Assembly (NCBI RefSeq): GCF_030540765.1
Contig: NZ_JAUOEL010000005.1
Coordinates: forward strand, 124,001 to 188,000
DNA from: Flavivirga jejuensis
GTDB lineage: Bacteria; Bacteroidota; Bacteroidia; Flavobacteriales; Flavobacteriaceae
Length of the DNA stretch: 64,000 nucleotides
Direction: 5' to 3'
The notes beneath the pieces are model-generated. The model was not told where the DNA came from. It saw nothing but the letters and a program-made list of their open reading frames with translations, and did no database searches. This document shows, piece after piece, positions 1-64,000 of the stretch (positions are counted from its first letter, which is position 1; every line of letters starts with the position of its first letter). Made by a program: the position numbers and the translations under genes.

Positions 1-105
1 TCTTTATGGCAAAAGCCATGGTTTATGTGGAGCTGTATTATTATTACAGGATTAGTTATTTTATTTTTTATATCAAATTTGGTTAAAGATTTAAAAAAAG
101 AATAA
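1..105 (+). CDS. C-terminal end of a membrane protein (partial)
   Basis: The first 34 codons are open in frame 1 and end with TAA at 103-105. The peptide begins SLWQKPWFMW, then has one hydrophobic stretch (about residues 10-27) and a short basic tail ending KDLKKE. That looks like a final transmembrane helix with a cytoplasmic tail. The start lies outside the window, so the family cannot be named. Confidence 0.55.
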   Translation, partial: SLWQKPWFMWSCIIITGLVILFFISNLVKDLKKE

Positions 106-189
106 GTGCTTAAGTTCTTACATTCAGCAATTTAAAAGCTATCACTTTGTTTTTTTGTATATTTATCTTCTAACTATAACTAAAGAATT

Positions 190-675
190 ATGGATTTATT
201 AAACTTCCCAGCAATTATTGTTGCTGCAGTTTCGGCATTAGTTGTCGGATTTATTTGGTACAACCCAAAAGTTTTTGGAAATGCTTGGATGCAAGCAGCT
301 GGTATGACAGACGAGCAAGTTAAAGGTGGAAACATGGCTAAAATTTTTGGTTTAGCATTATTGTTTGCTTTCTTATTAGCTACAGCACTTCCTGGCATTG
401 TTATTCATCAAATGGGTGTTTATAGTTTAGTTGGAGGTGATCCATCTATTGCTTTACCTTCTTATGAAGCTTTAATGAATGATTATGGTGATGCTTTTAG
501 AACGTTTAAACATGGTGCTTTACATGGCTCACTAGCAGGTGTTTTTATAGCACTTCCTATTATAGGTACAAACGCTTTATTTGAACGTAAAGGGGCCAAA
601 TATATTTTTATTAATAGTGGCTATTGGATTGTGACTTTAACTGTAATGGGCGCTATTATTTGCGGCTGGAAATAA
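190..675 (+). CDS. DUF1761 family membrane protein
   Basis: A 161-residue protein with four predicted membrane segments: about residues 5-23, 50-70, 115-132 and 140-158. The first segment is followed by FIWYNPKVFGNAWM, the pattern typical of DUF1761 proteins (a W-Y/H-x-P turn after helix 1, then a helix naming AGMT). The function of the family is not established. It stands alone, with a perfect hairpin 26 bases after its stop. Family assignment is by recalled pattern. Confidence 0.75.
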   Translation: MDLLNFPAIIVAAVSALVVGFIWYNPKVFGNAWMQAAGMTDEQVKGGNMAKIFGLALLFAFLLATALPGIVIHQMGVYSLVGGDPSIALPSYEALMNDYGDAFRTFKHGALHGSLAGVFIALPIIGTNALFERKGAKYIFINSGYWIVTLTVMGAIICGWK

Positions 676-701
676 TCATTTTGTAAAGTTTTAACATATT
701 T

Positions 702-731
702 AAAGACTGAAAACTGTAATTTTCAGTCTTT
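702..731 (+). terminator. Intrinsic terminator after the DUF1761 gene
   Basis: Perfect 12-bp stem (702-713 with 720-731) and a 6-base loop. The stem begins with A's and ends in T's, and more T's follow on the plus strand. It lies just 12 bases before the TTG start proposed for the next gene, so that gene must have a very short leader or be transcribed from a promoter overlapping this hairpin. Confidence 0.75.
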
Positions 732-742
732 TTATTTTCCTA

Positions 743-1903
743 TTGAACAAAACATCTCATATTTATTATTCTGCTAACAAGCTTCCTAAAGGTTGGGATG
801 CTTTAGTAAACCACGATATTTTTTTACAAGTAGACTATTTAAAAGCTTTGGAAGAAGCTTCTCCAGATAATATTCAACATTTTTATATTGGTGTTTACAA
901 TAACAATCTTTTAGTCGGTATTGCTATCATACAGCGCGTACAATTGTACTTAAAAGATATGTTTAGAAAAACACAAGTCTCTTGCTTAAAAGAATTTTTT
1001 CAAGACATTGTTTCAAAAATATTAAAAGGAAACATTCTCGTTGTTGGAAACTTGACGCATACAGGGCAACACGGCGTGTTTTTTAACAAGGAGAACATCT
1101 CTCAATCTGCATACTTAGAATGTGTTTTTAATGCCTTAGAGACCATTAAAAAAGACATAAAGGAAAAGCAAAACAAGAAAATTCGAGCTATTATGTTTAA
1201 GGATTATTTTCTTGATGATACTATTCACGCTGAAACATCTTTTTTTAATTCACATAAATTACACAAAGTTTCTGTACAGCCAAATATGATTATGAAAATA
1301 CGACCAGAGTGGCAGGTTATTGATGATTATATGGCTAGTATGACCAAGAAATATCGAACACGGTATAAGCGAGCAAAAAAGAAACTAGGGGTTATTACAT
1401 GCCATGAATTAGATTTGGAAACAATTAAAAGTAATTCTAACAAACTACATAACCTTTATTTGAATGTTTCTAACAATGCTAAGTTTAATACTTTCTTGTT
1501 ACCAGAAAATCATTTTTATAGCTTAAAATTATATTTAAAAGAAAATTTTAAAGTTTTTGGATATTATTTAAACAACAGACTCGTCGGGTTTTTTACTTTA
1601 ATCGTAAACAACAAAAATCTAGAAACTTATTTTTTAGGTTATGATAACGAACATCAGCATTCAAATCAATTGTATTTGAATATGTTATATGACATGGTTA
1701 AGTACGGCATTGATAATCCATTGCCTTATATTGTTTATGCAAGAACAGCTATGGAGATTAAAAGCTCTGTAGGCGCTAAACCCGAAGCTATGGCAGTATA
1801 TATAAAACATACCAATGGGTTTATTAATGCTATTTTAAAACAGGTATTTGGTTTAATGAACCCTAAACAAGATTGGGAAGAACGCCATCCTTTTAAAGAA
1901 TAA
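743..1903 (+). CDS. GNAT/FemAB-like acyltransferase, TTG start
   Basis: A 386-residue soluble protein. The C-terminal half (about 195-370) reads like the acetyltransferase fold used in FemAB/BioF2-like proteins: a basic helix (TKKYRTRYKRAKKKLG), then strands with GYYLNNRLVGFFTLIVNN and a late stretch YFLGYDNEH. The N-terminal half resembles the paired GNAT domain (IGVYNNNLLVGIAIIQ). The substrate is unknown; peptidoglycan-bridge or lipid acylation are only possibilities. No ATG is available near the 5' end, so TTG at 743 is the best start. No signal peptide is seen. Confidence 0.6.
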   Translation: MNKTSHIYYSANKLPKGWDALVNHDIFLQVDYLKALEEASPDNIQHFYIGVYNNNLLVGIAIIQRVQLYLKDMFRKTQVSCLKEFFQDIVSKILKGNILVVGNLTHTGQHGVFFNKENISQSAYLECVFNALETIKKDIKEKQNKKIRAIMFKDYFLDDTIHAETSFFNSHKLHKVSVQPNMIMKIRPEWQVIDDYMASMTKKYRTRYKRAKKKLGVITCHELDLETIKSNSNKLHNLYLNVSNNAKFNTFLLPENHFYSLKLYLKENFKVFGYYLNNRLVGFFTLIVNNKNLETYFLGYDNEHQHSNQLYLNMLYDMVKYGIDNPLPYIVYARTAMEIKSSVGAKPEAMAVYIKHTNGFINAILKQVFGLMNPKQDWEERHPFKE

Positions 1904-1990
1904 AACATAGGCGCATTAAGTATTTAAATATTCTTCCGACTTATATAGTGTCTGGTTAGAACACAGCACTATAGTATAAAATATACGCTT

Positions 1991-2494
1991 ATGAAACAAT
2001 GGTTTTTTCTTTTATTAGTTTTTCCTCTTTGTATTTTTTCCCAAAATATGACGAATGAAAAACTCCAAGATATTTATTCGGCTGTTAGCGATTCCATTCA
2101 AGGACGTAGTGGTTCTTGGCAGTTTTATATAAAAGACATTCCATTTATGTCTATTACAGATACCAACCACAATAGAATGCGAATTATTTCGCCAATTGCA
2201 GATTCAAATAGTTTAAATGATGCCTTGATCAAGGCTGCTTTGGTTGCTAATTTTCACACTGCTTTAGATGTTAAATACGCCGTTTCAGATGGTATTTTAT
2301 GGTCAGTATTTATTCATCCATTAAAAGAATTATCAGAAGATCAAGTAAAAGATGCGGTTAGTCAAGTGTATTATGCTCATGTGAATTTTGGTTCAACATT
2401 TGCCAGTACATCGCTTACTTTTCCAGGAAAATTAAGTAACGTAAAAAAGGAGGAGATAAAGAAAGAAGAAAAAACAAAGTATAGAAAGTTATAG
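1991..2494 (+). CDS. Secreted protein of unknown function, possible YbjN-like fold
   Basis: 167 residues. It begins with a clear signal peptide (basic MKQW, hydrophobic FFLLLVFPLCIF, then SQN). The mature part has a pattern (GSWQFYIKDIPFMSI, then RIISPIAD, then a late helix starting LSEDQVKDAV) that recalls YbjN or type III chaperone-like folds; this is a weak impression. The C-terminus is a short lysine/glutamate tail. It converges on the next gene and shares a 42-base palindromic terminator with it. A hairpin (TATAGTG...CACTATA) lies at about 1944-1975 in its leader. Confidence 0.5.
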   Translation: MKQWFFLLLVFPLCIFSQNMTNEKLQDIYSAVSDSIQGRSGSWQFYIKDIPFMSITDTNHNRMRIISPIADSNSLNDALIKAALVANFHTALDVKYAVSDGILWSVFIHPLKELSEDQVKDAVSQVYYAHVNFGSTFASTSLTFPGKLSNVKKEEIKKEEKTKYRKL

Positions 2495-2504
2495 ATTTAA
2501 AAGT

Positions 2505-2546
2505 AAAGCGGTCTGAAAAATATTTAAATATTTTTCAGACCGCTTT
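2505..2546. terminator. Bidirectional terminator, 42-base perfect palindrome
   Basis: The two 21-base halves are exact reverse complements (AAAGCGGTCTG... and ...CAGACCGCTTT). It sits exactly between the stops of two convergent genes (2494 plus, 2552 minus). A-rich and T-rich outer ends allow termination in both directions. Confidence 0.85.
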
Positions 2547-2551
2547 ATATA

Positions 2552-3079
2552 TCAAATATCTTCGGTAGTAACCTCGTCGTCTGGAATTTCCAGACTTGTT
2601 TTAAAATTTGGAAGCACCTGATTCATCATAGCTTCATTTTTTAATTGCTTAATATCAATAAAATACCATGATTTTGCTTCGGCATTATAAATTCCAAATA
2701 AGTAGCTTTTAGTTTTAATCCGCTTGCCATTCATAGTCACTTGATTGAAAGCTTCGACATAACAGCGATATTCACCATCTTCTAAAACAACATCTGAAAC
2801 TTCTAAAGCATCAGATTTTTCAAAAACAAAACCAGCTTCTTTCATCGTATTAAACTTTGATTTTAGTAATTCAAGCGCCATTTCGTTCCCGCCCATCATT
2901 TTTAAAAAACCTGGATGCATGTAGTCTATAGACTTATTAAAATCCATTTTAAAAGTCGCTTGACAAATTCTTTTGGCGTCTCTTAAAGCCGATGTTTTTA
3001 ATTCTTGGGTAGATTGCGCAAAAGAAATGCTACTACAAAAAAGTAGTAGCATTAAAATAGTTGAAGTTGTTTTATTCAT
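2552..3079 (-). CDS. Secreted protein of unknown function (NTF2/SnoaL-like size)
   Basis: 175 residues, beginning with a signal peptide (MNKTTSTILMLLLFCSSISFAQ, cleavage expected after FAQ). The mature part has alternating helices and strands and length compatible with an NTF2-like fold, for example YRCYVEAFNQVTMNGKRIKTKSYLFGIYN followed by SWYFIDI. I cannot name the family with confidence. Its start overlaps the end of the upstream SPFH gene by 8 bases, so the two are translationally coupled and likely one operon. An export-linked role beside a membrane-scaffold protein is inference only. Confidence 0.55.
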   Translation of the reverse strand: MNKTTSTILMLLLFCSSISFAQSTQELKTSALRDAKRICQATFKMDFNKSIDYMHPGFLKMMGGNEMALELLKSKFNTMKEAGFVFEKSDALEVSDVVLEDGEYRCYVEAFNQVTMNGKRIKTKSYLFGIYNAEAKSWYFIDIKQLKNEAMMNQVLPNFKTSLEIPDDEVTTEDI

Positions 3080-4001
3080 TTTTATTCTTGTCTTTTTTAT
3101 TATTTTTCATAGCCTCACCAATTTGATTACTAGCCGTAAAACTGGCCACCATATCATTCAACATTTGGCTTCCTGCCTGTGGTGAATTAGGCAATAAAAT
3201 TAAGTTACTATTGGTTTCTTGCCCTATAGCTTGTAATGTATCATAGTGTTGTGTTACTACTATAAGTGCAGACGCTTCTTGCGAGTTAATACCAACTTTG
3301 TTAAGTACTTCAACAGACTCTTCTAAACCTCGCGCAATTTCACGACGTTGGTCTGCAATACCTTGACCTTGTAAACGCTTGCTTTCTGCTTCTGCTTTTG
3401 CTTTTTCAACAATTAAAATACGAGCCGCATCTCCTTCATATTGTGCAGCCGTTTTTTCTCTATCTGCAGCATTAATTCTATTCATGGCTTCTTTTACTTG
3501 TGCATCTGGGTCTATATCGGTTACTAATGTTTTAATAATATCATAACCATAATCTTGCATGGCTTCATTCAATTCAGATTTTACAGCAATAGCAATATCA
3601 TCTTTTTTTAAGAAAACATCATCCAAAATCATTTTTGGTACTTCAGCACGTACTACATCAAACACATAACTTGTAATCTGATCATGTGGGTAATCCAATT
3701 TATAAAAAGCATCTGCAACCTTGGTTTTAATTACTTTATATTGCACAGATACTTTTAAACGTACAAATACATCATCTTTAGTTTTTGTTTCTACAATAAC
3801 ATCTAGTTGTTGAATTTTTAAACTTAATCTGCCTGCAATCCTATCTACTAATGGAATTTTAAATTGTAAGCCTGATTGACGAATAGCTTGAAATCTACCA
3901 AAGCGTTCTATAATAGCCGCAGTTTGTTGTTTTACAATAAAGAATGACGAGATTAATATTATTAATCCGAATACGATAATAATGGTAAGGAAATAGTTCA
4001 T
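3072..4001 (-). CDS. SPFH/band-7 (stomatin/paraslipin-like) membrane protein
   Basis: 309 residues with one N-terminal membrane helix (about 3-23), then the SPFH domain (about 25-190: QTAAIIERFGRFQ, FKIPLVDRI, DVFVRLKVSVQYKV, DVVRAEVPKMILDD, VTDIDPDAQVKEAMN). An alanine/glutamate-rich coiled coil follows (about 190-235, AEAESKRLQGQGIADQRR). This is the stomatin/QmcA layout. Such proteins form membrane-associated oligomers and scaffold proteases or microdomains. No NfeD partner is next to it; instead the coupled gene downstream encodes a small exported protein. The C-terminus is lysine-rich (KNNKKDKNKN). Confidence 0.88.
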   Translation of the reverse strand: MNYFLTIIIVFGLIILISSFFIVKQQTAAIIERFGRFQAIRQSGLQFKIPLVDRIAGRLSLKIQQLDVIVETKTKDDVFVRLKVSVQYKVIKTKVADAFYKLDYPHDQITSYVFDVVRAEVPKMILDDVFLKKDDIAIAVKSELNEAMQDYGYDIIKTLVTDIDPDAQVKEAMNRINAADREKTAAQYEGDAARILIVEKAKAEAESKRLQGQGIADQRREIARGLEESVEVLNKVGINSQEASALIVVTQHYDTLQAIGQETNSNLILLPNSPQAGSQMLNDMVASFTASNQIGEAMKNNKKDKNKNE

Positions 4002-4048
4002 GGTATTTATATAAAAATGTTAGAAAATAACGAATTACTAATTTAAGT

Positions 4049-4056
4049 TATATTTG
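4049..4056 (+). promoter_or_regulatory. Possible -7 box (TATATTTG) of the outer-membrane protein gene
   Basis: TATATTTGC fits the Bacteroidota -7 consensus TAnnTTTG and lies about 20 bases before the ATG at 4074. No TTG was found at the usual spacing upstream, so this is a partial match. Confidence 0.45.
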
Positions 4057-4073
4057 CACACTTATCCCTATAA

Positions 4074-4760
4074 ATGTTTATGAAAAAACAACTCGTCTTA
4101 TTAGTAGTCATTATGACCTGTTTTGTTACAACAAATTTTGCACAAAAAGGAAATCTTAGAATTTCTAATGGCTTTGGAATTAATGCTGCAATTACCAAAT
4201 TTGACATTGCTACAAATAACTTTGTTACCAAACAAGGTGATGGCTTTTTAGGCGGTTTATCTGCAACGGTAGATATTCCTCATAAGCCGTATAATATAAG
4301 TTTTGGGATGCAATTATCTGAAAGCAATATCGAAATTTTAGGAAGACCTACTATAACGAGTACAGAAGAAGCTTTTATTGAATATAAAATATTTGCTGCT
4401 CAAGTAACTTTATTAGGGCATATAAAGATTATTCCAGATCATTTTACTATAGATTTAGGACCTATGCTACAATATAACAGCAGATTAGAATTTAAAAATA
4501 AAGACCAAAAAGGTTACTTTGTAAATAACTACACAAATTTATCTGCTGAGGATATTACTACTATTTCCCAATTTAATTTGAATGGAGCCGTAGGAGCTTC
4601 GGCAGGCATAAAAAATGTAAAACTCAAGGCTCAATACGTTTATGGTTTTACCAATATATTAAATAAATTAAATTCTCAAGACGTTGATCCTTCAGGAGGA
4701 AATTCAAGCTTTAAAGGGAACCAAAATATGTTGGTTTTTGGAGTTTTATTTTTATTTTAG
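4074..4760 (+). CDS. Outer-membrane beta-barrel protein (porin/PorT-like)
   Basis: 228 residues with a signal peptide (MFMKKQLVLLVVIMTCFVTTNFAQ). The start could equally be the second methionine, at 4080 (MKKQ). The mature part alternates strands with turns and ends with the aromatic pattern MLVFGVLFLF, typical of an outer-membrane barrel's last strand. The size suggests an eight-strand barrel of the OmpW/PorT type. No ligand can be inferred. It is transcribed divergently from the SPFH gene, and a dispersed repeat begins right after its stop. Confidence 0.65.
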   Translation: MFMKKQLVLLVVIMTCFVTTNFAQKGNLRISNGFGINAAITKFDIATNNFVTKQGDGFLGGLSATVDIPHKPYNISFGMQLSESNIEILGRPTITSTEEAFIEYKIFAAQVTLLGHIKIIPDHFTIDLGPMLQYNSRLEFKNKDQKGYFVNNYTNLSAEDITTISQFNLNGAVGASAGIKNVKLKAQYVYGFTNILNKLNSQDVDPSGGNSSFKGNQNMLVFGVLFLF

Positions 4761-4771
4761 CCTAATAAAAA

Positions 4772-4813
4772 TTTCTTGAAACCAACTACTTCTGCCTTTG
4801 CCAGCAGGTAGGC
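4772..4813 (+). repeat. Dispersed repeat family R1, copy 1
   Basis: The sequence begins TTTCTTGAAACCAACTA and contains TCTGCCTTTGCCAGCAGG. The same string recurs on the minus strand at 46077-46117 and 51403-51442, with a core hairpin at 56021-56046. In each full copy the TTGAAACC end points toward the stop codon of the adjacent gene. Confidence 0.75.
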
Positions 4814-4852
4814 CCGACAAGAGGTGGGGAATTTTTAAATTAAAAGGTATTT

Positions 4853-5974
4853 ATGAAAAGAAGAACATTTATTGAAACTTCTGTAAAAGGGTCTGCAATT
4901 TTAGCTACAACGGGTTTGTGGTCATGTTTGTCTAATAATAATCAACCTCCAAAAACAGCTTTTATTGATCGTATTTTACCTGCTCCTAAAAATGGTGGTT
5001 TTCGTGATGATGATTATTGGATTTGGGGATCGTCTGTTATTAAAGGGGAAGATAATAAATACCATATGTTTGCCTCCCGATGGTCTAAAGATGTAGGCTT
5101 CGGTAATTGGGTTACAAACTCAGAAGTTGTTCGTGCGGTATCAGATACGCCAGTAGGACCTTATGTTTTTGAAGAAGTGGTACTTCCTGTTCGTGGAAAA
5201 GAATTTTTTGACGGGATGTGTACGCACAACCCAAGGGTTATAAAATATAAAGACAAATATTTATTATATCATTTTGGCACAACCTATGATTTCCCACAAC
5301 CTACAAAAGAAAACCCAAGTGTTTCTGGTGAAAACTGGAATCAAGCCTGGATGAATAAACGTATTGGTTTGGCTATTAGTGATTCTGTTTATGGACCGTG
5401 GGAACGCGTGGACAAACCTGTAATTGAACCACGTCCTGGACATTGGGATGCTTCTATTACATCTAATCCAGCTCCTGCTGTAGATCCAAAAACAGGAAAA
5501 ATATTGTTGATGTATAAATCATCAGTAAATTCAAAACCACCACTATTATTAGGCGTATCTATGGCATCTAGCCCAAAAGGGGAGTATAAAAGATTAAGTG
5601 AAGAACCTGTATTTCGTTTTGAAACAGAAACCAATAGCCATATAGACGTAGAGGATCCATACATTTGGTGGGCAGGCGATCAGTATGAAGCGGTTATAAA
5701 AGATAGATCTGGAGAAATTTGTGGAGAAGAGGGTGGTGGTATTCATGTTTGGTCTAAAGATGGTATAAAGTGGCATTTATTTGATAATGTAAAGGCCTAT
5801 AGCCGTAATATTTTATGGGATGATGGTACACGAACGCATCAAAACCATTTTGAACGTCCTTTTGTTCTCATTGAAGACGGAAAGCCTACGCATTTATTTG
5901 CGGCTGTTGGTAGTGGACCCAAAGCTTGGAAATTTGAAAATACTTGGAATATGGTGATTCCTTTGAAGCATTAG
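4853..5974 (+). CDS. Secreted lipoprotein of the GH43-like five-bladed propeller type
   Basis: 373 residues. The N-terminus (MKRRTFIETS, hydrophobic stretch, then LWSC) looks like a Tat signal ending in a lipobox, so an anchored periplasmic or surface protein is expected. The mature part has repeated blade-like segments (DDDYWIWGSSVIKGEDNKYHMFASRW; THNPRVIKYKDKYLLYHFG; SNPAPAVDPKTGKILLMYKSS; DVEDPYIWWAGDQYEAVIKD). These are typical of family 43/117-type glycosidases acting on plant or algal polysaccharides. Acidic residues that could be catalytic include the DDD near residue 53, D in VEDPYIWW and E in FERPF. Exact family and substrate are not settled. The gene is monocistronic. Confidence 0.65.
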   Translation: MKRRTFIETSVKGSAILATTGLWSCLSNNNQPPKTAFIDRILPAPKNGGFRDDDYWIWGSSVIKGEDNKYHMFASRWSKDVGFGNWVTNSEVVRAVSDTPVGPYVFEEVVLPVRGKEFFDGMCTHNPRVIKYKDKYLLYHFGTTYDFPQPTKENPSVSGENWNQAWMNKRIGLAISDSVYGPWERVDKPVIEPRPGHWDASITSNPAPAVDPKTGKILLMYKSSVNSKPPLLLGVSMASSPKGEYKRLSEEPVFRFETETNSHIDVEDPYIWWAGDQYEAVIKDRSGEICGEEGGGIHVWSKDGIKWHLFDNVKAYSRNILWDDGTRTHQNHFERPFVLIEDGKPTHLFAAVGSGPKAWKFENTWNMVIPLKH

Positions 5975-6018
5975 GTTAGTTAGGGTTTTTGCTACAATTT
6001 TAAAACCCTTATATTAGC

Positions 6019-6231
6019 ATGGTGTCGAAACAAAACTTAAATAGAATTAAATCTATTCTTGCTGAAAAGAATACAAACAATAAACAATTAGCACATCATT
6101 TAGGAAAAACGGAATCTACTGTTTCAAGATGGTATACTAATGAAGTTCAACCTTCCATTGAGACCTTATTTGAAATCTCTAAATTCTTAAAAATTGATAT
6201 TCGGGAATTGTTGGTTTCGACAGGAAATTGA
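6019..6231 (+). CDS. Small XRE-type helix-turn-helix protein
   Basis: 70 residues forming a complete HTH_3 domain: NRIKSILAEKNTNNKQLAHHLGKTESTVSRWYTNEVQPSIETLFEISKFLKIDIRELL. The recognition helix is around TESTVSRWYTN. It is a DNA-binding regulator with no visible effector domain. No partner gene is adjacent on the same strand; the AbiE pair converges on it, separated by a shared terminator. It could be an orphan antitoxin-like regulator, but nothing shows this. Confidence 0.8.
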   Translation: MVSKQNLNRIKSILAEKNTNNKQLAHHLGKTESTVSRWYTNEVQPSIETLFEISKFLKIDIRELLVSTGN

Positions 6232-6274
6232 TTAACTGAATGATTTGGTTATGGTATTATATATCCTTTCTTGA

Positions 6275-6294
6275 AAAGGTTTGTTCAAACCTTT
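6275..6294. terminator. Bidirectional hairpin between HTH gene and AbiEii
   Basis: AAAGGTTT (6275-6282), loop GTTC, AAACCTTT (6287-6294). It lies between the convergent stops at 6231 and 6315. Confidence 0.6.
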
Positions 6295-6314
6295 ATATTG
6301 TGTCTTTTTTATTC

Positions 6315-7418
6315 TTAATCAATCAAATTCATTACTTCTAGGGTTTTGTACCAATAGTAAAAACCTGATTTATCTGGTTGTCTTTTTAATCGGTTCAAGA
6401 AGTTCCAATCTTGATTTTTAATAGTTAATACCTTTATGTCTTGGTTGTTGTAATATTCCAGTGGTGATAGTTCTTTGTACAGCAGTTTTGTTGCTAAATA
6501 TGCAATTCGTGCAGCAGCAGGAATCGCATCATCAATTCTAAAATTACCAATCATTAAGAAGCCAGTACCAAAAGCACGTATTCCTTTTTGTAGCTCTGTA
6601 AATTTTGATTTATCGTCTGGAGAACCATTTCCTTTTTTTGCGAGAATCAAACAAGTGTCTATGGTGTCTTTCAGCACTTTTTCTGGAGTTAAATTTGGTG
6701 CTTCTGCCTTACGATACTCAATTTCTCGTATTGCAAAGGCTTCAAAGCTTTGAGAGACAGTTGCAATATTTTCTATTCTTTCGAAGAGTTTACTTAAATC
6801 GAATAACTGTTTGCAAATTTCCATAGAAAATGGTTGTTCGTCTTTTCCTTTGAAATAAGGAATTCCAACAGTATTTGGAGCAAAAGCTGTTAGCTTGTCA
6901 CCTGTAATAGCATCAATTGTTGGTAGTTTAATGATCGTTTCTCCTTCTGTTTCAATCCATTTGGTTTGTACAGTTTTTTCGATTGATTCAGGATAAATAG
7001 AGTCTTCAATTAATACATCTAACAAAATGGTTCCAGAATATTTTCCTTTCGTTACAGAATCAAAAGTAAAAGAATAATGTGCTTTTGGAACACCTATTTT
7101 ATAACTGCGGTGCTCATCCAATTCAAATGATTTGAAATTAGACGAATTAACAACCTTTTTTAATATCTTTTCTAAGGTTTCTCTGTCTGTATTGCAAATG
7201 ATATCAATATCAATGGAGAATCTATTTCCTTCTTCAAGTAAAAGAACTAGACTCGTACCTCCTTTGAAAATAAAATCGAGCCCATTAACTTTAATACATT
7301 CCAACAAATGAAGAGCATAAATCATTTTTTCAAGAATAGCCTTGTCTATTCGCTTATGCACTGCCTGTTTTTTAAAAGTATCAAACCATTCTTCTGTAAA
7401 GCAATGTTCTTTTATCAT
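6315..7418 (-). CDS. AbiEii/AbiGii-type nucleotidyltransferase toxin
   Basis: 367 residues. The nucleotidyltransferase motif is present: GGTS at 53-56 followed by SIDID at 68-72, the GS-x-DxD pattern of the DUF1814/AbiEii fold. AbiEii-type proteins act as the toxin of type IV toxin-antitoxin systems; characterised members transfer nucleotides and some give phage resistance by abortive infection. The gene starts inside the ATGA overlap (7415-7418) with the upstream antitoxin gene, so the pair is translationally coupled. No mutation of the core residues is seen. RNA substrate and phage specificity are unknown. Confidence 0.88.
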   Translation of the reverse strand: MIKEHCFTEEWFDTFKKQAVHKRIDKAILEKMIYALHLLECIKVNGLDFIFKGGTSLVLLLEEGNRFSIDIDIICNTDRETLEKILKKVVNSSNFKSFELDEHRSYKIGVPKAHYSFTFDSVTKGKYSGTILLDVLIEDSIYPESIEKTVQTKWIETEGETIIKLPTIDAITGDKLTAFAPNTVGIPYFKGKDEQPFSMEICKQLFDLSKLFERIENIATVSQSFEAFAIREIEYRKAEAPNLTPEKVLKDTIDTCLILAKKGNGSPDDKSKFTELQKGIRAFGTGFLMIGNFRIDDAIPAAARIAYLATKLLYKELSPLEYYNNQDIKVLTIKNQDWNFLNRLKRQPDKSGFYYWYKTLEVMNLID

Positions 7419-8179
7419 TCAATGACATCTTTTACTAGGTGGTACATATTGTTGGTCATAAATTGCTTAATGTCTTGTTCTCGATCTCTTCGTTTAGCAT
7501 AACTGAATAATTTGGTGTAATTAAGTGTATAGCTTTTTAAAGCATTTTCATACACATGTATCAGTTCAACTCCTTGGTAAAAATAGAATAGTTTGTGTTC
7601 TGAGAAAAGGTCTACCAGTATTTTTTCAAGTAGAGGTGTGTAGAATTTAGTTCTCTTTTCCGTACTTTTTGAAATAGGTGATCTAGTGATGAGCTTTTTT
7701 ATAATAACAGGGCTTTGACTTTCGGAAATATAAAAGTCAATGGTTTTTTCATCTGGATTTAGATAGAAATCAAATCGAAAAGAGTCTTTTAGTTCATAAT
7801 AGAGTGATTCAACAAAATCTTTTTCAATTTCTATAATAATTAATTTTTTACCTGATTGATGTTGGGAAAATTCATTTATCCAATCAGTGTCCCATAGACA
7901 GTATTTTACATCTTCAAATCGCTCAGAAATTACTTTGGCTAGTTTTAAAATCTCTCCAGAAATTTCGGGTTTGTACTTTGGCCTGTATGAAATGATGTAA
8001 TAGCCTCTTTGTATTGATTTTATGATGTTCTTATTTTTAAGGTCATAAATCCTCCATCCAAAGGTACCTTCTTTCAAGTCTGGTTCGAAATACCTAAAAA
8101 AGTCAAATAGTTCTTCTCTTGAAAAAGTATCTCTGTCTTTAAATTCCTCTATGAGTTTATTTTCAATGATTTTCGGCAT
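7415..8179 (-). CDS. AbiEi-like antitoxin/regulator (DUF6577-like)
   Basis: 254 residues. The N-terminal third (about 1-70) reads as a winged helix: TFSREELFDFFRYFEP, then WRIYDLKNKNIIKSIQRGYY. The remainder (about 75-235) has the strand/helix pattern of the AbiEi C-terminal region (KYCLWDTDWINEFSQHQ; IIIEIEKDFVESLYYEL; SPVIIKKLITRSP). AbiEi proteins repress their own promoter and counteract the AbiEii enzyme without binding it stably. The gene lies first in the operon, overlaps the toxin by 4 bases, and has an inverted repeat over its promoter. The family number is from memory. Confidence 0.8.
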   Translation of the reverse strand: MPKIIENKLIEEFKDRDTFSREELFDFFRYFEPDLKEGTFGWRIYDLKNKNIIKSIQRGYYIISYRPKYKPEISGEILKLAKVISERFEDVKYCLWDTDWINEFSQHQSGKKLIIIEIEKDFVESLYYELKDSFRFDFYLNPDEKTIDFYISESQSPVIIKKLITRSPISKSTEKRTKFYTPLLEKILVDLFSEHKLFYFYQGVELIHVYENALKSYTLNYTKLFSYAKRRDREQDIKQFMTNNMYHLVKDVIE

Positions 8180-8320
8180 TTCAAATCTAATTTATACCAA
8201 ATATAATGAAATTTGGTAAATATTAGAAATCAAAAAAATGCCAGTAAAAATAATAAATGGCAAATATTTGAATAATATTAAACAAGTTAATTAAAAAAAA
8301 TTTACAAAATAAACCACTCT
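8180..8320. other. Intergenic region upstream of abiE (gene-free)
   Basis: Very AT-rich. It contains the operator described separately and the spaced pair ATGCCA/TGGCA. No open frame of note was seen. The rest of this 323-base gap is repeat R2. Confidence 0.5.
8195..8218. promoter_or_regulatory. Operator palindrome over the AbiE promoter
   Basis: TACCAAAT (8195-8202), 8-base spacer, ATTTGGTA (8211-8218): a perfect 8-bp inverted repeat 16 bases upstream of the antitoxin start. On the minus strand it covers TATATTTG (8199-8206), a good -7 box. Binding by the AbiEi winged helix is expected from the family. A second, weaker pair (ATGCCA...TGGCA, 8238-8262) lies just upstream. Confidence 0.6.
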
Positions 8321-8484
8321 CCGATGGACTTCCAGTCCATCGGTTCGTTTTTGCAGGCTGAAAGTCTGCTTCGTGAAATGTGGTAATACTGAATTAGTGT
8401 GAATTCGTGAAATTTGTGTCAAAAATTTTTAGAAGTTAAAAGCACTAAAATACATAGTTTTAACTACAGTTAAGACCAATAAAA
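8321..8484 (-). repeat. Dispersed repeat family R2, copy 1
   Basis: About 165 bases, beginning with a perfect hairpin CCGATGGACT-TCC-AGTCCATCGG (8321-8343), then CAGGCTGAAAGTCTGCTTCG, GAATTCGTG and TTTTTAGAAG, and ending TAAGACCAATAAA. The same order of blocks occurs at 22166-22337. Both copies lie immediately 3' of a minus-strand gene stop (gltX here). Confidence 0.75.
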
Positions 8485-8502
8485 TGTTCGCTTTGAATAA
8501 AA

Positions 8503-10014
8503 TTATAAGGAATCAATCACCTTCTCAATGCGCTTTACTGTTTCAGGTTTTCCAATCATAAACATAATATCAAACACATCAGGACCTTGTAAAGCACCTA
8601 CTAATGCTAAACGCAATGGCATCATGACTTTTCCAAAACCAATTTCATTATCTGTAATCCAGCCTTTAATTTTAGTTTGAAGCGTTTCAACAGTAAAGTC
8701 TTCAATCGTATTAATTATTGAAACCAATTCCTGCATAAGTTCCTTTGTCCCCTCTTTAAAAGCTTTTTTTGATGCTTTTTCGTCATAAGTATTTGGTGCT
8801 TGAAAAAAGAAATGACTCAGTTCCCAGAAATCAGAAACAAACGTGGCGCGTTCTTTTATTAAGCCAATAACCATAGCTATATAATTCACATCCAGATCAC
8901 TTAATTCTGAATGTTGATTTTTAAATAACTCTGCCAAATCATCATTACTTTGCTCTTGCATATAGTGATGATTAAACCACTTTGTTTTATCTGGATCGAA
9001 ACGAGCACCAGATTTATTAACACGACTTAAATCGAAACCTTCAATAAGTTCGTCCAGATTAAAAATTTCTTGTTCGGTACCTGGATTCCAGCCTAAAAAA
9101 GCCAGGAAATTTACCATAGCTTCAGGAAAATAGCCATCTTCTTTATAACCTCTTGAAATGTCGTTGGTTTTAGGATCTGTCCATTGTAAAGGGAATACAG
9201 GAAACCCTAATTTATCACCGTCACGCTTACTTAATTTTCCTTTTCCTGTTGGTTTTAAAATTAAAGGTAAATGAGCAAATTCTGGAGATTCCCAACCAAA
9301 AGCTTTGTATAATTGATAGTGTAATGCTAAAGACGGTAACCATTCTTCACCACGAATAACATGGGTTATTTCCATTAAATGGTCGTCTACAATGTTCGCT
9401 AGGTGATAGGTTGGCATCCCATCACTTTTAAATAACACTTTATCATCCAGAATATTAGTGTCAATTTTAATATCACCACGAATTATATCTTTAAGGTGTA
9501 GTGTTTCATCTTGAGGTGATTTAAACCGAACCACATAAGCATCACCAGCATCTAATTTAGCTTTTACTTCGTCTGCACTTAGCGATAAAGAATTACTCAG
9601 TTTTAAACGATTATGCCAATTATAAATAAATGTTTTTCCTTTTGCTTCATGATCTTTTCTATGAAAATCTAATGTTTCGGCAGTATCAAAAGCATAATAC
9701 GCATTGCCAGAAGCAATTAATTCGTCGGCATATTGTTTGTATAAGTGTTTTCGCTCACTTTGTTTGTAAGGCCCAAATGTTTCATTTTTTCCAACCCCTT
9801 CATCATAAGGCATCCCACACCAATTAAGAGCATCAATAATATATTTTTCGGCACCTTCAACATATCTGTTTTGATCTGTATCTTCTATTCTAAGAACAAA
9901 AGTTCCTTTGTTTTTTTTTGCAAATAAGTAGTTAAATAAAGCTGTACGAACTCCTCCTATATGTAAAGGTCCTGTTGGGCTTGGTGCAAAACGCACACGA
10001 ACGTTTTTGGTCAT
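8503..10014 (-). CDS. gltX: Glutamyl-tRNA synthetase
   Basis: 503 residues, full length for a class I glutamyl-tRNA synthetase. The HIGH signature is PSPTGPLHIGG (HIGG at 18-21) and the KMSKS signature is KLSKRDG (260-266). The glutamate-binding and editing-free core (RIEDTD at 42-47, GMPTYHLANIVDDHLM around 199-214, HVIRGEEWL) and the C-terminal anticodon-binding helices are present. It charges tRNA-Glu in the cytosol. It is monocistronic, followed by repeat R2. Whether the enzyme is discriminating or non-discriminating cannot be read here. Confidence 0.97.
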   Translation of the reverse strand: MTKNVRVRFAPSPTGPLHIGGVRTALFNYLFAKKNKGTFVLRIEDTDQNRYVEGAEKYIIDALNWCGMPYDEGVGKNETFGPYKQSERKHLYKQYADELIASGNAYYAFDTAETLDFHRKDHEAKGKTFIYNWHNRLKLSNSLSLSADEVKAKLDAGDAYVVRFKSPQDETLHLKDIIRGDIKIDTNILDDKVLFKSDGMPTYHLANIVDDHLMEITHVIRGEEWLPSLALHYQLYKAFGWESPEFAHLPLILKPTGKGKLSKRDGDKLGFPVFPLQWTDPKTNDISRGYKEDGYFPEAMVNFLAFLGWNPGTEQEIFNLDELIEGFDLSRVNKSGARFDPDKTKWFNHHYMQEQSNDDLAELFKNQHSELSDLDVNYIAMVIGLIKERATFVSDFWELSHFFFQAPNTYDEKASKKAFKEGTKELMQELVSIINTIEDFTVETLQTKIKGWITDNEIGFGKVMMPLRLALVGALQGPDVFDIMFMIGKPETVKRIEKVIDSL

Positions 10015-10144
10015 GTTATAATTAAAAATAATTCTTAAATAGTTAGATTTAAGAGTCTATTGGGTTTTCATCCTGAACCTGTTTCAGGAATTTCTTTGCA
10101 AAGATACAATTAACACTTAATTATAAACTCTGTACAAAATAAAA

Positions 10145-10173
10145 TTGTAGTTTAGTCTTTAGTTCTATTTTTG
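10145..10173 (+). promoter_or_regulatory. Promoter of dinD (TTG-N18-TATTTTTG)
   Basis: TTG at 10145-10147 and TATTTTTG at 10166-10173 are separated by 18 bases, the spacing and consensus of Bacteroidota sigma-ABfr promoters. It lies about 68 bases before the start codon. No LexA-type palindrome was recognised. Confidence 0.6.
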
Positions 10174-10240
10174 TTTCCGTGAAAACAAAAATCTATATAT
10201 AAATTGTATATAGCTTATAACAAGTTGTGAAATTTAGTTT

Positions 10241-11080
10241 ATGAAATCAGAAATAATCAAATCATTATCAAATAATTTTGAAGACCACTCTCAAACAACT
10301 GAAAATGGTATAGAATTTTGGTTTGCAAGAGATCTTCAGCATTTATTAGGATATTCTGAATGGAGAAATTTTCAAAAAGTAATGACTAAAAGTAAAATCT
10401 CTTGTGAAGTAACTGGGAATAATATTTTAGACCATTTTGTTGACGTCAACAAAATGGTAAAATTAGGATCAGGAAGTGAGCGGGAAATAGATGATATTAT
10501 GTTGACAAGATATGCTTGTTATTTGGTTGCTCAAAATGGAGATCCGAAAAAAGAACAAATTGCATTTGCTCAAAATTATTTCGCAATACAAACTAGAAGA
10601 TTTGAAGAGATAGAACAACGAATAAAAGATTGGGAAAGGTTAGAAGCAAGACAAAAACTAACATTATCCGAAAAAGAATTATCTGAACTTATTTATGAAC
10701 AAACTGGTAATGATAGAAATTTTGGAATAATACGGAGTAAAGGAGACCAAGCTTTATTTGGTAAAACTACGCAACAAATGAAAAATAAGCTCGGAGTCCC
10801 TAAAGGACGATCCTTGGCTGATTTTTTACCGACCATAACTATAAAAGCAAAAGACTTTGCAACAGAAATTACCGTATTTAATACTAAGGAAAAAGGTTTA
10901 AAAAACGAAAGACAAATTTCTACTGAACACATTATAAATAATAAATCTGTTAGAAAAATCTTACTTAATAGAGGAATAAAACCCGAAGAACTTCCTGCTG
11001 AAGAAGATCTTAAGAAACTCGAGCGTAGGGTTATTTCTGAACCAAAAAAACTCGGAAAAAATCCAGATAAATTGAACTGA
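10241..11080 (+). CDS. dinD: DNA-damage-inducible protein D (DinD)
   Basis: 279 residues. The N-terminal BRO-like part (about 18-115: GIEFWFARDLQHLLGYSEWRNF, then MLTRYACYLVAQNGDP) and the rest (FGIIRSKGDQALFG, KNKLGVPKGRSLADFLPTI, NEHI-like HIINNKSVRKILLNRGIKPEELP) match the DinD family. E. coli DinD is SOS-induced and inhibits RecA strand exchange after filament formation. It stands alone here between gltX and the DUF4175 gene. The family is widespread and often horizontally moved, so an accessory origin is possible. Confidence 0.9.
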   Translation: MKSEIIKSLSNNFEDHSQTTENGIEFWFARDLQHLLGYSEWRNFQKVMTKSKISCEVTGNNILDHFVDVNKMVKLGSGSEREIDDIMLTRYACYLVAQNGDPKKEQIAFAQNYFAIQTRRFEEIEQRIKDWERLEARQKLTLSEKELSELIYEQTGNDRNFGIIRSKGDQALFGKTTQQMKNKLGVPKGRSLADFLPTITIKAKDFATEITVFNTKEKGLKNERQISTEHIINNKSVRKILLNRGIKPEELPAEEDLKKLERRVISEPKKLGKNPDKLN

Positions 11081-11136
11081 CAATTATAACACATAGCTAA
11101 TTTTTGCTTTAGTTATGAATGTATTAAGATAACTTC

Positions 11137-14100
11137 ATGAGCAACTTCAAAAACATACAAGACAAGTTAGAAGCCTTTATTAAACGCTATTACACCAATG
11201 AATTGCTTAAAGGCACCATTTTATTTTTCGCCATTGGATTATTATATTTAATATTCACATTATTCATCGAACATGTTTTATGGCTAAAAACCATAGCTAG
11301 AACTATTTTGTTTTGGTTGTTTATAGCTGTAGAAATAGCCTTGATTACAAAATTTATCGTTATTCCTTTGGCTAAATTATTCAAACTTCAAAAAGGAATT
11401 AATTATGAGGATGCTTCAAGAATTATAGGACACCATTTTCCAGAAGTAAATGATAAACTACTAAATGTACTTCAGTTACATCAAAATAAATCGCAATCGG
11501 AATTACTTTTAGCGAGCATCGAACAGAAATCATTAGAGCTAAATCCAATTCCTTTTAAATTGGCTATTAACCTTAAAAAAAATATCTCTTATTTAAAGTA
11601 TGCTGCTATTCCTGTTTTAATCCTATTATTTACTTTTTTAACAGGTAATTTTAGTTGGTTTAGTGATAGTTACAAACGTGTAATTCATTATAAAACGGCT
11701 TACGAACCACCAGCTCCGTTTCAGTTTTTTGTTGTAAACGATCATTTAAAGGCTATTGAAAACAAAGACTTTAAATTAATTGTAAAAACAGCAGGAGAAC
11801 TAGCTCCAGAAAGTGCTCAAATAACTTATAATAACGAAACTTATTTTTTACAACAAAAGGGAGTGGGAGCCTTTGAGTATGTGTTTTCACAACTTAAATC
11901 GGATATTAATTTTGAGTTATCGGCTAACGAAGTGAGGTCTAAACCTTATGAGATTAAAGTTGTTGAAGTGCCTTCCTTACTTAGTTTAGAAATGGTTTTA
12001 GATTACCCCAACTATACTAAAAAGAAGGATGAAATTATAAAAAGTACTGGGAATGCTTTGGTTCCTGAGGGCACAAATATTATTTGGCAGTTAAAAACGA
12101 AAGCAACAGAACATGTGTATTTATATGCAAACGATACCATTAATTTCTCTTCCAATGAATTAGGTGCTTTTAAAGCCTCTAAACGTGTTTATAATAATCT
12201 AGATTATAGTGTAAGCACAAGCAACAAAAATCTTAAGAATTACGAAAATTTAGCGTTTAATATTGCTGTTGTTAAAGATGAATATCCAGAGATCGATTTA
12301 AAAGTGGAAACTGATAGTTTAGATTTACAAACACTCTATTTTTATGGGCAAGTGAGCGACGATTATGGTTTTAGTAAACTACAACTTGTTTATTATCCAT
12401 CTGACAATGAGAAAAACAAGCAGTTTGAAAAGATTCCAATTTCTAATTCTAATATTTCAGAATTTATAAGTGCTTTTCCAAACAATTTGAAGATAGAAGA
12501 TGGTATTCCGTATGAATTATATTTTCAGGTATTTGATAATGATGCCATCAATAAATATAAAACGGTAAAAAGCAATGTATTTACTTATAGAAAACGCACT
12601 AAAGAAGAAGAGGCTCAGAAAAAATTAGAAGAACAGAGTGAAACCATCAAAGATTTAAATAAATCTTTAGAGAGATTTGATGAACAAGAGAAACAATTAA
12701 AAGAGCTAACTAAAACTCAAAAAGAAAAAGTGTCTTTAAATTTTAACGATAAGAAGAAATTAGAATCCTTCTTTAAGCGTCAAAAACAACAAGACGATAT
12801 GATGAAAAACTTCAACAAAAAGTTAAAAGATAACTTAGAAGAATTTCAAAAGGAAGACCAGAAAGAAGATCCATTTAAAGAAGATTTAAAAGAACGTTTA
12901 AAAGAAAACGAAGAACAACTTAAGAAAGATGAAAAGATTTTGGATGAGTTAAAAAAGCTTCTTGAAAAAATCAATAACGAAGACGTACTAACCAAAAAAA
13001 TGGAGGAACTTGCTAAGCAGAATAAAAACAAAAAACGAAGTTTAGAGCAGTTATTAGAATTAACAAAACGTTTTTATGTAGAAAAAAAATTAGAAAAATT
13101 AAAAAGTGATTTAGAAAAACTTGCTGAAAAACAAGAAAAACTATCTGAGAAATCTGAGAAAGAAAACACGAAAGAAAAACAAGAAGCTCTTAATAAAAAG
13201 TTTGATGAATTCTCTAAACAAATAGAAGATTTAAAAAAGGAAAGTAAAGATTTAAAAAAGCCAGTTGAGATTCCTCAAGATAAATTAGAAGAAAATGAGA
13301 TTAAAAAGGAACAAAAAAATGCTTCGGAAGAATTAGGAAAAAAAGAAAACGAACAACCTAAAGAGGGAAGCGAAGAAACGCCTAAAGAAGATAAAAAAGA
13401 GAATTTAAAGAACGCACAGAAAAGCCAGAAAAAAGCAGCTCAGAAAATGAAAAAAATGAGTAAACAAATGCAAAGTGCTATGCAAGCAGGTGGCGGTGAG
13501 CAGATGCAAGAAGATGTTGATATGCTTCGACAGATTTTAGATAATTTGGTATTATTTTCTTTTGATCAGGAAGCTGTGATGAACCAGTTTAAAAGTATGG
13601 ATGTTAACCATAATAAATTCGCATCTCTCTTACGTAAGCAAAGCAATTTAAAAGAGCATTTTGAACATATTGATGATAGCCTATTTTCATTATCACTTCG
13701 GCAACCTAAACTTTCTGAAAAGGTAAATAAAGAAATCACAGATGTTTATTATAATATAGATAAGGCTTTAGGTTCATTAGCCGAAAATCAATTATATCAG
13801 GGGGTTTCTAATCAACAATTTGCTGTAACCGCAGCTAATAATTTAGCAAATTTTTTAAGTGATGTTTTAGATAACATGCAAGAAAATATGAGTATGTCTC
13901 CTGGAAAAGGAGGGAAAGGCGATATGCAATTACCAGATATTATTATGAGTCAAGAAGAACTTAATAAGATGATGGAGGAAGGCATGAAGAAAAGTGAAAA
14001 CGGAAAACCTAAAGAAGAAGGTAAAGGAGAAAAAGATGGTAAGAAAGGCGATGAGGGTAAAAAAGGAAAAGAAGGAGAGAAGGGTAAAGAAGGCAAAAAA

Positions 14101-14595
14101 GGAAATAAAGGAGGTAAGCAAGGAGAAGGAAAAGAAGGGGAGAAAAAAGGAAGTGAAGGTGAAGGAACTAATGATGATCTAAATGGTTTATTATATAAAA
14201 TATACCAAGAACAACAACAGCTTCGAAATGCTTTAGAAAAAAGATTATCCAAAGAAGGAAAAGGAAAGAACGGTAATGGAAATGCTTTATTAAGAAAGAT
14301 GGAAAACATTGAATTGGATTTATTAAACAAAGGATTTACAAACCAAACGCTTCAAAAAATGATGCAATTAAAACATCAGTTATTGAAACTAGAGAACGCT
14401 ACTTTTCAACAAGGAGAAGATAATAAAAGAGAATCTAAAACAAATAAAAATAATTTTAGTAACACGACAAACAATCAAATTCCTACTGCAAAACAATATT
14501 TTAAAACTACCGAAATATTAAACAGACAAGCTTTACCTTTGCAACAAGTTTATAAAAAGAAAGTGCAAGAATATTTTAAGCAGAATAATGATTAA
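11137..14595 (+). CDS. DUF4175 family protein, long coiled-coil membrane protein
   Basis: 1152 residues. Two or three membrane helices near the N-terminus (about 22-42, 48-70 and 150-175), then an extracytoplasmic beta-rich region (about 190-490), then a very long lysine/glutamate-rich coiled coil (about 490-790). A helical block follows (about 800-930, including VDMLRQILDNLVLFSFDQE), then a low-complexity stretch rich in G, K and E (about 950-1010) and a last helical segment. This is the DUF4175 layout of Bacteroidota; its function is unknown. The 3' end overlaps ybeY by 8 bases. The low-complexity stretch is built from repeated GKEGEKGK-like units, a likely site for length variation. Confidence 0.85.
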   Translation: MSNFKNIQDKLEAFIKRYYTNELLKGTILFFAIGLLYLIFTLFIEHVLWLKTIARTILFWLFIAVEIALITKFIVIPLAKLFKLQKGINYEDASRIIGHHFPEVNDKLLNVLQLHQNKSQSELLLASIEQKSLELNPIPFKLAINLKKNISYLKYAAIPVLILLFTFLTGNFSWFSDSYKRVIHYKTAYEPPAPFQFFVVNDHLKAIENKDFKLIVKTAGELAPESAQITYNNETYFLQQKGVGAFEYVFSQLKSDINFELSANEVRSKPYEIKVVEVPSLLSLEMVLDYPNYTKKKDEIIKSTGNALVPEGTNIIWQLKTKATEHVYLYANDTINFSSNELGAFKASKRVYNNLDYSVSTSNKNLKNYENLAFNIAVVKDEYPEIDLKVETDSLDLQTLYFYGQVSDDYGFSKLQLVYYPSDNEKNKQFEKIPISNSNISEFISAFPNNLKIEDGIPYELYFQVFDNDAINKYKTVKSNVFTYRKRTKEEEAQKKLEEQSETIKDLNKSLERFDEQEKQLKELTKTQKEKVSLNFNDKKKLESFFKRQKQQDDMMKNFNKKLKDNLEEFQKEDQKEDPFKEDLKERLKENEEQLKKDEKILDELKKLLEKINNEDVLTKKMEELAKQNKNKKRSLEQLLELTKRFYVEKKLEKLKSDLEKLAEKQEKLSEKSEKENTKEKQEALNKKFDEFSKQIEDLKKESKDLKKPVEIPQDKLEENEIKKEQKNASEELGKKENEQPKEGSEETPKEDKKENLKNAQKSQKKAAQKMKKMSKQMQSAMQAGGGEQMQEDVDMLRQILDNLVLFSFDQEAVMNQFKSMDVNHNKFASLLRKQSNLKEHFEHIDDSLFSLSLRQPKLSEKVNKEITDVYYNIDKALGSLAENQLYQGVSNQQFAVTAANNLANFLSDVLDNMQENMSMSPGKGGKGDMQLPDIIMSQEELNKMMEEGMKKSENGKPKEEGKGEKDGKKGDEGKKGKEGEKGKEGKKGNKGGKQGEGKEGEKKGSEGEGTNDDLNGLLYKIYQEQQQLRNALEKRLSKEGKGKNGNGNALLRKMENIELDLLNKGFTNQTLQKMMQLKHQLLKLENATFQQGEDNKRESKTNKNNFSNTTNNQIPTAKQYFKTTEILNRQALPLQQVYKKKVQEYFKQNND

Positions 14596-14998
14596 CTTCA
14601 ATTACGAAACTGATTTTTCTTTAGAGAGTGAAGAGGAAATTTCCAACTGGATTTTAAATACTGTTTCTGAAGAAACCTATAAAATAGAAGAAATAAATTA
14701 TGTGTTTTGTGATGATGAATACCTTCATAAATTGAATGTAGAATTTCTAAATCATGATACATTAACAGACATTATTAGCTTTGATTATTCTATTGGAAAA
14801 TTAATACAGGGAGATATTTTTATTTCTATTGAAAGAGTAAAAGATAATGCAAAGGATTTCTCTGTTTCTTTTAAAGAGGAATTGAATCGTGTTATCATTC
14901 ATGGTATACTTCATTACTGTGGCTATAAAGATAAAACAGATGAAGATGCCACAGTAATGCGAGAAAAAGAGAACCATTACTTGAAGCAATTAGATTAA
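14588..14998 (+). CDS. ybeY: Endoribonuclease YbeY (rRNA maturation factor)
   Basis: 136 residues. The metal-binding signature HGILHYCGYKD appears at about 103-113: two histidines, then KD where many bacteria have DH. The form with K-D is usual in Bacteroidota. Other conserved parts are LNVEFLNHDTLTDIISFDYS, and a final MREKENHYL helix. YbeY acts in 16S rRNA 3' processing and ribosome quality control. It overlaps the DUF4175 gene by 8 bases, so its translation is coupled to that gene. Confidence 0.92.
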   Translation: MINFNYETDFSLESEEEISNWILNTVSEETYKIEEINYVFCDDEYLHKLNVEFLNHDTLTDIISFDYSIGKLIQGDIFISIERVKDNAKDFSVSFKEELNRVIIHGILHYCGYKDKTDEDATVMREKENHYLKQLD

Positions 14999-15116
14999 CA
15001 TAAATACAAATAGTTAAAAGCTATTCTTTAATATTTACATTGAAATAATCTTAAATACTAAATCATAATTTTATAAAATACATTTACTAACCTATTAAAG
15101 CTATGGGTGAAATAGG

Positions 15117-15145
15117 AAATAAAAAAATCTAAGATTTTTTTATTT
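15117..15145. terminator. Hairpin after ybeY
   Basis: AAATAAAAAAATC (15117-15129), a 3-base loop, GATTTTTTTATTT (15133-15145). The 3' arm is T-rich, as in an intrinsic terminator. It lies 118 bases after the ybeY stop. A second weak hairpin follows: AGAACT...AGTTCT, around 15160-15182. The rest of the 342-base gap holds the mnmG promoter region and a parS site. Confidence 0.5.
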
Positions 15146-15253
15146 ATTTTATCACACCCAGAACTGCAAAAAAAGAAGTTCTAATCTCTTCTAAGAAAAG
15201 GTAAATTGGAATGGAAACTCCAAACTAGAGTAGGAGAGTTTTTAGATTAAAAA

Positions 15254-15281
15254 GGTGTTTTACATAAACACCGTATATTTG
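15254..15281 (+). promoter_or_regulatory. mnmG promoter -7 box with adjoining inverted repeat
   Basis: TATATTTG at 15274-15281, followed by C, matches the TAnnTTTG box. Directly upstream is a perfect inverted repeat, GGTGTTT (15254-15260) and AAACACC (15266-15272), where a regulator could sit between -33 and -7. No TTG stands at the expected -33 distance. Confidence 0.5.
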
Positions 15282-15300
15282 CAAACTTAAATTATTGATA

Positions 15301-15316
15301 TGTTCCACGTGGAACA
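15301..15316. promoter_or_regulatory. parS site (ParB binding), 5' of mnmG
   Basis: TGTTCCACGTGGAACA is a perfect 16-base palindrome. It matches the parS consensus TGTTNCACGTGNAACA, and the TTCC form is the one known from Pseudomonas. It lies between the mnmG promoter and start. Two more sites are at 17221 and 31864. Confidence 0.88.
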
Positions 15317-15340
15317 CTCACGTTTTTAAAACCATAAATT

Positions 15341-17212
15341 ATGTTTAATGAAGTATATGATGTTATAGTTGTTGGAGCAGGTCATGCAGGAAGTGAAGCT
15401 GCTGCTGCTGCTGCAAATATGGGTAGTAAGACTTTGCTTGTTACTATGAATCTTCAAAACATTGCGCAAATGTCTTGTAACCCCGCCATGGGAGGTATAG
15501 CAAAAGGACAAATTGTTAGAGAGATTGATGCGCTTGGTGGCTATAGCGGAATCGTTTCAGATACATCTGCTATACAATTTAAAATGCTTAACAAATCTAA
15601 AGGACCTGCTATGTGGAGTCCGAGAGTACAGAGTGATCGCATGCGTTTTGCAGAAGACTGGAGATTGCTTTTAGAGGGAACACCTAATCTTGATTTTTAT
15701 CAAGAAATGGTATCTGGTTTAATAGTAGAAAAAGGAAAAGTTACAGGTGTAAAAACATCTTTAGGATTAGAGATAAAAGCGAAATCTGTTGTTCTAACAA
15801 ACGGTACTTTTTTAAATGGACTTATACATATTGGAGATAAGAATTTTGGTGGTGGTAGAGCAGGGGAAAAAGCAGCTACTGGAATTACAGAACAGCTAGT
15901 AAATTTAGGTTTTGAATCTGGTAGAATGAAAACAGGAACACCTCCAAGAGTAGATGGTCGTAGTTTAGATTATTCAAAAATGGTAGAACAACCAGGCGAT
16001 GATAAACCAGAAAAATTTTCCTATTTAGATATAACCAAATCATTAGAAAATCAACGTTCTTGTCATATGACTTATACGAGTCTTGAGGTTCATGATTTAC
16101 TTCGAGAAGGCTTTGACAGGTCTCCTATGTTTAATGGTAGAATTAAAAGTTTGGGACCAAGGTATTGTCCTTCGATTGAAGATAAAATTAATCGATTTGC
16201 AGATAAGGACAGACACCAATTATTTATAGAACCAGAAGGTTGGAATACTTGTGAGGTTTATGTGAATGGGTTCTCTACATCCTTACCAGAGGATGTACAA
16301 TTTAAAGCATTACGATCTGTAGTTGGTTTTGAAAATGTAAAGTTTTTTAGACCTGGTTATGCTATAGAATATGATTATTTTCCACCTACACAATTAAAAC
16401 ATACTTTAGAAACTAAGCTTGTTGATGGTTTATATTTTGCAGGTCAGATTAACGGAACCACAGGTTACGAAGAAGCAGCTTCTCAAGGATTAATGGCAGG
16501 TATAAATGCCAGTTTAAAAGTAAACGAAAAAGATGCTTTTACACTTAGAAGAGACGAAGCTTATATAGGTGTTTTGATAGATGATTTAATTACGAAAGGT
16601 ACAGAAGAGCCCTATAGGATGTTTACATCTAGAGCAGAATACAGAACCTTATTACGCCAAGATAATGCAGATTTAAGATTAACACCTAAAGGATTTGAAC
16701 TTGGATTAGCCAGCGAAAAGCGATTAAAGAGAATGGAACAAAAACACAATGATGCCGAAAAGTTTGTAGAATTCTTTTCTAAAACAAGTGTAAAGCCAGA
16801 AGAAGCAAATCCAGTTTTAGAAGCTAAAGGATCTGCTTTAGTTAAACAATCTGATAAAATCTTTAAGATTTTTTCCAGGCCTAATATATCAATTGACGAT
16901 GTTCGAAAATTTGAAGCTGTAGAACAATATATTCAAGACAATAATTTAGATAATGAAGTTATTGAACAAACAGAAATTCAAGTTAAATATTCAGGATATA
17001 TAGCTAAAGAAAAAAACAATGCAGATAAATTAAGCAGGTTAGAATATGTAAAAATTCCAGAGAATTTTGACTACTCACAAATTAAATCTATGAGTTTTGA
17101 AGCACGAGAAAAATTAAAAAAAATACAACCAACTACCGTATCTCAAGCATCAAGAATTAGTGGTGTTTCACCTAATGATATTTCGGTATTATTAGTTTAT
17201 ATGGGTAGGTAA
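15341..17212 (+). CDS. mnmG: tRNA uridine-5-carboxymethylaminomethyl modification enzyme MnmG (GidA)
   Basis: 623 residues, the usual length. The N-terminal FAD-binding motif GAGHAG is at 12-17, the MnmG signature SCNPAMGGIAKG at 45-56, and the second signature GLYFAGQINGTTGYEEAASQG at about 363-383. The C-terminal helical domain (about 550-620) ends with a helix including ISVLLVYMGR. With MnmE it installs the (carboxymethyl)aminomethyl group at U34 of certain tRNAs. The gene is classically found near oriC, and here is bracketed by two parS palindromes. Confidence 0.97.
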   Translation: MFNEVYDVIVVGAGHAGSEAAAAAANMGSKTLLVTMNLQNIAQMSCNPAMGGIAKGQIVREIDALGGYSGIVSDTSAIQFKMLNKSKGPAMWSPRVQSDRMRFAEDWRLLLEGTPNLDFYQEMVSGLIVEKGKVTGVKTSLGLEIKAKSVVLTNGTFLNGLIHIGDKNFGGGRAGEKAATGITEQLVNLGFESGRMKTGTPPRVDGRSLDYSKMVEQPGDDKPEKFSYLDITKSLENQRSCHMTYTSLEVHDLLREGFDRSPMFNGRIKSLGPRYCPSIEDKINRFADKDRHQLFIEPEGWNTCEVYVNGFSTSLPEDVQFKALRSVVGFENVKFFRPGYAIEYDYFPPTQLKHTLETKLVDGLYFAGQINGTTGYEEAASQGLMAGINASLKVNEKDAFTLRRDEAYIGVLIDDLITKGTEEPYRMFTSRAEYRTLLRQDNADLRLTPKGFELGLASEKRLKRMEQKHNDAEKFVEFFSKTSVKPEEANPVLEAKGSALVKQSDKIFKIFSRPNISIDDVRKFEAVEQYIQDNNLDNEVIEQTEIQVKYSGYIAKEKNNADKLSRLEYVKIPENFDYSQIKSMSFEAREKLKKIQPTTVSQASRISGVSPNDISVLLVYMGR

Positions 17213-17220
17213 TTTTCAAA

Positions 17221-17236
17221 CGTTCCACGTGGAACA
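17221..17236. promoter_or_regulatory. parS site (ParB binding), 3' of mnmG
   Basis: CGTTCCACGTGGAACA: the core GTTCCACGTGGAAC is a perfect palindrome at 17222-17235, with one mismatch to parS at the first base. It lies 8 bases after the mnmG stop. Confidence 0.85.
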
Positions 17237-17290
17237 TTTTATACCAATTATAAAACGCATCATTCTAAACATAATTTATAATTTATTTAA

Positions 17291-18145
17291 ATGGAACAAA
17301 ATTCAAATAATTTAAATTTAAAAGATCACTCTGTTTCTGGTGAAAATTTTACATTAGTTCAGAATTTAGAATATGGTTTTTTAGAAACATCACCACAACC
17401 ATCTTTAGATAAATTACCAGATTATTACAAAAGTGAAGATTATATTTCGCATACAGATACACAAAGAAATCTCTTTGAAAAAGTATATCATATAATTCGA
17501 AGCATATCTTTAAAGAAAAAATTAAAATTAATTAATTCCTTTTCTTTTTCTACAAATAAAAAGCTTTTAGATATTGGTTGTGGTACTGGCGATTTTTTAC
17601 AAATTGCACAGCAAAACAATTGGAAAGTTTTCGGAATAGAACCAAATGAAAAAGCTAGAAAAATTACAAATAAAAAAACAAATAATGCTGCGTTCGAAAC
17701 TGAACAACTTTTTAAATTTGATGCTGAAAGTTTTGATGTAATTACACTTTGGCATGTGTTAGAACATTTACCAAATTTAGAAGAACATATTACAATTATT
17801 AAAAAATTACTAAAACCTAATGGTACAATAATAATTGCTGTTCCTAATTATAAATGTTACGATGCTAAATATTATAAATCATTCTGGGCTGCTTATGATG
17901 TACCGAGACATCTTTGGCATTTTAATAAAACATCCATTTCTAAATTAATATCTAAAGTTTCTATGAAAGTCATAAAAATAAAACCCATGCTTTATGATGC
18001 GTTTTATGTAAGCCTACTTTCTGAAAAATACAAGAATGGAAAAATGAATCCTATTAAAGGGTTTTGGATTGGATTTCTTTCAAATTTAAAAGCTATTAAG
18101 TCTAAAGAAGCATCTTCGCTAATTTATATCATTAAAAATAGTTAA
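17291..18145 (+). CDS. Class I SAM-dependent methyltransferase
   Basis: 284 residues. Motif I is LLDIGCGTGDFLQIA (about 94-108), the acidic post-motif is FGIEPN, and the later DVITLWHVLEHLPNLEEH and LKPNGTIIIAVPN are the usual Methyltransf_12/UbiE-like motifs. An N-terminal segment (about 15-60) with YGFLETSPQPS precedes the fold and could be a zinc-less relic of the CMAS/SAM-MT accessory region often seen in sugar-linked methyltransferases. The acceptor is unknown. The gene starts 54 bases after the second parS. Confidence 0.85.
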   Translation: MEQNSNNLNLKDHSVSGENFTLVQNLEYGFLETSPQPSLDKLPDYYKSEDYISHTDTQRNLFEKVYHIIRSISLKKKLKLINSFSFSTNKKLLDIGCGTGDFLQIAQQNNWKVFGIEPNEKARKITNKKTNNAAFETEQLFKFDAESFDVITLWHVLEHLPNLEEHITIIKKLLKPNGTIIIAVPNYKCYDAKYYKSFWAAYDVPRHLWHFNKTSISKLISKVSMKVIKIKPMLYDAFYVSLLSEKYKNGKMNPIKGFWIGFLSNLKAIKSKEASSLIYIIKNS

Positions 18146-18321
18146 AATTGATTTTCAGAAACTTCTTTTAATCTTTAGTATACCAAATATCCAAACACCA
18201 GTCATAATTTTTAAAGTTCCTTAAAACGCTTTAAATCGATCCATTTTTAATAGATATTAGCTATTTATACTAAACTAGTCTATAAAAATTAATTATAATT
18301 TAAATTCAAAGAAATTCTGCC

Positions 18322-18350
18322 TTGAATTTTAAGGTACTTTACTATTTTTG
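18322..18350 (+). promoter_or_regulatory. Promoter of the OmpH-like gene (TTG-N18-TATTTTTG)
   Basis: TTG at 18322-18324 and TATTTTTG at 18343-18350, 18 bases apart, 23 bases before the ATG. It has the same spacing and boxes as the dinD promoter, supporting both. Confidence 0.65.
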
Positions 18351-18373
18351 TTCAGATTTAAAATAATAATAAA

Positions 18374-18898
18374 ATGAATAAAATAGTTTATGTATTATTG
18401 GTAGCATTTGTTTTAACATCTTGCCAAAAAGAAAAAATTGGTTTTATAGACAATGGAATTGTTATAAATGATTTTCAAGAAAAAAAAGATCTAGAAACTA
18501 AATTTCAAGAAAAAGAAGAAGCTCTAAAAAAAAGAGCAGATAGTATTGGTAAGGCATTTCAAAATGAGTACTTATCTGTCCAAACTAAAGCACAAAATTT
18601 ATTTCAAAGAAATAAAAGAAAAGAAGCCGAACAATTAATGGCTCCTTTCCAACAAAAGGCACAACAATTAGAGCAACAAATACAAATAGAACAACAACAA
18701 TTTCAAAAAGATTTTCAAATAGAAATAGATTCTTTAATTGTTAAAGTAAAAGACTTTGTTAAAGATTACGGAAAGAAAAATGGTTACACTTATATTTTAG
18801 GTACAAGCGATGCAGCTGCAACTGTGTTATATGGTACTGATGAAAATGATTTAACAAAGACAATTCTTGATGCTTTAAACGAGACTTATAAAAAGTAG
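18374..18898 (+). CDS. OmpH/Skp-like periplasmic chaperone, lipoprotein form
   Basis: 174 residues. The N-terminus MNKIVYVLLVAFVLTSC has a lipobox (LTSC, Cys17). A long charged/glutamine-rich coiled coil follows (about 40-125), then the short Skp-type head segment (KKNGYTYILGTSDAAATVLYG). Skp/OmpH proteins hold outer-membrane proteins in the periplasm; a lipid-anchored form would act at a membrane. Function is by family only. It has its own promoter and terminator. Confidence 0.82.
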   Translation: MNKIVYVLLVAFVLTSCQKEKIGFIDNGIVINDFQEKKDLETKFQEKEEALKKRADSIGKAFQNEYLSVQTKAQNLFQRNKRKEAEQLMAPFQQKAQQLEQQIQIEQQQFQKDFQIEIDSLIVKVKDFVKDYGKKNGYTYILGTSDAAATVLYGTDENDLTKTILDALNETYKK

Positions 18899-18923
18899 AT
18901 AAATCAAAATTTATAAATTAATT

Positions 18924-18952
18924 AAATCCTAGTTAACGCTAGGATTTTTTTT
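18924..18952 (+). terminator. Intrinsic terminator of the OmpH-like gene
   Basis: AAATCCTAG (18924-18932), loop TTAACG, CTAGGATTT (18939-18947) followed by a T run. It starts 26 bases after the stop. Confidence 0.85.
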
Positions 18953-20249
18953 GTTTTATAAAACTCTTTTTTTATATGATTGTCAATTTATCTTGTAATT
19001 ACACAAACAAATATAAAAAGTAATATTTTTCTTACTAATAACTCAATCTCTAGTTTCTAAGTAACTTTTCCTCTATTTGTTTCAACTTCTACATAATAGA
19101 TTAATTTTTTGTAAATACTTATAGCATCAGACCTAATTATAAAGCTAATAATTGCAATAATACTTTTTTTAGAGGTAAGATTAACACCTAAACCTAATCG
19201 ATCATTAAATACGCCTTTAAATAAGTCTATTAGATCTTACCTATATTTTAAGATTGGAATCAACAAAAGCTATTAAAAGTATATTTTGTTTTGTAATTAT
19301 TTTTAAATCAAAAATTTATATTACTAAAACAAATAATGAATCAGAATAGATACTATATATCTATGTTTTTTAAAACAAATATATTCTTAGTTGATATTAA
19401 GATAAATTATAAATAAAGATTTACTAAACTGTTTCAATTTATATCATATCTAATGCCAAATGAAACAGTAAAATCATATTAAATTATTGATTATAAAACA
19501 TTTAAAGATTAATATTTAACTCTTCTTTTATTAGCATTAAAATTTTAAAACAGATAACTAATTGAGTTATCCACATTATATATTATAATACTATTTTATT
19601 TTTAAAATTTAAAAAAACAATAATGCATATTATAGTGTGTTAATAGCTAGGATAACTTTTTTTGATTTTTCTTTGATCATAATTAATTTACTTTCTATTA
19701 ATAATTAATTAACAATAGAATTTATCTTAATAGATTCATTTGTAGGTATTTTAATATTTATATGAACACTTGTTAACAACTAAAGTTAACTACTTTTTCT
19801 AATAACTATTTTATTTTTTGTGTTCACATCTATCATTTTTTAGTCTAATAACATTGCTAAAAAAAGTGAATTAAATTTTTGGTAAAGTCATCTTACTTTT
19901 TGATTGGAAAAATAAATGGATTAACAATATTTTTCTTTTAGAAAGTAATCAACACTTATTAACAAGTAATGAATATAATAACACACATTGTTAACTATTT
20001 TTGTTCCTTAAAATTATTGTCTTTTATTTGAAACCTTTTTCAAGTATATTTATAAAGCATTGATAATTAAGCTATTTTGTCTTTAATGTTAACTAATACT
20101 TTTTTTATAATTCTGTTTATTAATTAGTTAGAAACCAGCCTTTGTTCTTGATTTTAATAGCGAATAAGTCTTATACGTAACAAAGACATTAATGATTTTA
20201 AAAATTAAGTTAGTACCTTTATACTTTATTAAAACAAGATAATAAAATC
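18953..20249. other. Candidate chromosomal replication origin (oriC), gene-free
   Basis: About 1.3 kb with no open frame of note and very few G or C, bounded by a terminator and the rpiB gene. It contains a perfect DnaA box, TTATCCACA, at 19567-19575. Between about 19,700 and 20,000 there are several similar motifs: TTGTTAACA, TTATTAACA, ATTAACAAT and CATTGTTAAC. mnmG and rnpA, both oriC-associated genes in many bacteria, are near, as are three parS sites. Only one consensus DnaA box is present and dnaA is not in the window, so this is a candidate, not a proof. Confidence 0.5.
19567..19575 (+). promoter_or_regulatory. DnaA box TTATCCACA
   Basis: Exact match to the E. coli-type DnaA box, inside the gene-free AT-rich region. 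A single box could occur by chance in 64 kb of AT-rich DNA; its position gives it weight. Confidence 0.55.
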
Positions 20250-20684
20250 ATGACAATTTCTATAGGAAACGATCACGCAGGAACAGATTATAAATTTGCA
20301 ATTAAACACTATTTAGAAGATAAAGGGTATACTGTTAATAACTATGGAACCGATGCAAATGATAGTGTAGATTATCCAGATTTTGTACACCCAGTAGCCC
20401 AGGATATAAAAAATAAAAAAGTAGATTTTGGTATTTTAATATGCGGTAGTGCCAATGGTGTTGCTATGACAGCTAATAAATATCAAGAAGTACGTGCTGG
20501 TTTGTGTTGGACCAAAGAGATTGTAGAACTTATAAGGCAACATAATAATGCAAATATTTTATGTATTCCTGCACGCTATACTGCTATTCCTCAGGCCTTA
20601 CAAATGGTAGAAATATTTTTAAATACTAAATTTGAAGGGGGTAGACATCAAAATAGAATAGATAAGATTCCACTATCTTGTTAA
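20250..20684 (+). CDS. rpiB: Ribose-5-phosphate isomerase B
   Basis: 144 residues, full length. The conserved parts are IGNDHAGTDYK (about 5-15, with the D-H phosphate/ring-opening pair), VDYPDFVHPVA, and ILICGSANGVAMTANK (about 66-81, with the catalytic Cys). It interconverts ribose-5-phosphate and ribulose-5-phosphate in the pentose phosphate pathway. Its stop is immediately followed by the ATG of the CDF transporter gene, so the two are one transcript. It is the first gene after the candidate origin. Confidence 0.93.
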   Translation: MTISIGNDHAGTDYKFAIKHYLEDKGYTVNNYGTDANDSVDYPDFVHPVAQDIKNKKVDFGILICGSANGVAMTANKYQEVRAGLCWTKEIVELIRQHNNANILCIPARYTAIPQALQMVEIFLNTKFEGGRHQNRIDKIPLSC

Positions 20685-21602
20685 ATGGGGCATTCTCATA
20701 CTCATAACCATTCACATACTCATAACGACTTAAAAGGACGTAATCTTTTTATATCCATTTTATTAAATATTCTTATTACAGTTGCTCAAGTAATAGGAGG
20801 TATTGTTTCTGGTAGTTTAGCTTTATTAAGTGATGCATTACACAACTTTAGCGATGTTCTTTCCTTAGTTGTAAGTTATGTAGCTAATAAATTATCGAAA
20901 AAAAAAGCCTCAATTCACAGAACATTTGGGTATAAACGTGCAGAAATTTTAGCAGCTTTTATAAACGCTTCGACTTTAATAATTGTTGCTGTTTTATTAA
21001 TAATTGAAGCTATTAAAAGATTTCAAAACCCAGAAGAAATAGCATCTAATTTAGTTATTTGGTTATCTCTTTTAGGCATTGTAGCTAATGGCTTTAGTGT
21101 CCTTTTATTAAAAAAAGACTCCAAGGCTAATATGAATATGAAAAGTGCCTATTTGCATTTATTAACAGACATGATGGCAAGTATTGCAGTACTAATAGGA
21201 GGTCTGTTAATGAAATATTATCAATTGTATTGGGTAGATAGTGTATTAACTTTTGCTATAGCGCTTTATTTAATTTGGATGGGTTTCGATTTATTAAAAA
21301 GTTCCACAAAAGTTTTAATGTTATTTACTCCAGACGATATTCCTTTAAAACAAATTGTTGCTGAAATAAATGCTTTCGAATCTATTAAAAATGTACACCA
21401 TGTTCATGTATGGCAATTAAACGAAGAAGAAATTCATTTAGAAGCACATATTGATTTTAATAATGATATTACCTTATCTGAGTTTGATGTTATTTTACAC
21501 GAAATAGAAAACTTAGTGTTTAATAAATACGATATTAATCACGTAAATATTCAGCCAGAATTTGGAAAGGATGATGCTAAAGATTTGATTGTACAAGACT
21601 AA
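20685..21602 (+). CDS. Cation diffusion facilitator (Zn/Co/Cd efflux), CzcD-like
   Basis: 305 residues. It begins with a histidine-rich metal-binding leader (MGHSHTHNHSHTHND), then six membrane helices (about 20-205). The transport-site motifs are SDALHNFSDVLSL in helix 2 (about 49-61) and LLTDMMASIAVL in helix 5 (H-L-L-T-D-x-x-x-S). A cytosolic ferredoxin-like C-terminal domain (about 215-295) follows. It exports divalent metals, most often zinc, against protons. It directly abuts rpiB with no spacer; a metabolic reason for the pairing is not obvious. Confidence 0.92.
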   Translation: MGHSHTHNHSHTHNDLKGRNLFISILLNILITVAQVIGGIVSGSLALLSDALHNFSDVLSLVVSYVANKLSKKKASIHRTFGYKRAEILAAFINASTLIIVAVLLIIEAIKRFQNPEEIASNLVIWLSLLGIVANGFSVLLLKKDSKANMNMKSAYLHLLTDMMASIAVLIGGLLMKYYQLYWVDSVLTFAIALYLIWMGFDLLKSSTKVLMLFTPDDIPLKQIVAEINAFESIKNVHHVHVWQLNEEEIHLEAHIDFNNDITLSEFDVILHEIENLVFNKYDINHVNIQPEFGKDDAKDLIVQD

Positions 21603-21717
21603 TAAAAATCGTTATTCTTTCATTATAACTTATTGATTTCTTTTTATTTAATAGATAGTTCCTTTTTAATGAGTATTATAAGTTAACCATGAGAACATAT
21701 TTAAGTAAAATTTTAAA

Positions 21718-22164
21718 ATGACGCTAAAAATACAAGTAAAAACATTTGGGGCATTAACCAAGCAAGAATTGTATAGTCTGTTACAATTAAGAAGTGACGT
21801 ATTTGTAGTTGAGCAAGATTGCGTGTATCAGGATATTGATGGAAAAGACCAAAAAGGGTTGCATGTTTTAGGTTTTAAAGAAGATAGATTAGTGGCTTAT
21901 ACCCGTATTTTCAAACCAGGAGATTATTTTAAAGAGTCTAGTATAGGTAGAGTGGTGGTTGCTAAAAAAGAACGTGCTTATAAGTATGGTTATGATATTA
22001 TGAAAGCCTCAATAAAAGCTATTACAGATAATTATAATACCTCGTTAATAAAAATATCGGCACAAGTATATTTAAAAAAATTCTATATTAATTTGGGTTT
22101 TACAGCTGTTGGTGTGGAATATTTAGAAGATGATATTCCACATATTGCTATGATTAAAAAGTAA
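21718..22164 (+). CDS. ElaA-type GNAT acetyltransferase
   Basis: 148 residues, complete ElaA family length. Signature at the N-terminus: LYSLLQLRSDVFVVEQDCVYQDIDGKDQKGLH, then AYTRIFKPGDYF, IGRVVVAKKERAYKYGYDIMKAS (the acetyl-CoA pyrophosphate loop, here RAYKYG) and YLKKFYINLGFTAVG. The acceptor is unknown. It is monocistronic, separated from the CDF gene by 115 bases and converging on the next gene across repeat R2. Confidence 0.88.
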   Translation: MTLKIQVKTFGALTKQELYSLLQLRSDVFVVEQDCVYQDIDGKDQKGLHVLGFKEDRLVAYTRIFKPGDYFKESSIGRVVVAKKERAYKYGYDIMKASIKAITDNYNTSLIKISAQVYLKKFYINLGFTAVGVEYLEDDIPHIAMIKK

Positions 22165-22165
22165 A

Positions 22166-22337
22166 TTCCTATGGATTGAAAGTCTATAGAGTCGTTTTGG
22201 GAAACTGAAAATCTGCTTTGTGAAATACCAAAATAAAAGGTAAAAATTGTAAAATTTAATTAGTATGAATTCGTGTCAATTTTTTTAGAAGCTAAATGTA
22301 ATAAAGCTTAGATTTAACTATAGTTGAGACCAATAAA
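22166..22337 (-). repeat. Dispersed repeat family R2, copy 2
   Basis: Same block order as 8321-8484: CTATGGATTGAAAGTCTATAG hairpin, then CTGAAAATCTGCTTTGTGAAAT, GAATTCGTGTCA, TTTTTTTAGAAG, and TTTAACTATAGTTGAGACCA ending in ATAAA. The hairpin has decayed compared with the first copy. It abuts the stop of the minus-strand T9SS gene. Confidence 0.75.
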
Positions 22338-23753
22338 CTAGTGTTTTAAAGCAAAATGACCTCTAATAATTTCATTAGAGTTTAAAGTAATTACATACCA
22401 ATAATCATCACTATTTAAAACTTTTCCATTAAAAATGCCGTTCCAACCTGGAGAATTTGGAGGTAATGTTTTTAAAAGTTTACCGTGCTTATTAAAAATA
22501 TGTATCATTTTTATGGAATTATTACTATCAAAAACTTGCCATAAATCGTGGCTACCATCGTTGTTTGGTGTAAAGTATTTTGGGATATAATAATCTTCAT
22601 CAATAATTAATACGCTAAAGCTAGATTCGTTGCTATCGCAAGTAGTTTCATTATAAATATAAATGGTTTGAGAAGTTGTAATAGCCTCTCCTGCATTAAA
22701 CGAGATGCCATTACCTCCAGGTTGATTAAAGTAATTTCCGTTTATTAAACTAGGCAAAATGTAAGACGTATTCGTTATAACATTATCAAGAGTATCTACA
22801 TTAACAAAATTGCTGCAATCGTTTTGAGAAGTAATGTAATTTGAAAAAGAAACAGGCTCCCAAATTAAATGATTTCCTGAAGGATTATCAACAACAACAC
22901 AGTTTAAATCAGGATTAACCCTAAAATCTATTGCAGTAATATTAGCATTATTACCGTTTCTAAGATTCAATCTGCATAGATTGTTATTACTACAATCCAG
23001 TTGGGTAAGGTTAGAATTATTGGAAAGATTTAATTCTGCTAATTCATTAAATGCACAATTTAAAGTTATTAATTGATTATTTATAGAAAGGTCTAAATTG
23101 GTTAGTTGATTGTTTTCAGAAGAAAAGAAAGTTAGACTCGGATTATTAGAAAGATCAAGACTGCTTATTAGATTATTACCACATTGAAATGTACTTAATG
23201 TATTATTTTGGGATGTATCTAAGGAAGCTATTTGGTTGTGTTCAGATACTAAAACATTTAAGCGAGTATTCTGCGTAACATCTAAATTAGATAGCATATT
23301 ATTTTCACACCTTAATGAAATCAATAATGTGTTTAGAGTAACATCAAGACTGGTTAATTGATTAGAATCACACCATAAAATTTGTAAATCTCTATTTTGA
23401 GTAACATCTAAATTGGTTAATTGGTTATTACCGCAAAATAAATGAATTAAGCGTGTATTTTGTGTAACGTTGAGATTTGTTAGATTATTTGATTCACAAT
23501 TAAGGATTTCTAAAGCCGTAAAGGCTTCAATACCGGTAAGATCTAATATACCTTCATTTTCTATAAATAACTCCGTAAGACCGCTTATATTTGCCGTTAG
23601 GACTAAATTATCTAAAGGTCCTGTATCGTAACCTAAAGTTATTAAAGCTTGTTCAAAATTATCGTCTGGAACAAATGTGGTACTTTGAGACGTACCAATA
23701 GAACTTAGTAATACTAATACTAAAAAGCATAAGTATTTTTTAATCACCCACAT
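22338..23753 (-). CDS. Secreted leucine-rich-repeat protein with T9SS type B sorting domain
   Basis: 471 residues. Signal peptide (MWVIKKYLCFLVLVLLSSIGTSQ), then about ten 21-residue leucine-rich repeats (about 55-275) of the type LDVTQNTRLxxLxCxxNQLTN. A linker follows, then the C-terminal gliding-motility type domain (about 385-471: IPKYFTPNNDGSHDLWQV, FNKHGKLL, GWNGIFNGKVLNSDDYWYVI, GHFALKH). This C-terminal region directs export by the type IX system and surface attachment. Its first 14 bases overlap the end of the OmpA gene. A ligand or adhesion role is likely but not shown. Confidence 0.88.
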   Translation of the reverse strand: MWVIKKYLCFLVLVLLSSIGTSQSTTFVPDDNFEQALITLGYDTGPLDNLVLTANISGLTELFIENEGILDLTGIEAFTALEILNCESNNLTNLNVTQNTRLIHLFCGNNQLTNLDVTQNRDLQILWCDSNQLTSLDVTLNTLLISLRCENNMLSNLDVTQNTRLNVLVSEHNQIASLDTSQNNTLSTFQCGNNLISSLDLSNNPSLTFFSSENNQLTNLDLSINNQLITLNCAFNELAELNLSNNSNLTQLDCSNNNLCRLNLRNGNNANITAIDFRVNPDLNCVVVDNPSGNHLIWEPVSFSNYITSQNDCSNFVNVDTLDNVITNTSYILPSLINGNYFNQPGGNGISFNAGEAITTSQTIYIYNETTCDSNESSFSVLIIDEDYYIPKYFTPNNDGSHDLWQVFDSNNSIKMIHIFNKHGKLLKTLPPNSPGWNGIFNGKVLNSDDYWYVITLNSNEIIRGHFALKH

Positions 23754-24594
23754 AGGTTATTAAAATTTCAACACGCCTATCAAATTTTGGGTCACCACCA
23801 AGAGGAAATTTTCGACGCATCCCTAAATGACGCATCCTCTTTTTGTCAACACCTTTTTTGGCAAAATAATCATAAACATATTTTGCCCTGGCTTCAGATA
23901 AGTTTCGTTTTTTAGTTTTTCTATCTACAGCATCTCTACTGTATTGTGTACAGCATACATGCCCTTGAATAGTAAAATAAATCCCTTTTCGCTCAACAAG
24001 TGCCTTTGCGATAGCCTCCAGTGTTTTTTTAGATCCTGAGGTTACTGTACTATAACCAGTTTTAAATAAAATATTTTTAAAAATTATTTTATCACCAACT
24101 TTAAGATCGCCTTTAATTAATTCTGGAACATCTTTCTTTTTTTCGACTTTTGGAACAGGCTTTTTTTCGACTGGTTTTGGCTTTGGTACTTTTTGCTTTA
24201 CTATAATTTCTACTTTTCTATTTAAACCTCTTATTTTTAGTAGGTTTTTTTCTTCAATAATCTTTAATAGAATTTCACCTTTTCCATCAACATTAGTAAT
24301 TAAATCATCGCTAATTTCATTACTAGAAAAAATAGTTTTTATAGCGATTGCACGTTGTTGAGAAAGTTTTAGATTATAAGTATCGGCACCAATATCATCA
24401 CAAAAGCCAAATATAGATATGCTTTCAATGTCTATATCCGTCAATGTTGAAATAAAGAGTAGTAAACGATTTTTTTCAGTTGGCGGTAGATTGTATTTAT
24501 CTGTATCAAAGTAAACCTCGTGCGTTAATTCTTTTTGAGAAAACGCAGATACACTATTAAGTGTTATTAATATTAATAACAAAAATTTATTCAT
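23740..24594 (-). CDS. OmpA-family protein with two OmpA-like peptidoglycan-binding domains
   Basis: 284 residues with a signal peptide (MNKFLLLILITLNSVSAFS). Two OmpA C-terminal-type regions are visible. The first (about 24-130) contains VYFDTDKYNLPPTEKNRLL, FGFCDDIGADTYNLKLSQQRAIAIK; the second (about 170-280) contains ILFKTGYSTVTSGSKKTLEAIAKAL, GHVCCTQYSRDAVDRKTKKRNLSEARAKYVYDYF. Between them is a proline/lysine linker (KPKPVEKKPVPKVEKKK). Tandem OmpA-like domains would tie the outer membrane to peptidoglycan. The order S41 - OmpA - LRR suggests one operon, with overlap to the LRR gene. Confidence 0.85.
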   Translation of the reverse strand: MNKFLLLILITLNSVSAFSQKELTHEVYFDTDKYNLPPTEKNRLLLFISTLTDIDIESISIFGFCDDIGADTYNLKLSQQRAIAIKTIFSSNEISDDLITNVDGKGEILLKIIEEKNLLKIRGLNRKVEIIVKQKVPKPKPVEKKPVPKVEKKKDVPELIKGDLKVGDKIIFKNILFKTGYSTVTSGSKKTLEAIAKALVERKGIYFTIQGHVCCTQYSRDAVDRKTKKRNLSEARAKYVYDYFAKKGVDKKRMRHLGMRRKFPLGGDPKFDRRVEILITYVGD

Positions 24595-24660
24595 AGGTAA
24601 GATAATAGAACAGGTATAAATATACTGTTTTAATTTTTTTTATATAGAAATAAGTAAATC

Positions 24661-26295
24661 TTACTTTAAATAATCAAAGTAAGTTGAGGGTTTACTAAGT
24701 ATTTCTGTTGCTTTTTTAATTTTAGAATCGTTTACTTTATAATATTCATACAACCCCTCTCTGTAAACATATCTTTTTACGATGTCTTCTGTTAATAATT
24801 CTAATAAATAATCTTTATTCTCGTCTATAACACCAGTTTTAGAGACTCTTAAATTAGATACCAAAGTCTTAAAGTCTTTTTCAATATTATCATTCAATTC
24901 TTCTTTAGTTGCTGTTTCAAAAGCTTTGTATAGAGCCTTTTCTGTATCTGTTTCAAAAGAAAAGTTATTCGTTTTTAAATAATTTTTAAAATTTGAAAAG
25001 TCAGCATCCGAAAGCTTTAAACTATTAATATCGTTTGGAGTATTTTTATAATAATACTCTGTGGCATAATTAAATATTAAGTCGCTGTTTACTATGGCAT
25101 TTGTGATTGCCGAATTTTTAGAAGCGTTAAAAATAACATCTGGAAATACGCCGCCACCATCAAATACCTTACGACCGTTTTTGGTTTTAAACTCGTTATA
25201 ATTTTCTTGTTTTACACGAACCGCTTCTCCTTTTTTATTCCTGTTCCAATAATCTAAAGATTGAATGCATCTGCCAGAAGGGGTATAATATCTTGAAATA
25301 GTTATTTTAACCTGTGTACCGTAAGTAAGTAGCTTAGGGCGCTGTACCAAACCTTTACCAAAGCTTCTGGCGCCTACAATAACAGCGCGATCTAAATCTT
25401 GTAACGAACCCGATACAATTTCGCTTGCCGAAGCACTACTTCCATCAATTAAAACTACTAATGGTATTTTGGTATCAATAGGTTCACTTTGTGTATAGTA
25501 CGTTTTATTATATTTTTTAACTTTAGATTTTGTGGTGACTACCAATTGGCCTTTAGGCACAAAAAGGTTCACAATTTTAATAGCCTCATTAAGCAGTCCT
25601 CCTGGGTTTCCTCTTAAATCCAGAATAATATGTTCTGCTCCTTGAGCTTTTAAATCACGTAAAGCATAATTGGTCTCTGCATGTGCTTTATTATTAAATC
25701 TGCTTAAAACAATATAACCTGTTTTATCGTTAACCATCGAAAAATGTGGTACAGCCTTAATTTCAACTTCAGCTCTTTTTATAGTGGCAGTTTGAGTTTT
25801 ACCTTGGCGTATATAAGTAACTTCTACAGATGTGTCTGAAGTGCCTTTTAATAAGCTGCCAGCATCTTCTTTATAAGTATCTATGCTAATGTCACCAACT
25901 TTAATAATTTCGTCTCCAGCTTTTAAACCCGCTTTATCTGCTGGATAGTCTTTATAAGGCTCTACAATAACCAATTTATCTTTAAATGTTTTTACTCTGG
26001 CACCTATGCCCGTATAATCGCCAGTATTATTAATTCTAGCAGCTTCAACATCCTGTTCGTTCATAAAATTGGTGTATGGATCTAAACCTGCTAGCATACT
26101 TTTAATAGCAGTATCCATTAAATCACCTGGGTTTGTTTCATCAACATAATTCATGTTGAGCTCTTTAAAAAGCGTTGTAAATATTTCTATTTGCTTCGCT
26201 ATTTCGAAAAAATCATTTTTAAAAGAAGTTCCAGCAAAAAAAAGGAGACTTGCCAGTATAGGAATTATGATTTTCTTTTTTAATAAGTATTTCAT
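24661..26295 (-). CDS. S41 family C-terminal processing peptidase
   Basis: 544 residues. N-terminal signal anchor (MKYLLKKKIIIPILASLLFFAGTSF), a PDZ domain (about 85-165, GLKAGDEIIKVGDIS), and the tail-specific protease core with catalytic serine in GSSASASEIVSGSLQ (about 290) and lysine in GARSFGKGLVQ (about 313). A C-terminal helical extension (about 400-544) is present. CtpA/Prc-type enzymes trim or degrade periplasmic proteins. The gene follows rnpA by 18 bases, an arrangement common in flavobacteria. Confidence 0.92.
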   Translation of the reverse strand: MKYLLKKKIIIPILASLLFFAGTSFKNDFFEIAKQIEIFTTLFKELNMNYVDETNPGDLMDTAIKSMLAGLDPYTNFMNEQDVEAARINNTGDYTGIGARVKTFKDKLVIVEPYKDYPADKAGLKAGDEIIKVGDISIDTYKEDAGSLLKGTSDTSVEVTYIRQGKTQTATIKRAEVEIKAVPHFSMVNDKTGYIVLSRFNNKAHAETNYALRDLKAQGAEHIILDLRGNPGGLLNEAIKIVNLFVPKGQLVVTTKSKVKKYNKTYYTQSEPIDTKIPLVVLIDGSSASASEIVSGSLQDLDRAVIVGARSFGKGLVQRPKLLTYGTQVKITISRYYTPSGRCIQSLDYWNRNKKGEAVRVKQENYNEFKTKNGRKVFDGGGVFPDVIFNASKNSAITNAIVNSDLIFNYATEYYYKNTPNDINSLKLSDADFSNFKNYLKTNNFSFETDTEKALYKAFETATKEELNDNIEKDFKTLVSNLRVSKTGVIDENKDYLLELLTEDIVKRYVYREGLYEYYKVNDSKIKKATEILSKPSTYFDYLK

Positions 26296-26313
26296 AGTTA
26301 AAGTATCTTTTTA

Positions 26314-26685
26314 TTATGAAACTTTGCTGGAAAATTTTTCAAACAAAGGTTTCATTTTAGATTCTATTTGGGTTAAGGTTGGTTTGTCTTTGCCAATGTA
26401 CAAAATCATAAACGCATATTGTGTTGTAATGTTGTTAAAATACACAGCTTTGTTTAGTCTATAAACCTCTCTTAATAATCGTTTTATGCGGTTTCTATCT
26501 ACAGCTGTTTTAAAATTTCGTTTACTTACAGATACGCCTGTTTTAGCGATAACATCATCATCAAAAGTTGTTTGAAGGTAGACTAACCGTAAGGGAAAAG
26601 CCGAAACAGATTGTCCTCGTTCAAACAATTGTTCGATAAGCTTTTTGCTTTTAAGTTTTTCTTTCTTAGGATATGATGTAGACAT
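26314..26685 (-). CDS. rnpA: Ribonuclease P protein component
   Basis: 123 residues from the methionine at 26685 (MSTSYPKKEKLKSKKLIEQLFERGQ). A longer in-frame start at 26727 would add a hydrophobic 14-residue leader, which does not suit this cytosolic protein, so the inner start is preferred. The RNR-type motif is KTAVDRNRIKRLLREVYRL. It assists the RNase P RNA in maturing tRNA 5' ends. rnpA usually lies beside rpmH and dnaA near oriC; here it precedes the S41 peptidase. Confidence 0.93.
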   Translation of the reverse strand: MSTSYPKKEKLKSKKLIEQLFERGQSVSAFPLRLVYLQTTFDDDVIAKTGVSVSKRNFKTAVDRNRIKRLLREVYRLNKAVYFNNITTQYAFMILYIGKDKPTLTQIESKMKPLFEKFSSKVS

Positions 26686-26822
26686 ATGTAAATATATGAA
26701 TGCAAAAATAGCAATAACAATTAACACCTCAATTGCAATATATCTGCATGATAAAAATCATATTTAAACTCATTGAATCGTAGTAACTTAATAGTTTAAA
26801 AATAATTAAAGTATTCTATAGA

Positions 26823-28679
26823 ATGGGTGACTTAAATATTATAAAGCTAAAGACTAAAAAGGATAGGGCTAATTACATTCATCATTTATTAAATGATATT
26901 AAGGCTCTTGATCTAATGATTGAAAAAGGTTTGATAGAAGAAGATGTTCATAGAATAGGTGCAGAACAAGAATTTTGTTTGGTAAACAATCAATTTTTAC
27001 CAGAGAGTAAGTCGTTAGAGCTTTTAAAAGATATTGATGACGACCATTTTACAACAGAGATTAGCAACTATAATCTTGAGATAAATTTAGATCCTGTAAT
27101 ACTTGGAGGCACTTGTTTTTCACGGTTGCATAAGCAGTTGAAAACACTATTGGAAAAGGGGAAGAAAGTAGCGTCTAAGAAAGATATTAAAATAATATTG
27201 ACAGGCATTTTACCATCATTATCTATTAACAATGCTAATGAGGAGAATATGACCAATGTTGAACGGTATTCTGTATTAAATGATGAAATAAAAAGAATAA
27301 GAAAACAAAATTTCGATATCCATATTAAAGGTGCAGATGAATTAAATTTATGGCATGATTCTGTGATGTTAGAAGGCTGCAATACCAGTTTTCAGATGCA
27401 TTTACAATTAAGTCCGAAAACGTTCGTAGATAGTTATAATTGGGCACAAGCTATTTCTGGACCTATTTTAAGTATATGTGCTAACTCGCCATTGCTATTT
27501 GGTAAAGAACTTTGGAGAGAGACCCGAATAGCCCTATTTACACAAAGTATTGATACCAGAGCTAATTCCTATCTATTAAACGATAAATTGTCGCGAGTTA
27601 GTTTTGGGAACAAATGGCAAACAGGATCTGCGATCGATATTTTTAAAGATAATATTTCCAGGTTTAGAAGCTTTATTACTACTGGTTTTATTAAGGATAG
27701 TGTTGATATGTTAAATAACAACGAAATTCCAAAACTAAGAGCTTTAGGGCTCCATAACGGCACTGTATATCCTTGGAATCGCGTTTGTTATGGTACAATA
27801 GATGGCAAACCAAATTTAAGAATTGAAAACAGATATATCCCTTCGGGTCCAACTCCTGTTGATGAAATTGCAAACATGGCATTTTGGGTGGGTGTTATGC
27901 TAGGCAAACCCAAAAAGTATAAAAATATACATAAACAATGGGATTTTAAAGATGTAAAAACAAACTTTTTTAATGCCGCCCGATATGGGATAGCAACCCA
28001 ATTTTATTGGAATGGTACGTATATTTCCAGTTACGATTTAATCTTAAATGAGCTTTTACCTATGGCATATAAAGGCTTATATAGTGCTGGGGTATCACCA
28101 AAAGATGCAGAATATTATTTAAAAATTATTAAAGATAGAGTGCAGGGTAATAGTGGTTCAGAGTGGCTTGTTAGAAACTTTAGGCAATTATTAAAAACGC
28201 ATAAACGTTTTGAGGCCATGCAAATATTAACCTCTAAAATGTATGAAAAGCAAGAAAAAGGATATCCAGTTTCTACTTGGGGAATCTTACACGATAGCAA
28301 TGATTTTCCATTTAAAGAACAAAGAGTTGTAAAGCATATTATGAGTTCCGACATTTTTTCTGTCGATAAAAAAGATAGTATTGAATTGGTCTTAAATATC
28401 ATGAAATGGAAGAACATTCACCATGTGCCAATTATAAATAATGGTAGGGAATTGCTAGGTTTAATAAGTTGGACAGACGTTAAATCGTTTTTAGAAACCC
28501 CTAAACAACAACATGATTCGGTTGGTAAAATAATGAGAACAGCTATTATAACTACAGATGAGTACACACCTATTCATGTCGCAAAAAAACTAATGAACGA
28601 TAACAATATAGGGAGTCTTCCAGTGGTAAAACAAAATAAATTAGTAGGCTTGATCACTAGAAATGATTTTAATACATGA
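26823..28679 (+). CDS. Carboxylate-amine ligase (GCS2-like) fused to a CBS pair
   Basis: 618 residues. The first ~480 residues form a glutamate-cysteine-ligase-like fold: HRIGAEQEFCLVNNQ (metal/glutamate-binding strand, about 45-58), TEISNYNLEINLDP, CNTSFQMHLQLSP, ANSPLLFGKELWRETR, RIENRYIPSGPTPVDE. The last ~130 residues are two CBS motifs (IMSSDIFSVDKKDSIELVL...HHVPIINNGRELLGLISWTDV and IMRTAIITTDEYTPIHVA...GSLPVVKQNKLVGLITRNDF). CBS pairs commonly sense adenine nucleotides, so activity may follow cell energy state. The true substrate is not known. It overlaps the next gene by ATGA. Confidence 0.82.
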   Translation: MGDLNIIKLKTKKDRANYIHHLLNDIKALDLMIEKGLIEEDVHRIGAEQEFCLVNNQFLPESKSLELLKDIDDDHFTTEISNYNLEINLDPVILGGTCFSRLHKQLKTLLEKGKKVASKKDIKIILTGILPSLSINNANEENMTNVERYSVLNDEIKRIRKQNFDIHIKGADELNLWHDSVMLEGCNTSFQMHLQLSPKTFVDSYNWAQAISGPILSICANSPLLFGKELWRETRIALFTQSIDTRANSYLLNDKLSRVSFGNKWQTGSAIDIFKDNISRFRSFITTGFIKDSVDMLNNNEIPKLRALGLHNGTVYPWNRVCYGTIDGKPNLRIENRYIPSGPTPVDEIANMAFWVGVMLGKPKKYKNIHKQWDFKDVKTNFFNAARYGIATQFYWNGTYISSYDLILNELLPMAYKGLYSAGVSPKDAEYYLKIIKDRVQGNSGSEWLVRNFRQLLKTHKRFEAMQILTSKMYEKQEKGYPVSTWGILHDSNDFPFKEQRVVKHIMSSDIFSVDKKDSIELVLNIMKWKNIHHVPIINNGRELLGLISWTDVKSFLETPKQQHDSVGKIMRTAIITTDEYTPIHVAKKLMNDNNIGSLPVVKQNKLVGLITRNDFNT

Positions 28680-29872
28680 TCGATGTATATAGTAAAGCAC
28701 GAGATAACAGCATAACTGTAAAAAGAATACTTGGTAAGATAGAAGGATCAAAACCAGGATCGACGATGGTATTTTTTGGCGGTATTCATGGTAATGAGAC
28801 CTCTGGAATTTATGCTTTAAAAGAGGTTTTAGAGGGTATTGACGCTTTAAAGGTAAAAGGTGTTATTTATGGAATTTCGGGCAATTTAAAAGCACTTAAA
28901 TTAAACCAACGATATGTTGATGAGGATTTAAACCGACTTTGGACTAAAGAACGTATTGAAGCTATTAAGAAAAAAGTGGTTTTAAATGATGATGAATCAG
29001 AATTGCTGGAGCTATTAACTATTTTAAACACTATTTTAGAGACCGAAAAACCACCATTTTATTTTATAGACCTACATACCACATCAAGTAAAACTTTACC
29101 TTTTATAACGATTAATGACGCGTTAATAAACCGAAAATTTTCTAAACAGTTTCCCGTTCCCATTGTGTTGGGCATAGAAGAGTATTTAAATGGTCCCTTG
29201 TTAAGTTATATAAACGAATTAGGTTATGTGTCTTTAGGTTTTGAATCTGGGCAGCATGACGATCTAAGTGCTATCACGAATAATAGGGCATTTATTTATT
29301 TGGCTTTAGTGTTTTCGGGTATTTTGAAAGCAGCAGCTGTTACCAATTTCTTAGATCATTATAAACAATTACAGACACAGGCTGCTAATATTATTGATAT
29401 TTTTGAAGTTATTTATCTTCATAAGATACAATCTCACGAAACTTTTACCATGATAAATGGGTTTAAAAGTTTTCAAGCCATAGATAAAGGGATCCCAATA
29501 GCTATAAGCAATAGTAGAGAATTAAAAGCAAAATATAATGGACGTATTTTTATGCCGTTGTATCAAACTAAAGGGGCCGAAGGCTTTTTTATTATAAGAC
29601 GTATCAACCCTTTTTACTTAAAATTATCAACCTTTTTAAGGCGCACAAAATTTGATAGTTTATTAGTAACATTACCTGGTGTTTCCTGGTTAAATAAAGA
29701 TGAAGGTGTTTTACAGGTTAATTTAAAGGTTTCCAGGTTTTTTGTTAAGTCGTTTTTTCATTTGTTGGGTTATAGAAATAAACAAATTACAAGGACTCAT
29801 TTAAGGCTCAACAACCGTGAACGTGTAGCTAAAACAGGGATCTATAAAAAAGAAAGATGGTTTAAGAAGTAA
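28676..29872 (+). CDS. Succinylglutamate desuccinylase/aspartoacylase-family amidohydrolase
   Basis: 398 residues. Zinc-binding motif GGIHGNETSG (HxxE, about 36-45), further DEDLNRLW, then the third ligand in FIDLHTTSS (about 129-137) and the LGFESGQHDD stretch near 190, matching the M14-like AstE/AspA fold. It likely removes an acyl or peptide-like group from an amino acid. It starts inside the last codon of the GCS2-CBS gene (overlap ATGA), so the ligase and this hydrolase form one unit acting on related amide bonds. That link is inference. The C-terminal basic tail (RVAKTGIYKKERWFKK) is unusual. Confidence 0.82.
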   Translation: MIDVYSKARDNSITVKRILGKIEGSKPGSTMVFFGGIHGNETSGIYALKEVLEGIDALKVKGVIYGISGNLKALKLNQRYVDEDLNRLWTKERIEAIKKKVVLNDDESELLELLTILNTILETEKPPFYFIDLHTTSSKTLPFITINDALINRKFSKQFPVPIVLGIEEYLNGPLLSYINELGYVSLGFESGQHDDLSAITNNRAFIYLALVFSGILKAAAVTNFLDHYKQLQTQAANIIDIFEVIYLHKIQSHETFTMINGFKSFQAIDKGIPIAISNSRELKAKYNGRIFMPLYQTKGAEGFFIIRRINPFYLKLSTFLRRTKFDSLLVTLPGVSWLNKDEGVLQVNLKVSRFFVKSFFHLLGYRNKQITRTHLRLNNRERVAKTGIYKKERWFKK

Positions 29873-30007
29873 AGGGGGATTTATAATTCAAAAAAGAAAA
29901 AATTTAAGTAGTCTATTATTTTTTAGTGCCTTAGGTATAGCCAATAATGATTTTATTACTCAGGGCAACGCATTAAATTTTTTTCTATTATTTAAAAGTC
30001 CTTGTTC

Positions 30008-30099
30008 TGTCATTCTGATGAAGTATGAGGAAGAATCTCTTAAATACATTGATCATTATTCAAAAATATGAGATGCTTCACTACGTTCTGCATGACAAT
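30008..30099. repeat. REP-like inverted repeat
   Basis: TGTCATTCTGATGAAG... (from 30008) and ...CGTTCTGCATGACA (to about 30097) form imperfect inverted arms with AAGAATCTC and GAGATGCTTC inside. This type of hairpin (CATTCTGA/GAATCTC) is common in intergenic DNA of Bacteroidota. The flanking 392-base gap (29873-30264) holds this and the terminator below. Confidence 0.6.
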
Positions 30100-30197
30100 T
30101 CAATCCTAGTTATTTGATAAACAGTTATTCAAAATGTATACGGAATTTTTTATGCGTTTGCCCTATTCTATTACTCTTTTGAATAGAATAAACGTAT

Positions 30198-30228
30198 AAA
30201 AAAAGCGCAAGTTTTAATAACTTGCGCT
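30198..30228 (-). terminator. Terminator of the redoxin operon
   Basis: On the minus strand: AGCGCAAGTT, loop, AACTTGCGCT, then a run of T (plus-strand A run at 30198-30203). The stem is 30204-30213 with 30219-30228. It lies 36 bases after the stop of the redoxin gene. Confidence 0.8.
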
Positions 30229-30264
30229 AAGATGGCTGTTTTTGTATTCTAAAACTAAGTAGAA

Positions 30265-31014
30265 TTAAGCTTTAATTGGACATCCAATAGCTTTTGTTAA
30301 ACTTGGATTCGGTTTTTCTCCTTTTTCTATGGCTTCTATGGCATTTTCAAGGTATTTTACCTTTACATTTTCGGCAGATCTTGCATTGTCATCAATGGTA
30401 CCAATGTATTGAACTTTACGTTCTTTATCTAATAAAAATACATGTGGCGTTCTAACAGCTCCGTATTTTGGATATAATTTTTGACCTTCGTCAACTAAAT
30501 AAGCAAATGGAAATCCTTTTTCTTTGGCTCTTTTTTGCATGGCTTCATACCCTTCTTTTTCATTTTTAGGGTTATTAGGATTAATAGCAATTACTGGATA
30601 TCCTTTTGTAGCATACTTATTATGTAGTTCGATTAAACGGTCTTCATACATTTTTGCAAAAGGACATTCGTTACAAGTAAACGTTACAATGTATCCTTTT
30701 GCATTGTTTATACCTGCTAATGAAACCATAGAACCATCCACATTTTTAAGATTGAAATCGGTAGCAACGTCTCCGATTTTATAGCCTCCAATTTCTTCTA
30801 ATGTTTTTGTTTGCTCTGGACCATGGCCACCAGGAGGTCCTTTTCTTTCTCCATTATGTGGTGGTCCCTTGCGGTCTCCAGGAGGAGGTCCTTTTCTTTC
30901 TGGGTTATTGTTTTCTGCAGAAATATCTGTGTTTTGTTTTGCTTTATTATTACAAGAAACAAGGACACTGGATACTAGACCAACTACGGCAATGCATAAA
31001 ATTAATTTTTTCAT
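30265..31014 (-). CDS. Thioredoxin-fold (redoxin/AhpC-TSA) lipoprotein with a basic-proline linker
   Basis: 249 residues. Lipobox VLVSC with Cys21. A low-complexity linker (about 39-70) repeats RKGPP/GERKGPP units. The thioredoxin-like domain (about 75-245) includes GDVATDFNLKNVDGS, TFTCNECPFAKMYEDRLIEL with a CxxC (CNEC) pair, and RTPHVFLLDKERKVQYIG. This resembles peroxiredoxin/thiol-disulfide proteins. It sits 13 bases after the TlpA-like gene. The linker could bind a negatively charged partner or the cell wall; that is inference. A second cysteine pair is absent. Confidence 0.82.
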   Translation of the reverse strand: MKKLILCIAVVGLVSSVLVSCNNKAKQNTDISAENNNPERKGPPPGDRKGPPHNGERKGPPGGHGPEQTKTLEEIGGYKIGDVATDFNLKNVDGSMVSLAGINNAKGYIVTFTCNECPFAKMYEDRLIELHNKYATKGYPVIAINPNNPKNEKEGYEAMQKRAKEKGFPFAYLVDEGQKLYPKYGAVRTPHVFLLDKERKVQYIGTIDDNARSAENVKVKYLENAIEAIEKGEKPNPSLTKAIGCPIKA

Positions 31015-31027
31015 AAATAGATTATTT

Positions 31028-31582
31028 TTAGAGTTTTAAGGTTTCTGTTATGGTGTTTTCTAAATCTTCTAAACTAGAGAAAGTATGTTCAAAAAAGCCT
31101 CGTTTTTTATTATTAAAAATGATAGTGAAAGGAATAGCGCCAGACCAATTCGGGTCTATTTTATCTATCCAACTATTAGAATCTGGATCATCTAATAAAA
31201 TGACTTTAGAAGTAATATTTTTTTGCTTTAAAAAAGGTTTGAGTTTTGTTTCAATATCTTCTGGAAAATCAAGACTTACGAGTATTATTTCTACATTTGG
31301 ATTTTTGTTAGCATATTGTTGAATATATGGTAATTCTTTAACACATGGAGCACACCACATGGCCCAGAAATTAATAACGTATGTCTTATTGGTTTTAGTA
31401 TAAAGAAGAGGTTCTAGCTCATTAAAATTGTAAATAGGAATATCATTGCTAATTTTAGAAACACTTTTATTTGTTATCAACACTTCTTTTTTTTCGTTTT
31501 TACAACTTAAACAAAAAGAAATTATTAAAATAAGATATAAAAGACGTCTTTTTTGTTGTTTAAAAAATATAATTACTAGCAA
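31028..31582 (-). CDS. TlpA-like thiol:disulfide lipoprotein
   Basis: 184 residues. N-terminal hydrophobic segment and lipobox FCLSC (Cys27). The thioredoxin domain has WAMWCAPCVKELP, with the WCxPC active site at about 75-79 and the later cis-Pro region GAIPFTIIF. TlpA/ResA-type proteins reduce disulfides in the periplasm, often for cytochrome c maturation or resistance to oxidative stress. It is the first gene of a two-gene operon with the redoxin lipoprotein. Confidence 0.85.
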   Translation of the reverse strand: MLVIIFFKQQKRRLLYLILIISFCLSCKNEKKEVLITNKSVSKISNDIPIYNFNELEPLLYTKTNKTYVINFWAMWCAPCVKELPYIQQYANKNPNVEIILVSLDFPEDIETKLKPFLKQKNITSKVILLDDPDSNSWIDKIDPNWSGAIPFTIIFNNKKRGFFEHTFSSLEDLENTITETLKL

Positions 31583-31863
31583 AGTTAAAAAGTGTTTTAA
31601 TGTGTTAGACCTATTAAGTTATTAAAGGTTTAATTTAATCTAAAAATTATCCGACTTGTGTCGGGATTTCCAATTATATCACTCTTTTGCTGTTCTGGGT
31701 GAGGTAAAATAACAAAATTTGATTTTTGCCTTTAAAGGCAGAATGAAACCTACGAAACGCCTCTTTAGTTTGTATAATAATACGCTTTTTTGTAGTATAA
31801 ATCTTAATGGTATTATCGTTTACAAATGATAAACATCACAACTACAACAGAATAAAAACAAAG
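31583..31863. other. Intergenic region with no recognisable gene
   Basis: AT-rich leader side of the TlpA operon. It contains TTTTGCTGTTCTGGGTGAGGTAAAATAAC (about 31687-31715), a string similar to the reverse complement of about 15150-15170. No open frame of note. The remaining gap to 32081 holds the parS site, an LRR-gene fragment and repeat R3. Confidence 0.5.
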
Positions 31864-31879
31864 TGTTTCACGTGAAACA
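31864..31879. promoter_or_regulatory. parS site (ParB binding), third copy
   Basis: TGTTTCACGTGAAACA is an exact match to the classical parS palindrome. It lies intergenically between the TlpA and LRR genes, about 12 kb from the candidate oriC. Confidence 0.9.
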
Positions 31880-31894
31880 CCCCGTAAGGAAGCT

Positions 31895-31932
31895 ATTAGC
31901 TGTGGATAATATCTGTTCCCGATGAATACAAA
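31895..31932 (-). pseudogene. Remnant of an LRR-lipoprotein gene 5' part
   Basis: ATTAGCTGTGGATAATATCT then GTTCCCGATGAATACAAAA matches, with a 3-base insertion and a few changes, positions 33151-33187 inside the neighbouring LRR lipoprotein gene. It directly abuts repeat R3, as expected if a second gene copy was lost by recombination. Confidence 0.55.
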
Positions 31933-32030
31933 ATTTGACAATTTTAATAAGTGTCATTCTAAAAAACGGAATCAGATAATAAAAAAAGAAAAAGACACTT
32001 CATTTTCATAAAGTGCCTTTTATCTTTTCA
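31925..32030 (-). repeat. Direct repeat R3, copy A, with terminator hairpin
   Basis: About 105 bases, including AAGTGTCATTCTAAAAAACG, GAATCAGATAATAAAAAA and a hairpin AAAGACACTT...AAGTGCCTTTT. It is repeated in the same orientation at 33599-33701. The hairpin lies 3' of the LRR gene stop and probably terminates it. Confidence 0.75.
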
Positions 32031-32081
32031 AAGATCTTATAGAATAAAATCTAATTTTTTAGCTGTTACTTATATCTGTAT

Positions 32082-33413
32082 TTATAAGCAAGTAACATTT
32101 GTATCTGTGAGTATTAGACTTATTACACTCCCTAAATTACAAACCTTTTTAGGAATTGTAGTTAATTCATTGCTAATAAGGTTAAGTAATCTCATTGTTG
32201 TTAAGTCGCCTATTGAGGAAGGAATACTTCTTAACATATTATCTGACAAATCTAACTCTCTAAGGGTAGTGAGGTTTCCAATTTCCAAAGGGAGCATTAC
32301 GATTTGATTGTTATTTAATTTTAAATATTCTACAGCAGACAACGAGCCTATATTAGAATGAATAATAGATAAGTTATTGTAGCCTAAATTTAAAGTAATT
32401 ATTTTGTCTAAATTTCCAATAGTAGCAGGAAGTAAAGCCAATTGATTGTTTACGAGAGCGAGTGTTTCTAAATTACTTAAATTACCAATATCGTCAGGCA
32501 AACTATTAATTTCATTATTATTTAAAGTTAAAGTCTTTAAGCTACTCATATTTCCAATTTCGGATGGAATTTGAACCAAAAAGTTATTAGATGAGTTTAA
32601 AGAGGTAACTTGATTTAAGTTTCCTATTTCGGTTGGTAGACTTGTTAATCTATTGTCTTCAACCATTAAATACTTAAGGTTTGTTAAATTACCAATTTCT
32701 GCAGGCAAACTACTTATTTCATTTTCATTGGCGACTAACCGTTCTAGGTTGTTTAATTGTCCTAATTCTATTGGAAAATTGCTAAGGTTGTTTTCTGAAA
32801 TGTCAAGTGCTTTTAAACTAGAAAGACCACCAAATTCAGCTGGTACAGTGTTTATGTTTTTAGAAGAAAGAGCTAATTCTGTTACACGATCATCAACTAC
32901 GGTAACACCTGTCCAGGAATTCATAGAATCGGCGTTTAAATTCCAGTCTAAAGTATTAATAAAGTTGGCTTTATAAAATATTTCCAAGATCTCTCTGTCT
33001 GAAAAAGGCTCGGAAACAGTAGCATTTATTGTATAATTTCTAATCGTTCCATCTTCTGCCTTAACGCTATATATTACAGGAGAAGTTAAATCGACACTTA
33101 CATCAGATTCTGGGGTTACTGTAGCAAAATTTGAAATAGCAATTGTAGGTATTAGGTTGTGGATATCTGTTCCCGATGGAAACAAAAGAGTTATTGTTAA
33201 GTTCTCTTGATTAATAACAGCAGTAATATCTTCGGACAGTACCGTGTTATTCGCAGTAGTAAAGACAATGCTAGTAATGAGGTTTTCACTACTTAGGTTA
33301 GGTTGGGACCCATTATCGTCGTCGCTACTACAACTAGAAAGAATGAATATTAGTAGTACTAATAGATTTGTTTTCTGAAATGTTTTTTTGTAATTTTTTT
33401 TAATTTGTTTCAT
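32082..33413 (-). CDS. Leucine-rich-repeat lipoprotein
   Basis: 443 residues. Lipobox LSSC with Cys28 after a basic/hydrophobic leader. An N-terminal beta-sandwich (about 42-135, ending YSVKAEDGTIRNYTINATV) resembles DUF5018-type domains. The C-terminal part (about 175-440) is eleven 23-residue leucine-rich repeats of the plant-like type LPxxIGNLxxLxxLxLxxNxL. It is probably a surface-exposed binding lipoprotein. It lies between direct repeats of 105 bases, and a fragment of a second copy is present to its left. Ligand unknown. Confidence 0.85.
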   Translation of the reverse strand: MKQIKKNYKKTFQKTNLLVLLIFILSSCSSDDDNGSQPNLSSENLITSIVFTTANNTVLSEDITAVINQENLTITLLFPSGTDIHNLIPTIAISNFATVTPESDVSVDLTSPVIYSVKAEDGTIRNYTINATVSEPFSDREILEIFYKANFINTLDWNLNADSMNSWTGVTVVDDRVTELALSSKNINTVPAEFGGLSSLKALDISENNLSNFPIELGQLNNLERLVANENEISSLPAEIGNLTNLKYLMVEDNRLTSLPTEIGNLNQVTSLNSSNNFLVQIPSEIGNMSSLKTLTLNNNEINSLPDDIGNLSNLETLALVNNQLALLPATIGNLDKIITLNLGYNNLSIIHSNIGSLSAVEYLKLNNNQIVMLPLEIGNLTTLRELDLSDNMLRSIPSSIGDLTTMRLLNLISNELTTIPKKVCNLGSVISLILTDTNVTCL

Positions 33414-33598
33414 AATCTAGAAAATAATTTGTTCAAAATATTTTGAGGTTTAACCTGTTTCGTTTCCATTAGCATTAATAACGATTGTAAATCATAAAAC
33501 CCTCTCTATTTTTTAATTTGTTTTATGGTGCTAATAATTCAAGTGCTTAATCCATGGATTTATTTTAAAAAAGTTGATAGGGCTTTTAATAATGGATA
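33414..33598. other. Leader region of the LRR gene, no gene
   Basis: AT-rich, with no open frame. A promoter for the LRR gene should lie here, but no clear boxes were found. The rest of the 552-base gap is repeat R3 copy B and a MITE-like element. Confidence 0.4.
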
Positions 33599-33701
33599 GA
33601 TACAAGATTTGGCAATACTAATAAGTGTCGTTCTAAAAAACGGAATCAGATAATAAAAAAGAAAAGACACTTTATTCTTATAAAGTGTCTTTTATCTTTT
33701 C
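33599..33701 (-). repeat. Direct repeat R3, copy B
   Basis: GATACAAGATTTGGCAATAC, then AATAAGTGTCGTTCTAAAAAAC and a strong hairpin AAAGACACTTTA-ttct-TATAAAGTGTCTTTT. Nearly identical to 31925-32030. Its gene to the right, if it had one, is no longer present. Confidence 0.75.
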
Positions 33702-33793
33702 TACTATAAATGACAAATTTTATATTTAGCGACTTTGCAAATAAACACAGACTTTTTGATTAAGTATAAAAACTCTATGTTTTCTTATACATT

Positions 33794-33942
33794 GTGACTG
33801 TTGCACAACTCAAAATTTTTAGGGAATCATGTGTTTTTAATTTTTAAACAATTATTAAGCTGTTGACTATCAATGTTCATTGTTTTTAAAGTTCTCAGAA
33901 ATGACCTAATTCAGTCAAAAAAAGTAGTTGTGCAACAGCCAC
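33794..33942 (+). mobile_element. MITE-like element, copy 1 (149 bp)
   Basis: Ends GTGACTGTTGCACAACT and AGTTGTGCAACAGCCAC are inverted (one mismatch in 17). The interior has no coding capacity. An inverted copy of about 148 bp lies at 38302-38449. No clear target duplication was found. Confidence 0.72.
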
Positions 33943-33965
33943 CAATGTTGTAGGTAGTTTTTTAT

Positions 33966-34457
33966 TCAGATTTTGTTTATCAACCATATAATTCCGCCTC
34001 CAGAAAATATAAATCCACCTATTATAAAAATTAGTGGGAAATATGTTTTCCAGAATTCGGTGTTTATCATTATTTCGTATTCATTCTCTTTTTTCAAATA
34101 GATAATATCAATCCGTTCGTTAATTCGTTTTGGGTTTGCACTCGTATCTAATTTTTGAGTAGTTTCAATTCCGTTTCTGTCTTTAAAACGGACAATTGGA
34201 AAGTGATGAACTTGCGAATATCCATCGGTGTCTTTCGAGCGTTCCTCGGCAAAGTCAATAATTTTGGCTTTCGTTTTAATTCCGTTGGCTTGAATTCGGC
34301 GATTTGAATTTCGCATATAGAATCCTGCAAATAAAAACCCGCCACCAACAATTAAAAAGACAAATGCTCCAATAAATTCATTATAAGTCTTGCTTAACCA
34401 AAAAAGTAAGACCATAATTCCGAATGGTAAAATATGTTTTTTTAAATCAATGTTCAT
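33966..34457 (-). CDS. DUF3592-like membrane protein
   Basis: 163 residues. Two N-terminal membrane helices (about 12-27 and 30-46), a soluble stretch (about 50-130: ANGIKTKAKIIDFAEERSKDTDGYSQVHHFPIVRFKDRNGIETTQK) and a final membrane helix (about 138-160). The middle matches the DUF3592 pattern (GxVxxxxxxxxx-YPVVxFxxxxG). Function unknown. It is the first gene of the accessory island and its 3' end runs into the inverted end of the MITE-like element. Confidence 0.7.
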   Translation of the reverse strand: MNIDLKKHILPFGIMVLLFWLSKTYNEFIGAFVFLIVGGGFLFAGFYMRNSNRRIQANGIKTKAKIIDFAEERSKDTDGYSQVHHFPIVRFKDRNGIETTQKLDTSANPKRINERIDIIYLKKENEYEIMINTEFWKTYFPLIFIIGGFIFSGGGIIWLINKI

Positions 34458-34476
34458 TTTTTCAAATTATGTTTAA

Positions 34477-34505
34477 TGTAAAATGCGTTTCAATGCATTT
34501 TTACA
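34477..34505 (+). terminator. Hairpin directly 5' of the group II intron
   Basis: TGTAAAATGC (34477-34486), loop, GCATTTTTACA (34495-34505, one bulge). It ends 5-7 bases before the intron 5' end. Terminator-like stems are the known insertion targets of class C group II introns. Confidence 0.55.
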
Positions 34506-34511
34506 CAGTGT

Positions 34512-36238
34512 GTGTGCCCAGCATGGGCATCTTTTAATTACCGAAAGGTAAATAATTAATCTAGAGGGTGCAAGTCCCTTATGCGCAGGAGTAACGTCTT
34601 GAAGCATTAGTAAGTCGCAAGGGTGAAAATCGTGAGGTTTTATCTGAAGGAAGCGATACTACAAAGCTCGGTACTGACGAACAGAAACCGTATACAGAGG
34701 CATAATTACTCGGGTAAGCAAGCACATCATTGCAACGCCCAAAATAGTATCAAACGGGTAGATATGTAGATACGGCAGTGATTGAGTGAAAGAAGATGCC
34801 ATTACCTGGGGAGGTCTCCATAATCACGAGTTGGTATAATGGAGAAGTCAGCAGAAGTCATATTACCTACAGGAAACGAGCTGTGAAAACCACAGATGGT
34901 CTCACAAGTAGGGAAGGACAGAACATTAAATTAAGTTGGAATTCGACTAGGATGCGAAAGCAAGCCTTTTCTTAAACCAACAGGAGATTACAAATTATTA
35001 ATACCTATGATTACAAACGTATTAGCAGCAGAGAACCTAGATAAAGCAGCACGCGATGTGATGCGAAATAAGGGATCAAGTGGCATTGATGGTATGAAAA
35101 CCACGGAACTATCTGATTATATCAGAGCCCACCTAGCGACCATACTCACAGAAATCCATGAGCATAGCTATATACCAGCACCAATCTTAGGAGTAAGTAT
35201 TCCAAAAGGTAATGGTAAAACGCGTCTATTAGGAATCCCAACAGTAGTAGATCGATGGTTACAACAGGCGGTAAATCTCCAATTAATGGCTAAATTCGAG
35301 TACGAATTTGAACCCACTAGTTATGGATTTCGTCCGCAGAAGAACATCCAGAAGGCCGTATTACAAGCTCAGGCGTATATCAATTCAGGTTACGCCGAGA
35401 TTGTAGATATCGACTTAAAAGGATTCTTTGATGAAGTCGACGATTGTATCCTATTACAGCTTATCTACAATAAGGTAAAATGTCCAACGACCTTACGGTT
35501 ACTTCGTAAATGGCTACGAGCGCCCATTCTAATAAATGGGAAATTTTGTAAACGTCGCAAAGGCATTCCACAAGGTAGCCCTATAAGTCCAATATTATCT
35601 AATATTATGTTAGACGTATTGGATAAAGAGATGAAACGAAAAGGATTGTATTACCTGCGTTACGCAGATGATTTTAGCATTTATGCAAAAACGAAAAGGG
35701 AGGCAAATCGGATAGAAACTATGGTTTCTCATTTTCTAAAAGAAAAACTAAAGTTACCTATTAACAAAGCCAAAAGCGGTATACGTCGTCCTGTAAATTT
35801 CGAATTATTGGGACATGGATTTGTCCCCATCTATAAAAAGGGATTAAAAGGACACTATCAATTAGTAATAGCAAAGAAAAGTTGGGGAAAGTTAAAGCGT
35901 AAGCTCAAAAGTATCACCAAGAAAACCAAGCCCATGTCGTTATTAGAGCGTCTCGAACGTCTGAATGATGTTTGTAGAGGATGGATGACTAATTACCGCC
36001 TAACCAAGATCTATGCAAAAGTTAAAAAGCTAGATGAATGGTTACGAAATCGGTTACGGTATTGCATTTGGCATGATTGGAAGAAACTAGAGCGGAAACG
36101 TAAAAACCTAATTCGCTTAGGGATAGAAGAAGGGCAAGCTTATTTCAATTTGGTGAACCGCCCAGTACGAGACCCGTACGCTGGGTGGTGTGTGAGGCGC
36201 AGTGGCGACTTTAAGTCGTCACCCGTCTACACGATTAT
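34512..36238 (+). mobile_element. Group II intron with encoded reverse transcriptase
   Basis: The 5' end GTGTGCCCAGCATGGGCAT is a typical group II intron start, and GAGGGTGCAAGTCCC (about 34564-34578) is the conserved domain I element. An RT ORF lies in the position of domain IV. Near 36154-36189 a DV-like hairpin is visible (CCGCCCAG...CTGGGTGG stem with a two-base bulge), followed by a DVI-like stem (GACTT/AAGTC at 36207-36216) and an end in CTACACGAT. The ends are set by pattern and could be off by a few bases. The element is about 1.73 kb and of higher GC than its surroundings, suggesting recent acquisition. Confidence 0.8.
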
Positions 36239-36254
36239 GTGTATTATAGTTTGA
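35007..36254 (+). CDS. Group II intron reverse transcriptase/maturase
   Basis: 415 residues. The RT domain has NKGSSGIDGM, TRLLGIPTVVDRWLQQAV, TSYGFRPQKN, VDIDLKGFFDEVD, GIPQGSPISPILSNIMLD and the catalytic YADD box (about 224-227). A maturase domain X follows (about 275-385, with RGWMTNYRL). No HNH endonuclease is seen. The usual C-terminal tail of related proteins (NTRKGYWR) is missing; instead the last ~38 residues are read through the intron's DV and DVI and into flanking DNA, overlapping the next gene by 11 bases. This may be a truncated or shifted C-terminus. Confidence 0.88.
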   Translation: MITNVLAAENLDKAARDVMRNKGSSGIDGMKTTELSDYIRAHLATILTEIHEHSYIPAPILGVSIPKGNGKTRLLGIPTVVDRWLQQAVNLQLMAKFEYEFEPTSYGFRPQKNIQKAVLQAQAYINSGYAEIVDIDLKGFFDEVDDCILLQLIYNKVKCPTTLRLLRKWLRAPILINGKFCKRRKGIPQGSPISPILSNIMLDVLDKEMKRKGLYYLRYADDFSIYAKTKREANRIETMVSHFLKEKLKLPINKAKSGIRRPVNFELLGHGFVPIYKKGLKGHYQLVIAKKSWGKLKRKLKSITKKTKPMSLLERLERLNDVCRGWMTNYRLTKIYAKVKKLDEWLRNRLRYCIWHDWKKLERKRKNLIRLGIEEGQAYFNLVNRPVRDPYAGWCVRRSGDFKSSPVYTIMCIIV

Positions 36255-36873
36255 GTTTATTAATCACTTGGTTGGTTGCTCTAGTCGCCATGACATATTC
36301 ACAATAGTTAAAGTTAAACGGACGGTCTTCGTCTTTTACGATATATTCAAAACAGAAGTCAGGTTCCGCATCTAGAGTCGGTGCATTAAGGATACCGCAC
36401 TCTTTTAGTTTTGCTGCAACAGAAGGTTTAAGTAAAGCGGTAGCTGCGGCAGTGAGTATCAAATGATTAATGTCTTGTTGTAATCCGTTATAATCTTCTA
36501 CACTTTCATATAATTCTTCGAATAATTTAAACACGAATTCAGAGGCTTCTTTGAACTTTACTGATTTACAATTTGAATGTTCAAAAATGCTATAGTATTC
36601 CCAGTCTGCTGGACTATAACGTAGGCTTTCATCATCAACGTAAGTATCAGAATCCTTATGATCCTTATCTTGTCGAAATGAAATGGCAGAATATGTTTGA
36701 TATGCCGATGGAATTAAATCAAAGGAGATTCCACTGATATCATACTCCATAGGAGCTAGTTCATTTTTATGCAATTCAAATAAATCAACTAACGCATTTT
36801 CTAGCATTGGGATAATTTGAGCAACTTTTTCAGGCAATAGTTTTTCCATAATATTCTTCATTACACATAACAA
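36244..36873 (-). CDS. Protein of unknown function
   Basis: 209 residues; an inner start MKNIMEK at 36861 is also possible. The protein is acidic and predicted mostly helical (VAQIIPMLENALVDLFELHKNE; FKEASEFVFKLFEELYESVEDYN). Recognisable features such as membrane segments or nucleotide-binding motifs are absent. It resembles the size and acidity of toxin-immunity proteins, but no toxin gene is next to it. The intron is inserted just beyond its stop codon. Confidence 0.55.
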   Translation of the reverse strand: MLCVMKNIMEKLLPEKVAQIIPMLENALVDLFELHKNELAPMEYDISGISFDLIPSAYQTYSAISFRQDKDHKDSDTYVDDESLRYSPADWEYYSIFEHSNCKSVKFKEASEFVFKLFEELYESVEDYNGLQQDINHLILTAAATALLKPSVAAKLKECGILNAPTLDAEPDFCFEYIVKDEDRPFNFNYCEYVMATRATNQVINKLKL

Positions 36874-36940
36874 TTGTATAACTACAATAAATAGTGATCC
36901 AATTGTGGTTATATCGTTTATACATGCAATGTATTACTTT

Positions 36941-37113
36941 TTAATAAAGCATCCAATGGACATATAATGGTCTTATGTTAATTTCAATAGTTGTGGTATA
37001 AATTTCTGTTGTTTTTGGCGAACTATGTCCTAGCATATTCTGCAAATGACGAATATTTATGTTGTTTTCAATGCATTATGTTGCAAATGAATGGCGCAAT
37101 CAATGTATGTACT
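36941..37113 (-). pseudogene. Remnant of a tyrosine recombinase (integrase) C-terminus
   Basis: On the minus strand the reading frame gives TYIDCAIHSFAT, a stop, then CIENNINIRHLQNMLGHSS and PKTTEIYTTT, ending at TAA (36941-36943). This matches the XerD/phage-integrase end pattern HSFATH-x-x-E-x-x-x-x-IR-x-LQ-x-x-LGHSSxKTTEIYTH. The stop replaces the histidine after HSFAT, and no N-terminal part remains nearby. Confidence 0.8.
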
Positions 37114-37590
37114 GTTGCCCATGGGTTCAAATAGCCCAATAGCACGGATTTTTAATCCGTGATTCATTATCTTAAACATAACCCATTATATGAAGCTTTC
37201 ACCTCACTACAAAAGCCTTCTTTTATTTATTTACGGGCACGGAAAACATTTCCGCGCTAGCGGGGTGCTGTAGAGCTTGTAAAAAAGGAACTTTAATCAC
37301 GATATTAACTTTTGATAGTCGAGGGCCTCCAAAGAATTACAAAAAAATAGTAACACGTAAAATCCTCAAATACAAACAGTAAAGATATGGCAATGTGCCC
37401 ATAGAGGTTACTACTGCCTATACTCAAATAACAAACACTAAAACGCTGTTTTAAATGTGTTTAGAAACAAAAAGGTGAGAAAACAGATGCTTTATTACCT
37501 TAAGTGTGCCCTTCTTTATATCTCTTTTTATAGATAATCTTTTATAAAAACACCTCAAAAAAACGTTTCCCCCCTTATTCTAAGTAATGG
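37114..37590. other. Non-coding scar region in the accessory island
   Basis: No sustained reading frame. A hairpin CACGGATT-ttt-AATCCGTG lies at about 37143-37161, and CGGAAAACATTTCCG near 37250 is inverted. Probably decayed insertion DNA. Confidence 0.4.
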
Positions 37591-37650
37591 ATCAGTCAAC
37601 AAGGCATATAGCGTTGGCCTATCGGCACGCCATATACTTAGTTATTAGCA
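37591..37650. repeat. Inverted-repeat spacer, cassette-border-like
   Basis: GGCATATAGCGTTGGCC ... GGCACGCCATATACTTAG forms inverted arms (GGCATATAGCGT / ACGCCATATAC-like). Such short GCCATATAC...GGCATATA pairs resemble border sites between small orphan genes. It differs in detail from the classical attC site. Confidence 0.4.
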
Positions 37651-37701
37651 AATCGTTTTTATTCTCTATCAATCTGATTGAGGCGGGTAAATTTAACCTG
37701 A

Positions 37702-37863
37702 CTACCATGCCTCCGTCAGATAGATTCTGGATAAAACATCCTTGTCGAAGTTAATACAAAATTGATTTACTATAAAGCTGCCAGTTTCTTTAAAAATGTT
37801 GTGGTAGGTGTGTGATAGGAATTGCTCAAAAATAGCGAGTGTTAGTCCACTAGAAATATAGAG
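37702..37863 (-). pseudogene. Possible decayed reading frame
   Basis: On the minus strand a stop-free frame reads ...SGLTLAIFEQFLSHTYHN, then IFKETGSFIVNQFCINFDKD, ending LSRIYLTEAW and TAG (37702-37704). It has no start of its own and overlaps the 3' end of the next small gene in another frame. The family is not recognised. Confidence 0.25.
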
Positions 37864-38186
37864 ATATTGCCACTGCTTTTGTATGTGCCCACAGTCTTTA
37901 TGTTGGCGTAAGCTATATAATAACGGCTATTGTCACCTGTAATAAAAAGGCCATTACTCAAAAGCTCAATTTTTTTTATATCCCCCTTATTATATTTTTC
38001 ACTTGTTTTCATTATTTTGTTCTCATTGTTAGTACTGGTCTTTATCCATATTGCTATCTCTATTTCTGAAGGGTTAGAGATGTCGATATGTTGAAGTACT
38101 TTTTCTAAATCGTCTTTAATTGTTTGAGCGTAAGAGCTAGTTATACTTAAAGTCAGAATGAACAGAATAATTGCTATTTTTTTCAT
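37842..38186 (-). CDS. Small secreted protein of unknown function
   Basis: 114 residues from the methionine at 38186 (MKKIAIILFILTLSITSSYAQ), a clear signal peptide with cleavage expected after YAQ. An upstream start at 38231 would place 15 extra residues before the signal, so it is rejected. The mature part (about 95 residues) has a beta-rich end (YYIAYANIKTVGTYKS). Family unknown. It lies between the spacer regions of the island and the second MITE-like element. Confidence 0.6.
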   Translation of the reverse strand: MKKIAIILFILTLSITSSYAQTIKDDLEKVLQHIDISNPSEIEIAIWIKTSTNNENKIMKTSEKYNKGDIKKIELLSNGLFITGDNSRYYIAYANIKTVGTYKSSGNISIFLVD

Positions 38187-38301
38187 ATAAATATTTTTAA
38201 AAGAAGTGCGAAAATAATTAATATTTTTCAATATTTGCTAACGTTCCGGCTAAAAAGCGTAAAAATGGTTTGGTTGGTTAGGTTTATGATTTTTAGCTAT
38301 T

Positions 38302-38449
38302 GTGGCTGTTGCACAACTACTTTTTTGACTGAATTAGGTCATTTCTGAGAACTTTAAAAATAATGAATATTGATAATCACCAACTTAACAATCGTTTGAA
38401 AATTAAAAACACATGATTTCCTAAAAATTTTGAGTTGAGCAACAGTCAC
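38302..38449 (-). mobile_element. MITE-like element, copy 2 (148 bp, inverted to copy 1)
   Basis: Ends GTGGCTGTTGCACAACT and (A)GTTGAGCAACAGTCAC. Reverse-complemented, it aligns with 33794-33942 along its full length, with most bases identical (for example AAAGTTCTCAGAAATGACCT and AATCATGTGTTTTTAATTTT). The 334-base gap between genes here is mostly this element. Confidence 0.72.
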
Positions 38450-38520
38450 CTTTGTTGTAACACGTTTTTTATTCATTCAATTTGGTAATTATTTGTTCAG
38501 TCAGATTGTCGTTTTTATCA

Positions 38521-38949
38521 TCAAGAAATTATGATAGTCGGTCCGAAAACATTTTTTATTGCAAGAAGTCCGAATTTTGAATTAAAAATGATTGGTCCAG
38601 TTCCATCAGATACTGGATTTTCCAAATCATAAAAGTCAAATTCTAAACCCTGAAACATTAGATTTCTGAATGGTTCTTTGTCAGTTTTTATAAATTTTTC
38701 ACCTCCAAAAAGAAGAGAGTTTGAATCTTTTAACTTTTTAATGAAAATAGTTTTTGATGAGTCAATTTCATTAACATATTCATAATTCAGTGATTTGTTA
38801 GTTTGTTTAAAACTCAACGTGAATTTTTCATTTTTCAATTTACAACCAAAGAATATTATTGCATTTCTTTCAATTTGCCATTCAGTTTTTTCATCAGAAC
38901 AACCGAGACAAAGCGTAAATATTAATATGGAAGTTATTAGTTTTTTCAA
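38521..38949 (-). CDS. Small lipoprotein of unknown function
   Basis: 142 residues. Signal with lipobox LCLGC (Cys16). The rest is beta-rich and ends with FGLLAIKNVFGPTIIIS. No family is recognised. Its downstream region (after reverse-complementing) reads GAATAAAAAACGTGTTACAACA, the same kind of border as after other genes in this island. Confidence 0.6.
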   Translation of the reverse strand: MKKLITSILIFTLCLGCSDEKTEWQIERNAIIFFGCKLKNEKFTLSFKQTNKSLNYEYVNEIDSSKTIFIKKLKDSNSLLFGGEKFIKTDKEPFRNLMFQGLEFDFYDLENPVSDGTGPIIFNSKFGLLAIKNVFGPTIIIS

Positions 38950-39169
38950 ATGTGTTACAACAATTGAATATAGTTACCATGGTAACTATATTTCCATTAT
39001 ACAGAGTACTAATGTCGCAAATGTTTTTATCATAAAATACGGGGTGGCTTCTTTTTTCTTACTCTAACGCCACTAGCTAGAAAAATGGCGGTAACAAACA
39101 TATTATACCCGAGCGGGGAAAAGTCATTATTCTTATTAAGGTAAGAGGTATCAAGTAATATGAAATCGT
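38950..39169. other. Spacer between island genes
   Basis: Leader of the lipoprotein gene. It contains GTTACCATGGTAAC (38972-38985), a perfect 14-base palindrome in the likely promoter region, and a hairpin CGCCA...TGGCG near 39068-39092 within TCTAACGCC...GGCGGTAAC. Confidence 0.45.
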
Positions 39170-39388
39170 CTACGTCATCAAAAAAACAGTTTTATTATTT
39201 TCTCCGACTACTTTAGCGCCTTGAATAAAAATATTTTCGACTTTATTAATGTCTTGTTCAAATGTCTGAGTTAAGATAATATTTGTGTTGCCTTGACCTA
39301 AACATATTATTATTGAAAAATTAAAAAGCAATAATAAGGGCTTAGAAATATAGTCAGTTTCAAGAATTTTTTTATTCAAAACCTTCAC
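39170..39388 (-). CDS. Possible short hydrophobic protein (doubtful)
   Basis: 72 residues; one hydrophobic segment (about 17-31, PLLLLFNFSIIICLG). It overlaps the end of the HTH gene by 17 bases. There is no family match. It may be a chance open frame; it is listed because it would be the second gene of an HTH operon. Confidence 0.3.
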   Translation of the reverse strand: MKVLNKKILETDYISKPLLLLFNFSIIICLGQGNTNIILTQTFEQDINKVENIFIQGAKVVGENNKTVFLMT

Positions 39389-39596
39389 TAAAAAATTCTT
39401 TAAGTGTCATATCGAAAGCTTTGGCAATTTTTAACAGACTTGAATATTGTATATCAGTCCCAGTTTCATACCTGCCATATTGAGCTCTATGAATTCCGTT
39501 GTCAAATGCAAAGTTTTCATAACTACTGTAGCCTTTTTTGATTCTCAAAGACTTTATTCGTTTAGCTAGCTTCTTAATTTCTGTTGGTTTATCCAT
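39372..39596 (-). CDS. XRE-family helix-turn-helix regulator
   Basis: 74 residues, a single HTH_3 domain: IKKLAKRIKSLRIKKGYSSYENFAFDNGIHRAQYGRYETGTDIQYSSLLKIAKAFDMTLKEFF. It is transcribed divergently from a small acidic gene, and the 95-base space between them contains a perfect palindrome that is a likely operator. Such layouts suit an autoregulator. The recognition helix is around HRAQYGRYE. Confidence 0.85.
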   Translation of the reverse strand: MDKPTEIKKLAKRIKSLRIKKGYSSYENFAFDNGIHRAQYGRYETGTDIQYSSLLKIAKAFDMTLKEFFSEGFE

Positions 39597-39630
39597 GGAG
39601 TAAAGAAATTAAGTTCGCTATTAATAAACT

Positions 39631-39646
39631 ACTACTAATTAGTAGT
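39631..39646. promoter_or_regulatory. Candidate operator palindrome of the HTH gene
   Basis: ACTACTAATTAGTAGT, a perfect 16-base palindrome (with A's before and T's after) 35 bases upstream of the HTH start and 46 bases before the divergent gene start. Binding is inferred from position. Confidence 0.55.
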
Positions 39647-39691
39647 TTTTAAAAAGAAATTACTATATTTTAAATAGTTACCTATAATCAA

Positions 39692-39898
39692 ATGCTGAAT
39701 AAAGAAAAACAAGACTTTTTATCTGAATTAATCGATAGTAGCTGTATCTCGTCAGAGGAATTGGCAGAATGTTTGGATATGGGAATTGAGATGTTGTTTT
39801 TTATAGAAGAAGATACTTTTGATAGAAAAGATATACAGAATGTTATTTTTGTAATAAGGAGAGTTATCAATGCCTTAAGAAAAGAAAAGGAATGTTAA
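39692..39898 (+). CDS. Small acidic protein of unknown function
   Basis: 68 residues, rich in E and D and helical (QDFLSELIDSSCISSEELAECLDMGIEMLFFIEED, then a basic end NALRKEKEC). It is the only plus-strand gene in this part of the island and diverges from the HTH gene over a shared palindrome. It could be a regulator's partner, an immunity-like or a phage-derived protein; none of these is shown. Confidence 0.5.
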   Translation: MLNKEKQDFLSELIDSSCISSEELAECLDMGIEMLFFIEEDTFDRKDIQNVIFVIRRVINALRKEKEC

Positions 39899-39911
39899 GC
39901 TATTATATGCC

Positions 39912-40361
39912 TTATCCAACGTTTTTTATTCCATTTTTTATTTTTTCAATCCATTTTTTGTCAGTTGGCTCAACAATAATTGCCTTGAAATTAAATCTCT
40001 TACTCTCAATTCCGACGCCTTTTAAGTCATCAATATGCAAGTCAAAATCAAATGCTGGTGGAAATTTCGATGAGTTAATATCCCTAGATTTTAAAACTCG
40101 ATGATTTTCTGTTTGGTTTACAATTCGGTTGACCTTTATTCCGTAATATTTTAAAGTCCGTCTTATTTTTCTTTTAGTTCTAAATGATGTTGTATAAATA
40201 TGAATTTTGTGTCCTTGATTCTGTAAGTCCAAAATTAATTCAGATGTTCCTTTTCGTATTTCCTCAATTCCAAATAGTTTAGCAATTCCACTTCTATTTT
40301 CAGTTTCAAATTCCTTTCCGTTTGGAATTAATGTACTGTCAAGGTCAAAACTGATGTTCAT
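39912..40361 (-). CDS. HAD-superfamily hydrolase
   Basis: 149 residues. Motif I is FDLDSTLIPNG (residues 5-15, DxDST), motif II is IYTTSFRTKRKI, and motif III/IV is FPPAFDFDLHIDDLKGVG. These support a small HAD phosphatase, here without a large cap. The substrate is unknown. Small HAD proteins of this size occur in mobile islands and are sometimes tied to nucleotide or tRNA repair, which is only a possibility. It is separated from the RelE-like gene by 6 bases. Confidence 0.8.
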   Translation of the reverse strand: MNISFDLDSTLIPNGKEFETENRSGIAKLFGIEEIRKGTSELILDLQNQGHKIHIYTTSFRTKRKIRRTLKYYGIKVNRIVNQTENHRVLKSRDINSSKFPPAFDFDLHIDDLKGVGIESKRFNFKAIIVEPTDKKWIEKIKNGIKNVG

Positions 40362-40367
40362 AATTAT

Positions 40368-40676
40368 CTAAATTGCGTCAGTTTCTACAATTAAACTATT
40401 AATTACTTTTGATAAGATATCTTTTTCTTTCTTTTTAAAGATATTTATTATAAAAACAGGTGTGTTTTTACTTTGATAATAATAAACCAAACTATATTCG
40501 GTTTTTTTATTAAGTGTTAAACCAATATCTAATTTATATACATTATTTACTGCCATAAACTTTTTCCCAATTCTTGGATTAACTGATAATTTTTCACAAA
40601 TAGATTCAATATATTCAGAAGAATATTTTCCTTTAATTTTATTTTGAAAGTTTATACTGTTAATTATAGTGTGCAT
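40368..40676 (-). CDS. RelE/ParE-fold toxin-like protein
   Basis: 102 residues. The C-terminal strands VYKLDIGLTLNKKTEYSLVYYYQSKNTPVFIINIFKKKEKDIL fit the RelE/HigB fold: a central sheet, then a helix with charged residues. RelE-type toxins cleave mRNA in the ribosome. No clear antitoxin adjoins it; the HTH gene 0.8 kb away could serve, but is not adjacent. The call is by fold pattern, not by family match. Confidence 0.5.
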   Translation of the reverse strand: MHTIINSINFQNKIKGKYSSEYIESICEKLSVNPRIGKKFMAVNNVYKLDIGLTLNKKTEYSLVYYYQSKNTPVFIINIFKKKEKDILSKVINSLIVETDAI

Positions 40677-40701
40677 TTTTAATGTTGAGTAACGATTTTT
40701 A

Positions 40702-41097
40702 TCAGTTCGAGTCCAAAAATATATTTCGATTTTTTCCAGTTACCGAAACCGATAATCCAGATATTACTAATTCAACTGCTTCATTGTGATTATCTGTAAA
40801 TCCTGTTAAATGATGCCAAGGATTGTCTTGTGCTACTGTTATTTTATAGTGTTGTTTGTCATCAATTTCGATTATTTTTACTAAAACTTGCCAATACTGA
40901 TAGTCATCCTTATTTGTGAATAACAGTTCAGCATGAGATGTAAATGCCCAAACAGGTTTGTGGTCAATTAACTTCAGAGATTTAATTAATTCACACATCA
41001 TTTCAGGCATTTTTCTCCATTGAGAAGGCCATTTTTTTGGGTTATAAAACTCAAGTAATGTCCTCTTTTGTTGTCCAGATATTCGTTTTAATTCCAT
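40702..41097 (-). CDS. Protein of unknown function
   Basis: 131 residues, soluble, tryptophan-rich (KKWPSQWRKMPEMM; KPVWAFTS; QYWQVLVKI; NPWHHLTGF). Family not recognised. It ends shortly before the RelE-like gene, with GTTACTCAACATT between them, which resembles the borders between the other island genes. It may be a cassette gene. Confidence 0.5.
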   Translation of the reverse strand: MELKRISGQQKRTLLEFYNPKKWPSQWRKMPEMMCELIKSLKLIDHKPVWAFTSHAELLFTNKDDYQYWQVLVKIIEIDDKQHYKITVAQDNPWHHLTGFTDNHNEAVELVISGLSVSVTGKNRNIFLDSN

Positions 41098-41273
41098 TTA
41101 GATTGCGTTTCTCAAATGTTGCCCAACTATGAAATAAACGCAATTGCGTTTATTTTCCTTATATAGAAAGTTTATTAAAAATATTTAACAGACTATACTA
41201 TACATCACAAAACAAGCTTAATTGTATAAAACAAAAAAGACATACCATTTTCAAAAGACTCAAAAAATAAAAC

Positions 41274-43100
41274 CTACTTAGTATTATTCTTTTTATCTAC
41301 ATCTGCCATCATCCCTTTAGGGTCTATTTGAACGCTTTTAACAGCTTTACCAACTTCAAAGGAGTATGTTGGGTACGCCCAAGCCCAATCTGCTTTTAAA
41401 GTCGCTGAGGTTGGTTTTTCACCACGCATCATTTGTAATGGGATATAGAAATCTTCGGTACTATCGTCGGTATAAGTTACCGTTAGATCTATAGGCATTG
41501 GCATCTGCCCTATTCGCTCTAAAGTGATGGTTTTTTCTTCTATATTTTTTACAGCATAATCAATCGTATTGGTGGTTTGTGCAAAATCCATTAAATACCA
41601 ATCTAATTCTAAACCAGACACTTTTTCGGCAGAACGAATAATACTATTAGGTGTTGGGTGCTTAAAAGCAAAATCGTTAAAATATCGTTTTATAGTTTTC
41701 TTTAGGTTATCTTTTCCAATAATATACCCTAATTGCGCTAAAAACACAGCACCTTTATTGTATGCCGAAATACTATAAGCCTGATTAAAATGATAACGAT
41801 CTGCATGTGTGGTAAGGGGTTGTTCTTTTCCAGATTTTGCTAAGTAAATATAATTTCCATAAGCACCAGAAATAGGATTTTCTCTATTACGATTCATAAT
41901 CTCATTTTCGGCTAAATCACTAATATAACTAGTAAACCCTTCGTCCATCCATTCGTGTTTTGACTCATTAGATGCTAATAAAAATTGAAACCATGTGTGT
42001 GCCATTTCGTGTGCTGTAACACCAACTAAACTTCCATAACTACGGTTTCCAGTTATTAGGGTACACATAGCATATTCCATACCACCGTCACCGCCTTGTA
42101 TAACAGAATATTGCTTATAAGGGTATTTACCAATATGTTTACTAAAATATTGCATAAGTTCCACTGTTTTTGGTTGCAGTTTTTTCCAGCTTTCCTTTTT
42201 AGCAGCATCTAAGGTGCTTTTATAATAGAAGTGTAATAGCGGACCATCTGGAACTTGTAGCGTATCGTGAATATAATCTGGATCTGCGGCCCATGTAAAA
42301 TCGTGTACTTTTGGTGCCTTATAATGCCATGTTATTTTGTTGTTACTGGCAGTTGCGTTAGGGTTTTGTAAGTAACCTGTACCACCAACAACGTAATTTT
42401 TATCGATGGTTAGTTTTACATCAAAATCTCCCCAAACGCCATGAAACTCTCGTCCAATATACGGATCGGCATGCCATCCTTCAAAATCGTATTCTGCTAG
42501 TTTAGGATACCATTGCGTCATAGATAACGCGACCCCTTCCCTATTGTTTCTTCCAGAACGACGTATTTGAGCAGGAACTTGAGCATCAAAAATCATATTA
42601 AATGTAACACTTTCTCCTGGTTGTATGGGTTTTGCTAAATCAACTTCTAAAATTGTACCAACAGTTTCATGTTTTAAAGTCGTTCCATTTTGTTTTAATG
42701 AATGGACTTTTATATAACCTATTTCATTAGGTTTTAATTTGCTAATTCTATCTCCAACTCTAGCGTCTGGATCTGCGATGGTACGAGAACGAACATCCAT
42801 TTCACTTCCTGGTTGAAAAGCATTAAAATACAAATGATAATATACACGATTTAAAACGTCTGGCGAATTATTTGTATATACTATGGTTTGATTTCCTTTG
42901 TATTGATAGGTGTTTACGTCCATATCAATTTCCATTTTATAATCTACATGCTGTTGCCAATAAGTGGTTTTTGATACTGGTCGTGTTGTTGGTGTTTGAG
43001 GGGTTGCTGCAACAGGTGCATTTTGTGCATTTATATTTTTAGAACTGTTACAAGAAATAAGGACAGTTAAGCCTAACACGGAAATAAGGAGTCGTTTCAT
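41274..43100 (-). CDS. M1-family metallopeptidase lipoprotein
   Basis: 608 residues. Lipobox LISC (Cys17). The M1 core has GGMEY (339-343; GAMEN-like), HEMAH (364-368) and the third zinc ligand E387 in MDEGFTSYISD. The N-terminal beta domain (about 50-290) and C-terminal helices complete an aminopeptidase-like fold. It removes N-terminal residues, probably at the outer surface or in the periplasm. It follows the S8 peptidase gene by 91 bases on the same strand. Confidence 0.92.
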   Translation of the reverse strand: MKRLLISVLGLTVLISCNSSKNINAQNAPVAATPQTPTTRPVSKTTYWQQHVDYKMEIDMDVNTYQYKGNQTIVYTNNSPDVLNRVYYHLYFNAFQPGSEMDVRSRTIADPDARVGDRISKLKPNEIGYIKVHSLKQNGTTLKHETVGTILEVDLAKPIQPGESVTFNMIFDAQVPAQIRRSGRNNREGVALSMTQWYPKLAEYDFEGWHADPYIGREFHGVWGDFDVKLTIDKNYVVGGTGYLQNPNATASNNKITWHYKAPKVHDFTWAADPDYIHDTLQVPDGPLLHFYYKSTLDAAKKESWKKLQPKTVELMQYFSKHIGKYPYKQYSVIQGGDGGMEYAMCTLITGNRSYGSLVGVTAHEMAHTWFQFLLASNESKHEWMDEGFTSYISDLAENEIMNRNRENPISGAYGNYIYLAKSGKEQPLTTHADRYHFNQAYSISAYNKGAVFLAQLGYIIGKDNLKKTIKRYFNDFAFKHPTPNSIIRSAEKVSGLELDWYLMDFAQTTNTIDYAVKNIEEKTITLERIGQMPMPIDLTVTYTDDSTEDFYIPLQMMRGEKPTSATLKADWAWAYPTYSFEVGKAVKSVQIDPKGMMADVDKKNNTK

Positions 43101-43191
43101 ACTATAGATAGAATATATAAGTTAAAAAAATAAAAAAGAGGCAATATATAATATAATCGCCCCCTTTTTTTACCATTATAAATTTAATAAT

Positions 43192-44799
43192 TTATTTTGA
43201 CATTTTCGAAGCCATAATTAAAGCATTATAAGCATTAACCATTTTAGCCGACTTTGTTAAATCAGCAAAAGGTCTTACATCATCAGTATTTCCACCAACA
43301 ATTACTTTTGTTTTTACAGCTAAACCAGAATCCATAAGTATTTGCTTTACTTGAGCGGCACTTAATTTTGGATAATAAGAACGAATTAATGCAGCGACAC
43401 CAGCCACAGCAGGAGCAGCCATAGAGGTCCCTCCTTTTGTATCGTATTCGTTTTCTGGCGTAGTAGAATATACTTTAGCTCCAGGAGCAAAAACATCTAC
43501 ATTTTGTTTTCCGTAATTAGAAAAACTAGCAACCAATCCAGAACCGTATTTTGGAGCCAAAGCACCAACCCTTATGTATGTATCGGAAACTTCTTCTCCG
43601 TTTATATTATCGTCAGGAAAATTAGGTGCTGTATCAACATCTTTACCGTCATTTCCTGCAGCATGTACAAAAAGTACATCTTTTTTTCCTGCGTAAGCAA
43701 TGGCATCACGTACCCAATCACTATGTGGTGAATAACTTTTACCAAAACTTCCGTTTATAATTTTTGCACCATTATCAACAGCATATCTAATGGCCAATGC
43801 GATGTCTTTATCGTATTCATCTCCGTTTGGCACTGTTCTTAAACTCATAAGAGCCACATTATTTGCTACGCCATTTGCGCCTTTACCATTATTACGTTCT
43901 GCAGCAATAATACCTGCTACGTGCGTACCATGACTTTCTGTTTTCTTAATAGGTTTTACGTTACCATTACCATAAGATGTGGTAGACATATCGTCTGGAT
44001 TATCTCCATTAACACGCCCTTTAAACGTTTTATTCAGGTTATAATTTAATCTTTCATTGATACTTTCAATACCATTAGAGATTTCTTTTTTAGCATCAGC
44101 CATAGACTCCATACCATTACCAAACATATATTTGGCTACTTGTATGGCTTGTTTAAGTGTGTCATCTTCTGTTTTAATAGCATTAACGTCTGCTTTGGTA
44201 TAATCTTCTTTTCCGAAGTGTTTAGATAAAGTCTCGTCTGCAGATTTTATTTGCTGAAAAATCTGTTCGTAATTCCCTTTGTAACCTGAGTATTTTTGAT
44301 ATTCTTTATCGTACTCAGATTCAGCCCTTTTATAATCAGGATTACTTGTATCTCCGCTGGCCAAAATTCTAATAAACTCTAATTGTTCATTGTATCCATC
44401 ACCTAAAAAATTCCATCCATGGATATCGTCTACATAACCATTGTTATCATCATCTTTTCCATTATTTGGCGTTTCTCCAGTGTTGGTCCATAACACATCA
44501 TTTAAATCTTCATGATCAATATCAATTCCAGAATCTATAACAGCTACGATAACTTTTTTGCCTTTTTTCTTTTTAATAATTTCAGCATATGCCTTATCAA
44601 CACTCATTCCTGGAATGGTATCTTTTACTAAATCTAAATGCCCCCAATTGTGTTTTTCTGCTTCAGTTAGATCTAACACTTTTAATGGTGTATTATCAAT
44701 ATTTTCAACAGGTGTTGATAGTATTTCTGCTGTACCCCCACATCCAGAAATTAATAAAGCTGCAAAAGCAGAAGTAGTTATTGTTTTTAATGTTCTCAT
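43192..44799 (-). CDS. Subtilisin-like S8 peptidase lipoprotein
   Basis: 535 residues. Lipobox ISGC (Cys20). Catalytic triad motifs: VAVIDSGIDIDHEDL (Asp89), ESHGTHVAGIIAAE (His, about 295) and GGTSMAAPAVAG (Ser, about 464). An insertion of about 170 residues, containing acidic and helical stretches (YKRAESEYDKEYQKYSGYKGN), lies between Asp and His, larger than in simple subtilisins. It follows the MBL-hydrolase gene by 19 bases, so the three may form one operon. Confidence 0.93.
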   Translation of the reverse strand: MRTLKTITTSAFAALLISGCGGTAEILSTPVENIDNTPLKVLDLTEAEKHNWGHLDLVKDTIPGMSVDKAYAEIIKKKKGKKVIVAVIDSGIDIDHEDLNDVLWTNTGETPNNGKDDDNNGYVDDIHGWNFLGDGYNEQLEFIRILASGDTSNPDYKRAESEYDKEYQKYSGYKGNYEQIFQQIKSADETLSKHFGKEDYTKADVNAIKTEDDTLKQAIQVAKYMFGNGMESMADAKKEISNGIESINERLNYNLNKTFKGRVNGDNPDDMSTTSYGNGNVKPIKKTESHGTHVAGIIAAERNNGKGANGVANNVALMSLRTVPNGDEYDKDIALAIRYAVDNGAKIINGSFGKSYSPHSDWVRDAIAYAGKKDVLFVHAAGNDGKDVDTAPNFPDDNINGEEVSDTYIRVGALAPKYGSGLVASFSNYGKQNVDVFAPGAKVYSTTPENEYDTKGGTSMAAPAVAGVAALIRSYYPKLSAAQVKQILMDSGLAVKTKVIVGGNTDDVRPFADLTKSAKMVNAYNALIMASKMSK

Positions 44800-44818
44800 A
44801 CTCTAGTCTTAATGTTTT

Positions 44819-45679
44819 TTAGTTAAATATCTCTTTAGTTGTATATGTGTTTTTTAATCTGACTCCTTTTTTTGTTTTTTGTACAGTGATAATTTCATTA
44901 TGAGCATCGTGTTCTAAAAACAAGTAGTAATTATTATCGGCTGCGATGTCAAGAAATTTTTCTTTTTCGTTAAGTGTTAACAAGGGTCTGGTATCGTAAC
45001 CCATAACAAATGGAATTGGTAAATGTCCAACAGTAGGTAATAAATCTGCCATAAAAGCAATGGTCTTGCCCTTGTAGTTAATAAGCGGAATCATTTGCTT
45101 ATCCGTGTGTCCATTAGCAAAAAAGATATCGAAACCAAGCTCTGAATTATTAAGTAAGTCTTCTTTTGGAAGTGATGTGAATTTTAGTTGTCCACTTTCT
45201 TCTATAGGGATAATATTTTCTTTTAAAAAGGATGCTTTTTCCCGTCTATTGGGTTGTGTTGCCCACTGCCAATGGTCTTTATTACTCCAAAAGTGTGCAT
45301 TTTTAAAAGCAGGTTCGTAACCAGTTTTATCTTTATTCCATTGAACACTACCTCCGCAATGATCAAAATGTAAATGCGTCATAAAGACATCGGTGATATC
45401 ATCAGGATGAAACCCATTTGCTTTAAGAGCTCCTTCTAAAGTATCGTCTCCCCAAGGATGATAGTAACTAAAAAATTTTTCAGATTGTTTATTACCCATA
45501 CCAGTATCTATTAATATGAGTCTGTTACCGTCTTCAATAAGCAAAGAACGCATTGTAAGATCGATCATATTATTAGCATCGGCAGGATTTGTTCTTTGCC
45601 ACAAAGATTTAGGTACAACACCAAACATGGCACCTCCATCAAGTTTGAGATTACCAGCATTTATAGGAAATAAGTTCAT
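44819..45679 (-). CDS. Metallo-beta-lactamase-fold hydrolase
   Basis: 286 residues. The HxHxDH motif is THLHFDHCGG (about 100-109), with further ligands in GHTDKQM and LEHDAHNE. The N-terminal GGAMFGVVPKSLW and the LLIDTGMGNKQ stretch match the quorum-quenching or AttM/lactonase-type subset. The substrate could be a lactone or an ester. The gene leads a run with S8 and M1 peptidase genes. Confidence 0.85.
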   Translation of the reverse strand: MNLFPINAGNLKLDGGAMFGVVPKSLWQRTNPADANNMIDLTMRSLLIEDGNRLILIDTGMGNKQSEKFFSYYHPWGDDTLEGALKANGFHPDDITDVFMTHLHFDHCGGSVQWNKDKTGYEPAFKNAHFWSNKDHWQWATQPNRREKASFLKENIIPIEESGQLKFTSLPKEDLLNNSELGFDIFFANGHTDKQMIPLINYKGKTIAFMADLLPTVGHLPIPFVMGYDTRPLLTLNEKEKFLDIAADNNYYLFLEHDAHNEIITVQKTKKGVRLKNTYTTKEIFN

Positions 45680-46076
45680 AGTCTGTAAAATTAAACAAAT
45701 CGTAATAAAAACCGCAATTCGTTAAGAATTTATTAAGAAATATTTTAGAAAATAGTTTATAGAAGAAAAAGTTTTTTATTAATTTTTGTTTTGTACGTAA
45801 TTAACATATTGATTGAGAACATATTTAGCATATTTTCAATTAAATTATAGACTATTTTATAGAAACCTATTGTATTGTGTTAATAAAGAAAAACACGAGA
45901 GCTTCAATGTCATGGTAAATGTTACTTGGCTACACAGTTAGCTACAAACATATAAGGCTTTACTAACGAAACGGCTTTTTTGGAGTGGTCAGAACTGCTT
46001 TTTTTTGCAGTTTTATGTAAGGCAAAATGAAACTGGCAAAAACCTGAGCGAAGCCAAAGTATACCCCTATTCTCGA
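45680..46076. other. Intergenic region with no gene
   Basis: AT-rich. It includes a hairpin CAGAACTGC-tttttt-GCAGTT near 45989-46011 and a fragment AAGGCAAAATGAAACTGGC similar to one near 31731. No open frame of note. The remainder of the 442-base gap is repeat R1. Confidence 0.4.
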
Positions 46077-46117
46077 GCCTACCTGCTGACAAAGGCAGGG
46101 ATAGTCGGTTTCAATAA
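46077..46117 (-). repeat. Dispersed repeat family R1, copy 2
   Basis: On the minus strand: TATTGAAACCGACTATCCCT then GCCTTTGTCAGCAGGTAGGC. It begins within 20 bases of the SulP stop. The core is a hairpin CCTGC...GCAGG. Confidence 0.75.
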
Positions 46118-46121
46118 TTTT

Positions 46122-48329
46122 TTATTGCCTTGTAGATTTAACAACATTTTTTAAACGCTTACCAAAATCGAACAAGGCTTTTATCTCTTTTACACTAGCA
46201 AGGCGTTCTTTTCCAAAAACTAACAAGCTGTTACCATTAGATTCAACATGATAATAAGGGTTGCTCTCAAAGAAATGTGTCACATCATCATTAAAAAATT
46301 CGGTTATTTCTGTTTCATTATCTCCCAATAAATAGAAGCGCTTAGAAAAGTCTGAATGATTTTCTATCGGAATATCTTTAAAGCCAGCAAAGGCGTAAAC
46401 CTTTTCTAAAAAACCTTCTCTATCTAAAGTAAACTCAGGAATAGCATAGTTTAGTTGAATATGAAGCATGGTAGAACGAACAACTTCTTTGGCTATAAAT
46501 TCACCTTCAGAAAATTCAATGTCAAATAATTTAATAGCATTGTTTTCGTGAGACAATTTATTGTAAATATGATTGATGTTTTTGGTGTTGAAAAACAAGA
46601 AATCATTTAAAAACGACTCATCTTTTTTCTTTTGTGCATTATAATTTAAATTATAATCTTTTGCTAAACTTTCAATACTGGTCTGTCTTCTAGTTAAATT
46701 ATTTGTAATAATTTTTGGAACAGGAAGCATACGTCTTAAAGCAAATGGATGTTTAGAATCGGTATCATGCATATCTAAACCAATAACATCAAAATGCCCG
46801 CCTCGTTTTTTAAACAACTCTTGGTAACTGTGCATGTTTTCCATAACGGTATGGTCTACAAATTCACACATTGAGAAATCTACAATAACATCCTGATCTT
46901 CAGGAACGTCTTCTAAGCGCTGTTTAAGTCTATAATAATTTAAAAAACTACAAAAATGTTTAACACTTACGTAAAAACTATTTTGAGTTTCTGTTTCTTT
47001 ATACATTAAAACATTTGGTTTCAATATATTTCTTATAAATAGTCCAACACTTTTATTAATAATAATATGAATAACTATTGTGGCGATCACACCAGCTATA
47101 ATACCAGTAATTAAACCTATTTTTAAGGTTACTATAAGTGTTACAAAAAAGATAACAAGTTGCTCTTTACCTATTGAAAATATTTTTGTAATAATATTTG
47201 GAGATGCTAGTTTATAACCAGTATATACTAATATGGCCATTAACGCGGGTAATGGAATTCGAGTTAATTGGGTACTGAATAAGCCAATAAACAAGATTAA
47301 AAAAATGGCGTGAAAAAAGTTTGAGGATCTGTTACTTGCTTTGTTGTTTACGTTTACAGAGCTACGAGCTATAACAGTAACCACGTTCAACCCTCCTAAA
47401 AGGCCGCTGCCAATGGTTGCTAATCCTAAAGCTTTAAGGTCTCTATTAACATTTGAACGTCTTTTTTCAGGATCTAATTTATCAACCGCTTTAATGCTTA
47501 AAAGGGATTCTATACTTGAAATTAATGTTAATGCAAAAACGCTACCCCAAAAAGAGAAGCTCCATATACCACTAAAATCAGGTATTGGCAGATCGGCTAT
47601 AATTTCTTGAATGGTTGGAATGCCCGATATCATATATTCTGGAGCAATTGGATTAGGCTCATGCATGCCTAATTCAAAATAATAACTAAACCCAATAGAT
47701 AAAATAACGATCCACATAGGTGCAGGAATAAGCTGTAGATATTTATTTCTAATTTTTGAATAAAACAGCATAATAGCTAAACTAATAACCCCTGCTAATG
47801 CGGCAAAAATGAGCCCTTTATTTTCATAGTGAATAGCATCGTTAATAGTATAGGGAATCTCCAAAAGATAATCGATGGTTTCTTCACGTTTTATCTTATG
47901 GGCAAACATAATATGAAACTGTTTCCCTAAAATAATGAGTCCTATTGCGGCAAGCATCCCTTGTATGGCAGAAGATGGAAAAAAATCGGCTAGCCTACCC
48001 ATTCTAAAGAATCCTAAGAGTAAAAGCAAAACACCAGAACACATAATGGCAACATAAGCACTCTCTAAACCTAAGGTTGCGATGGCCACTAAAAGAACAC
48101 CAACCAAACCATTGCCTGGGCCTGAAATTGTTACATAACTCCCTCCTAAGATGGATACGACAATACCACCTACAATAGCAGCAATAACACCTGCAATAGG
48201 TGGTGCATCACTAGCCATAGCTAAACCCAATCCAAGAGGTAATGCAATAAGGCTTACCACAAAACCAGAAAACATGTTTTTAGGTAAAGCTTTAAAAAAG
48301 TCTTTTATGTTATTTTTTTTAGGACTCAT
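46122..48329 (-). CDS. SulP-family inorganic anion transporter with STAS domain
   Basis: 735 residues. The membrane part (about 15-425) has the SulP signature region SDAPPIAGVIAAIVGGIVVSILGGS and about twelve helices. A STAS domain follows (about 450-560: DQDVIVDFSMCEFVDHTVMENM). An unusual further C-terminal extension of ~170 residues (about 560-735) has alternating strands and helices. SulP proteins carry sulfate, bicarbonate or other anions with Na+ or H+. Its start overlaps the end of the UspA gene by 4 bases, a common pairing for regulated SulP transporters. Confidence 0.9.
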   Translation of the reverse strand: MSPKKNNIKDFFKALPKNMFSGFVVSLIALPLGLGLAMASDAPPIAGVIAAIVGGIVVSILGGSYVTISGPGNGLVGVLLVAIATLGLESAYVAIMCSGVLLLLLGFFRMGRLADFFPSSAIQGMLAAIGLIILGKQFHIMFAHKIKREETIDYLLEIPYTINDAIHYENKGLIFAALAGVISLAIMLFYSKIRNKYLQLIPAPMWIVILSIGFSYYFELGMHEPNPIAPEYMISGIPTIQEIIADLPIPDFSGIWSFSFWGSVFALTLISSIESLLSIKAVDKLDPEKRRSNVNRDLKALGLATIGSGLLGGLNVVTVIARSSVNVNNKASNRSSNFFHAIFLILFIGLFSTQLTRIPLPALMAILVYTGYKLASPNIITKIFSIGKEQLVIFFVTLIVTLKIGLITGIIAGVIATIVIHIIINKSVGLFIRNILKPNVLMYKETETQNSFYVSVKHFCSFLNYYRLKQRLEDVPEDQDVIVDFSMCEFVDHTVMENMHSYQELFKKRGGHFDVIGLDMHDTDSKHPFALRRMLPVPKIITNNLTRRQTSIESLAKDYNLNYNAQKKKDESFLNDFLFFNTKNINHIYNKLSHENNAIKLFDIEFSEGEFIAKEVVRSTMLHIQLNYAIPEFTLDREGFLEKVYAFAGFKDIPIENHSDFSKRFYLLGDNETEITEFFNDDVTHFFESNPYYHVESNGNSLLVFGKERLASVKEIKALFDFGKRLKNVVKSTRQ

Positions 48330-49174
48330 TGTAGAATTAGCACATCGGTTGGTAACTCGGTTAAAATATGTTCAATATCATGAGGAAATAATCGATCCCA
48401 AAAGGTCATTTTAGTTGGTGCATTCATGACAAGCAAATCGGCACGAGAAATTTGTGCATAATGACCTATGGAATACCCTTTTTTTCCAAAAATAGGCTGT
48501 AGTTTAACCGTTTTGTTTTTAGTATATTCTTCGGGAATATGGCTTATTATTTCTTTTATTCTAGAATTTTCTCTAAGCTCGATACGCTCTTTTATGATGG
48601 TTGCCTTTCTAAGTGATTTGTTATCATTAACCTTTACAGAAACTTCTTGTTCATTAATTTCTTCTACGATGGTGATTTTTTTAGCTTTCAACTTTTTAGC
48701 AACGTAAAATGCTGAGGTAATGGTTTGCTCTGTTTTTGGATCTTTTAAACCGTTTACAACGATATGTTGACACGGAATTCTTTCTACCGAAGGCTTAATT
48801 AAAAGTAAGATGGAGCATTTAGCTTGTCGCGTAATTTTTCTTGCAATAGAGCCCACATAGTATTTTAAAAAACGCTCTCGTTGAACAGCTCCAAGAATTA
48901 ATAGATCTATTTTTTTTTCTTCAGAAGTAGATAAAATAACATTAACAGGATCACCAGTTTTAAAAACAACCTCAAAATCTAAATGGTCTTTTTCAAAACT
49001 TTTAAGGATGGCACCAAGCATATTTCTTTTATCCTCGGAGGCTTCACCTACATGAATTAAAAATAACTTAGATCCGAAAAAGACAGACAATCTAGCGGCC
49101 TCAAAAAGATTAGCCTTTAAGTTAGGTGAAAATGCCACCCCAATACCAATACTTTTAAAAGGTTTTAGAGACAA
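48326..49174 (-). CDS. Tandem universal stress protein (UspA) family protein
   Basis: 282 residues, two UspA domains in tandem (about 5-140 and 145-282). The first has the nucleotide-binding pattern LILGAVQRERFLKYYVGSIARKI; the second has DLLVMNAPTK. UspA proteins bind ATP and help survival in stress. The gene overlaps the SulP gene by 4 bases and probably regulates it or shares its induction. Divergent transcription from the antiporter gene shares the 105-base region at 49175-49279. Confidence 0.85.
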   Translation of the reverse strand: MSLKPFKSIGIGVAFSPNLKANLFEAARLSVFFGSKLFLIHVGEASEDKRNMLGAILKSFEKDHLDFEVVFKTGDPVNVILSTSEEKKIDLLILGAVQRERFLKYYVGSIARKITRQAKCSILLLIKPSVERIPCQHIVVNGLKDPKTEQTITSAFYVAKKLKAKKITIVEEINEQEVSVKVNDNKSLRKATIIKERIELRENSRIKEIISHIPEEYTKNKTVKLQPIFGKKGYSIGHYAQISRADLLVMNAPTKMTFWDRLFPHDIEHILTELPTDVLILQ

Positions 49175-49279
49175 TACTTTACTTTTTGTTTTTACTTAAA
49201 GGTGAAAGATAACATTTTTTAAAAACATTAAATCATCTGTTTTACTTAAATTAGTATTTTTTATATTGATTTTTAAAGG

Positions 49280-51124
49280 ATGTTAGAATTAGCAGGAATT
49301 ATCATTTTAGGCATATTGGCACAATGGGTTGCATGGAAATTTAAAATACCAGCCATTTTACCACTGATTCTCATTGGTTTACTAGTAGGACCTATTGCTG
49401 CAGAATTTTTAAGCGAAGATAGGGCTAAATGGATTGAGCCCATTTGGAATGGTGAAAAAGGATTATTTCCAGGAGAAGGTCTGTACTATTTTGTATCGCT
49501 TGCTATTAGTATCATTCTTTTTGAAGGAGGTTTAACATTAAAGCGTTCTGAAATAAAAAATGTAGGACCAGTGATTACTAAGTTAATAACTTTAGGTTCT
49601 GCCGTTACCTTTTTTGGTGCAGGTGTATTGGCACATATTATTTTTGATCTTAGTTGGGAAATTTCATTTTTATTTTCGGGGTTAATAATTGTTACAGGGC
49701 CAACGGTAATAACACCTATTCTTAGAAATATTCCGTTAAAAAAAGATGTCTCAACAGTATTAAAGTGGGAAGGTATTTTAATAGATCCTATTGGTGCTTT
49801 AGTAGCGGTATTAATGTTTGAGTTTATTAGTGTTGGCGGAGGTGGTGGTTTTACAAAAACAGCCTTAATTGAGTTTGGTAAAATTATTCTTTTTGGGACT
49901 ACTTTTGGTTTTACGTTTGCCCATGCTTTAGCATTTGCTATAAATAAAAAGCTAATTCCGCATTATCTGTTAAATGTAGTGTCTCTTTCTGCTGTTTTAT
50001 TAGTTTTTGTTGAATCCGAAATATTTGCTCACGAATCTGGGTTGCTTGCAGTTGTTGTAATGGGTATGGTTTTGGGTAATGGAAAACTAGAAAATATAAA
50101 AGAACTATTATATTTTAAAGAGTCTTTAAGTGTTCTACTCATATCTATTTTATTTATTCTATTAGCGGCCAATATTAATATTGAAGATTTAATGCTGCTT
50201 TATAGCTGGAAAACAGCAGTGCTTTTCTTGATTGTCGTATTTGCAATTAGACCATTGGGGGTGTTTTTAAGTACGTATGGGTCTAAATTAAAAGTAAATG
50301 AAAGACTATTTATTAGTTGGGTAGGACCAAGAGGAATTGTTGCTGCGGGAATTGCATCTCTTTTTGGCAGTAAGTTACTCAAACAAGGTATAGAAGGTGC
50401 CGAATATATTACACCTTTGGTATTTATGATTGTTTTAGGAACTGTTTTACTTAATGCAACAACAGCACGCTTATTTGCGAAAACTGTGGGCGTATTTTTA
50501 ATAAAATCGGAAGGAATATTAATTGTAGGTGCTTCCCAAGTATCCAGATTAATTGGTAAATACTTAAAAGAGAATAGCAGACATGTTGTTTTGATAGATA
50601 GCAATCAAACAAATATTCAATTATCGCAAGAGTTAGGTCTTGAGGCTATTGGCACTGATATTTATTCTGAAACTTTAGGAGATAATATAGAACTTAATGA
50701 TGTAGGGTATTTAATGGCTTTAACGGGTAGTGCTGATATTAACCAGTATGCTATTGATAAATTTGAAAAACAATTTGGAGAAAATGGATCTTTTAGATTG
50801 ATAACGGTTGATGAAATGAATAACCCTAATAATAGTCCGAAAGAAGGGTTGTTTTCGGATACAGATGATTTTACCAAACTTACAGAAGTAGCTCGTAAAT
50901 ACCCGAATATTAACGAAGTTGAAATTAATGACAGGGAACATTATGAAACTTTAATTGAAGCGATAAGTAAAGAAAGTGATACGATACCCTTGTTTGTTAA
51001 AGATAAAAATGGGGTTTTAGAAATAATATCTTCATATAATAAAGCTATCGAGAAAGTTGAAAAAGACTATAAATTAGTGTATTTAGGAAAACCTTTTGAT
51101 GTTGAAAAAGACACCAATTCCTAA
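49280..51124 (+). CDS. Cation:proton antiporter (CPA1-type) with RCK/TrkA-N domain
   Basis: 614 residues. Twelve or thirteen membrane helices (about 1-405). The sequence WVGPRGIVAAGIASLFG (about 349-365) is a characteristic stretch of the NhaP/KefB type. A cytosolic NAD-binding RCK N-like domain follows (about 410-500, EGILIVGASQVSRLIGKYLKENSRHVVLID) with a GxGxxG-like start (GASQVS). Such proteins exchange K+ or Na+ for H+ under regulation by NAD(H) or other ligands. It diverges from the UspA-SulP pair, suggesting a shared role in ion and pH homeostasis. Confidence 0.9.
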   Translation: MLELAGIIILGILAQWVAWKFKIPAILPLILIGLLVGPIAAEFLSEDRAKWIEPIWNGEKGLFPGEGLYYFVSLAISIILFEGGLTLKRSEIKNVGPVITKLITLGSAVTFFGAGVLAHIIFDLSWEISFLFSGLIIVTGPTVITPILRNIPLKKDVSTVLKWEGILIDPIGALVAVLMFEFISVGGGGGFTKTALIEFGKIILFGTTFGFTFAHALAFAINKKLIPHYLLNVVSLSAVLLVFVESEIFAHESGLLAVVVMGMVLGNGKLENIKELLYFKESLSVLLISILFILLAANINIEDLMLLYSWKTAVLFLIVVFAIRPLGVFLSTYGSKLKVNERLFISWVGPRGIVAAGIASLFGSKLLKQGIEGAEYITPLVFMIVLGTVLLNATTARLFAKTVGVFLIKSEGILIVGASQVSRLIGKYLKENSRHVVLIDSNQTNIQLSQELGLEAIGTDIYSETLGDNIELNDVGYLMALTGSADINQYAIDKFEKQFGENGSFRLITVDEMNNPNNSPKEGLFSDTDDFTKLTEVARKYPNINEVEINDREHYETLIEAISKESDTIPLFVKDKNGVLEIISSYNKAIEKVEKDYKLVYLGKPFDVEKDTNS

Positions 51125-51240
51125 AACCAAAGGGTTTAAACCTGAGTTTGACGTAAAGAAAATGAGGTGGTTTTTGTAAAATACTGTTTATAAGATATTT
51201 ATCTTAATAAAGTGAATTTTAGATATCTGAAACATATATA

Positions 51241-51270
51241 AAACCTAGCGTCTTTTATACGCTAGGTTTT
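51241..51270 (+). terminator. Terminator of the antiporter gene
   Basis: AAACCTAGCG (51241-51250) pairs with CGCTAGGTTT (51260-51269), followed by T. It lies about 115 bases after the stop. The same 320-base gap holds repeat R1 copy 3 and no gene. Confidence 0.7.
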
Positions 51271-51402
51271 AGAGGTGTCCAAAGGATGTAGATTGAAGCT
51301 TATAAAACAGATTGTTTCACTATGTTTTAATCGAAAAGAATTTCCAGGTTTCCGTTGAAATTGTCATTCCGTGCCTGTGCTCAACTTGATTGGGTATGAA
51401 AC

Positions 51403-51442
51403 CGAAACCAGCAAAGGCAGGGATAGTTGGTTTCAAGAAATT
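51403..51442 (-). repeat. Dispersed repeat family R1, copy 3
   Basis: On the minus strand: AATTTCTTGAAACCAACTAT then CCCTGCCTTTGCTGGTTTCGG. It starts 3 bases after the stop of the next minus-strand gene. Confidence 0.75.
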
Positions 51443-51444
51443 CT

Positions 51445-53292
51445 TTATTTATCTGGGTTTATATTAAATTTTTTTATAAAAATTGATTCTATGTTGTAAC
51501 TTTTCAAATCATTATATACAGTCTCTCCATCCTTTTTTACTAAAACATCATGTACTGAAGCGTTGAACCTAAATAACTGTCTAATATAGTTATAATCATC
51601 GTTTGGCATTCTTATAGAATTTATAAAGCCATTTTTTTCAACAGAAGTATTGTATTTTTCTATTGAAGATCTGGACTCGTTAGTAATATTTAGAAATACA
51701 ATGTCTTTATTGTTTTTATATAAGTCTCGTCTTTTTTTCATGCGTTCCAAGCTTTCTCCTTTGTAGTAAGTATTGGGGTTCCAAAATTGAACCACTACAA
51801 TCTTTCCTTTATAAGGCGCTATTATCTTATTAAAAATGGCTGTTCCTGGTTCGCTATAGGGTAACTTATAAAACTCAGGTTTTGATATTTCGTTTTCAAA
51901 TAAATCATCTCCCACTTTTATTAAATGAGGACTTTTAATATCTTTTTTTAATTCTGACCAATACCATGCCTTGTCTTTGTATAAACCATCAGTCTCCATT
52001 ATAAATTTTAATGTTCTGGATTTTATAATTTCATAGATTAAATTATTTTTTACACCCAAATTAGTTGCTAACGAATCTTGTTTTTTCCATTTCTGTACAA
52101 AGTTCTTTTTTCTCTTATTATCCATTCTTATTCTGCTAACTTGAGAATATTCTTTAATAAGAACTTCATGCTTTTTACGAAACTTAGTTATTTTTTCTGT
52201 TAATTCTTTTGATAATTTTATATTATTAATTCTATTAGACTTTTCCTTTTCAATTCTATCAAAGAGTTGTTTCTCTTCTGCGCTTACGGTTACGTTTTTG
52301 TTTTCTAAAAACTCTAAAAAATCTTTTGTAGCAATGCCTGTACTAATGCTTCTGTTTTTTTCTAAAGCTTGTAATGGTGGTGCATATTCTAGTCTGTTTA
52401 CAAAAAGACCAAAATCTTGATTTACCAATAAAGACTGTTTATGTAATGGTAATTCTTTTATAAAATCATAATAACCTTCAGGGATTTGATCCTCAATATT
52501 GATCCCTTTACGGTTTAATTTAATTCCTTTACTTACTGAAAAATAATCAAATATATATCTATAAGCTGTAAGTATGATTTGGTTTTCTAGTAACTCACTT
52601 GTTTTTCTGTCTATTTCGCCACTTTCTTCATAGGCTTTTATTTTATTTAAGAAGTGCTCTTTAAATTGATACATCTTTTGTTTATACGCAATTGGCTCCA
52701 TTTCTTCCTGCTTTTTTTGTATAGATCTAGGCGAATATTTAGGTTGAAAATGTAATAAATCAGTATTTATATTTTCTAAAGTCCCTTGATAAATGGCTTT
52801 TTTTAAAAAGAGTGAAGTACGTTTAGCTTTTAAGTCTTCCCAATCTAAAATAATAGACAAATTTTGTCCTGGTTCTATATAAAAGGAGATTCTTTGTTTT
52901 TCAATAACAAAATAGTTTTGCATGGGGTATTCTAGTGGTAACTCCAATTCAAAACGACCATCTTGATGGATTTCTAACACTCTGGGTTTGTTTTCTCTTG
53001 TTAGTTGGTTTGTGTAATAAAAGATTCCTGTTTTTGCTCCTAATGTTTTATCATATCTTTTTATATAACCAATAATTTTTGCTTTCTTTTTGGTATAAAA
53101 AGCTGGTGATTCAAAGTTTTCTAATACTGCGGTTGTTGTGTTTGATAATTCACTTTTTAACCACTTTTTAATGCCTTCAGGAATCTTGTTATCATTAATA
53201 TTCTCTACCTTATTGCAAGGCTCTATGGGGTTTTTTGCATTACAAACAAAAGTTGTAATAAAAATGAATAGTACTGATAAAATCTTTTTCAT
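51445..53292 (-). CDS. Large secreted protein with a C-terminal thioredoxin-like domain lacking CxxC
   Basis: 615 residues. Signal peptide (MKKILSVLFIFITTFVCNA). A long N-terminal region (about 60-440) with beta-rich start and helices, then a thioredoxin-fold domain (about 490-610: APYKGKIVVVQFWNPNTYYKGESLERMKKRRDLY, IVFLNITNESRSS, DVLVKKDGETVY). The expected WCxxC is replaced by WNPNTYYKG, so no disulfide chemistry is expected. Many secreted Bacteroidota proteins use this redoxin-like fold for binding. It follows the LytTR regulator by 10 bases, so the system may control it. Confidence 0.75.
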   Translation of the reverse strand: MKKILSVLFIFITTFVCNAKNPIEPCNKVENINDNKIPEGIKKWLKSELSNTTTAVLENFESPAFYTKKKAKIIGYIKRYDKTLGAKTGIFYYTNQLTRENKPRVLEIHQDGRFELELPLEYPMQNYFVIEKQRISFYIEPGQNLSIILDWEDLKAKRTSLFLKKAIYQGTLENINTDLLHFQPKYSPRSIQKKQEEMEPIAYKQKMYQFKEHFLNKIKAYEESGEIDRKTSELLENQIILTAYRYIFDYFSVSKGIKLNRKGINIEDQIPEGYYDFIKELPLHKQSLLVNQDFGLFVNRLEYAPPLQALEKNRSISTGIATKDFLEFLENKNVTVSAEEKQLFDRIEKEKSNRINNIKLSKELTEKITKFRKKHEVLIKEYSQVSRIRMDNKRKKNFVQKWKKQDSLATNLGVKNNLIYEIIKSRTLKFIMETDGLYKDKAWYWSELKKDIKSPHLIKVGDDLFENEISKPEFYKLPYSEPGTAIFNKIIAPYKGKIVVVQFWNPNTYYKGESLERMKKRRDLYKNNKDIVFLNITNESRSSIEKYNTSVEKNGFINSIRMPNDDYNYIRQLFRFNASVHDVLVKKDGETVYNDLKSYNIESIFIKKFNINPDK

Positions 53293-53302
53293 AATACTGT
53301 TT

Positions 53303-54064
53303 TTATTGATTTATATAATTTTTTATAGTGTCTTTATAAGTTCTTCCAGAGGTAATAACTGTTTTTTTATGATTGTGTAAACTAATTATGTAACGATTAT
53401 TGAAATACTTCTGAAAATCTTTTACATAAACGGTATTGATTAAAAAACTTCGATGTACTCTTAAAAAGTTTTCTGGCAATTTATTTTCTAATTGAGTTAA
53501 AGACTGCTCAACAAGTTCATTTCCTTTATTTGTATATAAAGTCACGTATTTTTCTGTGGCTTCAAAATGACTAATGTCTTCTAATTTCACAAAAACTATT
53601 TTATCGCCTTTTTTAACTGTTACCGATGTAATTCTTTTTTTCTCTTTGGTTTCAGCAATGGTATTTATGGCTTTAAAAATATTCTCTTTTGAAAAATTTG
53701 TTTTTAACTGTTCTATTTTTAAAACGGTTTGTTGTAATCGCGCTTCTTTTACAGGTTTTATCAAGTAGTCAATACTATTGGTTTCAAAGGCTTTTAATGA
53801 ATAATCTTCAAAAGCGGTACAAAATATAACCATTGGTATCACCTCTAATCTTTTTAACAATTCGAAACCTGTTAAACCTGGCATTTCTATATCTAAAAAA
53901 ATAATATCGGGTTGCAAATCTATAATCAATTTTTCCGCTTCATGACCATTTTCTGCTTCTCCTATAATTGTAAATAATTCCGAAAACTTAGCAATTAATT
54001 TTTTAAGACGCACTCTAGCCAAACGCTCATCATCAACAACTAAAACGGTATATGTTTTTTTCAT
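53303..54064 (-). CDS. LytTR-family response regulator
   Basis: 253 residues. Receiver domain (about 5-120; phosphoacceptor Asp58 in IIFLDIEMPG, acidic pair DDE at 11-13, Lys in YLIKPV at about 103). LytTR DNA-binding domain (about 148-250, KKGDKIVFVKLEDISHFEATEKYVTLYT; LRVHRSFLINTVYVKDF). The gene follows the histidine kinase by 2 bases. Confidence 0.95.
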   Translation of the reverse strand: MKKTYTVLVVDDERLARVRLKKLIAKFSELFTIIGEAENGHEAEKLIIDLQPDIIFLDIEMPGLTGFELLKRLEVIPMVIFCTAFEDYSLKAFETNSIDYLIKPVKEARLQQTVLKIEQLKTNFSKENIFKAINTIAETKEKKRITSVTVKKGDKIVFVKLEDISHFEATEKYVTLYTNKGNELVEQSLTQLENKLPENFLRVHRSFLINTVYVKDFQKYFNNRYIISLHNHKKTVITSGRTYKDTIKNYINQ

Positions 54065-54066
54065 GA

Positions 54067-55956
54067 TTATAATTGTGACGGAATTAAAATTGTAATTTTC
54101 TTTTTAGGCGTGTTCGTCCAGTTTAAGATTGCTTTGTCTCCGTAGCTTAATCGTAGCAAATCATACACAGATTGCAATCCGTAGCCACTATACATATCCT
54201 TTGGAAAATCTATTCCATTGTCGCTTACAGTAATCCATAATTTTCCTTCTTCTTCTTTTATTTCTAAATTTATTTCTCCACAGGCTTCTACTTTAGAAAC
54301 ACCATGTTTCACTGCATTCTCAATAAGTGGTTGTAAAATATACATGGGAATTTCTTTTTTTAGTAAACCGTTTTCCACATCAATTGTAAACTGTAAACGC
54401 TTTCCAAATCTAATTTTTTCAATTTTTAAATAATTTTCTAACATTTCTACTTCATCTTCTATGGTGCTCATTTTTTTATCTTTTCGATTGATAGAATACC
54501 GAAATAAATCTGATAAAGAAAGAATCATTTCTTCTGCTTTACTAGTGCTTTCATGCATTAAGCTAGCAATAGAGTTTAACGCATTGTATAAAAAATGTGG
54601 ATTGATATGCGCATGTAAAGATTTTAACTCGTTTTTTGCATTTAATTCTTTTAGTCTACTCAATTCTATCTCTTTTTGTTTTACTAAAGAATCTGAAAAA
54701 TGATTTAAATAGATTAACAAACCGCGACCAAGGGTTAAGGTTAGAAACACAAAAAATAGCGGAATATAAACAGGAAGTGTTCCGTTTGTTTTACTAATTA
54801 AATAATAGCCTATTAATACAGGAATGTGTAATGCGCTAAATGTTAAAACTAATTTCATTACAAATTGATATGTAAAACCTAGGTAATTATTGATGATTCT
54901 TTGCTCTGCAACCCATAATAAAAAGGATATGATTAATGCTGAGCTCAATACATACAGAAAGCTATTTATGGTGTTTTTTAATGAACCACCTGGTTGTTGA
55001 ATTTCTATAAAATGGCTATATATCCAATGTAAGTTCATCAATCCCAATAAAACAACGAGCATGGGAAAAAAATAATACAAGTATGTTGTTTTTCGACTAT
55101 TAAAAAGCGAAAATGAGAGTATAAATAACAACAAGCCTACTAAGCCTATTAGTGCATAAACCTTTAAGTGTGCTAAATTTTTATTTATAAAAAGATTTGC
55201 ATACCTCCAAGGGTAAGTTTCATACATATAGTCAGAAAATTGCTGTTCAAAATTATCTGAATATAACTTTTGAATTAAAAACTTGTCTATTTCTGTAAAT
55301 TCTTTATCCAGTACATTATATGTTGGACTGTTAAAGAGTGCTTCAGTAGGATAGGTGATGTTTAAAAAAAGGAAATCATTACTATTATGAACAAAACAGA
55401 TTGTTCTTAAGACTTCATATTGGATGTATTTTTTTCGTTCTTCTAAAGAGGTTTCCTTTTTAAAACTAAAGTATAATGATTGTATGCTTTCATTGGTTCC
55501 TCGTTTATTTCTGTATGGATCTGTTTCGAAGTTGATTTTTATAGTAGATGAAATAATATCACAATATGAATAGCCTTGCGTTTTATTTTTTCTGTTGGTT
55601 AGATCTTTGCTATATTCTGAAAATTCGTTTTTTGTAAAACTTGAAAAGTACTCAACTGTTTTATGAGGGATTATTTTTTTTAAATCTTCTATAATTATAC
55701 TAACAGCCACACTATCCTTTTCTGTAGCATTTTTAAGTGTGAACAAAATAGGACCTGAAAACTTTTTAGCAGTCTCATTGCTTCTATTTATCTTTCCTTC
55801 AAAAAGCTTATCTTTTACATACTCCCAAGGTATATCCTTCTCTTTTTTTGAAAAACCGTTATCTTCAACCTGTATTAATAATGAATCTTGAGAAGAACTC
55901 ATCATTTTCAAAAACAACGGGGTTATTAGTATTATAATTAAGAGTATTTTTTTCAT
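54067..55956 (-). CDS. LytS-type sensor histidine kinase
   Basis: 629 residues from the methionine at 55956 (MKKILLIIILITPLFLKM). A start at 56004 would add 16 residues (MCLTDFSKLSVTNKLK) before the signal, so it is less likely. A long extracytoplasmic region (about 20-250) is followed by several membrane helices (about 262-435). The kinase part has the phosphoacceptor H-box HINPHFLYNALNSIASLMHES and an ATP-binding N box (LIENAVKHGV; SDNGIDFP). Partner of the LytTR regulator just downstream. The signal sensed is unknown. Confidence 0.93.
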   Translation of the reverse strand: MKKILLIIILITPLFLKMMSSSQDSLLIQVEDNGFSKKEKDIPWEYVKDKLFEGKINRSNETAKKFSGPILFTLKNATEKDSVAVSIIIEDLKKIIPHKTVEYFSSFTKNEFSEYSKDLTNRKNKTQGYSYCDIISSTIKINFETDPYRNKRGTNESIQSLYFSFKKETSLEERKKYIQYEVLRTICFVHNSNDFLFLNITYPTEALFNSPTYNVLDKEFTEIDKFLIQKLYSDNFEQQFSDYMYETYPWRYANLFINKNLAHLKVYALIGLVGLLLFILSFSLFNSRKTTYLYYFFPMLVVLLGLMNLHWIYSHFIEIQQPGGSLKNTINSFLYVLSSALIISFLLWVAEQRIINNYLGFTYQFVMKLVLTFSALHIPVLIGYYLISKTNGTLPVYIPLFFVFLTLTLGRGLLIYLNHFSDSLVKQKEIELSRLKELNAKNELKSLHAHINPHFLYNALNSIASLMHESTSKAEEMILSLSDLFRYSINRKDKKMSTIEDEVEMLENYLKIEKIRFGKRLQFTIDVENGLLKKEIPMYILQPLIENAVKHGVSKVEACGEINLEIKEEEGKLWITVSDNGIDFPKDMYSGYGLQSVYDLLRLSYGDKAILNWTNTPKKKITILIPSQL

Positions 55957-56020
55957 CTTTAATTTATTAGTGACACTCAATTTTGAGAAGTCTGTAAGAC
56001 ACATTCAAAATTGTAAGTTG

Positions 56021-56046
56021 AACCTGCCTTTGCTGACAGGCAGGTT
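56021..56046. repeat. R1-core hairpin (decayed copy)
   Basis: AACCTGCC (56021-56028), loop TTTGCTGACA, GGCAGGTT (56039-56046). The loop and stem match the core of R1, but the TTGAAACC end is missing. The rest of the 314-base gap shows nothing coding. Confidence 0.6.
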
Positions 56047-56253
56047 AATTCCGATTTTTAGCGGGATCTATTTTTAATACCTCGACCCTGAGGTTTAACC
56101 TTTTGTTACACTACAAAGAAACCTTATTAAGGTATTTTTCAAAATATTTTTCCGACGAATGGCATTTTTGAAATTAATACTCTAAAAAATAATAGACTAT
56201 ACCAATCCCAATTTTAGGTTTGTTTTAATTTTAGAATTGGTATAATAATATAA

Positions 56254-56286
56254 AAAAGCCTTTCTTTTTAAAAAAGAAAGGCTTTT
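56254..56286 (-). terminator. Terminator of the GH31 gene
   Basis: A 16-base stem (AAAAGCCTTTCTTTTT with AAAAAGAAAGGCTTTT) around a single A at 56270. It lies 33 bases after the GH31 stop (56319) and ends the glycogen operon. Confidence 0.8.
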
Positions 56287-56318
56287 ATGATACATACATT
56301 CACAAAGAGCAAAAAACG

Positions 56319-58718
56319 TTACCCTTTTATTTGAAGGTTTGTAAATTCTTTAGGAACAATAAGTGAATTGTCACCATTAAATTTAACATCTTTTAAATCA
56401 ACATATTCATTGTCTACTTTAATAGATTTTACTTTAAAAGGCAATCCGAATAAATTAATTTTAAAGGTCTTATAAGAGGTTTCGTATTCTCCTCTTTTAT
56501 GTATTCTAATAATAAGTTTATTTCCATTACCAGCTAGGTTAAATTTCTTTAAGCTGTAACGCCCTTTAGTATAATCGTAACCATCATTGGCATCTTCATA
56601 TAGCTCAGAGTCTTCTTTTCCGTTTTTATAATAGGCATCTAAAGTTAATTCTTCAATGTCTTTTTCACCTACATATTGTTGTATAGGGTACTTAGGAATA
56701 ATAGCTCCTGCTTTTACAAAAATGGGCATACTATCTAAATCGGCGTCAACCCATGTTTCTTTTCCTCCAGAAATCAATTCTTTTGTCCAGAAATTGTACC
56801 ATTCACCTCTTGGAATGTACATGCGTCGTCCTTTAGAATTGGGCTCGTTTATTGGGCAAATTAAAAGTTGATCGCCACAAATAAACTCATCAGTTCTGTA
56901 GTGTGTTTGCGAATCTTCCTGATCAAACAACACTAACGATTTTAACATGGGCACATTATTATGGGAATATTGATAGAATGATGTGTATAAATAAGGTAAT
57001 AGTTCATATCTAATTTCAATAAACTTACGGACTACGTCTGTAATTTCTTCATCGAAAGCCCAAGGTTCCTGGTCGCCATGATCGCCAGAAGAGTGTGTTC
57101 TACAGAATGGATGGAAAGCGCCTAGTTGAATCCAACGTGCATATAATTCTCCGTTTGGTTGTTCGGCAAACCCACCAATATCAGATCCTGCAAAAGAGAA
57201 TCCCGATAAAGCTAAACGTTGTGCTTGAATATTTGCAATTTGTAAATGCTCCCATGATGCTACATTATCCCCCATCCAGGTTGAGGTATAACGTTGTGTA
57301 CCAGAATAAGCCGAACGTGTAATTACAAAGGGGCGTTTTGGATAGTTAAAGCGTTTTAACCCGTGGTAGGTAGCGCGAGCCATTTGCATTCCATAAATAT
57401 TATGCGCTTTTTGATGGCTACAAGGGTTTCCGTCATAATCATGGCGTACATCTGCAGGAAATGTTTTCCCAGGAACGTCCATAACTGCGGGTTCGTTCAT
57501 ATCATTCCAAACACCTTTTACCCCAATATCTTCAATTAATTCTTTAAATAATCCAGCCCACCATTCTCTTACTTCTGGTCTTGTAAAATCGGGAAAATAA
57601 CATTCTCCAGGCCAGACTTTACCTTTCATATAAGGACCGTCTGCACGCTTACAGAAATAGTCTTTATCCAGTGCTTCTTTAAAAACACTGTATGCATTAT
57701 CAATTTTGATTCCTGGATCAATAATCACGACCGTTTTAAAGCCATCGTCTGTTAATTCCTTAACCATTCTTTTTGGATCTGGAAAATGGTCTTTACTCCA
57801 AGTAAAACAACGAAAACCTTCCATGTAATCTATATCTAAATAAATAGCATCGCAAGGAATTTTTAGTGCTCTAAATTTATTGGTGATTTCTTTTACGTTA
57901 GATTCTGGATAGTAACTCCATTTACACTGATGGTATCCTAAAGCCCATAAAGGTGGAAGTTCTGGGGTTCCTGTTAAATCCGTATAGTTTGTAACCACAT
58001 CTTGCATTTTAGGGCCGTAAATGAAGTAATAATTCATTTCGCCACCTTGAGCCCAAAAACTAGTTACGTTTCTTCTTTCCTGGCAGAAATCAAAGAATGT
58101 TTTAAACGTGTTATCAAAAAAGATTCCATAAGATTTTCCGTTATGTAATCCTGTATAAAATGGAATGGCTTTATAAATAGGGTCGGTATTTTTACCAAAA
58201 GCATAAGAATCTGTTGCCCAATTTTCAAAACGTTTTCCTTTTAAATTCAGGTGTTGAGGTTTGTCTCCTAAACCATAATAACTTTCTCCATTTTGAGCAG
58301 CTTTACTCATTTTAACAATATCGCCACCTAATTCGTAGCTTTCTTCCCAATGGAAACCTAGCTCGTCTTCACAAATTAAGGTATTGTTTTTGGCATCATA
58401 AATAGATTTTCTTAAATCTGTTTTATGGATGTGACAAATTAATTTTGAGGTGGTTATTATATATTTTTTCTCGTCGTCTGTAATTTCTAAGTGATTGTAG
58501 CCTCTACTTGCATCTTCATCTATAGCATAAGAAAAGTCATTGTTAAATTTGCCTACGGTTGTATATCTAAAACGAAGGACACTATCTCTTAAAACAGTAA
58601 GCTGAAGGATAACGTTATTAGAAGTTGAAAAATGTAATACATCTACATCTTTTTGGTAATCTGTTATATTAGCAGGAAATAGGTCTCCTTTATATTCTAA
58701 TTCGGTATTTAAAATCAT
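56319..58718 (-). CDS. GH31 alpha-glucosidase
   Basis: 799 residues. Catalytic nucleophile Asp406 in the WNDMNEP motif (404-410); general acid region GSDIGGFAEQP (about 514-524). N-terminal beta domain (about 1-220), (beta/alpha)8 barrel (about 230-560) and C-terminal beta domains follow the GH31 pattern. It releases alpha-linked glucose from malto-oligosaccharides or glycogen. It lies 141 bases beyond glgB in the same direction, so it may be the last gene of the operon, used in glycogen turnover. No signal peptide was seen, so it is probably cytosolic. Confidence 0.93.
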   Translation of the reverse strand: MILNTELEYKGDLFPANITDYQKDVDVLHFSTSNNVILQLTVLRDSVLRFRYTTVGKFNNDFSYAIDEDASRGYNHLEITDDEKKYIITTSKLICHIHKTDLRKSIYDAKNNTLICEDELGFHWEESYELGGDIVKMSKAAQNGESYYGLGDKPQHLNLKGKRFENWATDSYAFGKNTDPIYKAIPFYTGLHNGKSYGIFFDNTFKTFFDFCQERRNVTSFWAQGGEMNYYFIYGPKMQDVVTNYTDLTGTPELPPLWALGYHQCKWSYYPESNVKEITNKFRALKIPCDAIYLDIDYMEGFRCFTWSKDHFPDPKRMVKELTDDGFKTVVIIDPGIKIDNAYSVFKEALDKDYFCKRADGPYMKGKVWPGECYFPDFTRPEVREWWAGLFKELIEDIGVKGVWNDMNEPAVMDVPGKTFPADVRHDYDGNPCSHQKAHNIYGMQMARATYHGLKRFNYPKRPFVITRSAYSGTQRYTSTWMGDNVASWEHLQIANIQAQRLALSGFSFAGSDIGGFAEQPNGELYARWIQLGAFHPFCRTHSSGDHGDQEPWAFDEEITDVVRKFIEIRYELLPYLYTSFYQYSHNNVPMLKSLVLFDQEDSQTHYRTDEFICGDQLLICPINEPNSKGRRMYIPRGEWYNFWTKELISGGKETWVDADLDSMPIFVKAGAIIPKYPIQQYVGEKDIEELTLDAYYKNGKEDSELYEDANDGYDYTKGRYSLKKFNLAGNGNKLIIRIHKRGEYETSYKTFKINLFGLPFKVKSIKVDNEYVDLKDVKFNGDNSLIVPKEFTNLQIKG

Positions 58719-58859
58719 AGGGAATAGCGCAATTTATTAGTTGCCTAAATTACTAAATTTAGCAGGCATTAGTGGTCAGTTTTTATTAAAAAAACATCAC
58801 GGTTTTTTGATAAAACACAAATAATCAACGAGATAATTACAAAAACCTCAAATAAGAAC

Positions 58860-60767
58860 TTATTTAAGTTGAAATGTAACCATGGCTAAAGGTGGTAGTG
58901 TTATTTCTGCCGAAAAGTCTTTACCATTCCAGGGGTCTTTTTTTGTTGCAATCATTTTTTTGTTCATAACCCCACTTCCTCCAAATGCTTTGGCATCACT
59001 ATTAAAAATTTCTTTGATCTTTGATTTTATAGGAACTCCAATTTTGTAATTTTCTCTAATAGTTGGCGTTAAGTTGCAAACAACGATCACATCATTTTTA
59101 GACTCATAGCCTTTTCTTATATAGGATATTACACAGTTTTGATGATCATCAAAACTAATCCACTCAAACCCTTCGCCACTAAATCCTTTTTCATATAAGG
59201 CTGGGGTTGTTTTATAGAGTTTGTTTAATTCTTTATAATAGTTTTGAAGATTTTTATGTGGTTCGAACTCTAATAGATTCCAGTCTAAACTTGTCTGGAA
59301 ATCCCATTCGTTATATTGACCAAATTCACTTCCCATAAATAATAATTTAGTTCCTGGGTGTGTAAACATATAACCATACAATAAACGGAGGTTTGCAAAG
59401 CGCTGCCATTCATCACCAGGCATTCTTCCTAAAATAGAATTTTTACCATAAACCACTTCATCGTGTGATAATGGTAACATAAAATTTTCGGTAAAAGCAT
59501 ACGCCAGACTAAATGTTATGTCGTTTTGATGGTGCTTTCTGTAAATGGGATCTTTAGCAAAATATTCAAGCGTATCATGCATCCAGCCCATCATCCATTT
59601 CATTCCAAAGCCTAATCCTCCAGAAAAAACAGGTTTAGAAACCATAGGAAACGCTGTAGATTCTTCTGCGATGGTTTGAACGTCTGGGAATGATCTGTAT
59701 ATCTCTTTGTTCAATTCCTTTAAAAAACTTATAACAGCCAGGTTTTCTCTGCCGCCATAAATATTTGGTTCCCATTCGCCATCTTCACGAGAATAATCTA
59801 AAAATAACATAGATGCAACGGCATCAACACGTAAACCGTCTGCGTGATATTGCTCCATCCAAAAAATGGCATTACTTATTAAAAAAGACCTTACCTCGTT
59901 ACGTTCGTAATTGAAAATTAAACTTTTCCAATCTTGATGATAGCCTTTTCTTTTATCTGGATGTTCATATAAATTTGAGCCATCAAAAAAACCGAGACCA
60001 TGGGCATCTTCAGGAAAGTGAGATGGTACCCAATCGAGAATAATACCAATATCGTTTTGATGTAGTTTATCAACTAAATATTTAAATTCTTCTGGGTACC
60101 CAAAACGAGAAGTGGGGGCAAAATAGCCTGTTAGTTGGTATCCCCATGAAGGATCGTAAGGATATTCCATAATAGGCATGAGTTCTACATGTGTAAAATT
60201 CATGTCTTTTACATAGTTTACTAAATCATCAGCTAATTCATAATACGATAAAAACCGATCTTCTTCTAAATGTCTTTTCCAAGAGCCTAAATGTACTTCG
60301 TAAACAGAATAAGGAGCGTCTATCGCATTATGCTTTTTACGCTTTTTCATCCAATTTGTATCTTTCCATACATAAGAGTCGTCCCAAACTATCGATGCTG
60401 TTTTTGGAGGGTGTTCGCAACGTCTTGCATATGGATCGGCTTTTTCAGTTTTTATACCGTCATTATTGCTTTCAATCTTGTATTTATAAATAGAGCCTTT
60501 TCCAATTAAAGGAATAAAGCCTTCCCAGATACCACTTGAATCCCAGCGGACGTTTAATTGATGTTCGCCTTCTTTCCAATAGTTAAAATCGCCAATTACA
60601 GATACCGATTTAGCACTAGGAGCCCAAACAGCAAAATAAGTTCCTTCTATACCATCAATAATTGTTATATGAGATCCAAATTTTTCATAAAGACGATAAT
60701 GTGTTCCTGCTTTAAAGAGATTGATGTCGAAATCTGTAAATAAGCTATAAGGTTTTACTTGTGCCAT
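58860..60767 (-). CDS. glgB: 1,4-alpha-glucan branching enzyme
   Basis: 635 residues. N-terminal CBM48 module (about 20-110; AVWAPSAKSVSVIGDFNYW). GH13 barrel with DGLRVDAVASM (nucleophile Asp315), AEEST acid/base (about 368) and the SHDEVVYGK stretch. C-terminal beta domain (about 535-635). It forms alpha-1,6 branches in glycogen. It follows glgC by 3 bases. Confidence 0.97.
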   Translation of the reverse strand: MAQVKPYSLFTDFDINLFKAGTHYRLYEKFGSHITIIDGIEGTYFAVWAPSAKSVSVIGDFNYWKEGEHQLNVRWDSSGIWEGFIPLIGKGSIYKYKIESNNDGIKTEKADPYARRCEHPPKTASIVWDDSYVWKDTNWMKKRKKHNAIDAPYSVYEVHLGSWKRHLEEDRFLSYYELADDLVNYVKDMNFTHVELMPIMEYPYDPSWGYQLTGYFAPTSRFGYPEEFKYLVDKLHQNDIGIILDWVPSHFPEDAHGLGFFDGSNLYEHPDKRKGYHQDWKSLIFNYERNEVRSFLISNAIFWMEQYHADGLRVDAVASMLFLDYSREDGEWEPNIYGGRENLAVISFLKELNKEIYRSFPDVQTIAEESTAFPMVSKPVFSGGLGFGMKWMMGWMHDTLEYFAKDPIYRKHHQNDITFSLAYAFTENFMLPLSHDEVVYGKNSILGRMPGDEWQRFANLRLLYGYMFTHPGTKLLFMGSEFGQYNEWDFQTSLDWNLLEFEPHKNLQNYYKELNKLYKTTPALYEKGFSGEGFEWISFDDHQNCVISYIRKGYESKNDVIVVCNLTPTIRENYKIGVPIKSKIKEIFNSDAKAFGGSGVMNKKMIATKKDPWNGKDFSAEITLPPLAMVTFQLK

Positions 60768-60770
60768 ATA

Positions 60771-62036
60771 TTAAATTACAAACCCGTTAGGAATAATTGC
60801 ACCATTTTTAACTACTACGATGCCTTCTTTAACGGCATAGGTATCGGTTTCTGTATCTTTTAAGTGGTTACCTCCATTTATTCTTACATCGTCACCAATA
60901 CGACAGTTTTTATCTAGAATGGCATTTTTAATAAAACACCGCTCTCCAATACCCATTAAGTTTTTTATTTTCTTTTCTTTTATCTCGTGTAATGTTTCGT
61001 AATAATCGCTACCCATCATATAGGTTTTTATTACTGTAGATTCGTCACCAATTCTCGATCGAATGCCAATAACAGATTTTTCAATTTTTGCGGCACTAAT
61101 AATGCATCCTTCAGCAATTACTGTTTTGTTTAATGTTGTGCCTGTTATTTTAGTTGTGGGTAGCATTCTAGCGTGTGTGTATATCCGCTTTTTCTTGTCA
61201 TACAAATCAAACTTAGGGATGTCGTCTGTTAAGCCAATATTTGCTTCAAAAAAGGAATCGATATTACCTATATCTGTCCAATACCCTTCGTATTGATAAC
61301 TTAATGTTTTATGTTTTTCAATATTTTGAGGAATAATTTCTTTACCAAAATCTATGGTACTAGGATCATTCATTAATTTGATTAATAAATCTCTATTAAA
61401 AATATAAATCCCCATAGAAGCCAAATAATTTCGACCTTCGCTTTTCATTTCATCACTCACTTCAGAGGTCCAATCGGGTAATAAATTTGCTTCTGGTTTT
61501 TCTATAAAAGAGGTTACTACACTTTTATCATTTGCTTTTAAGATACCGAAAGAGGTTGCGTCTTTTGCATTTACAGGGATGGTTGCAATTGAAATTTTAG
61601 CTTTACTTTTTTCATGAGCATCAATCATTTTATCATAATCCATTTGATATAATTGATCTCCAGATAGGATTAATGCATAATCGAAATCATGTCTTAAAAA
61701 GTGATGCATACTTTGGCGAACGGCATCTGCTGTGCCTTGAAACCAACCTTTATTATCTGGTGTTTGTTCTGCAGCAAGCACATCAACAAAAGCACTACTA
61801 AAAAAACTAAAATGATAGGTATCTTTAATATGACGGTTTAAAGATGCTGAGTTGAATTGTGTTAAAACAAACATACGTTTAATATCTGCGTTAATACAAT
61901 TAGAAATGGGGATGTCTACCAACCTATATTTTCCTGCAATAGGAACTGCTGGTTTAGACCTTTTTTCTGTTAATGGATATAGTCTTGAACCTTGACCGCC
62001 ACCTAATATAATAGCTAAAACCTTATCGTTAATCAT
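60771..62036 (-). CDS. glgC: Glucose-1-phosphate adenylyltransferase
   Basis: 421 residues. N-terminal nucleotidyltransferase motif AIILGGGQGSRLYPLTEKRSKPAVP (about 8-32), then FVLTQFNSASLNRH, and a left-handed beta-helix C-terminal region (about 300-421; ILDKNCRIGDDVRINGG). It makes ADP-glucose, the committed step of glycogen synthesis. It overlaps glgA by 4 bases. Confidence 0.97.
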   Translation of the reverse strand: MINDKVLAIILGGGQGSRLYPLTEKRSKPAVPIAGKYRLVDIPISNCINADIKRMFVLTQFNSASLNRHIKDTYHFSFFSSAFVDVLAAEQTPDNKGWFQGTADAVRQSMHHFLRHDFDYALILSGDQLYQMDYDKMIDAHEKSKAKISIATIPVNAKDATSFGILKANDKSVVTSFIEKPEANLLPDWTSEVSDEMKSEGRNYLASMGIYIFNRDLLIKLMNDPSTIDFGKEIIPQNIEKHKTLSYQYEGYWTDIGNIDSFFEANIGLTDDIPKFDLYDKKKRIYTHARMLPTTKITGTTLNKTVIAEGCIISAAKIEKSVIGIRSRIGDESTVIKTYMMGSDYYETLHEIKEKKIKNLMGIGERCFIKNAILDKNCRIGDDVRINGGNHLKDTETDTYAVKEGIVVVKNGAIIPNGFVI

Positions 62037-63448
62037 ATTTTTAGTTTAATGGATTTATATAATTTTACATACTCTTTTGCAGATGCGTTCCAGGAATGGT
62101 TAATTTCCATAATCTGCTCACTTAATTTTTTATAAGTGTTATTGTTATTGTAGAGGGAAACGCCTCTGTTAATGGCGTTTGTTATATCTGAAATGGTAAC
62201 GTCTTTATGACAAATACCGAATCCGTTTTTTTCTGAGATGTCTATAACAGTATCTTTAAGTCCACCAATACTTCTTACAATTGGTATGGTGCCATATCTT
62301 AAGGCATACATTTGGTTTAAGCCACAGGGCTCAACTCTAGATGGCATGAGTAAAAAATCTGCTCCAGCATAAATAATATGTGATAATGCTTCGTCGTATC
62401 CTATAAAAGCATTGTATGTACCTTTATAATCTTTTTTAAGAGCTTCTAGCTGAATTTCCACCTCATCATGCCCCGAGCCTAATAATAAGATTGAGGCGTC
62501 TCCTTTTTCAAGAGTCTCTTTAAATGTTTCAGGAAAGAGATCAGATCCTTTTTCTCCAACTAATCTACCAATAAAAGCAAAAAGCGGTTTGTTAGGATCT
62601 AAATTAAAAGTATCACATAAATGTTTTTTGTTTTCCTTTTTTCCCGAAACGACTGTTTTGGTATTGTAATTAGAAATAAGGTAGTTGTCGGTTTCAGGAT
62701 TCCATACATTCCAATCTATACCATTTAGAATACCAGAACATTTTGCACTTTCATGATTTAGTAAATCTTCTAATCCGTTGGCAGATTGTTTTAATTCTTC
62801 CATATAGCTGGGAGAAACTGTGGTAACTTTCCAAGCACATTTTATTGCCGCTGCTAATGGGTTTATATTGTTACCCCAATCTAAAAGCCCTACATTTTCA
62901 AAATTAAAAGCGGGAATTAAGTTTACTTTTTTGTGAGAGAACCACCCCTGGTATTGTGCATTATGTATGGTTAAAATAGTGGGGATTTTTCTAAAACTCT
63001 CATATTTAAAACTTTCTTGGAGCATAAAAGGTGTTAGTCCTGTATGATGATCGTGACAGTGTATGTAATCGGGGTGTTTATCCCAAGTTAACATCCAATC
63101 TAAAACGGCAATTTGAAAGGCTAAAAACCGCTCGGTATCGTCATTAGAATACACATATTCTTTGAACAAAAGTTCGGGAACATCAACAAAAAATAAGTCA
63201 AAACCTAAAAGAGGTTCTTTTAAGCTTAATATTTTAAAAGGGAATGATGTGTCTCCTAAGCTTAATTCAGACTTATAAATGGTATTAAATGTATTGGTTT
63301 TGGTAAACTTGTTATTATAAAAAGGCATAATAACCTGAGATGAAACTGTCGCATTATTTTGATATTTAGGTAACGCTCCAACAACATCTGCTAATCCTCC
63401 TACTTTGGCTACGGGGTAGCATTCTGCACTTATGTGTACAACATTCAT
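62033..63448 (-). CDS. glgA: Glycogen synthase (ADP-glucose type)
   Basis: 471 residues, GT5 family. N-terminal ADP-glucose site KVGGLADVVGALP (16-28), HDHHTG (about 136-141), and the C-terminal Rossmann part with FAFIGRLVGEKGSDLF and the SRVEPCGLNQMYALRYGTIPIV motif (about 369-390). It extends alpha-1,4 chains. It is the first gene of the glgA-glgC-glgB run. Confidence 0.97.
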   Translation of the reverse strand: MNVVHISAECYPVAKVGGLADVVGALPKYQNNATVSSQVIMPFYNNKFTKTNTFNTIYKSELSLGDTSFPFKILSLKEPLLGFDLFFVDVPELLFKEYVYSNDDTERFLAFQIAVLDWMLTWDKHPDYIHCHDHHTGLTPFMLQESFKYESFRKIPTILTIHNAQYQGWFSHKKVNLIPAFNFENVGLLDWGNNINPLAAAIKCAWKVTTVSPSYMEELKQSANGLEDLLNHESAKCSGILNGIDWNVWNPETDNYLISNYNTKTVVSGKKENKKHLCDTFNLDPNKPLFAFIGRLVGEKGSDLFPETFKETLEKGDASILLLGSGHDEVEIQLEALKKDYKGTYNAFIGYDEALSHIIYAGADFLLMPSRVEPCGLNQMYALRYGTIPIVRSIGGLKDTVIDISEKNGFGICHKDVTISDITNAINRGVSLYNNNNTYKKLSEQIMEINHSWNASAKEYVKLYKSIKLKI

Positions 63449-63476
63449 ATATAATTTTGCATATCTTATAAACTTA

Positions 63477-63484
63477 CAAAATTA
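63477..63484 (-). promoter_or_regulatory. Possible -7 box (TAATTTTG) of the glg operon
   Basis: On the minus strand TAATTTTG fits TAnnTTTG, about 29 bases before the glgA start. No TTG at the expected spacing was found, so the call is weak. The rest of the 451-base divergent gap (to 63899) is AT-rich and shows no gene. Confidence 0.4.
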
Positions 63485-63899
63485 TTATCTAAAATTTTTG
63501 ACGTACTCTATTTTTGAAGAAAAAAGAGCATATTTACAAATAATCGAAATTATTGTTAAGTAATCGCATTAAATACCTTGTTTTAATTTTAATTGTTCAA
63601 TTAAATTTAGTGATAATAACTAGTTGGTACTGTTTGGGTTCTGACAATATAAACGAGAAAATCACTTTTGAAAGTAACTTTTTTAACCATTCAATGTAAA
63701 ACAGTACAAACGAATTATAGTCTTTTCTTAAGGATATTTTTTAATAAAAGTTTTTTGGGTGATTGAATTTGCATGGAATATGGAATAATGATTAAATCAG
63801 TCAAAATGAAATATTGTTCGTATTTTTATTAGGTTAATTTTCTTTAGCTTTAAAGAAAAACTATATTAGCTCAAAATTTAACAAAATAACCTTATAATT

Positions 63900-64000
63900 A
63901 TGAAAAAACTTATGTTATCTGCTCTATTAATTGGAGCTTTAGGATTTACATCATGCGGAAGTGATGATGATGGTGATTCAGCGAAAAGCTGTGAAACATT
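63900..64000 (+). CDS. Lipoprotein, 5' end only (partial)
   Basis: The frame opens at ATG (63900): MKKLMLSALLIGALGFTSC, a lipobox with Cys19, then GSDDDGDSAKSCET and the window ends. It is transcribed divergently from glgA. Nothing beyond the signal can be read, so the function is unknown; the run of Asp after the Cys is common in surface lipoproteins of this phylum. Confidence 0.8.
   Translation, partial: MKKLMLSALLIGALGFTSCGSDDDGDSAKSCET

Follow-up and report, generated by a model that had tools for sequence, protein, structure and literature searches.

Palindromic parS sites bracketing mnmG in a Flavivirga relative: most likely a chromosomal centromere

Results

The window, that is, the whole stretch of 64,000 nucleotides of DNA analysed here, contains three palindromes of the parS type together with ybeY, mnmG, a SAM-dependent methyltransferase gene, an OmpH-like gene and rpiB, as well as an AT-rich gap between the last two (Table 1). 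All three palindromes reported in the initial annotation, at 15301, 17221 and 31864, are indeed present. When compared with the 16-bp palindromic consensus TGTTNCACGTGNAACA, the first and the third are exact, and the second is off by its outer base. Since mnmG falls between sites 1 and 2, with 24 nt from site 1 to the ATG and 8 nt from the stop to site 2, both sites therefore bracket this gene, just as had been claimed.

Table 1. Positions of the features discussed in the text, numbered from the first base of the window
Feature	Position	Strand	Description
ybeY, upstream neighbour	14588..14998	+	Pfam YbeY; TIGR00043 over cut-off
Putative mnmG -7 promoter element	15274..15281	+	TATATTTG; its start lies 27 bp ahead of that of parS site 1
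parS site 1	15301..15316	.	TGTTCCACGTGGAACA, 0 mismatches; 5' of mnmG
mnmG (gidA)	15341..17212	+	Pfam GIDA (E 1.1e-161), MnmG C-terminal domains; between sites 1 and 2
parS site 2	17221..17236	.	CGTTCCACGTGGAACA, 1 mismatch (first base); directly 3' of the mnmG stop
SAM-dependent methyltransferase gene	17291..18145	+	Pfam Methyltransf_23; adjoins site 2
OmpH-like gene, conserved neighbourhood	18374..18898	+	Pfam OmpH
Gap, 1.35 kb	18899..20249	.	19% G+C, no annotated ORF
Candidate oriC core, 420-bp block	19566..19985	+	Opens with DnaA box TTATCCACA; stops in all six frames
rpiB, after candidate oriC	20250..20684	+	Pfam LacAB_rpiB
parS site 3	31864..31879	.	TGTTTCACGTGAAACA, 0 mismatches; seen in this genome alone

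The sites are nearly unique in their genome. Under a first-order Markov model trained on 400 kb of the same contig, exact matches are expected by chance 0.012 times in the 6.0-Mb genome and 0.00013 times in the window. The genome-wide scan proposed with the initial annotation gave, at no more than one mismatch, five places (about 1.3 expected by chance), namely the three sites of the window and imperfect ones on contigs C8 and C12; both exact sites, and three of the five places, fall within 17 kb. Matching at up to three mismatches was discarded as uninformative and proves nothing, because five hits in the window stood against 2.5 expected by chance.

Conservation of the pair at mnmG

As judged by comparison among genomes, the two sites at mnmG are an ancient pair, fixed to the ends of the gene in most of the Flavobacteriales loci read. 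All 11 congeners possess exactly two sites, in near-identical places, and exactly two were found in 42 of 59 relatives. For the order-level set, 52 of the 58 relatives with an mnmG match were taken (G026, G027, G032, G044, G052 and G059 were left out), to which seven loci from the phylum draw and the window itself were added; a site within 300 bp on both flanks of mnmG was present in 46 of these 60 loci, and likewise in 53 of the 75 named loci (full mnmG in 75/80). Over the two sets together, 125 of 135 loci have an upstream site no more than 300 bp from where mnmG starts, and 104 of 135 have one equally close to its stop. No site near mnmG was found in 5/60 order-level loci, four of these five genomes being without any site, nor within 600 bp of mnmG in 7 of the 39 loci representing the wider phylum (same-class and same-phylum set, taken from 130 genomes with mnmG). 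L117 and L118, apparent duplicates of G005 and G002, were kept in the counts of mnmG flanks and C..A variants and left out of those of ybeY overlap, TTATCCACA enrichment and box shuffling.

In 67 of 129 loci the upstream site and the end of ybeY overlap, 66 times in one frame. In many relatives the last codons of ybeY are the parS site. A gene of the methyltransferase kind stays with the parS sites in G033 (locus L097), where mnmG is elsewhere.

The motif TAnnTTTG, which we take to be a -7 promoter element and on which the call of TATATTTG is based, occurs within 150 bp of the mnmG ATG in 18 of 35 genus representatives (3.3 expected), and in 11 of the 18 a parS site follows 27-35 bp after the start of the motif (spacing computed by hand). 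Such an element in 11/35 representatives would suit palindromes that are mainly operators, by which ParB or another factor controls mnmG from its 5' leader, the bracket serving regulation rather than segregation. Single sites also tend to lie nearer the start of mnmG (mean fractional position, 0.29), with a p value of about 0.001 over 18 genera that is only indicative, because the genera were treated as independent and are not so phylogenetically; one locus per genus, with a single site and a gap of at least 40 bp, entered this test, for which 18 of 36 genera qualified. However, 17 of the 35 representatives lack the motif within 150 bp, many of them having the site inside the ybeY end, and in G033 parS lies beside the methyltransferase and ompH genes, at a distance of 0.28 Mb from mnmG and of about 1.07 Mb from ybeY (shorter way round). 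We regard a mainly regulatory role as quite unlikely.

The palindromes might also act in RNA, as hairpins or intrinsic terminators at the mnmG ends, as could be thought from the perfect inverted repeats (in the window, except for the outermost base of site 2) and from the TTTTAT right after site 2. This idea was rejected and is highly improbable, because a C..A combination at positions 5 and 12, which cannot pair in RNA, is carried by 46 of the 151 sites downstream and by 37 of the 277 upstream.

The third site

Site 3 is missing from all 11 congeners, which have just the two mnmG sites. Among the five congener loci matching its surroundings, the best match to the site has four mismatches, and site 3 itself is next to a dispersed repeat, in DNA that the alignment with the best-matching congener no longer covers. 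These observations would fit a chance palindrome or the site of another protein, the centromere being formed by the mnmG pair alone; yet a chance origin is improbable, with an exact consensus match expected 0.00003 times per 15 kb, and we consider this explanation unlikely. The DnaA box at 31901, beside site 3, was given no weight, as inspection by eye showed similar words again at 33160 in the adjoining LRR gene. As to the single three-site cluster originally envisaged, all three sites are parS-like and share the same 17 kb, but they are unequal, consisting of the ancient mnmG pair plus a site seen in this genome alone.

A candidate replication origin

In the 400 kb of contig that were read, no 1.3-kb stretch is poorer in G+C than one overlapping the gap before rpiB, in which no ORF is annotated. 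Within this gap, 2.3 kb from site 2, lies the 420-bp block, which recurs in 11/11 congeners (86.7-90.3% identity in ten, 73% over 250 bases in one). At its opening stands TTATCCACA in ten of the 12 genomes and TTATTCACA in the remaining two; ten loci, that of the window among them, have the exact box and make up the alignment. DnaA-box-like words are in only slight excess in the block of the window (4 in 400 bp, shuffle maximum 3). Only one exact TTATCCACA is found in the block of each congener, the word shows no clear enrichment across the mnmG loci as a whole (44 occurrences; 30 permuted 9-mers averaged 27 and reached at most 68), and density scans of the contig showed no strong cluster of DnaA boxes. 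A search of the gap and the block against Rfam gave no match up to E 1. In Tenacibaculum (L193) rpiB is also preceded by an AT-rich stretch, in a similar arrangement.

The sampled GC skew of the congener G001 was negative in all seven samples between -1.53 and -0.13 Mb of the pair and positive in all nine between +0.11 and +2.24 Mb; the two samples closest to the pair had mixed signs. Similarly, four of the five left samples of the congener G004 were negative and all five right ones positive, the sign changing somewhere between -51 and +49 kb of the pair. On the contig of the window itself, the skew changes sign 74 kb to the left of the pair (contig position 65.7 kb). In the relative G175 it was negative in six of eight samples, on both sides, which argues against a switch at the pair; the samples of the relative G033 followed no pattern. 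At the switch (contig 63.7-67.3 kb) there are two ORFs and a gap of about 640 bases, with no box cluster by eye and at most two near-consensus DnaA boxes per 600 bp. Consequently, the initial view of this region as the origin domain is upheld in part: the skew of G001 and G004 and the conserved DnaA-box block speak in its favour, and the distant flip on the own contig, G175 and the patternless G033 do not.

Replication seems likeliest to start at the conserved AT-rich block that separates ompH from rpiB, which we put forward with moderate confidence as a candidate oriC. It is possible, and we take this seriously without favouring it, that replication starts elsewhere, e.g., at the skew switch, and that the block is conserved as non-coding DNA of a different sort, for instance an RNA gene or regulatory leader; the flip at 65.7 kb and the one exact box per congener, no more, would agree with this. 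On the other hand, the sign change of G004 straddles the pair, the scarcity of boxes at the switch does not recommend it, and the block is very AT-rich, with stops in six frames, one or the other box at its opening and no Rfam match.

ParB, ParA and condensin

The HTH_ParB profile has one match in the genome of the window. This ParB is canonical: it has ParB_N and HTH_ParB domains, passes the TIGR00180 cut-off and fails that of the Noc model, resembles solved ParB and Spo0J chains, and carries R173 and G201 (counted by eye from the sequence), which passages of PMC7383237 give as parS-type specificity residues. The ORF preceding parB (locus L026) encodes a ParA-type ATPase, with Pfam AAA_31 and CbiA over cut-off; no NCBIfam model reached its threshold. 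Of the 15 single-contig relatives, 14 have parB 0.80-1.47 Mb from parS.

Profile searches for two components of the Smc-ScpAB of a ParB-SMC loading centre matched neither the SMC hinge (0/21 genomes) nor ScpB (0/21); among 14 named control genomes the hinge was detected in 10 and ScpB in 11, and a divergent hinge could be missed, because the hinge search gave no match in Caulobacter, which has an SMC. MukB was not found in the own genome and exceeded the cut-off in 2 of the 21.

Discussion

The likeliest reading of the stretch is a chromosomal centromere in a Flavivirga relative, in other words, very probably, the parS locus of a ParABS system, with a possible replication origin nearby; we infer binding by ParB there and a role in segregation. 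In this scenario, ParB, encoded elsewhere beside ParA, would load on the two sites at the ends of mnmG and also on the additional site 3, then slide and cluster over the surrounding DNA. The cluster could serve as a handle for ParA to move the newly copied origin region, and replication may well start at the AT-rich block that separates ompH from rpiB, some 2.3 kb away from site 2.

The ParABS systems of Bacillus subtilis, Caulobacter and Pseudomonas aeruginosa are alike in the 16-bp palindrome, the parS-type residues of ParB, the ParA-type gene before parB and the few sites in one region. In contrast to them, two ancestral sites are here fixed at both ends of mnmG, parB lies 0.80-1.47 Mb from parS in all but one of 15 single-contig relatives, and SMC hinge and ScpB were unmatched in 21 genomes. 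A gidA-gidB-parA-parB origin neighbourhood is known from other phyla; gidA (mnmG) is there also close to parS and the origin, whereas the mnmG described here keeps parS with parAB far away. Passages of PMC10197239 on gut Bacteroidetes, e.g., Bacteroides caecimuris, place clustered parS at the origin assigned by its authors. The same passages report no known condensin in two Bacteroidetes, arm alignment in Bacteroides that relies on unidentified SMC complexes, and origins not always at dnaA among 12 gut bacteria; they make no reference to mnmG or ybeY.

It may be imagined, although we hold it to be doubtful, that Flavobacteriales have a condensin-independent centromere inside the ybeY-mnmG transcription unit, with parS in the mnmG leader just 3' of the promoter or in the last ybeY codons (FHV-containing tail), and that ParB loading near the origin would thereby be coupled to transcription of a tRNA-modification gene. 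The literature matches listed (titles and abstract starts) held no description of parS at mnmG in Bacteroidota, no paper pairing parS sites with mnmG and none relevant to the FHVEQ tail; an earlier description is possible. The main survey of parS sites is reportedly that of Livny in 2007.

In many loci the C-terminus of YbeY appears to be dictated by a DNA site, parS. Furthermore, the parS pair gives a sequence from which to approach the origin region of a phylum with few mapped origins, and a two-site centromere with no Smc-ScpAB match may provide a natural test bed for ParB acting by itself.

parS-like sites and their gene neighbourhood

All three parS-like 16-bp palindromes (predicted ParB sites) claimed by the initial annotation are present, site 2 with one departure from the consensus, at its first base, and mnmG does sit between sites 1 and 2 (hereafter the pair). 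An exact TGTTNCACGTGNAACA is expected 0.012 times in this genome of 6,017,851 bases and 0.00013 times in the window. Allowing at most one mismatch, five places were found genome-wide (about 1.3 expected), sites 1-3 plus a further two, imperfect and located on other contigs; with three of the five inside the window, the predicted clustering held, and loose palindrome matching in the window did not tell sites from chance. The parS finding is real, and the earlier reading right for the most part. Downstream of mnmG come a methyltransferase gene and an ompH-like gene, then a 1.35-kb gap before rpiB; a Bro-N domain protein is encoded about 4 kb left of ybeY.

Table. Coordinates of features in the window
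Feature	Position	Strand	Remark
Bro-N domain protein	10241-11080
ybeY	14588-14998		upstream neighbour of mnmG
Site 1	15301-15316		parS-like
mnmG	15341-17212	+	between sites 1 and 2
Site 2	17221-17236		parS-like
AT-rich 420-bp block	19566-19985		candidate oriC, with DnaA box
Dispersed repeat	31634-31757		just left of site 3
Site 3	31864-31879		parS-like
Similar stretch, left	31926-32029		88% alike to right stretch
LRR gene	32082-33413
Similar stretch, right	33600-33701
Group II intron	34626-36254		Rfam group-II-D1D4-3
Reverse transcriptase/maturase ORF	35007-36254		within the intron

Conservation of the pair at mnmG

The pair is old and the third site young. At least one site occurs in 55 of 60 genomes, this one included, and exactly two in 42 of the 59 relatives; all 11 congeners carry two and no more, one lying 18-25 nt ahead of mnmG and the other 8-18 nt past it. 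Site 3 was found in none of the 11, and lies past the point where the best congener alignment stops, adjoining a roughly 125-bp dispersed repeat that takes 31 of 34 matches within the genome, at about 23 places (a lower bound, 25 of 243 candidates having been scored). The similar stretches on either side of the LRR gene suggest a local duplication around it, and the group II intron is found some 3 kb to the right of site 3.

Of 60 loci from Flavobacteriales, 46 have mnmG flanked on each side by a site no more than 300 bp away, the rest comprising one with an upstream site and a downstream one at 300-600 bp, three with upstream sites only, five with downstream sites only and five with none. For 75 loci from chosen genera (Flavobacterium, Aquimarina, Tenacibaculum and others) the figures are 53 with both, 16 with the downstream site at 300-600 bp and six with the upstream site only; in six of seven inspected loci with a distant downstream site, it comes directly after the stop codon of one more gene, which we take to be perhaps apt. 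Across the wider phylum a site stands within 600 bp of mnmG in 32 of 39 loci, 29 of the 32 being one-sided, and somewhere in the genome in 140 of 148 genomes drawn. Asymmetric sites in these three sets tend to opposite orientation on the two sides of mnmG (upstream, T..G 63 vs C..A 37; downstream, 12 vs 46, the loci not being independent). At L252, a locus of the same class (genome G122, contig C61), two parS-like sites lie on a different contig from mnmG, one inside an ORF that looks by eye like threonine synthase. No earlier description of a parS bracket at mnmG was found in the literature covered, the 2007 parS survey lying outside that coverage.

Of the 135 Flavobacteriales and chosen-genus loci combined, 83 have their closest upstream site no more than 30 bp from the start of mnmG, and 64 have their closest downstream site equally near its stop. 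The upstream layouts are of two kinds. That of the window has a separate gap before mnmG and a TAnnTTTG motif, presumably the Bacteroidetes -7 element, which occurs in 18 of 35 genus representatives vs 3.3 expected, starting 27-35 bp ahead of the parS site in 11 of those 18; at 27-30 bp it is found in 22 of 226 distinct upstream flanks (many of the 22 congeners) vs 0 of 121 downstream ones. If this motif is a promoter, parS would lie within the mnmG leader. Under the second layout parS covers the last ybeY codons (67 of 129 loci, 66 sharing one frame), giving YbeY tails such as MFHVEQ, LFHVEQ and MFHVKH. Single sites in gaps of at least 40 bp are biased towards mnmG (n = 18 genera).

One might suppose that the sites serve chiefly to regulate mnmG, but genome G033 speaks against this as their main purpose: its sites, at 997-999 kb next to methyltransferase and ompH genes, stand apart from mnmG at 1,277 kb and ybeY at 2,546 kb, so that the putative centromere can persist without mnmG. 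Likewise, a function of the palindromes as RNA hairpins is spoken against by 83 of 428 sites, whose C..A combination is unable to pair in RNA.

Candidate replication origin

The claim that the sites mark the origin domain is supported in part. In congener G001, GC skew is negative in all 7 samples between -1.53 and -0.13 Mb and positive in all 9 between +0.11 and +2.24 Mb, with reversed signs in the two samples closest to the pair (+0.088 at -0.02 Mb, -0.019 at +0.04 Mb); in congener G004, 4 of 5 samples on the left are negative and 5 of 5 on the right positive. Against an origin at the pair stand the skew switch of the contig itself, at contig position 65.7 kb (74 kb to the left of site 1), and genome G175, where 6 of 8 samples of 8 kb are negative, these lying to either side of the pair; the G033 samples showed no pattern.

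We lean towards regarding the ompH-rpiB gap as oriC. Independently of the skew, it overlaps the lowest-GC 1.3 kb among 400 kb of contig read, and its 420-bp block, about 2.3 kb from site 2, is present in 11 of 11 congeners. In 10 of 12 genomes the block opens with TTATCCACA, the remaining two having TTATTCACA there, and its flanks are unalignable among genomes. The DnaA-box count in the window's block barely exceeds shuffles. Tenacibaculum skagerrakense has a related AT-rich stretch ahead of rpiB, about 7 kb past mnmG, and genomes G040 and G053 have one TTATCCACA a little before rpiB. At locus L102 (G048, another family), TTATCCACA-like boxes cluster about 5.5 kb upstream of mnmG (6 in 400 bp, where shuffles reach at most 3), which makes a further candidate origin close to a parS pair. 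The densest DnaA-box-like cluster of the scanned loci lies about 9.7 kb upstream of mnmG at L083 (G014), with 8 in 400 bp vs a shuffle maximum of 4.

ParB, probable mechanism and condensin

The genome has a single HTH_ParB match, on contig C33, in a protein with ParB_N and HTH_ParB domains that scores above the TIGR00180 cut-off and below that of the Noc model, and is similar to ParB and Spo0J chains of known structure. Its residues, numbered by eye on the Caulobacter scheme, include R173, Y179, K184 and G201; PMC7383237 assigns R173 and G201 to the parS type and tolerates variety at 179 and 184. An ORF for a ParA-type ATPase lies ahead of parB. Distances between the parS locus and the top-scoring ParB match, worked out by hand for 15 single-contig relatives, come to 0.80-1.47 Mb in 14 genomes and 0.17 Mb in the remaining one, G047; G031 has a second, weaker match.

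From general knowledge of ParABS systems, ParB would most likely load at the pair and slide, clamp-like, across adjacent kilobases, and ParA would move the ParB-parS complex once the nearby origin is copied. This picture also draws on PMC7333895. SMC hinge and ScpB models gave no match in 21 genomes, whereas 10 and 11 out of 14 named genomes gave positive controls; the hinge control was silent in Caulobacter, so a divergent SMC could be missed. MukB exceeded its cut-off in 2 of 21 genomes, with none in this one. Because of these absences the usual condensin-loading role is doubtful here, and our result agrees with PMC10197239, which reports no known condensin for two gut Bacteroidetes. The deeper content of the locus is an old, gene-hugging probable centromere of two sites, with one more site added recently, next to a candidate origin.
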